From: Rubellimicrobium sp.
GTDB taxonomy: Bacteria > Pseudomonadota > Alphaproteobacteria > Rhodobacterales > Rhodobacteraceae
NCBI GenBank assembly: GCA_019454835.1
Contig: JACFNP010000033.1
Location: 1-37,616, forward strand
Direction: 5' to 3'
DNA: 37,616 nucleotides
The position numbers and the translations under genes were made by a program. Below are positions 1 to 37,616 of this stretch, piece by piece (within the stretch, counting starts at the first letter, position 1; each line of letters starts with the position of its first letter). The notes under the pieces are model-generated. The model had not been told where the DNA came from. It was given only the letters and a program-made list of their open reading frames with translations, and did not search any database.

Positions 1-48
1 ACCTGCCATACGGCGCGCGGCCCGCAGATTTCCCCCTTCGGGCGTGCG

Positions 49-126
49 CAGCACGACCGGCGCCCGCCCCGCCCCCCAGGGCGGGCGCATCCGCGCCCAC
101 CCCCGGTGCGGGCGCCGGTCGTGCTG
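49..126. repeat. Perfect 19-bp inverted repeat, long hairpin
   Basis: Bases 49-67 (CAGCACGACCGGCGCCCGC) are exactly the reverse complement of bases 108-126, with 40 bases between them. The spacer is itself GC-rich and can form a smaller stem (GCCCGCCC at about 62-69 against GGGCGGGC at about 79-86). It lies past the 3' end of the minus-strand proline racemase-family gene, in a 204-base stretch with no convincing gene. There is no T-run, so a classic terminator is unlikely. It may be part of a repeat or an end of something outside the window. Confidence 0.7.
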
Positions 127-204
127 CCCCGCCGTTGCAACACGCGGGTTGCCGCGCCGGGCATATGCGATTGCCCTGCGCCGCCGGGGCAGACGGCTAG
201 TGCC

Positions 205-1233
205 TCAGGCCCCCGGCCAGGTGTCGCCCACGCGATAGCCGCGCGGGAAGGGGTCGTCGGGGTCGAGGACAAGCTGGCGCGTGTCGGTGATCCAGGCGCG
301 GCCCTCGACCGAGGGGATGATCGCGGGGGTGCCCGCAAGATCGGTCCCGGCCTCGATGCGGCAGTCGAAGCGGGTGCCGATGATCGATTCGCCGATGAAA
401 CGGTCGCCCACCTGCATCTGCCCGCGCGCGTGCAGCACCGCCATGCGCGCCGAGCAGCCGGTGCCGGTCGGCGACCGATCCAGCTTGCCCGGCTCGATCG
501 CCACCGCGCTGCGGCCGACGGTCACGCCCGCCTCGTCGCGCAGCGGGCCGGTGAACTGGCAGAACGACACATGCCGCCAGTCGGGGTTCAGCGGATGGGC
601 AAAGCCCGCCTGTTCGGTAGCGGCGCGGGTCAGCTTCATGCCCAGCGCGGTCAGGTCGGGGGCCTCGTCCGGGGTCAGCGCGAAATCCAGCGCGGCGGCA
701 TCGACCAGCACGAAACTGTCGCCGCCATAGGCGATGTCGACGGCCAGCGTGCCCGCGCCCTCGACCTCGATCACCGCATCCAGCCGGTAGACAAAGCTCG
801 GGTGGTTGGTGATGCGCACCGAGCGCGCCTTGCCGTCCTCGCAGCGGGCCACGACCTCGACCAGCCCGCCCGGCGCCTCGATGGCAAAGCGGGTCTCGGG
901 TTCCTGCATCGGCACGATGCCGGTATCGAGCAGCACCGTCGCCACGCAGATCGAGTTCGAGCCGGACATCGGCGGCGTGTGCACGGGTTCCATGATGATG
1001 TAGCCCATGGCGGCGCGCGGGTCTTTTGGCGGCACCAGCAGGTTCACATGGCGAAAGACGCCGCCACGCGGCTCGTTCAGCACCAGATCGCGCAGGACGC
1101 CGTCGGCGGCGATCCGGCGCGACTGTTCCCACAGCGTTTCCCCCGGCGGCGGCGCCACCCCGCCGGTGATGACATCGCCGACCTCGCCCTCGGCGTGGCA
1201 GCCGACGATCTGAATCAGACGGGTGGTGCGCAT
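205..1233 (-). CDS. Proline racemase superfamily protein (hydroxyproline epimerase or dehydratase type)
   Basis: 342 aa, the usual length of the proline racemase superfamily, which includes proline racemase, 4-hydroxyproline 2-epimerase and trans-3-hydroxyproline dehydratase. ATG at 1233 follows GAGGG. The two sites that carry the general acid/base cysteines in racemases are both changed: PMSGSNSIC has Ser90 and [10 protein letters not shown] has Thr256. Known dehydratases of the family have Thr at the second site, so a 3-hydroxyproline dehydratase-like activity is more likely than racemisation; that is an inference, and Ser at the first site leaves the substrate open. The gene diverges from a FadR-type regulator and an SMP-30 gene, suggesting catabolic use. 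An intergenic palindromic element sits upstream. Confidence 0.85.
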
Positions 1234-1307
1234 GGTGCCCTCGCTCGTTTGCGCGATGGATAGCAGCGCCGGGGCGGCAGCGATACCGGGGTGTTGAGGG
1301 GTTGGGG

Positions 1308-1443
1308 GGGCGGTCGGGCACGCAAACACCCGTCATTGCGAGGAGGCGAAGCCGACGAAGCAACCCCGATGTCGTGAGTGAGCGGTCGGGGTTGCTTCGG
1401 CTTCGCCTCGCAATGACGGGATATGCAGTTCGCCTGCTCACCC
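1308..1443 (+). repeat. Palindromic intergenic element, copy A
   Basis: The core runs from 1329 (CCCGTCATTGCGAGG) to 1420 (CTCGCAATGACGGG). Inner arms GGCGAAGCCGACGAAGCAACCCCG and its near complement enclose an asymmetric centre, GATGTCGTGAGTGAGCG, which defines the plus orientation used here. The outer arms are degenerate on the left (GGCGGTCGGGCACGC) and short on the right (GATATGCAGTTCGCC). It fills the divergent space between the racemase-family gene and the regulator, so it lies in a likely promoter region. Confidence 0.9.
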
Positions 1444-1540
1444 CCCGCCCGCCTGTCCCGTGCTTGTCTTCGGCACCGCTTCATCCTACAAACCGCGTGA
1501 CATGAACGGAAGGCGACGTGCCGTGACCCGAGGCCAGCGG

Positions 1541-2353
1541 ATGGCGCCCGACACCCGCAACATCCCCCGTGCCCGCCGCCCGCGACTGGCGGGTGTCATC
1601 GAGTTTCGCGGCGTCCTGGGCGGTGCGGTGGCCGAACTGGGCCAGCGGATCGTCGCGGGCGAGTGGCAGCCGGGTGAAAGCATCCCGCGCGAACCCGACC
1701 TCTGCGCCGAACTGGGCATCAGCCGCTCGATCATGCGCGAGGCGATGCGGGTTCTGGGTGCGAAGGGGCTGGTCCGCAGCCGCACCTCGGACGGCACCCG
1801 CGTCACCGCGCGCGCGGAATGGCGGCTGCTCGATCCCGACGTGATGGACTGGCGCATCCGCGCGGGCGACACCGAGGACCTGCTGCGCGACCTGCTGCGG
1901 GTGCGGCTGGTGCTCGAGCCGGGGATCGTGCGCATGGCCACGCTGTGCGCGGATGATGCCGCCCGCGCGAAGATTGCCGCCGCCTGGGCCGACAAGGTCG
2001 CGGTCTACACGACGCCCGACGCCGATTACGCCGAACGTCGCCGCCGCTTCATCGAGACCGACCTCGCCTTTCACCACGCATTGCTCGAGGCGACGGGGTC
2101 GCAGCTTCTCGACCAGCTTTTCGCGGTCACGCAGGCCGCTTTGCGGCTGCTGCTCGACGTGCAGATGCGCGCGCGCGGCTACGAGAGCGAGATGATCGGC
2201 ATGGAAGAAAGCCACCAGTTGCACGAGGCGGTGTTTGTCGCATTCGAGCGGCGCGACGCGCCGGGCGCACAGGCGGCGATGGAGCGGCTGCTCGAATGTG
2301 CCATCGCCGATGCGCGCGCCGGGCTTGCGGTGCGCGCGCGGGACGCGGAATAA
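1541..2353 (+). CDS. FadR/GntR-family transcriptional regulator
   Basis: About 270 aa. An N-terminal winged helix-turn-helix of GntR type (GEWQPGESIPREPDLCAELG, then SRSIMREAMRVLGAKGLV) is followed by an FCD ligand-binding domain with its metal/ligand histidines in DLAFHHALLEATGS and SHQLHEAVFVAFERRD. Regulators of this subfamily often control sugar-acid or amino-acid catabolism and bind a small carboxylate. ATG 1541 follows GAGG at fair spacing; GTG 1523 (after GGAAGG) and ATG 1502 are alternatives in frame. The SMP-30 gene begins 13 bases after its stop, so the two are likely cotranscribed and the lactonase is a probable target. The effector cannot be told from sequence. Confidence 0.88.
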   Translation: MAPDTRNIPRARRPRLAGVIEFRGVLGGAVAELGQRIVAGEWQPGESIPREPDLCAELGISRSIMREAMRVLGAKGLVRSRTSDGTRVTARAEWRLLDPDVMDWRIRAGDTEDLLRDLLRVRLVLEPGIVRMATLCADDAARAKIAAAWADKVAVYTTPDADYAERRRRFIETDLAFHHALLEATGSQLLDQLFAVTQAALRLLLDVQMRARGYESEMIGMEESHQLHEAVFVAFERRDAPGAQAAMERLLECAIADARAGLAVRARDAE

Positions 2354-2365
2354 GGAGACCGGAAC

Positions 2366-3268
2366 ATGACCATGACTGCCGAATGTGTGCTCGACTGCCG
2401 CAACAGCCTGGGCGAGGGCATCATCTGGGACGCCGCCGAACAGGTGCTCTGGTGGGTCGATGTGCCGATGCCCTCGGCGATCCACCGCCTTGACCCGGTC
2501 TCGGGCGATCACCGCACCTGGCCGTGCCCCGAGATCGTCACCGCGCTGTCGAAGCGGCGCGACGGTACGCTGCTGGTGGCCTCGCATCACGGGTTGAACG
2601 TGTTCGATCCGAAGGACGGCAGCCTGAAGCGTGTGGCCGCGCCCGAGGCCGACAAGCCGCAGAACCGCTCGAACGACGGCGACACCGATCCGGCGGGGCG
2701 GTTCTGGTTCGGCACCATGTGCAACAACATCGGCGCGGACGGCAGCGACATCGGGGTCGCCGAAAATTCGGGCGTCCTCTACCGGGTCGGCGCCGACATG
2801 GTGCCGGTGCCGATGCTGGGCGGCATCGGCATCTACAACGCCACCTGCTTCGCGCCCGACGGCCGGACGATGTATTTCGCCGACACGATGGCCGACACGA
2901 TCTGGGCCTGCGATCTGGACCCGGCGCTCGGCGCGCTCTCGAACCGCCGCGTGCTGTCGGACGACACGGGCCACGGCCACCCCGACGGCTGCACCGTCGA
3001 TGCCGAGGGCTACCTGTGGAGCGCGCGCTGGGAAGGGTCGTGCGTGCTGCGCATCGCGCCCGACGGGCGCATCGACCGCAAGATCGAGGTGCCCGCCGCG
3101 CGGATCACCTGCTGCGCCTTCGGCGGCGCCGATCTGGACACGCTGTATATCACCAGCTCGCGGGCGAACCTGCCTGCGGACGAGCTGGCCCGCACCCCGC
3201 AGGCGGGCGGCATCTTTGCGGTGCGCCCCGGCGTGAAGGGCGTGGCGGCGCCGCAGTTCGCGGGCTGA
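2366..3268 (+). CDS. SMP-30/gluconolactonase-family sugar lactonase
   Basis: 300 aa, the normal size of a six-bladed SMP-30/regucalcin-type propeller that hydrolyses sugar lactones to aldonic acids in the cytoplasm. Expected metal ligands are present: Glu17 in SLGEGIIWD, Asn158 in IYNATCFAPDG and Asp207 in GHPDGCTVD; Asn103 in NRSNDGD fits the substrate-contact site. AAGGAG lies 8-13 bases ahead of ATG 2366. It directly follows the FadR-type regulator. The sugar (gluconate, arabinonate, galactonate or other) is not shown by the sequence, and no dehydratase or aldolase of such a pathway lies nearby. Confidence 0.88.
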   Translation: MTMTAECVLDCRNSLGEGIIWDAAEQVLWWVDVPMPSAIHRLDPVSGDHRTWPCPEIVTALSKRRDGTLLVASHHGLNVFDPKDGSLKRVAAPEADKPQNRSNDGDTDPAGRFWFGTMCNNIGADGSDIGVAENSGVLYRVGADMVPVPMLGGIGIYNATCFAPDGRTMYFADTMADTIWACDLDPALGALSNRRVLSDDTGHGHPDGCTVDAEGYLWSARWEGSCVLRIAPDGRIDRKIEVPAARITCCAFGGADLDTLYITSSRANLPADELARTPQAGGIFAVRPGVKGVAAPQFAG

Positions 3269-3347
3269 CGCCCGCCGCTTGCCTGCCGGTCGCCCGAAAA
3301 TCGCCCCGGCGCCGGTCGCAACGGCTGGCCCCGGCGGCGCGAGGCGC

Positions 3348-3353
3348 TAGAAT
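3348..3353 (+). promoter_or_regulatory. Possible -10 box (TAGAAT) for a near-leaderless transcript
   Basis: TAGAAT lies six bases before the ATG at 3360, so a start site 6-7 bases on would place the message start at the start codon. No good -35 is seen at the right distance. The nearest Shine-Dalgarno-like GAGG (3341) is too far for normal use. Weak, single-motif evidence. Confidence 0.25.
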
Positions 3354-3359
3354 GGCTGC

Positions 3360-4043
3360 ATGACGCTCTGGAGCCGGATCAGCGCCGCCCTCTCCGCGCT
3401 TCGCCAAGGCGAGGGGCTGGCTTCGGTGTTCGACCGGCTGCGCAACCCGCCCGAGCGCACCGTCGCCTTCACCATCGCGGTGATCGCGCTGGGCGCCAAG
3501 ATCGCCAAGGCCGACGGCCAGGTCACCCGCGCCGAGGTGGTGGCCTTCCGCGAAATCTTCCGCATCGGCCCCGAGGACGAGGCGAACGCCGCCCGTGTCT
3601 ACGATCTGGCCCGGCAGGACGTGGCGGGTTACCGCGACTATGCCGCGCGGATCGCCACGCTCTTTGCCGACCAGCCCGCGCTGCGCGAGGAGGTGCTGGA
3701 CGGCCTGTTCCACATCGCGCTGGCCGATGGCCGCTATCACGACGGCGAGGATGCGATGCTGGCCGATGTCGCGGCGATCCTGGGCCTCGACGACCGGACC
3801 TTCATGCGGATGCGCGCCCGTTTCGTCCCCGAGGCCCGCCGCGACCCCTGGGACGTGCTGGGTGTGGCGCGTGACGATCCGCCCGAGGTGATCCGCGCCG
3901 CCTGGGCGCGGCTGGTGCGCGAATCGCATCCCGATCACCTGATCGCGCAGGGGCTGCCCGTCGAGGCGGTGCGTATGGCCGAGGCCCGTCTCGTCGCGGT
4001 GAACCGCGCCTGGGAGGAAATCAGCCGCAGGCAGGCAGGGTAG
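3360..4043 (+). CDS. DjlA-like protein: TerB-like domain plus C-terminal J domain
   Basis: 227 aa. Residues about 40-150 match the TerB-like helical domain of DjlA (acidic AKADGQVTRAEV and ALADGRYHDGED repeats). Residues about 162-227 form a short J domain with the HPD motif at 190-192 (ESHPDHL), the site that stimulates Hsp70/DnaK ATPase. Unlike enterobacterial DjlA it has no clear N-terminal transmembrane anchor; its first 35 residues look soluble. A DnaK co-chaperone role is inferred from the HPD motif. The next gene starts two bases after its stop, so they probably share a transcript. Confidence 0.85.
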   Translation: MTLWSRISAALSALRQGEGLASVFDRLRNPPERTVAFTIAVIALGAKIAKADGQVTRAEVVAFREIFRIGPEDEANAARVYDLARQDVAGYRDYAARIATLFADQPALREEVLDGLFHIALADGRYHDGEDAMLADVAAILGLDDRTFMRMRARFVPEARRDPWDVLGVARDDPPEVIRAAWARLVRESHPDHLIAQGLPVEAVRMAEARLVAVNRAWEEISRRQAG

Positions 4044-4045
4044 GG

Positions 4046-5071
4046 ATGCTGCGGCTCGCCACCTGGAATGTCGAATGGTTCGACCATCTCTTCGACGACG
4101 ACGGCAGGCTTCTCGACGATGCCGAATGGTCGGGCCGCCGTGACGTGACCCGCGAGGACCAGATCGCCGCGGTCGGTGTCATCCTGCGCGAGATCGACGC
4201 CGATGCCGTCATGGTGATCGAGGCGCCTGCCGAGAATCACCGGCGCTCGACCGTGCGGGCGCTCGAGACATTCGCCGCGCATTTCGACCTGCGGGCGCGC
4301 AGGGCCGTGATCGGCTTTCCGAACCACACCCAGCAGGAAATCGCCTTTCTCCACGACCCCGACCTGATGGGCGCGCGCCATGACCCGCGCGGCAGGCCGA
4401 CCAGCAAGAAGGGCGCCACCGGCGCGCCGCGCTTTGACGGCGTGTTCCGCATCGACATGGACGAGGACGGCAAGGACGATCTCGTAACCTGGTCGAAGCC
4501 GCCGCTGGAGCTTGCGGTCGAGACCCGCAGCGGCGTGGACCTGCGGCTCATCGGGGTCCATGCGAAGTCGAAGGCCCCGCACGGCGCGCGCGGACCGGCG
4601 GACGCCATGCGCATCTCGATCGAGAACCGCCGCAAGCAGCTTGCGCAATGCGCCTGGCTGCGGGCGCGGGTGGACCAGCATCTTGCTGCCGGGCAGTCGC
4701 TGATGGTGATGGGCGATTTCAACGACGGCCCCGGCCTGGACGCCTACGAAAAGCTGTTTGGTCGCTCGGGTGTCGAGATCGTTGCAGGCGGCGAGGACGA
4801 GGTGCCGATGTTCGACCCCAACGTGCACCGCGCCCTGACCCGCCGCTTCACTGCGCCGCCGGTCACCTCGCGCTTCACCTTGCCCTCGGGCGAGGTGATG
4901 TCGGCGCTGCTCGACTATATCATGGTCTCGCCCGACCTGCGCGAACACCTGCCGCGCTGGCAGATCTGGCACCCCTGGGACAACCCGGCCTGCGTGACGA
5001 CCCCGATGATGCGCGACGCGCTGCTGACGGCATCGGACCATTTCCCGCTGACGCTGGATATCGAGGTTTAA
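4046..5071 (+). CDS. Endonuclease/exonuclease/phosphatase (EEP) fold protein
   Basis: 341 aa. Motifs of the EEP fold in order: TWNVEWF (residues 5-11), a metal-binding glutamate in MVIEAP, GVHAKSK, MGDFNDGPG with the catalytic Asp/Asn pair, and C-terminal SDHFPLTLDI with the Asp-His pair. This is a divalent-metal phosphoesterase; whether it cuts DNA, RNA or a lipid or inositol phosphate cannot be said. No signal peptide, so probably cytoplasmic. It is close-coupled to the J-domain gene and its stop overlaps the stop of the convergent methylase gene (TTAA, 5068-5071). Confidence 0.85.
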   Translation: MLRLATWNVEWFDHLFDDDGRLLDDAEWSGRRDVTREDQIAAVGVILREIDADAVMVIEAPAENHRRSTVRALETFAAHFDLRARRAVIGFPNHTQQEIAFLHDPDLMGARHDPRGRPTSKKGATGAPRFDGVFRIDMDEDGKDDLVTWSKPPLELAVETRSGVDLRLIGVHAKSKAPHGARGPADAMRISIENRRKQLAQCAWLRARVDQHLAAGQSLMVMGDFNDGPGLDAYEKLFGRSGVEIVAGGEDEVPMFDPNVHRALTRRFTAPPVTSRFTLPSGEVMSALLDYIMVSPDLREHLPRWQIWHPWDNPACVTTPMMRDALLTASDHFPLTLDIEV

Positions 5072-5787
5072 CCCCGATCCGGCAGGCCGATGTAGATCAT
5101 CACCTCGTAAAAGGCGAAACTGCGCGTGCGGATGCGGTCGAGTTCGGCCACGCGCAGGCGGATCACCTCGCTGTCGGGCCAGCCTGCGCGCACGACGAGG
5201 GCGATTTCGGTCTCGGGCGGGTAGAGTGCCGCGATCCGGTCCAGATGCAGGGGCAGGTCCAGTCCCATGCAGAACAGCACCCAGCGCTCGGGCAGGCAGG
5301 CGGGATCGGCCTGCATCAGCGCCTCCAGCCCCGACAGGCGCAGCCGCTGGTCGAGTTCGTCCAGCAGCGGCACCCCGAGCAGCGCATTGGCGGCGTTGAA
5401 GCTGGAGACGCCCGGCACCAGTACCGGGTCCAGGAGGGCAAAGGCATCGAGATAACCGCGATAGGGGCTGAACAGCGCCATGTCGCCCGATTCCAGCAGC
5501 ACGATGCACCGGCCCGCCGCATGGGCGGCATTGATGCGGGCGCGCATGGCATCCTCGATGGCGCGCGCCTCGTCCTCGGAGCGGTTGCGGCGCGCCATCC
5601 AGGTGAACAGGCCGTGGCCACCGTCGATCACCTCCTTGCCCGCCAGATCGGCGGCAAAACGGTCGCGCTGGGCGGGCGAGGCGATGACCAGATCGGCGCC
5701 CTGCAGGAGGCGCAGGCCCCGCAGCGTTATGTTGTCACGCGCGCCCGCGCCTGCGTTGACGATGAAGAAGCGGCCTGAATCCGGCAT
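5068..5787 (-). CDS. Tetrapyrrole (uroporphyrin/corrin) methylase-family protein
   Basis: About 239 aa from ATG 5787. The N-terminal FFIVNAGAGARDNITLRGLRLLQGADLVI is the first strand-loop of the SAM-dependent tetrapyrrole methylase fold (20-residue window at 6-34), and LLESGDMALFSPYRG plus LVPGVSSFNAANALLG are the next two SAM-site loops. The overall layout is closest to precorrin-4 C11-methyltransferases (CobM/CbiF), but the gene stands alone rather than in a cob cluster and some loops differ (AGAG for the usual GAGPGD), so the substrate may not be a corrin intermediate. ATG 5811 is an alternative start; neither has a clear ribosome site. Convergent with the EEP gene. Confidence 0.75.
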   Translation of the reverse strand: MPDSGRFFIVNAGAGARDNITLRGLRLLQGADLVIASPAQRDRFAADLAGKEVIDGGHGLFTWMARRNRSEDEARAIEDAMRARINAAHAAGRCIVLLESGDMALFSPYRGYLDAFALLDPVLVPGVSSFNAANALLGVPLLDELDQRLRLSGLEALMQADPACLPERWVLFCMGLDLPLHLDRIAALYPPETEIALVVRAGWPDSEVIRLRVAELDRIRTRSFAFYEVMIYIGLPDRG

Positions 5788-5940
5788 GGAGCATTTTTCG
5801 TTCTGGAGCATGTCGCACAAAGACGGGAACCGGTCTGCGCTTCTCGGACATGCGAGGTCAAAAGGCCAGAGGGGGTGGGTGAATGCGAGAGCACATCACG
5901 TTTCCATGGTGCGTGCCCGCACAGGCGGCTACATGCACAA

Positions 5941-6501
5941 TTAATTGTCGAATTTAACCTTCCCTCGGAAGCGATCTAACAAGAAGTCAGTTGGGCGCTT
6001 TACCAGATCGTCTGCGGTTCTCCAAAGGGATTTAACCAGGAAGGGTGTTCGTGGCGCATCCTTACCTGGTGCAGATGGGTAACGAAGAGGATAGCCGTCT
6101 TCACCATGCAGCCTTCCGAGCGCCACAACATACTCCTCAATGAGCGGGAGGATGTCCTCGTTCTCGCCCGGAACATCAATATATAATGGGTTTTCCCGAT
6201 CTGCCTGCACAACTAAATTAGCATTGGCATAGACATGGTCTCGCACAGGTTCGCACAGCTCTTGCGACCACAGATCAGCAACGCCGTGCCCTTTCCGGCC
6301 TTTTGTTGGGGGATCACCACCATTCAGAAGGATACTGGCTTTAAGCAATAGTTCAAGTCCATGCCCTGCTAGTGCAAGGGTGGGAACGAACAGTATCTTC
6401 CCCTTTCTTGGTCGAGCTTCATCAAGTGTGAGGGCGCCCTCCAGAAATTGTTTTGCAAGAGCCGCATGTTGGCCTGCATCTGTTACTAAAAAATCTTCCA
6501 A
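5941..6501 (-). CDS. Hypothetical protein, possibly HEPN-like
   Basis: 186 aa from TTG 6501, which has GGAGAAGG just upstream. The segment FVPTLALAGHGLELLLKASI followed by GGDPPTKGRKGHGVADLW resembles the helical pattern of HEPN-type and related proteins (A-x-H-x-x-E-x-x-L-K, then G-H-x-x-x-x-L-W), some of which are RNases or abortive-infection components. No R-x4-6-H catalytic motif is obvious, so RNase activity is not claimed. Base composition is clearly more AT-rich than the flanks, and it stands alone between core genes, suggesting recent arrival. No partner gene (nucleotidyltransferase or antitoxin) is seen. Confidence 0.6.
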   Translation of the reverse strand: MEDFLVTDAGQHAALAKQFLEGALTLDEARPRKGKILFVPTLALAGHGLELLLKASILLNGGDPPTKGRKGHGVADLWSQELCEPVRDHVYANANLVVQADRENPLYIDVPGENEDILPLIEEYVVALGRLHGEDGYPLRYPSAPGKDAPRTPFLVKSLWRTADDLVKRPTDFLLDRFRGKVKFDN

Positions 6502-6784
6502 TGCCTTCTCCGGTTATTGTGATCTCTCGTCCTGTAATATTGTAAAATCTCGAAGAGTCTTGACTGATACGTAATTCTGAAGCCAGTGGAGTGATATGAA
6601 AAACACTCATGCGTGAGCGCTTCCATAGATTGATTAACTGTTTCAATGGTATAACTGAACATTGTGGCAATCGGCGCGTTGTATTTCTTGACTTGAATCC
6701 GTACCCGGCTTATCTGGTCAGCGTAGCCCCGGACCCGCCTCTGCCGCAAGGCATGCGGCCGGGGCGTTGGCTTTTCGGCCCCCC
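6502..6784. other. AT-rich intergenic stretch, no convincing gene
   Basis: Left two thirds share the low GC of the 186-aa gene and probably arrived with it. On the minus strand two overlapping frames are open here: about 60 codons starting at 6658 (MFSYTIETVNQ...) and a frame from about 6610 (MSVFHITPLASELRIS...). Neither has a ribosome site or a family I recognise. The last 60 bases are GC-rich and fold weakly past the 3' end of ppx without a T-run. Confidence 0.4.
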
Positions 6785-8329
6785 TCACTCCCGCAAGGTC
6801 AGGCGCGCGTCGGCGTCCATTGCCTTGCCCAGCGCGCGGAAGCGGGCGTCGGCGACCTCGCCCCACAGCGGGCGGGCGCGTTCCTCGAGCACCAGTTCCA
6901 GTTCGCGCGCCGCCGGGCGCCAGATGAAGGCCCCCGGCGCATCATGCGCGCCAAGCCAGAGCATCGCGCCCAGGCGCATGGCGCGGCCCAGCACTTCGGC
7001 GATGCGGCGCGTGTCGGGGGTGAGCAGGGCGAACATCGGCTCGTGGCGCGGCACCCGGCGGCGGCTGGAATAGCGGTGCATCAGCGCGAGGCCCAGAAAC
7101 ACCCGCTCCTTGTGCTTCAGCCCGCCGAGATTGGCGCGCGTCACGTTGTCGAGGCAAGCTTCGGCGCGATAGTCGGGATGCGCGCGCCAGTTCACGTCAT
7201 GGAGCAGGCAGGCGGCGCGGATGATGCGCAGGTGCTGCCAGTCGGCATCGGGGAACAGCGGTCGCACGAAATCGAACAGCACGTCGCCGAACCCCGGCAT
7301 CCGCGCGTCGCGGGCTTCCGCAAAGCGGCAGCTCTCGATCAGCGGGTCGGCGGCGCGCAGGTCGCGCGGCATCCGCTCGAACAGCAGGCCCTCGCGCAGG
7401 CCATAGGCCGACACGGCGATGTCGCGCGGGCGGAAGCGGTGGACGAATTCGTCCAGCACCGCCATCGCCTGCGGCACGACGGCCAGCCGGTCCTGCGACA
7501 GGCTGATGCGCGTGCCGAGCGTGCCCATGTCGGCAGCCTCGACATAGGCGCGGGTCGCGCGGACCGCCTCCATGTCGGTGCGGTATTCGTGGATCACGGT
7601 CAGCGGCCATTGCCGCCGTTCCATGTCGATGCGGGCAAAGGCCCGCCAGGCGCCGCCGACAAGGAACAGCCGCCCGCCCTCGGGGCCGCCCATCGCCACG
7701 TGCATCCGGTCGATCTCGTCCGCGATCCGCGTCTCGCGCGCCGCCTCGCCGTCGATTTCCTTCAAGGACAGCGGCCCGAGCAGGGCGCTGGCGCGCGCGC
7801 CGACCTCGCCATGCGCGAGGCTGGCGAGTTCCATCGAGACCCCGCCCATGTCGCAGACCAGACCATAGCTTCCGGGCCAGCCGAGCAGCACGCCCTGCGC
7901 GGCCAGCCGCGCCTCGGTGTCGCCGGGGATCACATGGATGGTGATGCCGGTGCGGGCGCGGGCCTCGTCGCAGAAGGCGGCGCCGTCTGCGGCCTCGCGC
8001 ACGGCGGCGGTGGCAACGGCGCTGAGCGGCGGCAGGTTCATGCCCCGGCCCAGCGCGGCGAACCGCTCGAGCGCCTCGAGCGCGCGCCTGCGCCCGTCCG
8101 GGTTCAGGCGCCCGGTTTCGGCAAGGCCGCGCCCGAGGCCGCACATCACCTTTTCGTTGAAGAAATAGGCCGGGCTGCGCGCCGCGCCGTCGAAGACCAC
8201 GAAGCGGACCGAGTTCGACCCCACGTCGATGACGCCAAGCCGCTCCATCGCCAGCGTGACGGGATCGCGCGCGAGCGGTTCCGATAGACCGCCCCAGTCG
8301 GCGCCGGTGATATCGAGTGCCGCGTTCAC
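6785..8329 (-). CDS. ppx: Exopolyphosphatase, Ppx/GppA family
   Basis: 514 aa. N-terminal actin-like ATPase/phosphatase fold: IDVGSNSVRFVVFDG (about 34-48) is phosphate loop 1, and LVCDMGGVSMELA is the second. The C-terminal half contains an HD-type helical region (LLHDVNWRAHPDYRAE), as in full-length Ppx and GppA. It releases phosphate from polyphosphate ends or hydrolyses pppGpp. The start is GTG 8329, overlapping the ppk stop (GTGA), so it is translationally coupled to ppk; an in-frame ATG at 8245 would remove the first 28 residues, which lack family features. Pairing with ppk makes exopolyphosphatase the better name. Confidence 0.92.
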   Translation of the reverse strand: MNAALDITGADWGGLSEPLARDPVTLAMERLGVIDVGSNSVRFVVFDGAARSPAYFFNEKVMCGLGRGLAETGRLNPDGRRRALEALERFAALGRGMNLPPLSAVATAAVREAADGAAFCDEARARTGITIHVIPGDTEARLAAQGVLLGWPGSYGLVCDMGGVSMELASLAHGEVGARASALLGPLSLKEIDGEAARETRIADEIDRMHVAMGGPEGGRLFLVGGAWRAFARIDMERRQWPLTVIHEYRTDMEAVRATRAYVEAADMGTLGTRISLSQDRLAVVPQAMAVLDEFVHRFRPRDIAVSAYGLREGLLFERMPRDLRAADPLIESCRFAEARDARMPGFGDVLFDFVRPLFPDADWQHLRIIRAACLLHDVNWRAHPDYRAEACLDNVTRANLGGLKHKERVFLGLALMHRYSSRRRVPRHEPMFALLTPDTRRIAEVLGRAMRLGAMLWLGAHDAPGAFIWRPAARELELVLEERARPLWGEVADARFRALGKAMDADARLTLRE

Positions 8330-10590
8330 CGCCCGCCCCCGCCAGAAGTCGCGGGTGCCCCTATGCCATCCCCGGCGCCGGTTTCCCAGTGCCTGCCGTG
8401 CATGAGTTCCGGCACATCGCCCGATCCGGCCGATCCGCGGCCCGACAGCGACGGCACGTCGAGGAAGAACTGCTGGCAGGAAAAGGCGGATTCGCCCTCG
8501 GGCGGCAGGCTGCGGCAGAATGTCCCGTCGGCGGCCAGCACCCAGCTTTGCGCCACATCGGCGAGGTTCGCCGCCATGACCTGCTCCATGATCTGCGCCC
8601 GCACCGTGGGGGTGGTCGCCTCGATCAGTGTCTCGACCCGGCGGTGCATGTTGCGGCCCATCCAGTCGGCCGACGACATGAACACCCGCGCCCTGTCCGA
8701 AGGCAGGCCGCCGCCCGCGCCGAAGCAGACGATGCGGCTGTGTTCGAGAAACCGCCCGACGATGCTTTTCACGCGGATGTTTTCGGAAAGGCCGGTGATG
8801 CCGGGGCGCAGGCCGCAGATGCCGCGCACCACCATCGACACCTGCACCCCCGCGCGCGAGGCATCATAGAGCGCGTCGATCAGTTCCTCGTCGGTGATCG
8901 CGTTCATCTTGGCCCAGATCGCCGCCGGCCGACCCGCCCGTGCGTGATCGGCCTCGGCGGCGATCAGGTCCAGCAGGCGCGGCTTCAGCGTGAGCGGCGA
9001 GATCGACAGCCGTTCGAGGTCCACGGGTTCGGCATAGCCGCCTTCGTAGTTGAAGACCTTGGTGACATCGCGCCCCAGCGCGTCGTCGCAGGTGAACAGC
9101 GACAGATCCGTATAGACCAGCGCGGTCTCGGGGTTGTAGTTGCCGGTGCCCAGATGGGTGTAGGTCACCAGCCGCTCGCCCTCGCGGCGGACGACCATGC
9201 TCATCTTGGCGTGGGTCTTCATGTGGGTGAAGCCGTAGACGACATGGGCGCCCGCGCGTTCCAGCCTGCGCGACTGGCGGATGTTGGCGGCTTCGTCGAA
9301 GCGCGCCTTCAGTTCCACCAGCGCCGTCACCGACTTGCCCACGTCGGCGGCCTCGCAGAGCGCATCGACGATCGGGGAATCGTGCGAGGTCCGGTAAAGC
9401 GACTGCCGGATCGCCACCACCTGCGGGTCGGCGGCGGCCTGCCGCAGCAGCCGCACCACGGTGTCGAAACTTTCGTAGGGGTGGTGCAGCAGCAGGTCCT
9501 TCTGGCGGATGGTGGCGAAGGTGTCGCCTTCGTGGTCGCGCAGCCGTTCGGGCAGGCGCGGGGTGAAGGGCGCGAACAGCAGGTCGGGTCGCCCGGCCAG
9601 CACGAGCTGGTCAAGATCGGCAATGCCGATGAAGCCGTCGACCTCGATGATCTCGTCGGGGGCGGCGGGCAGTTCCTCCATGATGACCTGACGCAGGCCC
9701 GAAGGGGCACCGCAGGTCATCTTCATGCGCACCACCACGCCGCGACGGCGGCGTTTCAGCGCGGTCTCGAACTCGCGCACCAGGTCCTCGGCCTCTTCCT
9801 CGATCTCGAGATCGCTGTCGCGCAGCACGCGAAAGGCGCAATGGCCGGTGACGCGATGGCCGGGGAACAGGCGGTCGGCGAAGATCAGCAGCAGGTCCTC
9901 GAGGCGCAGGAAGCGCTGCGCCTCCCCGGCGTCGGGCAGCGGCACGAAGCGGCGCACCTGCGAGGGCACCGGCAGCAGCGCGCGCAGGCTGCGCGCATCC
10001 GCCGCGCGCTCAAGCTCGAGCGCCAGCGCGAGGCCGGTGTTGGGGATGAACGGGAAGGGATGCGCGGGGTCGATGGCCAGCGGCGAGAGGACCGGGAACA
10101 CCTGCGTCAGGAAATAGGCCTCGAGGCTGGCGTGATCGTCGGGCGTCACCTCGTCGCGCGTGACCAGCACGATGCCCGCCGTCGCCATTTCGGCGGCAAG
10201 CGTGCGGAACACCACCTGCTGGTGATCCATCAGCCGCCGCGCCTCGGCGTCGATCAGGGGCAGTTGCTCGCTGGGGGTCTGGCCGTCGATCGACAGCCGG
10301 GTGTTTCCCGCCCGCGCCAGTTCGCGCAGGCCCGCGACCCGGACCGAATAGAATTCGTCGAGGTTGCGCGCCGAGATCGACAGGAACCGCAGCCGTTCGA
10401 GCAGCGGCACGCGCGGGTTTTCGGCCTCTTCGAGCACGCGCCAGTTGAAGCCGAGCCAGCTCGTCTCGCGGTTGAAATAGCGCTGCGGGCCGGTCGGGTC
10501 GAATCCGGCGGCGACGGGCGGGGCGAAACCGGCCCGCAGGAAATCCGCCGGGGGGATCGGGACGGGGTCGAGGTGGCTGGCGCGGGACAT
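8326..10590 (-). CDS. ppk: Polyphosphate kinase 1
   Basis: 754 aa, normal for PPK1, which reversibly moves the ATP gamma-phosphate onto polyphosphate. N-terminal domain begins RYFNRETSWLGFNWRVLEEA (38-57). The phosphorylated histidine is His460 in THMKTHAKMSMV, matching His435 of the E. coli enzyme; THLGTGNYNPETA follows. A second phospholipase D-like histidine lies in SSADWMGRNMHRRVE near the C-terminus. ATG 10590 starts eight bases after the Hda-like gene's stop. Third of four genes in a minus-strand run; its stop overlaps ppx. Confidence 0.96.
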   Translation of the reverse strand: MSRASHLDPVPIPPADFLRAGFAPPVAAGFDPTGPQRYFNRETSWLGFNWRVLEEAENPRVPLLERLRFLSISARNLDEFYSVRVAGLRELARAGNTRLSIDGQTPSEQLPLIDAEARRLMDHQQVVFRTLAAEMATAGIVLVTRDEVTPDDHASLEAYFLTQVFPVLSPLAIDPAHPFPFIPNTGLALALELERAADARSLRALLPVPSQVRRFVPLPDAGEAQRFLRLEDLLLIFADRLFPGHRVTGHCAFRVLRDSDLEIEEEAEDLVREFETALKRRRRGVVVRMKMTCGAPSGLRQVIMEELPAAPDEIIEVDGFIGIADLDQLVLAGRPDLLFAPFTPRLPERLRDHEGDTFATIRQKDLLLHHPYESFDTVVRLLRQAAADPQVVAIRQSLYRTSHDSPIVDALCEAADVGKSVTALVELKARFDEAANIRQSRRLERAGAHVVYGFTHMKTHAKMSMVVRREGERLVTYTHLGTGNYNPETALVYTDLSLFTCDDALGRDVTKVFNYEGGYAEPVDLERLSISPLTLKPRLLDLIAAEADHARAGRPAAIWAKMNAITDEELIDALYDASRAGVQVSMVVRGICGLRPGITGLSENIRVKSIVGRFLEHSRIVCFGAGGGLPSDRARVFMSSADWMGRNMHRRVETLIEATTPTVRAQIMEQVMAANLADVAQSWVLAADGTFCRSLPPEGESAFSCQQFFLDVPSLSGRGSAGSGDVPELMHGRHWETGAGDGIGAPATSGGGGR

Positions 10591-10597
10591 GGCGCGA

Positions 10598-11290
10598 TTA
10601 TGCGGATGCGTCGCCGCCCTTGTCCAGCACGCCCGCGCGCATCAGCACGGCGCGCGCATAGGGCAGGGTCAGGGCGCGACCCTCGGAGAGGGCGGTCGCC
10701 TCGAGCAGCAGCGCCAGATCGCGGGCGGCGGCGAAGGATCGCTCCATGCGCGCGACCAGCCACGGGATGAGGCCCGGCTCGGGCGCAAGCCCCCGGTCGG
10801 CGAACAGCTTGGCCAGGATCGCGGCCAGCAGCGCATCGTCGGGCGCCTCGATCCGGGCCAGCGGGAACGCCTGCAGGCGGCTGGCAAGATCGGGCAGAGC
10901 GATGGTCCAGGCTGCGGGCGGGCTGGCTGCGGTGACAAGGATGCGGCCGCCGGTCGCGGCAAGGTGGTTCAGCAGGTGGAACAGCGGCTCTTCGGCGGCG
11001 CGCGGCAGGGACTCCATGTCCTCGATGACCAGCGCCGCGCCGGGGGCGGGCAGCTCGCCGCCGTGGAAACCGGCCGCCGCGATCACGCGGGCCGCTGCGG
11101 ACCCGGCCCAGATATGCGCAAGATGGGTCTTGCCCGCGCCCCGCGCCCCGGTCAGCGCCAGCCGCCCGCCGGGCCAGCCGCCGCCCGTCACCATCGCGTG
11201 CGCGGCGCGATTCGAGCCGGAGACGAAGAAATCCCCGGCGCCCATGGCCGCGCCGGGCCAGAGCTGCAGCGTCAGTTGCCGTTTGCTCAC
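10598..11290 (-). CDS. hdaA: Hda-like DnaA-family regulatory ATPase
   Basis: 230 aa from GTG 11290, overlapping the stop of the permease gene by GTGA. A short DnaA-like AAA+ module: Walker A LTGARGAGKTHLAHIW, Walker B ALVIEDME, sensor-like LVTAASPP and LPDLASRLQ. There is no DnaA DNA-binding domain IV. The N-terminal QLTLQL fits the clamp-binding motif by which Hda docks on the beta sliding clamp. Hda homologues promote DnaA-ATP hydrolysis after replication initiation; that role is inferred by family. The same neighbour order (permease, Hda-like, ppk, ppx) is common in Rhodobacterales as I recall. Confidence 0.85.
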   Translation of the reverse strand: MSKRQLTLQLWPGAAMGAGDFFVSGSNRAAHAMVTGGGWPGGRLALTGARGAGKTHLAHIWAGSAAARVIAAAGFHGGELPAPGAALVIEDMESLPRAAEEPLFHLLNHLAATGGRILVTAASPPAAWTIALPDLASRLQAFPLARIEAPDDALLAAILAKLFADRGLAPEPGLIPWLVARMERSFAAARDLALLLEATALSEGRALTLPYARAVLMRAGVLDKGGDASA

Positions 11291-12339
11291 CCGTCCTCGT
11301 GCCCCAGATAAAACGCGCTGCTGCGGTAGCGCGCCACGGCGTGACGCACCAGCACGGCGGCCACGGCGGCGACCGGCACCGCGACCAGCAGGCCCGGAAA
11401 GCCGAACAGCGCCCCCATGAACGACAGCGCGAAGATCACCCAGACCGGATGCACGCCGACGCTGCCGCCCACCAGGCGCGGCGAGAGGATGTTGCCCTCG
11501 ACGAACTGTCCCGCGACGAAGATCACCGCGACAAGGCCGATATGCCACCAGTCACCCCAGAACTGCACCAGGGCAAGACCCAGCGCCACGCCGCCGCCGA
11601 TGACGGCGCCCAGATAGGGGATGAACGAGACGAACCCGGCAAGCAATCCGGCCAGCAGCCCCGACTCCAGCCCCGCCAGCATGAGCGCGACCGCATAGAA
11701 GGTGCCGAGGATCAGGCAGACCGTCGCCTGCCCGCGCAGGAAGGCGGCAAGGGCGGTGTCGATCTCGGCCATGACCTGCCGGATGGCGGGCGCATGGCCG
11801 CGCGGCAGCAATGCGTCGATGCGGGCGATCATCCGGTCCCAGTCGAGAAGCAGGTAGAAGGCCACCACCGGCACCAGCAGCAGCATCACGGCGATGTTCA
11901 CCGCGCTCATCACCCAGGCGAGAACGTTCTGGAGCAGGGCGCTGCCGCCCGCGCGCAGGGCCTCGCCCATGGCGGCGATGCGGTCCTCGATGGCTTCGGG
12001 GGGCTTGGGCAGGTCGGGCAGCCAGAGCGCCAGCAGGTCGCGCAGGCGCCCGGCCAGTTCGGGTGCGTCCTCGATCAGCCCGCGCAACTGCGCGAACAGC
12101 ACCGGCAGCAGCAGAAACAGCAGCAGCGCGAGGGCGAGGACGACGAGGATCGCCACGCCCGACACCGCCACCACGCGCGGCACCCCCGCGCGCCCGAGGC
12201 GCCGCACCAGCGGGTTGAACACATAGGCCAGCGCGGCGCCCAGCGCGAAGGGCAGCAGCACATCGCCCAGCCACCACAGCGCCAGCGCCGCCAGCACCGC
12301 CGCGCCGATCCAGACCCATGCCTGCGAGTGGAGGCTCAC
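11287..12339 (-). CDS. AI-2E family transporter (PerM-like membrane protein)
   Basis: 350 aa from GTG 12339, preceded by GGAGAAA. Seven to eight hydrophobic segments in the family's pattern: two near the N-terminus (about 9-33), one at about 60-80 (ILVVLALALLLFLLLPVLF), a polar middle, then a C-terminal cluster with the conserved GFVSFIPYLGAVIGG and ILSPRLVGGSVGVHPVWVIF. Members export small molecules or ions in the inner membrane; the AI-2 name comes from one member and should not be read as a substrate. First gene of the hda-ppk-ppx run. It diverges from a 93-aa membrane protein at 12492. Confidence 0.88.
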   Translation of the reverse strand: MSLHSQAWVWIGAAVLAALALWWLGDVLLPFALGAALAYVFNPLVRRLGRAGVPRVVAVSGVAILVVLALALLLFLLLPVLFAQLRGLIEDAPELAGRLRDLLALWLPDLPKPPEAIEDRIAAMGEALRAGGSALLQNVLAWVMSAVNIAVMLLLVPVVAFYLLLDWDRMIARIDALLPRGHAPAIRQVMAEIDTALAAFLRGQATVCLILGTFYAVALMLAGLESGLLAGLLAGFVSFIPYLGAVIGGGVALGLALVQFWGDWWHIGLVAVIFVAGQFVEGNILSPRLVGGSVGVHPVWVIFALSFMGALFGFPGLLVAVPVAAVAAVLVRHAVARYRSSAFYLGHEDG

Positions 12340-12491
12340 GCTTTCTCCGTCCGTGGTCGGGGCCAAGGGTAGGCGAGGCGCAGGCGGCTGTCCATCACGG
12401 CGCGGCGGGCGGGCGGGCCGCCGTCGATGATCTCTTGCAGGATGCCGGTTTCGCAACGATATTGGCCGAGGGGCAACCGGTGGAGGGTAGC

Positions 12492-12773
12492 ATGTGGGGT
12501 TTCATCGTGGCGATCATCGGCGGGCTGGTCGTGGCTCCGGCCGAGGACCTGCTGGCGAAACCTGTCGCGCGTCTGGTCGCGCCGGTGGTCAAGATCGAGG
12601 ACGGCGAGATTCGCGCGCTGTCGCTGGTGATCGTGCTGCTGATCGTCGGCATCATCGCCGAGCTGATCCATTCCGGCACGCCGTTCTGGGTGATCCTCGG
12701 CGCAACGATCGGCCTGTTCGGCCAGCGGCTGTTCAACTGGGCGCGCGCGGCGGTCGAGAAGCGGCGCGGCTGA
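12492..12773 (+). CDS. Small membrane protein, function unknown
   Basis: 93 aa. ATG 12492 is preceded by GGTGGAGGGTAGC, a strong ribosome site, which excludes the longer frame starting at 12318. Three hydrophobic segments: about 2-18 (WGFIVAIIGGLVVAPAE), 43-59 (LSLVIVLLIVGIIAEL) and 64-78 (PFWVILGATIGLFGQ), ending in a basic tail (EKRRG) that should face the cytoplasm. I do not recognise the family. It diverges from the AI-2E-type gene, and a perfect hairpin follows its stop. Confidence 0.7.
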   Translation: MWGFIVAIIGGLVVAPAEDLLAKPVARLVAPVVKIEDGEIRALSLVIVLLIVGIIAELIHSGTPFWVILGATIGLFGQRLFNWARAAVEKRRG

Positions 12774-12783
12774 GCATTTCGCA

Positions 12784-12803
12784 GTCAAACGGGAACGTTT
12801 GAC
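12784..12803. terminator. Perfect hairpin GTCAAACG-GGAA-CGTTTGAC
   Basis: Eight-base arms around a GGAA tetraloop, 11 bases past the stop of the 93-aa protein. No T-run follows, so termination is possible but unproven. It touches the left outer arm of repeat copy B and may belong to it. Confidence 0.4.
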
Positions 12804-12805
12804 GC

Positions 12806-12947
12806 CAGGGCAACCGGGCGAACAACATCTTCCGTCATTGCGAGGAGGCGAAGCCGACGACGCAACCCCGATGTTGCGTGTGAGCGGTCGAGGTTGCTTC
12901 GGCTTCGCCTCGCAATGACGGGATATGCGGTGCGCCCGATTGCCCTG
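12806..12947 (+). repeat. Palindromic intergenic element, copy B (best-preserved outer arms)
   Basis: Core 12832-12921. This copy shows the full symmetry: left outer arm CAGGGCAACCGGGCGAACA, right outer arm TGCGCCCGATTGCCCTG, nearly complementary. Centre GATGTTGCGTGTGAGCGG, plus orientation. The long stem is interrupted only by the centre and a few mismatches. It lies between a plus-strand gene end and a minus-strand gene end, where a strong stem would be tolerated. Confidence 0.92.
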
Positions 12948-13020
12948 CATTCGACGCCCGCGACAATGCGATGAGACAGTCAGAGCGGGCCCGCCGAATC
13001 CGTGAAAACGCGACCCGCCC
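12948..13020 (+). repeat. Tail sequence shared with the flank of copy D
   Basis: CATTCGACGCCCGCGACAATGCG opens this stretch and ATCCGTGAAAACGCGACCCGCCC closes it (each is a longer window; key blocks are GACGCCCGCGACAATGCG and ATCCGTGAAA). The same two blocks, at almost the same distance, lie right of copy D at 17591-17667. It ends six bases before the stop of the minus-strand gene at 13027. Confidence 0.75.
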
Positions 13021-13026
13021 TGAGCG

Positions 13027-13950
13027 TCATTCCGCCGCTTCGAGCGCGCCGAGTTCCCTGAGCTTGCGGGCAAGGTCCGCGCCGTCGGGCAGGGTGGCGC
13101 CATGGGCGCAGACCCGCCGGGCAAGCGCCGTGCGGCCCTGGGCCTCGAGCCGCTTCACCAGCCCGCGCAGATAGGCCGCGTTTTCGCGCCGCGCCCGCCA
13201 CATCCGGCTGAAGGCGGTGGGCGTCAGGCTGCCATCCATCGCCGCGTCGATCATCCGGTCCGTAATATCCATCCGGTCGAGCAGCGCCTCGGGGCGGCCT
13301 CCGGCCCAGGGCGCCCGGTGCAGGGTGACGGTGTCGCGCGTGAACAGCGCGGCGTGGATGGAATCGGGCACGACATGCGGGTCGATGACGATATCCGCAT
13401 GTCCGGCGGCGTCGATCATGTCGGGCGCAAAGCCGTAGCGGCTGGTGAAATCGAGCCGGCGCGCCGCCGGAAAGCGCCGGTCCCAGCCGGCAATCGCCGG
13501 GGTCAGCGTGGCCTGCGGGCGGATCGCCAGCACCCGCGCGCCGGGCGCGGCCACCGACAGCGCAGCGGCGGCATAGCCGCAGGGGCCGATGCCGAAGAAC
13601 AGCACCCGCTCGAAATCCTCGAAGAAGCCGTCGTCGCTGAGCCGGTCGAACGTGCCCCAGACCGCCGGGTCACGAAACCAGGTGTCGCCGTCCGACAGGA
13701 AGGCCAGCAACGACCAGCCGTTGCGTGCCGCAATGTCGATCCCGCGCGGCCGGGCAAAGGGGCGGCGGCGGGCCTCGTCCATGGTCTCGAACGTCACCAG
13801 CAGGGTGCGGTCGAGGTCGAGAAACAGGCTCGCGTGACGGGCGCCGACCGGGTCGAAGTAGCCGTGCTCCTCGCCCAGCGCATCGAGTTCGGCCTGCCAC
13901 TCGTCAGGGGCAAGGTCACGCAGGTCGGGCAACGGGCTTGGCAGCGTCAT
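13027..13950 (-). CDS. Conserved protein often labelled phosphoadenosine phosphosulfate reductase; function unknown
   Basis: 307 aa from ATG 13950, after GGAAAGTG. I recognise it as a protein common in Rhodobacterales (ELDALGEEHGYFDP, NGWSLLAFLSDGDTWFRDPAVW, VLFFGIGPCGYAAAALSVAAPG). Databases often call it PAPS reductase, but I see neither the SGG-x-DS pyrophosphatase loop nor the C-terminal ECG-L-H motif of those enzymes. G-I-G-P-C-G-Y-A followed by a small-residue helix resembles a nucleophile-elbow or nucleotide loop of an alpha/beta fold. Stands alone; the promoter is probably in the 110 bases before gcdH's 3' end. Confidence 0.75.
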   Translation of the reverse strand: MTLPSPLPDLRDLAPDEWQAELDALGEEHGYFDPVGARHASLFLDLDRTLLVTFETMDEARRRPFARPRGIDIAARNGWSLLAFLSDGDTWFRDPAVWGTFDRLSDDGFFEDFERVLFFGIGPCGYAAAALSVAAPGARVLAIRPQATLTPAIAGWDRRFPAARRLDFTSRYGFAPDMIDAAGHADIVIDPHVVPDSIHAALFTRDTVTLHRAPWAGGRPEALLDRMDITDRMIDAAMDGSLTPTAFSRMWRARRENAAYLRGLVKRLEAQGRTALARRVCAHGATLPDGADLARKLRELGALEAAE

Positions 13951-14062
13951 CGTCACTTTCCGGGCAGCTTTCAGTGACGGGATGAGCCTCATTCGTGGCA
14001 AAACCGGGCGCAGGAACGGGCGGAAAGCGGGTCTTCGGTTTCCGCCCGTGAAACGGTCGGTT

Positions 14063-15274
14063 TCAGAAGAACGCCTGCAGTCCCGTCTGCGCACGGCCGA
14101 GGATCAGCGCGTGCACGTCCGAGGTGCCTTCATAGGTATTCACGGTTTCAAGGTTTACCATGTGCCGCATGACCGGGAAAGCATCGGAAATGCCGTTGCC
14201 GCCCAGCATGTCGCGCGCATCGCGTGCAATCCCCAGCGCCTTGCCGCAATTGTTTCGCTTGATGAGGGAAATCATCTCGGGCGCGGCGCGTCCCTGTTCC
14301 ATGGCGCGCCCCGCCGCCAGCGCCGCCTGTGCGCCGAGCGCGATCTCGGTCTGCATGTCGGCGAGCTTCTTCTGGTGCAACTGGGTCTGCGCCAGCGGCC
14401 GCCCGAACTGGCGCCGGTCCAGCCCGTATTGCCGCGCGGTGTGCCAGCAGGATTCGGCGGCCCCCAGCACCCCCCAGGCGATACCGTAGCGTGCGCGGTT
14501 CAGGCAGCCGAACGGCCCCTTCAGCCCCTCGGCGCCGGGCAGCAGCGCGTCCTCGCCGACCGCGACATCCTGCATGACGATCTCGCCGGTGACCGAGGCG
14601 CGCAAGGAGAGCTTGCCCTCGATCTTCGGCGCCGACAGGCCGGGTGCGCCCTTTTCGAGCAGGAATCCCCTGATCCTGCCGCCATGCGCTTCGGATTTGG
14701 CCCAGACCACGAACAGGTCGGCAATCGGCGCGTTGGTGATCCACATCTTCGCGCCGTTCAGCACATAGCCGCCCGCAACCTTGCGCGCCGTCGTCGTCAT
14801 GCCGCCGGGGTCCGAGCCTGCCTCGGGTTCGGTCAGGCCGAAGCAGCCGATGATCTCGCCCCGCGCCAGGCGCGGCAGGTATTTCGCCCGCTGCGCGTCG
14901 CTGCCGTAGGCGTCGATGGGATACATCACCAGCGAGGACTGCACCGACATCATGGAACGGAAACCCGAATCGATCCGCTCGACCTCGCGCGCGATCAGGC
15001 CGTAGGCGACGTAACCGGCGCCCAGCCCGCCCATTTCTTCGGCGACGGTGACGCCCAGCAGCCCGGCCTCGCCCATTTCGGAGAATATCGCCGGGTCGGT
15101 GTGTTCGTCGCGCCAGGCGTCGCGGATGCGCGGGGCGAGGCGGTCTTCGGCGAAGGCGCGCGCACCTTCGGCAAGCGCGCGTTCCTCGTCGCTGAGTGCG
15201 TCGTTCAGCCGCAGCGGGTCGGTCCAGTCGAACGGGCCGAGTTCGGGGCCGGAACCGGCGGGAAATGGGGGCAT
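14063..15274 (-). CDS. gcdH: Glutaryl-CoA dehydrogenase (acyl-CoA dehydrogenase family)
   Basis: 403 aa from ATG 15274, with GAGGATACC upstream; the open frame extends further but runs through a repeat. Oxidatively decarboxylates glutaryl-CoA to crotonyl-CoA with FAD, in lysine, tryptophan and aromatic breakdown. Signatures: [18 protein letters not shown] at the N-terminus, [14 protein letters not shown] with the substrate arginine/serine, [28 protein letters not shown], and the catalytic base Glu382 in [20 protein letters not shown]. All are typical of GCDH rather than straight-chain dehydrogenases. No electron-transfer flavoprotein or CoA ligase lies nearby. Confidence 0.93.
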
Positions 15275-15348
15275 GGCGGTATCCTCGTGGCGTGACCGCA
15301 TGGCTAGCCCGACGGGGACCGTGCGGCAATAGTCCGGGTGGTCGCGGG

Positions 15349-15520
15349 GGGCAGTCGGGCGCGCGGCATGTTCCGTCATTGCGAGGAGCCGCAGGCGACG
15401 CGGCAAGCCCGATGTCGTGTGCGAGCGGTCGGGGTTGCTTCGGCTTGCGCCTCGCAATGACGGGATGTGCGGGCGGCGGTGCCGCCCCAGCCCGCGCAGG
15501 GCAGTTCGCCCGATTGCGCC
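15349..15520 (+). repeat. Palindromic intergenic element, copy C (long right arm)
   Basis: Core 15373-15463, plus orientation by its centre (GATGTCGTGTGCGAGCGG). The left arm is short (GCAGTCGGGCGCGCGGCATGTT). The right arm is the long form: GGGATGTGCGGGCGGCGGTGCCGC..., then CAGCCCGCGCAGGGCAGTTCGCCCGATTGCGCC, about 35 bases longer than in A, B and D. It sits upstream of gcdH and upstream of the secreted-protein gene's promoter. Confidence 0.9.
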
Positions 15521-15594
15521 GCACTGTGGTCGCGGGGCTTTGGGGCCGGATGACCCCGCCGGACCCCCCCCCGCCCCGCCCCCGGAAATAACCG

Positions 15595-15624
15595 TTGACA
15601 GATCCGTGAGCGGTGGCCCAGCAT
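15595..15624 (+). promoter_or_regulatory. Likely promoter of the secreted protein gene
   Basis: A perfect TTGACA at 15595-15600 and a weak CAGCAT at 15619-15624, 18 bases apart. It would give a leader of about 70 bases before ATG 15703. The -10 match is only three of six. Confidence 0.45.
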
Positions 15625-15702
15625 CGGCCCAGCATCCGCGTCCGGGGGAGGCGTGCGACGGCACCGGCGCGGCGTGCATGGTTTGACGGTCGGGAGGAAG
15701 TC

Positions 15703-16173
15703 ATGTTTCGTAGGCTTGTCGCTGCGGCGATCTCTGCATTCACGCTGGCGTTCGCGCCACTCGCCGCCGAGGCTTGCCCGGACTGGCGGCTTCAACCGGT
15801 GTTCGGCAGCATCCAGCTTCCGGGCGGCTTCATGCCCGACCCCTATGTGCGCAACATCACCGCAGGCGGCACCCAGCGGCTGACGCGCTGCGGCTTCAAC
15901 TGGGACGGCTTCGTCGCCTCGCGGCCCGATTTCGATCTCTATTACGGCGGCGGCTATGCGCAACTGACCATCGCCGTCACCTCGCGCGCGGATGCGATCC
16001 TGCTGGTCTCGGCCCCGAACGGCGACTGGTATTACAGCGACGACTATCGCGGCACGAACCCGGCGGTCACGTTCCGCAATCCGCAGGCCGGGCTGTATGA
16101 CATCTGGATCGGCACCTGGGACGGCTCGCGCCGCAATCCGGGACAACTGATCATCACCGAATACAATTACTGA
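15703..16173 (+). CDS. Small secreted protein with predicted beta-sandwich
   Basis: 156 aa from ATG 15703, after GGAGGAAGTC. A clear signal peptide (FRRLVAAAISAFTLAFAP, cleavage probably at AEA-CPDW) sends it to the periplasm or outside. The mature part has two cysteines and aromatic, Gly/Asp-rich strands (FDLYYGGGYAQLTIAV, ADAILLVSAPNGDWYYSDD, GLYDIWIGTWDG), as in small pre-peptidase C-terminal-like domains common in Rhodobacterales. Relatives are sometimes called serine proteases, but I see no protease triad. Function unknown. Confidence 0.8.
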   Translation: MFRRLVAAAISAFTLAFAPLAAEACPDWRLQPVFGSIQLPGGFMPDPYVRNITAGGTQRLTRCGFNWDGFVASRPDFDLYYGGGYAQLTIAVTSRADAILLVSAPNGDWYYSDDYRGTNPAVTFRNPQAGLYDIWIGTWDGSRRNPGQLIITEYNY

Positions 16174-16178
16174 CCACC

Positions 16179-16201
16179 GGGCCGCCCGCCACGGGCGGCC
16201 C
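16179..16201. terminator. Hairpin between convergent genes
   Basis: Perfect ten-base stem GGGCCGCCCG / CGGGCGGCCC with loop CCA, 5 bases after the secreted-protein stop and 15 bases past the infC stop. No T-run on either strand, but placement suits a bidirectional terminator. Confidence 0.6.
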
Positions 16202-16216
16202 CGTCCGCCGGGCGTC

Positions 16217-16759
16217 CTACCGCTGCGGTGCGATCATCATCACCATCTGGCGCCCCTCGAGCTTGGGCATCGATTCGACCTTGCCCTGCTCCTTCACGTC
16301 GTCGGCGATCTTTTCCAGAAGCTGGCGACCCAGATCCATATGCGCCATCTCGCGGCCGCGGAAGCGCAGGGTGACCTTCACCTTGTCGCCTTCCTCGAGG
16401 AAGCGGAACACGTTGCGCATCTTCACGTCATAGTCGTGACTGTCGGTGCCGGGGCGGAACTTGACCTCCTTGATGTCGAAGGTCTTCTGGTTGCGGCGCG
16501 CCTCGGCTTCCTTCTTCTGGTTCTCGTATTTGAACTTCCCGTAGTCCATGATCTTGCACACCGGCGGTGTCGCGTTGGGCGAGATCTCGACCAGATCCAG
16601 TCCGGCATCTTCGGCAAGGGTGAGCGCGCGCTCGGGAGTCACGACGCCCAGATTTTCGCCTTCGGCACCGATGAGGCGGATTTCCGGCACCCGGATGCGG
16701 TCGTTGATGCGAGGGCCGGTGTCGCGCACCGGGGGTGCGGCGTGGGGTCTGCGTCCTAT
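16217..16759 (-). CDS. infC: Translation initiation factor IF-3 (ATA start)
   Basis: 180 aa. IF-3 binds the 30S subunit and checks the start codon and initiator tRNA. N-domain with [20 protein letters not shown] and [20 protein letters not shown]; linker rich in Lys/Glu; C-domain with [32 protein letters not shown] and [11 protein letters not shown]. The frame has no ATG, GTG or TTG near the conserved N-terminus ([16 protein letters not shown]). An ATA codon at 16759-16757 follows AAAGGA at ideal spacing, so ATA is the start. infC genes are known for rare ATT or ATA starts, through which IF-3 limits its own synthesis. rpmI and rplT do not follow it here. Confidence 0.95.
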
Positions 16760-16973
16760 GGTCGTGTTCCTTTGTTCAACGGGATGTGATGGCTGAAAAT
16801 AGACGGGGCGCGCGATGCGTTCAAGGGCAGGCGCGCGTCGGCGGCTTTCGGCGTGCCGCTTTCGCCGCAATGCGGCGCCATGCGCAGGTAAAGGCTTCCC
16901 ATGTGGGGTCAATTCTGACATAAAACGGCAAATGGCCCGGTGTTTCGGGTTGCTGCTTTGAAGGGTCAGAGCC
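16760..16973. other. Divergent region between infC and the Ala-rich protein gene
   Basis: Holds the infC ribosome site (AAAGGA on the minus strand, just past 16759) and must hold both promoters. I see TTGACC on the minus strand at about 16911-16916 but no convincing -10 at the right spacing. Nothing else recognised. Confidence 0.4.
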
Positions 16974-17396
16974 ATGAAGAAGAGTGTTGTCTGGATCATC
17001 GTCGCGATCGTCGTCATCGGCGGCGGCTGGTGGTGGTATGCCGCCGACCAGGCCAAGAAGGCCGCCGAAGCCGCCGCTGCGGCGCAGGCGCAGGCCGAAG
17101 CAGCCGCCCAGGCCGAGGCTGACGCAGCCGCGCAGGCCGCCGCCGAGGCCGAGGCCGCCGCCCAGGCCGAAGCCGAAGCCGCCGCTGCGGACGCCGCCGC
17201 CGCCGCCGACCAGGCCGCCGACACCGTCGAGGATGCCGCTGACGCCGCTGCCGATACGGCCGCCGACGCCGTCGATGCCGCGACCGACGCCGCCAATGAT
17301 GCCGCCGCCGCCGTCAGCGATGCCGTGGATGCCGCCACCGACGCGGTGAACGACGCCGTGAACGAGGCGACCGGCACCGAGGATGCGCAGCAGTAA
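16974..17396 (+). CDS. Ala-rich, membrane-anchored repeat protein
   Basis: 140 aa. A short basic start (MKK), one transmembrane helix at about 5-22 ([18 protein letters not shown]), then about 115 residues almost wholly of Ala, Asp, Glu and Gln with a few Lys. Residues 28-80 follow A-E-A-A-A-Q-A-type heptads; 80-135 follow repeats such as [14 protein letters not shown]. This predicts one long acidic helix or coiled coil in the periplasm, held in the inner membrane. The low-complexity repeats could arise by slippage. No known family; it resembles spacer or cell-envelope stalk proteins in general character only. A strong terminator follows. Confidence 0.75.
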
Positions 17397-17430
17397 GCTG
17401 CCGCGACCGGCCTGACCGGACATAGGGCAC

Positions 17431-17461
17431 GGGCCGCGAGGGCAACCTCGCGGCCCTTTTT
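17431..17461 (+). terminator. Rho-independent terminator after the Ala-rich protein
   Basis: Ten-base perfect stem GGGCCGCGAG / CTCGCGGCCC, loop GGCAAC, then TTTTT (17457-17461). It is 35 bases past the stop. Confidence 0.92.
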
Positions 17462-17482
17462 CATGCGCGGGCGCGGGGGGGC

Positions 17483-17590
17483 AGGCTGCCCGCAGGCGAC
17501 GCGGCAACCCCGATGTCGTGTGTGAGCGGTCGGGGTTGCTTCGGCTTCGCCTCGCGGGTGACGGAACATGCCGTTCGCGCGATTGCCCCG
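17483..17590 (+). repeat. Palindromic intergenic element, copy D (left end eroded)
   Basis: Core from about 17483 to 17564, plus orientation (centre GATGTCGTGTGTGAGCGG). The left CCGTCATTGCGAG end is gone, replaced by GCAGGCTGCC next to the terminator. The right end is changed to CTCGCGGGTGACGG and is followed by the short outer arm AACATGCCGTTCGCGCGATTGCCCC. Confidence 0.82.
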
Positions 17591-17667
17591 CATTTGACGC
17601 CCGCGACAATGCGCAGGAACAAAGGGTCAGCGCGAGTCGGTCGCATCCGTGAAACCGCGATCCGCCC
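17591..17667 (+). repeat. Tail sequence shared with the flank of copy B
   Basis: Contains TTGACGCCCGCGACAATGCG, GGGTCAGCGCG and ATCCGTGAAACCGCGATCCG, matching the tail at 12948-13020 block for block. It ends where the rplI terminator begins. Confidence 0.75.
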
Positions 17668-17670
17668 ATG

Positions 17671-17704
17671 AAAAAGGCGCGCCCGGCGTGGTGCCGGGCG
17701 CGCC
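17671..17704 (-). terminator. Rho-independent terminator of the rpsF-rpsR-rplI operon
   Basis: On the minus strand: stem GGCGCGCCCGGC / GCCGGGCGCGCC (12 bases, perfect), loop ACCAC, then TTTTT. It starts 32 bases past the rplI stop. Confidence 0.95.
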
Positions 17705-17736
17705 CGATGTTTACCGAAGGCCGGATGGTTCCCGGC

Positions 17737-18309
17737 CTATTCCTCGTCGCCGGCTGCGCCGCCGAGATCGTCGAACAGCGCCTCGATGTCCATTTCCGCA
17801 GCCGCTTCCTCTTCGGCGGCCAGGTCCTGGATCGACTTGCCCGAGGCCTGGAGTTCGGCCTCTTCGGGCGAGCGGGCGACGTTCACCGTCACGGTGACAT
17901 CGACTTCCGGGTGCAGGCGCACGGTGACGCCGTGCAGGCCCAGTTCCTTGATCGGGGCGTTCAGGATCACCTGGCGCTTGTCGACCGAGAAACCGCCCGC
18001 CGTCGCCGCCTCGGCCACGTCACGCGGGGTGACGGAGCCATACAGCGCGCCGCCGTCCGATGCCGAACGGATCACGACGAAGGATTCGCCGTCGAGACGT
18101 TCGCCCAGCGATTCGGCTTCCTTGCGGGTCTCGAGGTTGCGGGCCTCGAGTTGCGCCTTCTGCTCCTCGAAGCGCGAGATGTTCGCGTCGTTGGCGCGCA
18201 GCGCCTTGCCCTGCGGCAGAAGGTAGTTGCGGGCAAAGCCCGGACGCACGGACACGACTTCGCCCATCTGGCCAAGGCGTGCGACGCGCTCAAGCAGGAT
18301 GACTTGCAT
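17737..18309 (-). CDS. rplI: 50S ribosomal protein L9
   Basis: 190 aa from ATG 18309, after GGAGAG. The N-terminal rRNA-binding domain has the family signature ([21 protein letters not shown], a 21-residue window at 1-21, then [14 protein letters not shown]), a long linking helix and a C-terminal domain ([37 protein letters not shown]). The acidic tail after about residue 150 ([19 protein letters not shown]) makes it longer than E. coli L9 (149 aa), as is common in alphaproteobacteria. Last gene of its operon. Confidence 0.97.
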
Positions 18310-18319
18310 CGGTCTCTCC

Positions 18320-18547
18320 TTACTTCGTCGCGTAGGGCAGCAGCGCGAGGAACCGCGCCCGCTTGATCGCCTGGGCGAGCTTGCGCTGGTTGCGGGCACC
18401 GACTGCGGTGATGCGCGAGGGGACGATCTTGCCGCGCTCGGAAATGTAGCGTTGCAGCAGCCGCACGTCCTTGTAGTCGATCACCGGGGCGCCTTCGCCC
18501 TCGAACGGATCGGACTTGCGGCGGCGGAAGAAGGGTTTGGTTGCCAT
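18320..18547 (-). CDS. rpsR: 30S ribosomal protein S18
   Basis: 75 aa, full length. ATG 18547 has GAGGAG upstream, so the longer open frame is not used. Signature [29 protein letters not shown] and the C-terminal [22 protein letters not shown]18 pairs with S6 on the platform of the small subunit, and rpsF lies just upstream in the operon (19 bases between them); rplI follows after ten bases. Confidence 0.97.
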
Positions 18548-18566
18548 GTGTCTCGCTCCTCTTCTC

Positions 18567-18923
18567 TCAGCGCCGCGGGCCGCGGTCGCGGTCGCGTTCG
18601 TCACGCTTCTGCATCTGGACCGAGGGGCCGTCCTCGTGCTTGTCGACCTTGATGGTCAGCACGCGCATCACGTCCTCGTGCAGCCGCATGAGGCGCTCCA
18701 TTTCCTGGACGGCGGCCGCCGGGGCGTCGCTGCGCAGGAAGGCGTAATGCCCCTTGCGGTTCTTGTTGATCCTGAAGGCCATCGTCTTGACGCCCCAGTA
18801 TTCGCTCATCACGACCTTGCCGCCGTTGTCGGCCAGCACGGTTCCGAAATGCTCGATGAGGGCCTCGGCCTGCGCACCGGCAAGATCCTGGCGCGCGATG
18901 AAGACATGCTCGTAAAGCGGCAT
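18567..18923 (-). CDS. rpsF: 30S ribosomal protein S6
   Basis: 118 aa from ATG 18923, with GGAG upstream. Typical S6 fold: [45 protein letters not shown] and the RNA-contacting [13 protein letters not shown]. The tail is basic and charged ([14 protein letters not shown]) rather than the polyglutamate stretch of E. coli, so RimK-type glutamylation is not suggested. First gene of rpsF-rpsR-rplI; a promoter lies about 100 bases upstream. Confidence 0.97.
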
Positions 18924-19022
18924 GCGATCTCCGATCCTGGCGCATTTCACCGGGGGGGCGTGACCTTCCGCTCCCCGCCCACGAGAGCTGCGCGTTATGA
19001 TGTCCTTGCGGAAGGATGGGGT

Positions 19023-19050
19023 CTTATAGCGATCCCTGCCGCCGGTGCAA
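19023..19050 (-). promoter_or_regulatory. Promoter of the rpsF operon
   Basis: On the minus strand, TTGCAC (19050-19045) and TATAAG (19028-19023) stand 16 bases apart. Transcription would begin near 19015, giving a leader of about 90 bases before rpsF. S6:S18 autoregulates through leaders in many bacteria; I did not find a clear match to that fold here. Confidence 0.7.
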
Positions 19051-19217
19051 GGCGGATGCCGCGCGCCCTATTCCCCCGCGCACAGGGGCAGCACCCGATC
19101 CTTTCCGGCGCGACATCGGACGGGCACATCGGTGACACAATTTTGACCTTAATTCTGGTAAACCAATCACTGGACAATCACGTCGGGAAGGCACCGCAAG
19201 CAGAGGGACAGGGCACC

Positions 19218-19775
19218 ATGAGCGTCGTCGGGATGAAGTTGAGTCTCGGTGGGGTTTCGAGTTCCGTTGGCCAGTTGGCCGAAATTACCGTGCAGGAAAG
19301 GGTGACGGGTTACACCGTTCGCAGCGAGGGGCGGCCGTGCCCGCGTGAGCGGATCGTCAGGGTTTCCGCGCTTGTGCTTGCCGTCGTGCTTGCCGGGCTG
19401 GCGCTCGCGCTTTTCGCCTCGTCTCTCTCGATGTCCGAGCCGCTGGGCTGGGCCATGGCGATCATCTTCGCGGCGGGCGCGGCGCTGGTGTTCGATTTCG
19501 GCTGCCGTCACCGCAGCAGCATCGTCGAGGTCGATCGGGCCGCCGCCGAACTGCGCGAGATCGGCTGGGGTGGCCGCGTCGCCGCCCGCCATCCCTTTGC
19601 GGGCGTCAGCGGCCTGTTCATCGACGAGACGCGGGGGCCGCCGACGCTGGTGCTGCGGCTGGGCAGCTCGCCGCAGGTCGTCCCGGTGGCCTTCGGCAGC
19701 CGCGCCGAGCTGAGCCTGATCGCCACGCGGCTGAGCCGCGACATTCTCGACACCCAGCCCGAACGGTCGGCCTGA
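19218..19775 (+). CDS. Membrane protein of unknown function
   Basis: 185 aa from ATG 19218, after ACAGGG. A polar N-terminal 45 residues, two transmembrane helices at about 49-67 (VSALVLAVVLAGLALALFA) and 77-93 (GWAMAIIFAAGAALVFDF), then a soluble domain of about 90 residues with beta-rich pattern (SSIVEVDRAAAELREIGWG, GPPTLVLRLGSSPQVVPVAFGSRAEL). The C-terminal part, with its alternating strands and basic/acidic pairs, looks like a small membrane-associated PH-type domain, but that is only an impression. Divergent from rpsF. Confidence 0.72.
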   Translation: MSVVGMKLSLGGVSSSVGQLAEITVQERVTGYTVRSEGRPCPRERIVRVSALVLAVVLAGLALALFASSLSMSEPLGWAMAIIFAAGAALVFDFGCRHRSSIVEVDRAAAELREIGWGGRVAARHPFAGVSGLFIDETRGPPTLVLRLGSSPQVVPVAFGSRAELSLIATRLSRDILDTQPERSA

Positions 19776-19793
19776 TCCCGCACCGGGGCGGCA

Positions 19794-19886
19794 CCCGTCA
19801 TTGCGAGGCGCAAGCCGAAGCAACCCCGACCGCTCGCGCACGACATCGGGGTTGCTTCGTCGCCTGCGGCTCCTCGCAATAAGGGG
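19794..19886 (-). repeat. Palindromic intergenic element, copy E (reverse orientation)
   Basis: Starts CCCGTCATTGCGAGG and ends CTCGCAATAAGGGG, so the right terminus has decayed from CAATGACGGG. The centre reads GACCGCTCGCGCACGACATC, the reverse of copies A-D and F. It lies 18 bases past the stop of the membrane protein gene and about 100 bases before tRNA-Pro. Confidence 0.88.
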
Positions 19887-19983
19887 CGGGGGCATTGCCG
19901 TCTCACGGGCGTCCGGCGGGCGGGTGATCGTCCGTCGTTCCCCCTCTTTCCAAACGGTCGTCGCCCGCCTAGATGGGCGGCGT

Positions 19984-20060
19984 CGGGGCGTAGCGCAGTC
20001 TGGTAGCGCATCTGCTTTGGGAGCAGAGGGTCGGGAGTTCGAATCTCTCCGCCCCGACCA
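19984..20060 (+). tRNA. tRNA-Pro (anticodon UGG)
   Basis: 77 bases folding as a full cloverleaf. Acceptor stem CGGGGCG / CGCCCCG with discriminator A and an encoded CCA end. D-stem GCGC / GCGC with loop AGTCTGGTA, anticodon stem TCTGC / GCAGA with loop TTTGGGA (anticodon TGG at 20018-20020), five-base variable loop, and T-loop TTCGAAT. Reads CCA and, by wobble, other Pro codons. Confidence 0.97.
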
Positions 20061-20299
20061 TGATCCGGTCGCCGTCCGGCACCCGTGACGGGCTTGCCTG
20101 TGACCCGCGCGGCACAGCGCGCGCGCCGGTCGCCCCGGTCGCGGCGCGGGGTGCGGCTCATCCTTTGCGCGCGCTGTCACGGACAAGTGTGCCGCGATAT
20201 TGCCATCTCGCGCCGGGGCGCGCGCCGGGGGGGCTGTGGACGGAATCGGGCGCCGCCCCGAGAGGGCCGGGATATGTCGGGGTCAAGCGGATAAATCCC
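20061..20299. other. Intergenic, no gene seen
   Basis: GC-rich spacer between tRNA-Pro and the nrdJ promoter region. Short GCGC-rich inverted repeats around 20107-20135 may help end the tRNA transcript, but there is no T-run. No open frame here has a ribosome site or family features. Confidence 0.4.
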
Positions 20300-20328
20300 T
20301 TGACGGAGCCCGAAGCAACGCGCAATTT
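20300..20328 (+). promoter_or_regulatory. Possible nrdJ promoter
   Basis: TTGACG (20300-20305), then CAATTT (20323-20328) after 17 bases. The start site would be near 20335, just ahead of the NrdR box and about 160 bases before the start codon. The -10 is poor. Confidence 0.4.
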
Positions 20329-20347
20329 GTGCGGGTGATCGGATGAC

Positions 20348-20363
20348 CCACAAGATATGGTGT
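20348..20363 (+). promoter_or_regulatory. NrdR box upstream of nrdJ
   Basis: CCACAAGATATGGTGT agrees with the 16-base NrdR consensus (ACACWATATATWGTGT) at about 13 positions and is itself nearly palindromic. NrdR is the ATP-cone repressor of ribonucleotide reductase genes. NrdR usually binds two boxes about three helical turns apart; I find only one good box here. Confidence 0.7.
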
Positions 20364-20496
20364 CCGGGCATAGGCGGAACCAGACCGGATCAGCGGGCGG
20401 CGAAACCCCTTTCGAGGGGGCGATGCCCCATGCCCGGCGGCTCCTTGGGAACGGCAACCAGATGCCGCGCAAGGCGGTGCGAGAGGGAACGGGCAG

Positions 20497-23400
20497 ATGC
20501 GGATCGAGCGGCATTACACGGGCGCAGAGGGCGAACTGGATGCGGTCTATGCGGGCTTCGGCTGGCGCGCGGTCACTTCGGAGATTCGCAACCCCGACGG
20601 CTCGGTGGTGTTCCGGCTGGAAAATGTCGACGTGCCCGAAGGCTGGAGCCAGGTTGCCGCCGATGTCATCGCCCAGAAGTATTTCCGCAAGGCGGGCGTG
20701 CCCTCGGCCACCAGGCGCGTGAAGGAAAAGGGCGTGCCGGTCTGGCTGCAACGCTCGGTCCCGGCCCAAGGCGCGACCTTCGGCGGCGAGACCAGCGCCC
20801 GGCAGGTCTTCGACCGGCTGGCGGGGGCCTGGACCTACTGGGGCTGGAAGGGCGGCTATTTCAGCAGCGAATCGGACGCCCGCGCCTATTTCGACGAGAT
20901 GCGCCACATGCTGGCCGCGCAGGTCGCGGCGCCCAACTCGCCGCAATGGTTCAACACCGGCCTTCACTGGGCCTACGGCATCGACGGCCCGGCGCAGGGG
21001 CACCATTACGCCGACCACCTGACCGGTGAGGTGCGCCTGTCGGAATCGGCCTACGAACATCCCCAGCCGCACGCCTGCTTCATCCAGTCGGTCGCCGATG
21101 ATCTGGTGAACGAGGGCGGGATCATGGACCTCTGGGTCCGCGAGGCGCGGCTGTTCAAATACGGCTCGGGCACCGGCACCAACTTTTCCAGCTTGCGCGG
21201 CGAGGGCGAGGCGCTGTCGGGCGGCGGGCGCTCCTCGGGGCTGATGGGCTTTCTCAAGATCGGCGACCGCGCGGCGGGCGCGATCAAGTCGGGCGGCACC
21301 ACGCGGCGCGCGGCCAAGATGGTGATCGTCGATGCCGACCACCCCGACATCGAGGAATTCATCGACTGGAAGGTGATCGAGGAGCAGAAGGTCGCCAGCC
21401 TCGTCGCCGGATCGAAGATGCACGAACGGATGCTCAACGCCGTCTTCGCCGCGCTGCGCGGCTGGGACGGGCGCGACGAGGACCGTTTCGACCCCGCGCT
21501 GAACCCCGCGCTGAAGGCCGCGATCCGCGAGGCCAAGCGTTCGGCGGTGCCCGAGGCTTACGTCAAGCGCGTGCTCGATTACGCGCGGCAGGGGTTCGAC
21601 CATGTCGAATTCCCGACCTGGGATACCGACTGGGATTCCGAAGCCTATGCCACCGTCGCGGGCCAGAATTCCAACAACACGGTGCGGGTGACCGATTCCT
21701 TCCTGCGCGCGGTCGAGGCGGGCGGCGACTGGCACCTGCGCGCCCGCGTCACCGGCGAGGTGACGCGCACCATGAAGGCGCGCGATCTGTGGGACAAGAT
21801 CGGTCACGCCGCCTGGGCCTGCGCCGACCCCGGCCTGCAGTTTCACGACACGATCAACGCCTGGCACACCTGCCCGGAAGACGGCGCGATCCGGGCCTCG
21901 AACCCGTGCTCGGAATACATGTTCCTTGACGACACCGCCTGCAATCTGGCGTCGATGAACCTGCTGACCTTCCTCGGGAAGGACGGCGTCGATTCCGCCG
22001 CCTTCGTCCATGCGACGCGGCTGTGGACCGTCACGCTGGAAATCTCGGTGATGATGGCACAGTTCCCGGCGCGCGAGATCGCCCGCCTGTCCTGGCAGTT
22101 CCGCACCCTCGGGTTGGGCTATGCCAATGTCGGCGGCCTTCTGATGAACCTCGGCCTGCCCTACGATTCGCGCGAAGGCCGCGCGCTCTGCGGGGCGCTG
22201 TCGGCGATCATGACCGGCGTGGCCTATGCGACCTCGGCCGAGATGGCGGGCGAGCAGGGCGCCTTCGCCGGTTTCGCGCGCAACCGCGACCACATGCTGC
22301 GGGTGATCCGCAACCACGCCCGCGCCGCGAAGGGCGAGGCCGAGGGCTACGAGGGGCTGGCGATCCCGCCGGTGCCGCTCGATCACGCGGGCTGCCCCGA
22401 TGCGCGGCTGGTCGCCATCGCCGAAGCCGCCTGGGCCGAGGCGCTGGCGCTGGGCGAGGCCAACGGCTTTCGCAACGCGCAGGTCACGGTGATCGCGCCC
22501 ACCGGCACCATCGGGCTGGTGATGGACTGCGACACCACCGGGATCGAGCCGGATTTCGCGCTGGTGAAGTTCAAGAAGCTGGCGGGCGGCGGCTATTTCA
22601 GCATCATCAACCAGTCGGTGCCCGCCGCGCTGGTGCGGCTGGGCTATGCGCCCGCGCAGGTCGAGGAAATCGTGGCCTATGCGGTGGGCCACCGCACGCT
22701 TGGCAACGCGCCCGGCGTGAACCATACCGCGCTGATCGGCCACGGCTTCGGCGCGGATGAATTGAAGCGCATCGAGGCGGCGCTGGCGCAGGCCTTCGAC
22801 ATCCGCTTCGTGTTCAACGCCTGGACGCTGGGGCAGGAGTTCTGCGAAAAGACCCTGGGCATTCCGGCAGCGAAGATGGCCGATCCCGGCTTCGATCTGC
22901 TGCGGCATCTGGGGTTCACCCGCGCGCAGATCGAGGCGGCGAATGACCATGTTTGCGGCACGATGACGCTGGAAGGCGCGCCGCATCTGAAGCCGGAACA
23001 TCTGGCGGTGTTCGACTGCGCCTCGCCCTGCGGGCGCCGGGGCACGCGTTCGCTGTCGGTCGAAAGCCACATCCGCATGATGGCCGCCGCGCAACCCTTT
23101 GTTTCCGGGGCGATTTCCAAGACGATCAACATGCCCAACGCCGCCACGATCACCGACGTGCAGGCCGCCTATGAAATGTCGTGGAAGCTGGGGATCAAGG
23201 CCAACGCGCTTTACCGCGACGGGTCGAAGCTGAGCCAGCCGCTCGCGGCGTCATTGGTCGAGGACGACGACGAGGCCGAGGAGGTGCTGGCCACCGGCTC
23301 GACCCCGGAAAAGGTCGCGGTGCTGGCCGAGAAGATCGTCGAGAAGATCGTGGTGCGCGAGCTGCGCAGCCACGACCGCGAACGGATGCCGCAGCGCCGC

Positions 23401-24123
23401 AAGGGCTATACGCAAAAGGCGATGGTCGGCGGCCACAAGGTCTATCTGCGCACCGGCGAATATGCCGACGGGCGGCTGGGCGAAATCTTCATAGACATGC
23501 ACAAGGAAGGCGCGGGCTTCCGGGCGATGATGAACAACTTCGCCATCGCGATCAGCGTCGGGCTGCAATACGGCGTGCCGCTGGAAGAATTCGTCGACGC
23601 CTTCACCTTCACCCGCTTTGAACCGGCGGGGATGGTGCAGGGCAACGATTCGATCAAGCAGGCGACCTCGATCCTCGACTACGTGTTCCGCGAACTGGCG
23701 GTGAGCTATCTTGATCGCACCGACCTGGCCCATGTGAAGCCCGAGGGCCACAGCTTCGACGAACTGGGCGGCGGCGCGCATGAAGGCCGCGCCAATATCG
23801 CGCCGGTCAGCGACGATGCCGCGTCACGCTCGCTGGCGGTGCTGAAGCAGATTTCGTCCTCGGGCTACCTGCGCCACCGCCTGCCGGACGAATTGCTGGT
23901 CCTGCAGGGCGGCATGGCGGCGATGCAGCCGCACCGGGTCGAGACGACCCTGCATGAAAGCACCTCGGTCACCGCCATCGCCACCACGATGAGCGCCCGC
24001 GACAAGGCCCGCATCCAGGGCTTCGAGGGCGACCCCTGCGGCGAATGCGGCAACTACACGCTGGTCAGGAACGGCACCTGCATGAAGTGCAACACCTGCG
24101 GCGGCACGAGCGGCTGTAGCTGA
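20497..24123 (+). CDS. nrdJ: Adenosylcobalamin-dependent ribonucleotide reductase (class II)
   Basis: 1208 aa, full length for the large alphaproteobacterial NrdJ. Reduces ribonucleotides to deoxyribonucleotides using a thiyl radical made from coenzyme B12, so it works with or without oxygen. Core motifs: [30 protein letters not shown] (first redox cysteine), [43 protein letters not shown] (radical Cys and base Glu, a 21-residue window), [19 protein letters not shown] (loop 2 region) and [14 protein letters not shown]. The C-terminus is a zinc-ribbon-like tail with cysteine pairs ([29 protein letters not shown]) that reloads reducing power. ATG 20497 has GAGAGGGAAC upstream. cobS and cobT lie 3 kb downstream. 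Confidence 0.97.
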
Positions 24124-24180
24124 AGGGGCGGGGGGCTTTGCCCCCCGGCCCGTCCCGGGCCTCCCCCCAGGATATTTGTG
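24124..24180. repeat. Rhodobacterales-type GC-rich intergenic motif
   Basis: GGGGGGCTTTGCCCCCCGG, GTCCCGGGCCTCCCC and CCCAGGATATTTG in order. I recall near-identical strings (ending AGGATATTT) after many genes in Rhodobacteraceae genomes; that is memory, not a search. Contains two nested stems (GGGGGGC-TTT-GCCCCCC and GGCCCGTCCCGGGCC). Confidence 0.55.
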
Positions 24181-24190
24181 AAAAGGTGAA

Positions 24191-24211
24191 GGGGCAGGCG
24201 GCACCTGCCCC
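24191..24211. terminator. Hairpin between nrdJ and bpt
   Basis: Stem GGGGCAGG / CCTGCCCC with loop CGGCA, followed on the plus strand by GTTTCG. It is 68 bases past the nrdJ stop and 12 bases past the bpt stop on the other strand. No long T-run. Confidence 0.5.
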
Positions 24212-24222
24212 GTTTCGCCGTG

Positions 24223-25044
24223 TCACCCCTTGGCCGGGCGCAGGTCGGGCAGGGTGATGCGCGCCACCTGTTCGGCAACTGGTTCGACCGACAGCGGATG
24301 CGCGGCCTGCGGGAAATGCGCCGGGTCGTGCACCTCCTGCCACTTGCCGCCCGCATAGACTTCGAGCGGGTGGAAGCGCGCCTTGTAGCCCATGCGCGCG
24401 CTGCCGGGCACCCAGTAGCCCAGATAGACATGCGGCAGCGCCATCCCGGTGGCGATGCCGATGTGATCGAGGATCAGGAACGTGCCGGGGCTGGTGGCGG
24501 CGCGGGACGGGTCGAAGAAGGAATAGACCATCGACACCCCGTCATCGAGAATGTCGGTCAGGCAGACCGCCACAAGCTCGCGCGTGGCGCGGTCGCGGTA
24601 TTCGACGAGACGGGTGTTGACCGGCGTTTCCTCGACCATGGCGGCATATTCCATCAGCGTCATGTCGGCCATGCCGCCGTCGGCATGGCGGCTGTCGAGA
24701 TAGCTGCGGAACAACGAGAACTGCTCGCGCGTGGCGCGCGGCGCGATGATGCGGCGGCGCAGGTCCGCGTTGCGGTGCAGCACGCGGCTCTGGTTGCGCG
24801 AGGGTTTGAAGTCGCGCGCGCGGATTCGCGCCGAGAGGCAGGCGGTGCAATCACCGCACGAGGGCCGGTAGAGCACGTTCTGGCTGCGCCGGAACCCCTG
24901 TTTGGACAGCGAGTCGTGCAGCGCGCCCGCATGTTCGCCCTGCATGGCGGTGAACAGCTTGCGTTCGGTCCGGCCCGGCAGGTAGGGGCAGGGCTGCGGT
25001 GCCGTGACGAAGAATTGCGGGGCAACAGGAAGCGAATGGCGCAT
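24223..25044 (-). CDS. bpt: Aspartate/glutamate leucyltransferase (Bpt)
   Basis: 273 aa. Bpt moves leucine from Leu-tRNA to N-terminal Asp or Glu, marking proteins for ClpS/ClpAP in the N-degron pathway. N-terminal domain with the cysteine set [16 protein letters not shown] and [17 protein letters not shown]-terminal GNAT-like domain with [21 protein letters not shown] strand and [22 protein letters not shown]. The ATG at 25044 ([13 protein letters not shown]) matches the usual family start; an ATG at 25089 would add 15 residues not typical of the family. Convergent with nrdJ. Confidence 0.93.
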
Positions 25045-25157
25045 GGAAGGCTTCGGTCTGTAAGCGGCGGATGACTGGCTGGCAGGCATGGAAGCCGGGC
25101 GGGCCGCACCAGACTAGCAGCGCGGGCGGGCGAGGCCAAGAAAAACGTGGCCTCGGG

Positions 25158-25333
25158 CGGGCAACCGGGTGCGCGGCCATATTCCCGTCATTGCGAGGAG
25201 GCGAAGCCGACGAAGCAACCCCGATGTTGTGTGCGAGCGGTCGGGGTTGCTTCGGCTTCGCCTCGCAATGACGGGAGTTTTCGGGCGGCGGCGTCATTCC
25301 GGCCCGCGCGCGGCCGTTTGCCCGGCTGCCCCG
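25158..25333 (+). repeat. Palindromic intergenic element, copy F (long right arm)
   Basis: Core 25184-25275 with perfect termini (CCCGTCATTGCGAGG, CTCGCAATGACGGG) and plus orientation. The left outer arm GGGCAACCGGGTGCGCGGCCATATT is short. The right arm is the long form (GGGCGGCGGCGTCATTCC, then GTTTGCCCGGCTGCCCCG). It ends five bases before the stop of the RDD gene. Confidence 0.92.
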
Positions 25334-25338
25334 TCACC

Positions 25339-25776
25339 TCAGGCGGGGCGGTTCACCATCGCGGTGCCGAGAACCAGGTCGGTCAAACCCTGTCCCCGCC
25401 CGAGCGCCGCCATCAGCAGCACCGAGATCACCTGCAGGGGCGGGATGAGGAACGACAGGTAAAGCCCTGCCACATGAAGCAAAGCCGTCCCGGCGCGCAG
25501 GCGCAGCCCGTCGGATTCGCGCAACTCCAGCGCCATGAGCCGCATCCCCCAGGTGGCCGACCCCCGGCGCAGGGTCAGGACGCGGTAGATGAAGCCGATG
25601 ACGCTCCAGAACAGCGGAAAGAAGAACAGCCCGAGGAATGCCGTGAAGGGCAGCACCACCAGCGCCATCGCCAGCGTGATGATGCCGTCGACGACAAAGG
25701 CCGCAAGGCGCTTGGCGGGGACATTCGCGTAGAAGGCGGGTTCGCGGTCGGGATCGGGCAGGCCGGGGCTGCGCAT
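25339..25776 (-). CDS. RDD-family membrane protein
   Basis: 145 aa from ATG 25776, one base past the stop of the deacylase gene, so probably cotranslated. The family's Arg-Asp-Asp triad region appears as AKRLAAFVVDGIITLAMALV (Arg, then one Asp; residue 2 of the pair is changed), followed by helices at about 33-55 and 90-115 and the typical RRGSATWGMRLMALELRESDG loop (21-residue window). Three predicted transmembrane helices. RDD proteins are small transport or envelope proteins of varied role; no substrate can be given. Confidence 0.85.
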   Translation of the reverse strand: MRSPGLPDPDREPAFYANVPAKRLAAFVVDGIITLAMALVVLPFTAFLGLFFFPLFWSVIGFIYRVLTLRRGSATWGMRLMALELRESDGLRLRAGTALLHVAGLYLSFLIPPLQVISVLLMAALGRGQGLTDLVLGTAMVNRPA

Positions 25777-25777
25777 C

Positions 25778-26248
25778 TCAGGCGGTGAAACCGGCGGCGA
25801 CGGCGCCGCTGGCCCGCGCGATGTCCTGCGGTGCTGCGGCAAAGACATGGCGCGGCGTGCCCGCCGCCGCCCAGACCGTATCGAAGTCGAGAAGCCGCCG
25901 GTCCATCCACACCGGCACCTGTTGCACCAGCCCCACGGGCGAGACCCCGCCGATGGCGAAACCCGTCTGTGCGCGCACCGTATCGGCATCGGCCCGGACC
26001 AGCGCCTCGCCCGCCAGCGCCGCCGCCCTGGCCGCATCGACGCGCTTGCTGCCCGCCGTCAGGAACAGGAACACCCGCCCCGAGGCGGCGCCCTGGAAGA
26101 TCATGCTCTTGACGATCTGGTCGATCCCGCAACCCACCGCCGCCGCAGCGTCTTCGGCCGTGCGCGTGCCCTCGGCCATCTCGAGCGGGACCGAGGCGAT
26201 CCGCGCTTCGGCAAGCGCGCGGGTGACACGGGCGAGGCTTCGGGACAT
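25778..26248 (-). CDS. YbaK/ProX-type aminoacyl-tRNA deacylase
   Basis: 156 aa, the usual size of free-standing YbaK/ProXp trans-editing domains, which clear mischarged tRNA (for example Cys- or Ala-tRNA-Pro). Motifs: IDQIVKSMIFQG with the conserved lysine, LFLTAGSKRVD, and the GFAIGGVSPVG loop that shapes the amino-acid pocket. ATG 26248 follows GGAGACC. The gene lies upstream of the RDD gene. Which mischarged tRNA it acts on cannot be decided by eye. Confidence 0.88.
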   Translation of the reverse strand: MSRSLARVTRALAEARIASVPLEMAEGTRTAEDAAAAVGCGIDQIVKSMIFQGAASGRVFLFLTAGSKRVDAARAAALAGEALVRADADTVRAQTGFAIGGVSPVGLVQQVPVWMDRRLLDFDTVWAAAGTPRHVFAAAPQDIARASGAVAAGFTA

Positions 26249-26322
26249 GGGCAGGTCTCCGTGGCGGGATCACCGGGGCAATCGAACACCGCAGGCGGCG
26301 GGTTGCAAGCCCGGTGTCGTGC

Positions 26323-26493
26323 CGGGGTGATCGGGCGAATGGCTCTGCGCGGGCTGACACGGCATCGCCGCCCGCAAATCCCGTCATTGCGAACGGAGTG
26401 AAGCAACCCCGACCTCTCGCGCGTGACATCGGGGTTGCTTCGTCGGCTTCGCCTCCTCGCAATGACGGAATATGTCGTTCGCCCGATTGCCCC
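26323..26493 (-). repeat. Palindromic intergenic element, copy G (reverse orientation, long arm)
   Basis: Core 26380-26468. The centre GACCTCTCGCGCGTGACATC gives reverse orientation. The left inner arm is shortened (GCGAACGGAGTGAAGCAACC). The outer arm on its left is the long form, reading as the complement of copy C's right arm; the right outer arm is short (AATATGTCGTTCGCCCGATTGCCCC). Lies between the deacylase gene and the 92-aa gene. Confidence 0.92.
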
Positions 26494-26570
26494 GGCGTCG
26501 CGCGCGCCCCCCTTGCGCCTGCCACGCCGTGATGGTCACATCGCTGCCGAACCGTCGAGAAAGCCCCGCC

Positions 26571-27282
<712 letters not shown>

Positions 27283-27337
27283 GCGTTTCCAGCCGGACGG
27301 ACCTGCCCGGCGCCCGCGACACTGCGACCGGAGCGGG

Positions 27338-28090
27338 TCAGGCCAGCGCGGCCAGCGCCAGCAGGCCCGCGATCTCCGTGACCTGCTGCCCGGCACCGAG
27401 GATGTCGCCGGTCTGGCCGCCGATCCTCGCCCGCGCGATCAGGCCCCAGCCCGCCAGCGCCAGCGCCATCACCGGCGCCAGCACGAGAACGGCGGCGCCG
27501 GTCAGAATCCCCGCAAGCAACAGGGCAAGCGCCAGCCCGAGCGCCACCGTCGCGCTCTGCGGGCGGCCGACGCTGGCCGACAGCCCGCCGGGCCGCGCGA
27601 AGGGCAGGGCGCCCGCCAGCGCCGCCATCCCCGCGCGGCTGAGCGCCGCCACCGCCACCAGCGCCGCCGCCCAGCCCGGCACGGCAAGCAGCGCGGCGAC
27701 GGCGCTGAAACGCAGCAGCAGCGAGATCACCAGCACCAGCACCCCGTAGCTGCCGATGCGGCTGTCCTTCATGATCGCCAGCCGCCGCGCGCGGTCGGCG
27801 CCGCCCCAGAGGCCGTCAAGGCTGTCGGCCAGCCCGTCCTCGTGCATGGCGCCGGTCACCGCCACCTGCACCGCCAGCACGACCGCCGCTGCCGCCGCGA
27901 CCGGCACGCCCAGCCGCAGCGCCCCCCAGGCCGCCAGTGCGGCCAGCGCCGCCACCACGACGCCCGCCAACGGCCAGGCCCAGGCCGCGCCCGCGCCTCG
28001 GGCGGTGGCGCGCGTCACGTCCACCCGCACCGGCAGCCGGGTGAGCAGGCCAAGTGCTGCGGGAACATCGGCTGCGGCGATCAGCGGCAT
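27338..28090 (-). CDS. cobS: Adenosylcobinamide-GDP ribazoletransferase (cobalamin synthase)
   Basis: 250 aa from ATG 28090, after GGAAAGGG. Joins adenosylcobinamide-GDP with alpha-ribazole (phosphate) in the inner membrane, the last assembly step of coenzyme B12. Hallmark acidic motif MHEDGLADSLDGLWGG (Mg binding) follows the first helices; KDSRIGSYGVL and a run of six to seven hydrophobic helices complete it. Near the C-terminus GGQTGDILGAGQQVTE carries the second acidic motif. Divergent from cobT with 67 bases between start codons. Confidence 0.95.
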   Translation of the reverse strand: MPLIAAADVPAALGLLTRLPVRVDVTRATARGAGAAWAWPLAGVVVAALAALAAWGALRLGVPVAAAAAVVLAVQVAVTGAMHEDGLADSLDGLWGGADRARRLAIMKDSRIGSYGVLVLVISLLLRFSAVAALLAVPGWAAALVAVAALSRAGMAALAGALPFARPGGLSASVGRPQSATVALGLALALLLAGILTGAAVLVLAPVMALALAGWGLIARARIGGQTGDILGAGQQVTEIAGLLALAALA

Positions 28091-28157
28091 CGGATACCCT
28101 TTCCAATTCACCCCCGAGCGTTAGAGAGACGGGCGAGACAACGCAACGGACCCTGCC

Positions 28158-29174
28158 ATGACCGCCCCCTTCTCGACGCTTGACGACTTTCGCGCGACCC
28201 TGTCGCAGATGCCCGCGCCCGACACGGCGGCGCGCGACGGGGCGGCGGCGCGCAACGCGCAACTGACCAAGCCGCCGGGGGCGCTGGGGCGGCTCGAGGA
28301 TCTCGCGCAATGGTATGCGGGCTGGCGCGGCGACGCGCGCCCTGCGCTGGCGCATCCGCAGGTGATCGTCTTTGCGGGCAATCACGGGGTGGTGGCACAG
28401 GGCGTGTCGGCCTTTCCTGCCGAGGTCACCGTGCAGATGGTGGCCAATTTCGAGGCGGGCGGCGCGGCGATCAACCAGTTGGCGCAGGCGTTCGGGGCGA
28501 CGCTCTCGGTGCAGTCGCTGGAACTGGACCGGCCCACGGCGGACGTCACCCGAGGCCCGGCGATGAGCGAGGCTGAATGTGTCGCGGCTCTGGCACGGGG
28601 CTGGGAGGCGGTGGATGCGGGCGCCGACCTGCTGGTCACCGGCGAGATGGGGATCGGCAACACCACCTCGGCGGCAGCGCTGGCGCTGGCGCTGTTCGGC
28701 GGCGAGGCGGGCGACTGGGTCGGGCGCGGCACGGGGGTCGACGACGCAGGGCTGGCGAGAAAGCGCGCGGCGGTCGAGGCGGGGCTTCGCGCCAACCCGG
28801 CGGCGGCAGACGATCCGTTGCAGGCGCTGGCCGCGCTGGGCGGGCGCGAGATTGCGGCCATGGCAGGCGCCATCGCCGGGGCGCGGGCGCGGCTTGTGCC
28901 GGTGATCCTCGACGGGTTCATCTGCACGTCAGCGGCGGCGGTGCTGGAACGCGCGCAGGCGGGCGCGCTGGATCATGCGGTCGCGGGCCACATGAGCGCC
29001 GAGGCCGGGCACGGGCGGCTCTTGCAGGCGCTGGGCAAGGTGCCGCTGCTGTCGCTGGGGATGCGGCTGGGCGAGGGCACCGGCGCGGCGCTGGCAATCG
29101 GTGTGCTGAAGGGCGCGGTGGCGTGCCATTCGGGCATGGCGACATTCGCCGAAGCGGGCGTGTCGGGCGGGTAG
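28158..29174 (+). CDS. cobT: Nicotinate-nucleotide-dimethylbenzimidazole phosphoribosyltransferase
   Basis: 338 aa. Makes alpha-ribazole phosphate from nicotinate mononucleotide and dimethylbenzimidazole, the lower ligand of B12 used by CobS. Substrate motifs: [14 protein letters not shown] near the N-terminus, [36 protein letters not shown], and the catalytic glutamate Glu306 in [15 protein letters not shown]. No cobU or cobC is next to it, so other B12 genes must lie elsewhere. Confidence 0.95.
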
Positions 29175-29190
29175 GAGTGTCGGGTCGGGA

Positions 29191-29706
29191 TCAGGGAGCA
29201 ACACGTTGTTGGTATGTCTCTCTCCATTCCCAGTAACCAATCTGATGCCATTCCTTGGCTTCATCAAAATTCATTTTCTGTTGATTAAGCCTTGGCCCAA
29301 TAACAGAAATTAGTAGTGCTTCAAGGTCGCCGATTGTTGTCGGCGTATTATCCGTTACGTCTTCAACAGGTGGGCGTAACGACAATACGCCATCAGTGTC
29401 CGGGCGGTCGTTGACGGGGTTGAAGCCGAACCAGGAAAACCGATCCCACTTTTCTGCGAGATGATCAATCCGATGTTCTTGAAGGCGTGCACCAAGCCGG
29501 TCTCCCCTTGCAAGCCCGACATAAGCAGGGCCGTATTCGTTAAATAAAATGTATATCCCTTGCTGCTGACGAAAATCAGCTACCCGGAGCTTGGGGCGAT
29601 TCACCCCAAATCGGCCGAGAAGCCGAAACTCGTTTCTGACGCCTCGGCCCGGTGTCCATTCAATCTCATCGGCTCTCCAGAATAGACCATAGCTTGTTAC
29701 CCGCAT
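29191..29706 (-). CDS. GIY-YIG nuclease-family protein
   Basis: 171 aa from ATG 29706, with GGGGAGAG upstream. The GIY-YIG core is visible: GIYILFNEYG, then AYVGLARGDRLGARLQEHR with the catalytic arginine and tyrosine in place, and a later glutamate in TTIGDLEALLISVIGPRLN. An 45-residue N-terminal strand precedes the core. Stand-alone members may be restriction-type or repair nucleases. The gene is AT-richer than cobT, convergent with it (16 bases between stops), and lies next to another AT-rich patch, which suggests gain by transfer. Confidence 0.8.
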   Translation of the reverse strand: MRVTSYGLFWRADEIEWTPGRGVRNEFRLLGRFGVNRPKLRVADFRQQQGIYILFNEYGPAYVGLARGDRLGARLQEHRIDHLAEKWDRFSWFGFNPVNDRPDTDGVLSLRPPVEDVTDNTPTTIGDLEALLISVIGPRLNQQKMNFDEAKEWHQIGYWEWRETYQQRVAP

Positions 29707-29919
29707 GTTTCTCTCCCCGCTCCGAAAGCACCCTTGGTGATGAGGGTATCATGCCTCAAGCCGCGCAACAATTTTTTTATGATGATATGTTCACTGTGTT
29801 TGCTCTGGGGGCTTCTGGGCCTCTTGTGTGGGTGGGGTGCAGAGAGCATGTTTGGCTTCAGGCAAAGAAAAACCACGACGTGGGTGTAAAAATCAACCTG
29901 ATCTTAACCTTTGGCGCCT
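29707..29919. other. AT-rich intergenic stretch
   Basis: About 210 bases between the GIY-YIG gene and the palindrome at 29920. A 56-codon plus-strand frame (29751-29921, MPQAAQQFFYDD...) is open but has no good ribosome site or recognisable family, so it is not called. Presumably holds the GIY-YIG promoter. Confidence 0.4.
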
Positions 29920-29957
29920 AACAAATTTCTGGAAATTTGTTCTGCCAAATTTGTTGG
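29920..29957. repeat. AACAAATTT palindrome with a third half-site
   Basis: AACAAATTT-CTGG-AAATTTGTT (29920-29941) is a perfect nine-base inverted repeat; a third AAATTTGTT follows at 29947-29955 inside CCAAATTTGTTGG. It lies 35 bases past the kpsC stop, in a region far less GC-rich than either side. It could end kpsC transcription, bind a protein, or mark a recombination site. Confidence 0.7.
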
Positions 29958-29991
29958 AAATCAGCAAGTTGTCGTAAAATCCGCCCTTCCC

Positions 29992-32028
29992 CTACCGCCA
30001 GACCCAAGCGACGCCCGCGAGCCACCCCTGCGCCTTTGCCAGCGCCCGGTTCGCGGCCCCGCGCCGCAGCGGGACGCCCGATTCCAGCCGCGCCAGCGCC
30101 ACCTCGGGCGGGCAGGGCAGGCCGCTGACCGGGTCCGTGTAGCGCGGGTAATCGACCAGCACCGCATGGGCCAGCGCCAGCAGATCGGGCCGCGCCTGCC
30201 GCCGCGCCGGGACCGGCCCGCGATCCTGCGTCAGCCCCCAGCCTGCATAGAAGGGCGCGCCGGTGCAGGTGACCGGCAGGCCGCGCAGCAGCGCCTCGAA
30301 CCCCAGTCCCGAGGTCATGGTCCAGACCGCATCCACCCCCGCCAGCAGCAGCGCCGGGTCGGTGCCGGGCAGCACCGCATCGGCCAGTTCCGCCGCATCG
30401 GGCAGGGCGCCGGGGCGCAGGCCCGCCTCGGTGTCCGGGTGCGGCTTGTAGAGGATCACCGCGCGCGGATTCACCGCGCGCGCGGCCAGCAGCAGCGCGC
30501 GATTGGTGCGGATGTCGCCCGCGCCAAGGCGGATCGAGGCATCGTCCTCGACCTGGCCGGGGACAAGGATGCGCCGGCCCGCAGGCAGGCCGTCAGGCAG
30601 CCCGGCGCCGCCCTGGTTGTATTTCGTCACCCCGCCCGCAAGGATGCGGGCGACCAGCGCCCCGGCCCGCGCGCGCGCCCCGTCGTCCAGCGTGCAGGCG
30701 CGGGCGATCAGCGCCTCGAGCCGGCTTTCGCGCGACGGGTCGTAGTAGATGCCCCGGTCATCGAGGACGAGCGACAGCGGCGGCACCAGTGCCGCGCCCA
30801 GCCCGCGCGAGCGCAGCAGCCCGTCCTCGACGCGCACCGCCCCCGCCGCATCCAGCGCTTGCGTGGCGTGCCCCGCCCAGACCATGAGCCTGCGGCCCTC
30901 GCGCGCGGCGCGGGCGATGGCGGTGTCTGGGTCGGCCACGAACGCGACGGGCCGCTGCCGCCCGAACATGCGTTGCAGCGGCGCGCGTTTCCACAGCCGC
31001 ATCCCGGTGGCGACCCAGCCGCGGTGATCGTCGCGCCAGGCGCGCGCCTCGGCCCCAAGCTGCCGCGCGGCATCCTCGAAGCTGCAGACGCGCCCCCGGC
31101 AGGGGTCGAACCACAACGGCGCCAGCAACATCGCGCCCGCGAACAACTGCGCGACCGTCAAGGATCGCCCGCGCCGCGCAGGCGCACCCGCGCGGTCGTC
31201 GCTCAGGCCCCAGCCCGCGCAGAACGGCTGGCCGAAAAGCACCGGGTGATGCCCGGCCAGCATCGCCTCGAAGGCAAGCTGCGACGACACCGCATAGACC
31301 GCCCGCGCGCCCGCCAGCAGATGCCACGGGCTGACGGCGCCGTCGCTGACCTCGGCGCCCTCCAGGTCGGCGGCGGTGAAATGCCCCGCCCGCAGCCCGA
31401 GCGTGGTCTCGGGGTGGCGGCGGATGACGATGCGGGCGCCGGGGTGCTCGGCCCGCGCCGCCGCCAGCATGGCGCGGAAGGTGGCCGGACCCGCGCCCGA
31501 GGCCGTCACCGAGGCATCGCCCGCCGTCTGGTCGACGACCAGGACGTAGCCCGGTGCGGGGGCCGGGGCGGCGGGGTCGAAGGCGCAGTATTTCGACAGG
31601 TGATGGCGGCGCAGAAAGGCGATGCCGTCGCGGGCGCGCGTCAGCAGCGCCGGGTCGTCCAGCGGATGCGTGGCCAGCAGCGTCTCCAGATCGGAGGGCG
31701 CGCGCGGGTCGAAATGCACCCCGCCCGCGCGGTCGACCAGCAGCCCCAAAGGCCCGCCGCCACCGCGCGCGCGCCCCGGCAGGACCGAGCGCAGGAAGGC
31801 GTCCTCGATGCGCCACAGGGGCACGCCCGTGCGCGCGGCCAGCCGTTCGCCGCGCCGGGCGTAGGGGCTTTGGCCCCAGACGGCGACGGCATCTCCGGCA
31901 CGGGGCCAGCCGGGCCGGGGCCGTATCCCCGCCGCCGCCAGCATCCGCCGCAGGCGCCGGTCGACCAGCAGCCCGCCGTTGAAGGCGAGGATGCGCCCCG
32001 CAGGATTGCCTGCGGGTGCGCCGGTCAT
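29992..32028 (-). CDS. kpsC: KpsC-type capsule Kdo transferase
   Basis: 678 aa, the usual size of KpsC, which adds alternating beta-linked Kdo residues to the lipid anchor of group 2-type capsules. Two tandem glycosyltransferase modules are visible by internal repetition: RIEDAFLRSVLPGR, ...VIRRHPETTLG..., VYAVSSQLAFEAMLAGHHPV, FCAGWGLSDDR in the N-half and RVEDGLLRSRGLG, ...LYKPHPDTEAGLR..., VWTMTSGLGFEALLRGLPV, FYAGWGLTQDR in the C-half. The start (ATG 32028) overlaps the stop of the kpsD-like gene (ATGA). Cytoplasmic, membrane-associated. Confidence 0.93.
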   Translation of the reverse strand: MTGAPAGNPAGRILAFNGGLLVDRRLRRMLAAAGIRPRPGWPRAGDAVAVWGQSPYARRGERLAARTGVPLWRIEDAFLRSVLPGRARGGGGPLGLLVDRAGGVHFDPRAPSDLETLLATHPLDDPALLTRARDGIAFLRRHHLSKYCAFDPAAPAPAPGYVLVVDQTAGDASVTASGAGPATFRAMLAAARAEHPGARIVIRRHPETTLGLRAGHFTAADLEGAEVSDGAVSPWHLLAGARAVYAVSSQLAFEAMLAGHHPVLFGQPFCAGWGLSDDRAGAPARRGRSLTVAQLFAGAMLLAPLWFDPCRGRVCSFEDAARQLGAEARAWRDDHRGWVATGMRLWKRAPLQRMFGRQRPVAFVADPDTAIARAAREGRRLMVWAGHATQALDAAGAVRVEDGLLRSRGLGAALVPPLSLVLDDRGIYYDPSRESRLEALIARACTLDDGARARAGALVARILAGGVTKYNQGGAGLPDGLPAGRRILVPGQVEDDASIRLGAGDIRTNRALLLAARAVNPRAVILYKPHPDTEAGLRPGALPDAAELADAVLPGTDPALLLAGVDAVWTMTSGLGFEALLRGLPVTCTGAPFYAGWGLTQDRGPVPARRQARPDLLALAHAVLVDYPRYTDPVSGLPCPPEVALARLESGVPLRRGAANRALAKAQGWLAGVAWVWR

Positions 32029-33164
32029 CTGTCGAACTGCGTCACCGTGTCATCGACGGCGCTGAGCGTGCCGGTCAGGGCCGAGATGATCTTGGAGAAT
32101 TGCGAGAACGGCGCCTCGGTCACATAGACGGTGTCGCCGTCGCGGATGTTGAAATCGCGCGCGAAGAACATGCCGTTGGGTCGCGTCAGGTCCAGCACGT
32201 AGACGACGCGCTGGGTGCCCTGCAGGGCGGGGTTGCCCATGAGCTGGCGCGCGATGGCCTCGGGTTCGTTGCGGAAGACGAAAACCCCGGTCGGGTCGGC
32301 TGCGGCGGGCGAGAGGCCGCCGACGCTGGCGATGGCCTCGATGGCGCTCAGCGTCCGGCTTTCAAAGGCGACGCGGTTCTGGGTGCCGGTGGCGCCCAGC
32401 GCGGTGAAGCTGCGGGTGTCGCGCTGGACCATGATGCGGTCGCCGCCGCGCAGCGCCACGTCGCGGCCCGGTCCCTCGAACAGGTCCTCGAACCAGACGT
32501 GGTTGCTCTGGTTGCCGCGCGTCAGCGTGACCTGCGCGATGTCGGGATTGACGGCCACGCCGCCCGCGCGGGCGAGCATCGCCGACAGCGTCCGGGTCGA
32601 GCGTTCGATCGGATAGACGCCCTGCGCGCCCACCGCGCCGACGACCGACACGGTCTGTCCGTCACCGGCCTCGCGGGCGATCTGGACCTGCGGGTCGGGG
32701 GTCTGTTCGGCCAGCTTTTCGGCGATGAGCGCGCGGACCGCCTCGGGCGACTGGCCCGCGACGCGGATGCGGCCCGCGTAGGGCACGAAGATGAAGCCCT
32801 GGCCGTCGACCTGCACCTCGTTCAGCGCCGTCGCGCTGGAGGGCGTGCCGGTCCGGGCCAGCAGCCCGTCGTCGACATTCTCCCAGACGGTGATGGTCAG
32901 CGTGTCGCCCGGCTGGAGCGTGTCCGACCCGACTACCCCCGCCGAGGCGACGGATTGCGCAAAGGCAAGCGCGGGCGAGACGCCCGCAATGGCGTTCACC
33001 CGGTCATCGACGGTCAGGATGAAGGCGTCGCCATCGCGCAGGACCGAGCCTGCGAAGATTTCGTTCTGTGTCGGCCCGCTGCGCGGCAGCCCGCAGGAAG
33101 CGACAAGCGCCACCACTGCAAGCAACGCCACCGCACGCGGCCTGCGGAAGCCTCTGGAAGTCAC
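32025..33164 (-). CDS. Polysaccharide export outer-membrane lipoprotein (Wza/KpsD type)
   Basis: 379 aa from GTG 33164, with GAGGAG upstream. Lipoprotein signal with lipobox VASC and lipidated Cys24. A poly-saccharide export domain follows (LQPGDTLTITVWENVDDGLL, VQVDGQGFIFVPYAGRIRVAG), then SLBB domains (VVGAVGAQGVYPIERSTRTL, LSAIEAIASVGGLSPAAADP). These multimerise into the outer-membrane channel for capsule export. Coupled to kpsC; the ABC exporter genes (kpsMT) and kpsE are not in the window. Confidence 0.9.
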   Translation of the reverse strand: MTSRGFRRPRAVALLAVVALVASCGLPRSGPTQNEIFAGSVLRDGDAFILTVDDRVNAIAGVSPALAFAQSVASAGVVGSDTLQPGDTLTITVWENVDDGLLARTGTPSSATALNEVQVDGQGFIFVPYAGRIRVAGQSPEAVRALIAEKLAEQTPDPQVQIAREAGDGQTVSVVGAVGAQGVYPIERSTRTLSAMLARAGGVAVNPDIAQVTLTRGNQSNHVWFEDLFEGPGRDVALRGGDRIMVQRDTRSFTALGATGTQNRVAFESRTLSAIEAIASVGGLSPAAADPTGVFVFRNEPEAIARQLMGNPALQGTQRVVYVLDLTRPNGMFFARDFNIRDGDTVYVTEAPFSQFSKIISALTGTLSAVDDTVTQFDR

Positions 33165-33283
33165 TGCCCGGTCTCCTCGACCCTGGTTCTTGTCGTTTTG
33201 CCGGAAAGCCTAGCGGAAAGACCCGGTTGTGCCTAGCCCCGCCGTGCAACGCAGCGCCGGGGTGTTGCGCGGGGGGGACGGGG

Positions 33284-34249
33284 TCAGGGAGCCTGTGTTC
33301 CCGACAGTCGCAGATCGCCGAGAAAGCTTTCAAGCGTCACGATGTCCGTCCGGATGCTGGCAGGGAACTTCGCAATCAGCGGCTCCGGCACCACAAGCTG
33401 CACATTGGCCTGCATCATCTCGCGAAACTGTGCCTCGGACACGCCCTCCTGCAAGGTCAGCAGGTGCTTCACCGGAATCCGGTCTGCCTCGTTGATGACC
33501 TGCCGCCAGCGGTCGCGGCATGTGGTCTTGGTGGCGAGCATCCGAAGCCGGGCCTCTGGAAAGCCCGGGTCACGATAGGCAGTCTGCGAGGGGAACAGGA
33601 AATCCGGGCGCTTGTCGGGATCCGATTGCGCACCGTGCTGGAAATCCACGCCTTCCCGGAATCGCTCCTCGATCAGGATTTCCCTTGTGTGCAGTTCCAG
33701 CGAGCGGCCCGAGCGCGCCTTGCGCCGTTGCAGGATCGTCTGCGCGCGGGCGATGAAATCGTCCAGCGTCGTGAAGCCCGCCGTGATCGCGGGAAGCTCT
33801 ATCGCCTCTTCCACGCTTCGGAAGATTTCAAACTCGCAATCGCGCCGCCGCAGAAGCCGTCTGTCGGGCGGTGTGCCATGCTCGGGCCGAAGCTCCACCG
33901 TCTTGCGCACGATGTCCGCGCCGGTCGGAAACTGTGCCAGCCATGCGGGTGGAATTCGGGCGGGTTCCAGCCAGCACCGCACCGGCCCGGCGCTGTGGGG
34001 CGGGAACAGCCCTGGCTGATCGGGCGTCCAGATGAAGAAACGCCCCGGTTCCACCGGCCCGAACCGCTCCTCGGCAATGTCTTCCTCTGTCGCATGACGG
34101 CACACCCAGACATGGCAGCGGGTTGCCGCGCCGTTCTCGTCCAGCGGAAAGGCAAAGATCGTCAGTGCGCCAGTGCTCTCCGGGTCGAGAAGCGCCGATG
34201 CGCCGCTGAAATTGGTCAGCCGGGTTTCATCAGCACTAAAGAAGTATTG
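33284..34249 (-). pseudogene. EcoRII-family restriction endonuclease, 5' end lost
   Basis: The open frame (321 codons) runs on from the HNH gene's stop at 34250 with no usable start codon before GTG 34105, deep in the domain. The N-terminal part (YFFSADETRLTNFSGASALL) fits the start of the EcoRII effector domain; the C-terminal part is the catalytic domain, with LELHTREILIEERF, RPDFLFPSQTAYRDP and the family hallmark TKTTCRDRWRQVINEAD (lysine at about 33529), then HLLTLQEGVSEAQF. EcoRII is about 404 aa, so roughly 80 residues look missing. It cuts CCWGG-type sites in the family. Without a start it is probably dead. It precedes kpsD by 120 bases. Confidence 0.85.
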
Positions 34250-34999
34250 TTATTTGCCAATTTCGGAGAATCCAAAGCGATAGCGATGTTCCTCAAGGAG
34301 CCGTTGATCGGGAAGGAATCGGGTTGGTTTGCTGAATGTAAGGCCGGTCTTCGACAAAATACTGATGGTGTCGTTGGTTGCGGTGGGAGAGAATAGAATA
34401 TTAAAGTCATTTGAGAATGAAATGACACCTGTATCGAATGCTTTGTCGAGAAGTGCGCTCAAGCAGATACCGTTTCGAGGGTCCAGTCTGCGACCGACGT
34501 TTGTTGCCCAAGGTGCTATGTGGCTTGCCACGAGTAGGCGAGTGTCGGAGATTCCGGTTATTGCGCAGCTATAGTTGTAAGACGCAAGAACTGCGCTCCG
34601 GAATCGATCCTGCCCGCGCCGCGCTTTGACTTCAGTGAGTCTCTCTGTGTCATCTGTTGACGATGCTGCCGCAGAGTAGCACGGTGCGCTTTCTTCAAAC
34701 CCATTGCATTGGTCGTTGGGATCACTCGGCGCTGAAAGGTAGTAGTCGATCCGATTGAAGAACTTATTCCATGTTTCTCGATCTAACGCGGAGACGTTAG
34801 ACATGCCCTTCTGATCAATAGTGGGATCGAGGGATGCGAAATTAACCAATTTCAGTGCAATGGCTCCAGGAGTCCGACCGAGTTCTTCCGCAATCTTGAT
34901 TATTTTCTGATTTCGAGAATGAAGTTGCCCGAAGGGTAATTAGCAATACAGAAGAAGGACTCTTATGAGCTCAGTTTCAGTCCATCGCTTACGCTCCAT
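34250..34999 (-). pseudogene. HNH endonuclease gene interrupted by a stop at codon 20
   Basis: From ATG 34999 (MERKRWTETELIRVLLLYC) the frame meets TAA at 34942-34940 and then continues, open, to 34250. After the stop it reads LPFGQLHSRNQKIIKIAEEL and GRTPGAIALKLVNFASLDP, which is the normal N-terminal region of this family, where I recall a lysine (LYCKLPFG) at the stop position; AAA to TAA is one change. The HNH domain is intact: CAITGISDTRLLVASHIAPW and DPRNGICLSALLDKAFDTG. The family occurs in restriction islands. AT-rich. ATG 34999 overlaps the end of the small gene before it. Confidence 0.85.
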
Positions 35000-35300
35000 G
35001 AAGCCACCCTGCCGAGCTAGCTCTCTTAAGTCGCGCAACAAAAGCGCCTACAGTCATGGTCGGTTCTGGCATTTTGCAGTCGATAACATCCTCAATCTCA
35101 TGTAGCTGGTGGTCGTCTGAGTTACTGTGGGTCGGTATCAAATCAGGGATGCCAACCACACTAGGAACGAAATACTCGCCATCAAGCAGATATCGGCGTA
35201 TCGTCTTGATGCTAACCTTGCCTGAGAGTATGAAGTGGCCCCTGTATTTATAGTTAGAGGCGTCTCGGTATAAGTATTGAATCTCAGTTGCTTGTATCAT
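34989..35300 (-). CDS. Small restriction-island protein of unknown function
   Basis: 103 aa from ATG 35300 (or 35309). Sequence IQYLYRDASNYKYRGHFILSG, KTIRRYLLDGEYFVPSVVGIPDLIP and DHQLHEIEDV match, as I recall, a protein found beside methylases and HNH nucleases in restriction islands (often with the DASNYK and GE-F-x-VGIP motifs). Its end overlaps the HNH start by 11 bases, so the pair arrived together. AT-rich. TATAAT stands just upstream on the minus strand, at the junction with the methylase remnant. No function is known to me. Confidence 0.7.
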   Translation of the reverse strand: MIQATEIQYLYRDASNYKYRGHFILSGKVSIKTIRRYLLDGEYFVPSVVGIPDLIPTHSNSDDHQLHEIEDVIDCKMPEPTMTVGAFVARLKRASSAGWLHGA

Positions 35301-35305
35301 GGCTA

Positions 35306-35821
35306 TCAATTATAAACTAGCTGGCGTGTCTCGTCCGCGAAGCCATGCGCCCGGCCGAGTGCATTCTTCTTCGACACGCCCGCGATGCTGAATGGCTGGC
35401 AGGGGAAACCGGCAAGAAGCAGATCATGTTCAGGGATGTCCCTCGCCTCGATCTTGGTGATGTCGCCCGCAATCTCGTGATCGTCATGCGGAAAGTTGGC
35501 GCTGTAAGTGGTCCTGGCAAACCGGTCCCATTCCGAAGTGAAGACACATTTGCCGCCGAGCGGTTCAAAACCCCCGCGAATCCCCCCGATCCCCGCGAAC
35601 AGGTCGATAAAGCGGAAACCGGACTCCTTCGGCGGCATCGCGCCCCGGCCTCGCACGAGGTCTTCCAGAACCTTGAGCACCGCCTGCCGGGGCATGGCCT
35701 CGCCACGCTCCCAGCGGTAGATCGTCGCAAGGGAGTAACCCGCCAGGGGTGCGAGGGCTTCGACCGAAATGCCTGCCCGTTCGCGGAGGCGGGAGAAATC
35801 GGAACGGGTTTCGTCAAGCAC
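35306..35821 (-). pseudogene. Truncated C5 cytosine-DNA methyltransferase (EcoRII/Dcm type)
   Basis: 171 codons from GTG 35821, after AGAGG. An N-terminal helix-turn-helix (FSRLRERAGISVEALAPLAG, SLATIYRWERGE) as in M.EcoRII/M.SsoII regulators is followed by motif I (FIDLFAGIGGIRGGFEPLGG) and motif IV with the catalytic cysteine (GFPCQPFSIAG). The homology stops at HGFADETR, where intact enzymes continue toward the -LFFD region; here it ends QLVYN and stop in AT-rich DNA. The rest of the catalytic domain and the whole target-recognition domain (about 300 aa) are absent, so it cannot methylate. Lies between kpsS and the broken endonuclease. Confidence 0.88.
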
Positions 35822-35951
35822 GGCGCACCTCTGGGGCAATTTCTGTCATTCTTGTAGCAATCGACACGTTACCGCAAGAACAAAAGAGGAAACATTCGGT
35901 GTGACTCGTGTCATCGACGGGTTAAGATCCTGTTACCATCACTCCCCCCCC

Positions 35952-37223
35952 TCACCCCACCACCCGCAGCGCCTGTCTGGGGGCGGCGTGGCCGAGGCGC
36001 AGGGCGTCGTAGGGGTCTTCGGCGGCCAGCATCATGTCGACCACCTGCCGCAGCAACTGCCGCCTGCCGCGTGCCGAATAGAAGCCGCCGGGGACCTGGC
36101 TGGTTTCCAGCAGGTAGCGGCGAAAGTCGCGGTAGGCGGCGGTATCGGGGCGGCCCGGCTCGGCGAAGAACGCGGCGAGCGCGGCGTCCGACACCAGTTC
36201 GGGCTTGGCATAGATCGCCCGGCCCATGACGCGCAGCGGGATGCCGCGCCACAGCACCTGCTGGCCTGCGGTCGAGTTCACGGTCACCGCGCTGCGGGCA
36301 AGGTCCAGCAGTCGTGCGAGTTTGCCGCCGCCGACGTAATGCACCCGCGCCGCAACCCCGTGTTCGGCGGCGATCCTGCGCACCAGCGCCTTCAGCGGCG
36401 CGCGGCCGTTTTCCAGCGGATGCGCCTTGAAGACCAGCAGATGATGCGGCGGCGCGCCCGCGGCAAAGCCGCGGATCACCGGGCGGATGAAATCCTCCAT
36501 GCAGGCAAAGGGCGAATGGGCGCGGAAGCTCGCGTCATGTTCAAGCTGCAGCAGGACCAGATGATAGGGCCGCCCCGAGGCCCGGATGCGTTGCGTGGCG
36601 ACGATCCGTTCGGCGGCCAGCAGCGGCATCAGCATCAGGCGGCGGGTATAGAGCCGGGTCTCGCGCGCCACCGACAGTTCGCGGTGGGTGCGGAAATGCG
36701 GATAGCCGCGGTTCCGGAACAGCACGAACCAGTGATAGAGCGCGCCGTAGAACACATGCTCGCGCATGTCGCCCCAGCGCGCGGGCGGGCGCGGGATGTC
36801 GAAGCCGGTGCGCGCCAGCGCGGCGCGCATTTCCGCAATGCTCATCTCCATCAGCCGCGAATGGCCGTTCGAGCCGCCGCGTTCATAGGTGACCCAGAAG
36901 GGGCGTAGATAGCCTTCCTCGAAGACATGCACGCAAAGGCCGCGCGCGCGGGCGATCTCGATGGCCTGGGCATGGACGGGCCGGGTGTCGCCGTAGAGCA
37001 CGATATCGGTGATCCTGTGCCGGGTGACGATGTCGGTGAATGTCGCGGGCCAGTCGTCCGGCGGGCCGTCGCAGGCGATATAGCCGTCGCCCCCGAACCA
37101 GAACGCCCGGTCGCCCGCGTTGAAGCCCGCGCGCCAGACCTGCGCACCGGCCGCACGCAGCATCCGGCCCAGTTGCCGGAAGAACGGCCCGTGTGGCCCC
37201 TGAAGAAAGAGAAAGCGCCGCAT
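35952..37223 (-). CDS. kpsS: KpsS-type capsule Kdo transferase
   Basis: 423 aa. KpsS adds the first Kdo to the phosphatidylglycerol anchor of group 2-type capsules, before KpsC extends the linker. Motifs: FLFLQGPHGPFFRQLGRMLR at the N-terminus, GYIACDGPPDDWPATF, VHVFEEGYLRPFWVTYERGG, LLVFKAHPLENGR, VTVNSTAGQQVLWRGIPL and VMGRAIYAKPELV. ATG 37223 gives the normal start. It is in line with the kpsD-like and kpsC genes but is separated from them by 2.8 kb holding the restriction-modification relic. Confidence 0.92.
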   Translation of the reverse strand: MRRFLFLQGPHGPFFRQLGRMLRAAGAQVWRAGFNAGDRAFWFGGDGYIACDGPPDDWPATFTDIVTRHRITDIVLYGDTRPVHAQAIEIARARGLCVHVFEEGYLRPFWVTYERGGSNGHSRLMEMSIAEMRAALARTGFDIPRPPARWGDMREHVFYGALYHWFVLFRNRGYPHFRTHRELSVARETRLYTRRLMLMPLLAAERIVATQRIRASGRPYHLVLLQLEHDASFRAHSPFACMEDFIRPVIRGFAAGAPPHHLLVFKAHPLENGRAPLKALVRRIAAEHGVAARVHYVGGGKLARLLDLARSAVTVNSTAGQQVLWRGIPLRVMGRAIYAKPELVSDAALAAFFAEPGRPDTAAYRDFRRYLLETSQVPGGFYSARGRRQLLRQVVDMMLAAEDPYDALRLGHAAPRQALRVVG

Positions 37224-37616
37224 GACCCGCGTTCACCCTGCCCGTTGCCGCGACCCTAGCACCGCCACGCGGCGGGATTAAGGCCGGAAGCGGGGGGCGG
37301 CATGGCCATTTCGATGGGACGCAGCCCGCGAAGCGATCCACGGGCAGAGCCTCGCGGCAGGGGTGTGCTCCAGTGCGTTCGCAATGACGATGGCCCGAAC
37401 TGGCGCGGGGCGAGTGACCCGCGCCACGGCGCTCCGCATCAGCAAGAACCGCCCGTGCTCCCGGAGCACGGGCAGCGCCCGCCCCTCCCCTGGCGGGCGC
37501 TTCGCGCCCACCGGGGCAGGCGCCGCCCGTGCGGAGATGTCCGGGACGGTTGAACCCCCCGCGCCCTTCGCTTGCGCTCCGGGCGAAGGGCCGGGTCGGG
37601 CCGCACTGCGGCCCGC
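37224..37616. other. Right-end intergenic region with several hairpins
   Basis: No convincing gene in 393 bases. Contains GCCCGTGCTCC-C-GGAGCACGGGC (37453-37475, 11-base perfect arms), GGCGGGCGC-TTCG-CGCCCACC-type stem near 37493-37515, GCCCTTCGC / GCGAAGGGC near 37562-37591, and GGGCCGCACTGCGGCCC at the end. TTCGCAATGACGA at about 37379-37391 resembles one end of the palindromic element seen elsewhere in the window, with a partner GAAGCGATCCACGG at 37330 in the opposite sense. Confidence 0.5.

Follow-up and report, generated by a model that had tools for sequence, protein, structure and literature searches.

REP-like hairpin dimers in a Rubellimicrobium genome, about three in ten of them between the ends of predicted ISAs1-like miniature transposons

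The window, a 37,616-nucleotide stretch of Rubellimicrobium sp. DNA (contig JACFNP010000033.1) taken at its full length, contains long palindromes at 1308, 12806, 15349, 17483, 19794, 25158 and 26323, and inspection located all seven where a sequence-only reading had placed them. With ≤1 mismatch allowed, the window has 12 occurrences of the 11-mer GTCATTGCGAG (shuffled mean 1.06, maximum 4). Both 10-base core ends are intact in five window cores, 1332-1417, 12834-12919, 15375-15461 and 25187-25272 on the plus strand and 26383-26466 on the minus strand. Outer arms lie on both sides at 12806, 15347, 25157 and 26323 and on the right side only at 17483; inspection by eye showed decayed arms at 1308 and none at 19794. 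Rfam at gathering scores returned nothing but one tRNA across the window. The features are listed below, with the transposon assignments being predictions from sequence.

1332..1417, plus strand: REP-like dimer core with intact 10-base core ends and decayed outer arms (about 1308-1443)
12774..12970, plus strand: different palindromic repeat family (GCATTTCGCAGTCAAATG..CATTTGACGCCCGCGACAATGCG), interrupted by the predicted miniature transposon; uninterrupted copies elsewhere, e.g., L033 near 2270
12796..12805, no strand: left copy of the 10-bp target duplication, CGTTTGACGC, 2 mismatches to the right copy
12806..12947, plus strand: complete predicted miniature transposon with both terminal inverted repeats (TIRs; 1 and 0 mismatches to CAGGGCAATCGGGCG) and one REP-like dimer
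12834..12919, plus strand: REP-like dimer core inside the 12806..12947 transposon, long arm left
12948..12957, no strand: right copy of the 10-bp target duplication, CATTCGACGC, 2 mismatches to the left copy
15347..15521, plus strand: predicted miniature transposon with core 15375-15461 and an extra 32-nt hairpin module on the right; TIRs with 3 and 2 mismatches
17483..17588, plus strand: decayed copy, left arm without foot, right TIR kept, right end GCGGGTGAC
19797..19883, minus strand: REP-like dimer core lacking outer arms, with a mutated right end (CGCAATAAGGG); end approximate
25157..25333, plus strand: diverged predicted miniature transposon with core 25187-25272 and module; TIRs with 4 and 4 mismatches, no convincing duplication
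26323..26494, minus strand: predicted miniature transposon with minus-strand core 26383-26466 and module left; TIRs with 3 and 1 mismatches, 9-base repeat with 2 mismatches

Although all seven sites were confirmed, seven copies is an undercount, as the genome holds 1416 exact 11-mers (703 plus and 713 minus; reversed control, 0) and 624 exact-ended cores, versus no exact-ended core in 393 other sampled genomes of the family. This core copy number is unique to the Rubellimicrobium genome among the 394 sampled family members.

The core of about 86 bp consists of two short hairpins with CGTC feet pointing outward. After leaving out 13 of 141 cores that could not be parsed into arms, one long and one short arm were present in 112 of 128 parsed cores, and DNA folding gave each arm a 4-bp foot, an internal loop (5x6 or 2x3) and a 3-bp tip. 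The core alignment used the 121 of 141 cores with a recognisable long arm. Over the six column pairs of the mini-stem test, 98.1% of cells were paired (shuffled 80.0%, sd 1.0, 0 of 500), and 107 cells were altered on both sides versus 35 in shuffled data. Identical columns paired across arms at 81.1% versus 79.5% (36 of 500). The tip test left out 6 of the 112 long-short pairs, and the between-arm comparison left out 26 of the remaining 106 (7-nt short arms). Because base changes compensate within each arm and not between arms at identical columns, the conserved unit is the single arm, as in REP elements. When the whole long stem was taken (32 pairs), pairing was slightly above shuffles (91.6 versus 89.7). 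Complementary tips also occurred in 20 of 23 long arms from other genomes and plasmids (shuffled mean 10, maximum 16). Single arms fold weakly (-2.9 kcal/mol, z 0.75; -4.0, z -0.63), and the entire core forms a single long hairpin (-38.6, z -9.8; DNA parameters). Cores are 80% identical on average (mean pairwise identity over 132) and 139 of 141 are distinct, and they are therefore not a fresh burst. Long-short pairing held at 16 of 19 loci in other genomes; since dimers of two short arms are also numerous among the matches listed there (G894, G1010) and dimers of two long arms occur as well (G1026), we rejected it as a universal family rule and consider it a rule of this genome.

In line with the earlier claim that all copies lie outside genes, none of 141 cores fell within a predicted gene in a 587-kb sample analysed with a simple gene caller. 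A core was present in 35 of 67 convergent gaps, 39 of 210 tandem gaps and 19 of 70 divergent gaps. The strong excess in convergent gaps and the folding of the whole core (z -9.8) would fit a long stem that acts in RNA to terminate or stabilise transcripts where genes end, with the repeats kept and spread for that role, as would one Novosphingobium plasmid slot that by eye holds three different palindromic repeats in three strains. However, the earlier suggestion of a transcript-stabilising stem gained no support from covariation, since pairing at the test columns is seen within single-arm hairpins and not between the two arms. Furthermore, 393 family genomes manage without the core, and in a same-genus genome the gap was merely shorter in 8 of 11 comparable cases. 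We consider an RNA role as the reason for the repeats improbable.

The outer arms are terminal inverted repeats, CAGGGCAATCGGGCG. Arm motifs gave 145 matches versus 50 in reversed sequence and lie at fixed distances. We searched 1,092,537 bases (38% of the genome) for TIR pairs with ≤6 mismatches summed over both ends and obtained 60 pairs 130-180 bp apart. A 10-bp flanking direct repeat with ≤2 mismatches accompanied 22 of the 60, 13 of them exact (shuffled mean 0.64, maximum 5); these duplications were first noticed in the 587-kb sample and then counted over the 1,092,537 bases. Exact repeats abutting the TIR ends peaked at length 10 (13 cases), with two at length 8, one at length 11 and none at the other lengths from 6 to 13. 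None of 185 TIR pairs 301-2500 bp apart had a 10-bp duplication, nor did any of four pairs 60-129 bp apart. The elements are about 138-180 bp long, up to 288 bp with two cores, with no transposase gene within. An empty site was found near 2270 of L033, where the host repeat GCATTTCGCAGTCAAATGGTAACATTTGACG is uninterrupted; the filled counterpart in L011 (5827-6000) has the element flanked by two copies of CAGTCAAATG. Thus, the outer arms proposed earlier are real by their excess, spacing and adjoining duplications, and the sequence beyond the core is not random. The suggested look for empty sites and edge duplications yielded both, bearing out the proposal of a nonautonomous mobile element. 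In the window, the 15347..15521 element has no 10-bp duplication abutting its ends, and by eye GTGGTCGCGG lies outside both ends, a few bases away. The right-hand remnant at 17591-17613, adjoining the 17483..17588 copy, belongs to the host repeat family that the 12806..12947 transposon splits.

A different account would make the outer arms a separate palindromic repeat serving as a landing site into which cores inserted later, as in the CGTC-REP survey of Di Nocera et al. (2013; PMC3733652). In the portion of that survey used here, REP dimers of Halothiobacillus neapolitanus and Anabaena variabilis are described as "inserted within" palindromes, and the T. roseum target palindrome also occurs on its own in hundreds of copies. 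The mixed orientation of cores relative to the module would suit such an account. Against it, every one of the 25 duplication-bearing pairs encloses two or more core ends (≤2 mismatches), and the four pairs 60-129 bp apart have no duplication. Likewise, the first 587 kb contained 29 arm pairs, six of them coreless by a strict rule, and by eye these six comprised four with a diverged core, one coding match and one loose match of 249 nt. A landing-site origin therefore appears very unlikely to us.

In the ISAs1 family, terminal inverted repeats typically begin with CAGGG and target duplications are typically 8-10 bp. Among four ISAs1 elements that we fetched, ISAzs15, ISAzs5 and ydcC begin with CAGGG and the R. 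tropici element with CACGG; 10-bp duplications flank ISAzs15, ISAzs5 and the R. tropici element, and none was seen at E. coli ydcC. The element ends CAGGGCAATCG are identical to those of ISAzs15 of Azospirillum over the first 11 bases, and ISAzs15 (TIR CAGGGCAATCGCTTGA, duplication ACGTTCCTGA) shares the 10-bp duplication length with the miniature transposon, as ISAzs5 does (TIR CAGGGCTCC, duplication ATCTGTCCGG). As expected of ISAs1-type MITEs, the elements have CAGGG-type ends and 13 exact 10-bp duplications among 60 pairs, and are short with no internal transposase gene. The inverted ends, duplications, empty site and likeness to ISAzs15 together indicate that about three in ten units (67 of 223) are, judging from sequence, ISAs1-like miniature transposons carrying REP-like dimers. 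No ISAs1 transposase or autonomous partner was found in the 1,092,537 bases searched by tblastn with four ISAs1 proteins (best E 0.25). An IS110 transposase was rejected as mover, being absent from this genome.

In the same 38% of the genome, after leaving out 3 of 226 units at sequence ends, 223 units could be classified: 67 with both ends, 71 with one and 85 with none, under a loose arm limit that about 5% of random flanks pass. Among both-ended units, 22 of 67 still have a 10-bp duplication (≤2 mismatches) and 45 do not. The arms define a unit of 138-180 bp, in line with the earlier claim of 140-175 bp in place of about 90 bp, but this is not the sole unit, as many copies here lack arms and cores occur alone in other bacteria. 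With at least one end missing in 156 of 223 units, the transposon directly explains a minority. Simple co-amplification from a single ancestor would not be expected to give the mixture of orientations that cores show relative to the module: 20 to 15 when the module was matched loosely, and 12 to 5 by eye.

All copies might instead have arrived by miniature transposon, the naked cores being old copies with decayed ends; the 71 units that keep a single end and the graded arm quality are what this would produce. However, both ends are missing from 37 of the 62 arrays and from 48 of the 161 single units, and the 85 end-less units had no direct-repeat excess at offsets 0-5, so we rejected target duplications around naked cores. 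Furthermore, naked cores and dimers without outer arms are found in other bacteria, and the shell-plus-core pattern had no match in a named-species collection (exact match only; own genome possibly left out). Arrival of every copy by transposon is therefore unlikely. Insertion of naked cores into local palindromes was also rejected, as flank complementarity was no better than shuffled, with one class marginal (p 0.043), and there was no replication-strand bias (leading:lagging 69:63 on weak skew). RAYT (PF01797) had no match in this genome, whose assembly is 94% complete; PF01797 occurs in 7 of 25 high-copy genomes, and 10 loci there had no exact repeat ends, with mismatched near-ends at one. 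On these grounds, RAYT was rejected as mover. A donor search with the central motif gave, among the matches listed, at least one Clostridia stretch that by eye is a hairpin without REP ends, and the papers among the matches listed in a literature search with repeat sequence strings look unrelated.

Our preferred reading, to which we give a probability of about 0.75, is that two nested things are present: a REP-like hairpin pair of about 86 bp and, around 67 of 223 units, the ends of a predicted ISAs1-type miniature transposon, which likely carried the pair as cargo with transposase supplied in trans. About three in ten sampled units lie between transposon ends and a third of these have a 10-bp footprint, which makes it likely that carriage as cargo accounts for part of the spread of the hairpins. 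Cutting at the CAGGGCAATCG ends and insertion of the element would have been the work of an ISAs1-family transposase. Dimer ends are present in every one of the 25 duplication-bearing elements, so capture of a dimer by such an element may have happened on one or a few occasions, followed by amplification of both together. Dimers would also spread without the transposon by a duplication-free route in which, by prediction, the arm hairpin is recognised in single-stranded form, as TnpA-REP/RAYT enzymes recognise GTAG REPs. Least harm would come from insertions immediately downstream of stop codons, which is probably why copies persist mainly there.

More tentatively, and with odds somewhat below even, transposase-less REP dimers may in general be cargo of DDE miniature transposons, captured between ISAs1-type ends, moved by a foreign enzyme and then multiplying by their own hairpin route. 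If so, REP-enclosing palindromes in other species would be transposon ends and not landing sites, and how CGTC repeats without a transposase keep spreading would be answered. One carrier of CGTC repeats now has visible footprints in its exact ends, 10-bp duplications and empty site. What moves CGTC repeats, the question with which the 2013 survey that defined them closed (PMC3733652), becomes testable at the bench with one candidate enzyme family, and REP families elsewhere can be re-read by checking for duplications outside enclosing arms.

Compared with the CGTC-tagged REP superfamily, as far as the consulted part of that survey describes it (PMC3733652), our repeats share the outer-end CGTC, the tags-outside (HH) dimer, a mostly alphaproteobacterial distribution, location near gene ends and the lack of a dedicated transposase. 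By the description of families 1-4, they have an unpaired CGTC tag at one end (CCGTC...GACGG) and no adjacent tyrosine transposase gene, whereas the plain stems of 8-9 bp with 4-5 nt loops are replaced here by bulged arms (4-bp foot, internal loop, short tip), long paired with short. The enclosed dimers resemble those in H. neapolitanus and A. variabilis, where the enclosing palindromes are likewise not found without REPs according to the same part of the survey (PMC3733652), but there the palindromes were taken as targets and no target duplications are reported in it. Like GTAG REPs, REPINs and BIMEs, the repeats pair two hairpins in inverted orientation, with bulges like those of E. coli REPs, and are extragenic, arrayed and high in copy number; unlike GTAG REPs with RAYT (TnpA-REP), they have a CGTC foot and no Y1 transposase was found in this genome. 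Finally, relative to ISAs1-family insertion sequences (ISAzs15, ISAzs5, ISEc1/H-repeat) and IS-derived MITEs, the elements described here are 138-180 bp long, free of transposase and have a REP-like dimer as their interior.

All seven sites that the sequence-only reading had claimed for the window (contig C73) were present. The 11-mer GTCATTGCGAG, the motif at the core ends, occurred 1416 times in the surrounding genome (G000; a 2.87-Mb draft in 76 contigs, 94% complete, and the single draft genome on which the analysis centers), compared with 0 occurrences of the reversed control, and 624 cores (about 217 per Mb) had exact ends on both sides. We analyzed 141 cores in 587 kb of G000, which were mostly 84-89 bp long and each consisted of an inverted arm pair with CCGTC feet facing outward. 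Folded alone, an arm comprised a foot stem of 4 bp (TTGC/GCAA) and a 3-bp tip, with an internal loop between them (5x6 in the long arm and 2x3 in the short arm). Parsing of 128 cores yielded 112 with a long and a short arm, 14 with two short arms, and 2 with two long arms.

Of 106 usable pairs, 101 had a complementary tip stem in the long arm and 103 in the short arm (shuffled long-arm mean, 51; maximum, 65), whereas tips agreed between the two arms in 47 of 80 comparable pairs, which is the shuffled expectation (47.7). An alignment of 121 cores agreed with this tip count: cells within arms were paired in 98.1% of cases versus 80.0 after shuffling, and the same columns compared between arms were paired in 81.1% versus 79.5. 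Covariation inside the arms and not between them points to the arm hairpin as the conserved unit of the core. Pairing along the whole long stem was slightly above shuffles (91.6 versus 89.7), an excess derived partly from the center, where each of two types, CCCCGA..TCGGGG and AATCCATG..CATGGATT, shows self-complementarity about the axis. Thermodynamics alone favored the long hairpin over single-arm folds, so it is the covariation that argues for the single-arm fold. Alternatively, quasi-palindrome correction during replication could be the source of the complementary tips. The frame GTCATTGCGAGG[A/C]..GACG..GCAAT was kept across 23 long arms found in other genomes and on plasmids, in which the tips varied and 20 were complementary. 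We also observed a recurring alternative foot, in which one core end is GTCACCCGCGAG in place of GTCATTGCGAG, in these analyzed stretches:

L024 12224-12502, one GTCACCCGCGAG end
L033 7050-7137, one GTCACCCGCGAG end
L035 4175-4262, one GTCACCCGCGAG end

The 11-mer had 0 occurrences in the same-genus genome G001 (85% complete), and the exact-ended core was found only in G000 among 394 genomes of the family. Counts of the 11-mer were patchy across 385 genomes drawn from the class, with a runner-up to G000 at 280 in 8 Mb. The exact-ended pattern occurred in 18 of the 299 genomes of a phylum-wide draw: G000 plus 17 genomes from the same class, including one (G933) whose matches appeared chance-like by eye. 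The 11-mer was present 99, 91, and 50 times in three other genomes (G106, G083, and G121, respectively), which had no full dimer at the spacing searched; these may represent single hairpins or different spacings. Related dimers were detected on plasmids of Novosphingobium, Methylosinus, Methylocystis, Methylobacterium, and one cyanobacterium and the phage collection searched yielded none.

Some cores lie within outer arms, the terminal inverted repeats (TIRs) of a predicted ISAs1-type miniature transposon of 138-180 bp. With a 1% null limit per test and two tests per flank, 107 units (single cores or arrays; 159 cores, including a diverged head) in the first 587 kb had arms on both sides in 37 cases, on one side in 32, and on neither in 38. 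Where plain arms flanked both sides (16 units), they matched each other slightly more often than after shuffling (16.4 versus 15.0 of 26 positions; SD, 0.42). The usual distance from the core to the start of the TIR was 28 nt, increasing to about 60 nt on any side that bears an additional 32-nt hairpin module. Exact 8-base direct repeats no more than 5 nt outside the arms accompanied 9 of the 37 units versus 0.3 after shuffling and resolved to exactly 10 bp (5 exact in 30 units; shuffled mean, 0.19; maximum, 3). A larger sample of 1.09 Mb (38% of the genome) made this result firm: 22 of 60 TIR pairs spaced 130-180 bp apart carried a 10-bp repeat with at most two mismatches, 13 of them exact (shuffled mean, 0.64; maximum, 5). 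The proportion was 3/18 at 181-300 bp, 0/185 at 301-2500 bp, and 0/4 below 130 bp. All three duplication-bearing pairs at 181-300 bp enclose two cores each:

L038 11465-11698, two-core element, duplication with 1 mismatch
L149 3575-3833, two-core element, duplication with 2 mismatches
L163 11976-12263, two-core element, exact duplication

When the units in this 1.09 Mb were counted under a more permissive arm limit, passed by about 5% of random flanks, 67 of 223 had ends on both sides, 71 on one side, and 85 on neither; TIR and core counts vary with the mismatch limits chosen. Duplications with at most two mismatches flanked 22 of the 67 both-ended units (11 exact), and the 85 end-less units showed no excess of 4- or 8-base direct repeats at offsets 0 to 5. 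The miniature transposon directly explains about three in ten units.

ISAs1 elements typically have CAGGG ends and an 8-10 bp duplication. As a test of this, we retrieved four such elements and inspected their ends and flanks. Azospirillum ISAzs15 has ends CAGGGCAATCGCTTGA, the first 11 bases of which are identical to the end of the G000 miniature transposon, and is flanked twice by ACGTTCCTGA. ISAzs5 (ends CAGGGCTCCGAAG) is flanked twice by ATCTGTCCGG and a Rhizobium tropici element (ends CACGGCTCTGAA) by CTGTTCGATG; the E. coli ydcC element has CAGGGAAAGATCA-like ends on both sides, and we saw no duplication there. We did not detect an ISAs1 transposase by tblastn in 38% of G000 (best E value, 0.25); the partner may be in the other 62% of the genome, lost, or missing from the draft.

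A separate palindromic host repeat, GAGCATTTCGCAGTCAAATGGTAACATTTGACGCCCGCGACAATGCG, had 44 matches (at most four mismatches over 23 bases) in 1.09 Mb of G000; the 392 kb of G001 searched gave no match. By eye, its copies often lie right behind a stop codon. Many of the 25 matches listed are uninterrupted (for example, L033). A miniature transposon splits the repeat in L011, where it occupies 5827-6000 with a copy of CAGTCAAATG on either side, and also at the sites of the 12806 and 17483 copies in the window. Uninterrupted and split copies thus form an empty/filled pair within one genome.

L033 near 2270, GAGCATTTCGCAGTCAAATGGTAACATTTGACGCCCGCGACAATGCG repeat site
L011 6001-6037, GAGCATTTCGCAGTCAAATGGTAACATTTGACGCCCGCGACAATGCG repeat site
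Window 12774-12970, GAGCATTTCGCAGTCAAATGGTAACATTTGACGCCCGCGACAATGCG repeat site
Window 17591-17613, GAGCATTTCGCAGTCAAATGGTAACATTTGACGCCCGCGACAATGCG repeat site

Comparison with the 392 kb of G001 allowed alignment of both flanks for 16 of 141 cores, in 11 gaps, of which G000 was longer in 8 (by 130 to 1475 bases) and shorter in 3. A dimer of Novosphingobium plasmid pSA1 lies inside a 130-bp unaligned gap; on plasmid Mpl (strain PP1Y), this gap measures 15 bp. The slot after a dioxygenase gene holds a GTCATTGCGAG dimer in plasmid pNL2, but by eye Novosphingobium ES2-1 and THN1 have two different palindromic repeats at that position:

L115 2987-3121, dioxygenase-gene slot
L120 1836-1963, dioxygenase-gene slot
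L121 about 1835-2000, dioxygenase-gene slot

With genes called by a simple in-house script, 138 placed cores fell in convergent (57), tandem (54), and divergent (27) gaps, and 35 of 67 convergent gaps held at least one core. The same positional preference is reported for other REPs in the available text of PMC3733652. This placement fits either survival of copies at the sites where they do the least damage or a transcript-end role. Among neighboring genes, a HicB-like antitoxin and a small adjacent open reading frame (ORF; HicA-like by eye) lie between two miniature transposons at L009 11428-12500, and two BrnA antitoxins lie between hslV- and hslU-like genes, with dimers adjoining, at L012 1474-3086; both stretches are absent from G001. 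In the window, an ORF at 16974-17396 that had no Pfam match is internally repetitive, with short GCCGAG/GCCCAG-like DNA units, and a tRNA gene at 19984-20057 is about 100 bases away from the 19794 copy.

Inverted ends, 10-bp duplications, and an empty site accompany the miniature transposon, and core ends were present in all 25 duplication-bearing elements; we infer that the element, dimer included, was mobilized by an ISAs1-type transposase acting in trans. Such transposition leaves naked cores and arrays, in which core-to-core gaps are mostly 9-17 nt, unexplained. For these, we predict a REP-like route via single-stranded hairpins. A TnpA-REP-type enzyme was not found in G000 (94% complete assembly).

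In the literature searched, which included accessible portions of PMC10969869, PMC12306157, PMC6006769, and PMC8049555 and had most subscription papers outside its scope, we found no account of a REP dimer in an ISAs1-type MITE. As far as its available text extends, Di Nocera 2013 (PMC3733652) defined CGTC REPs with no transposase found beside them and described REP dimers inside palindromes for which no solitary copies were found in two species. The G000 core shares the tag, dimer form, and class of the CGTC REPs described there. The four CGTC families in that text have a plain 8-9 bp stem, whereas the G000 core does not, so we call it REP-like and do not place it in those families. E. coli TnpA-REP, according to the accessible part of PMC8266576, requires the tetranucleotide of the foot together with a bulged stem; in the G000 core, CGTC and the internal loops parallel these features.
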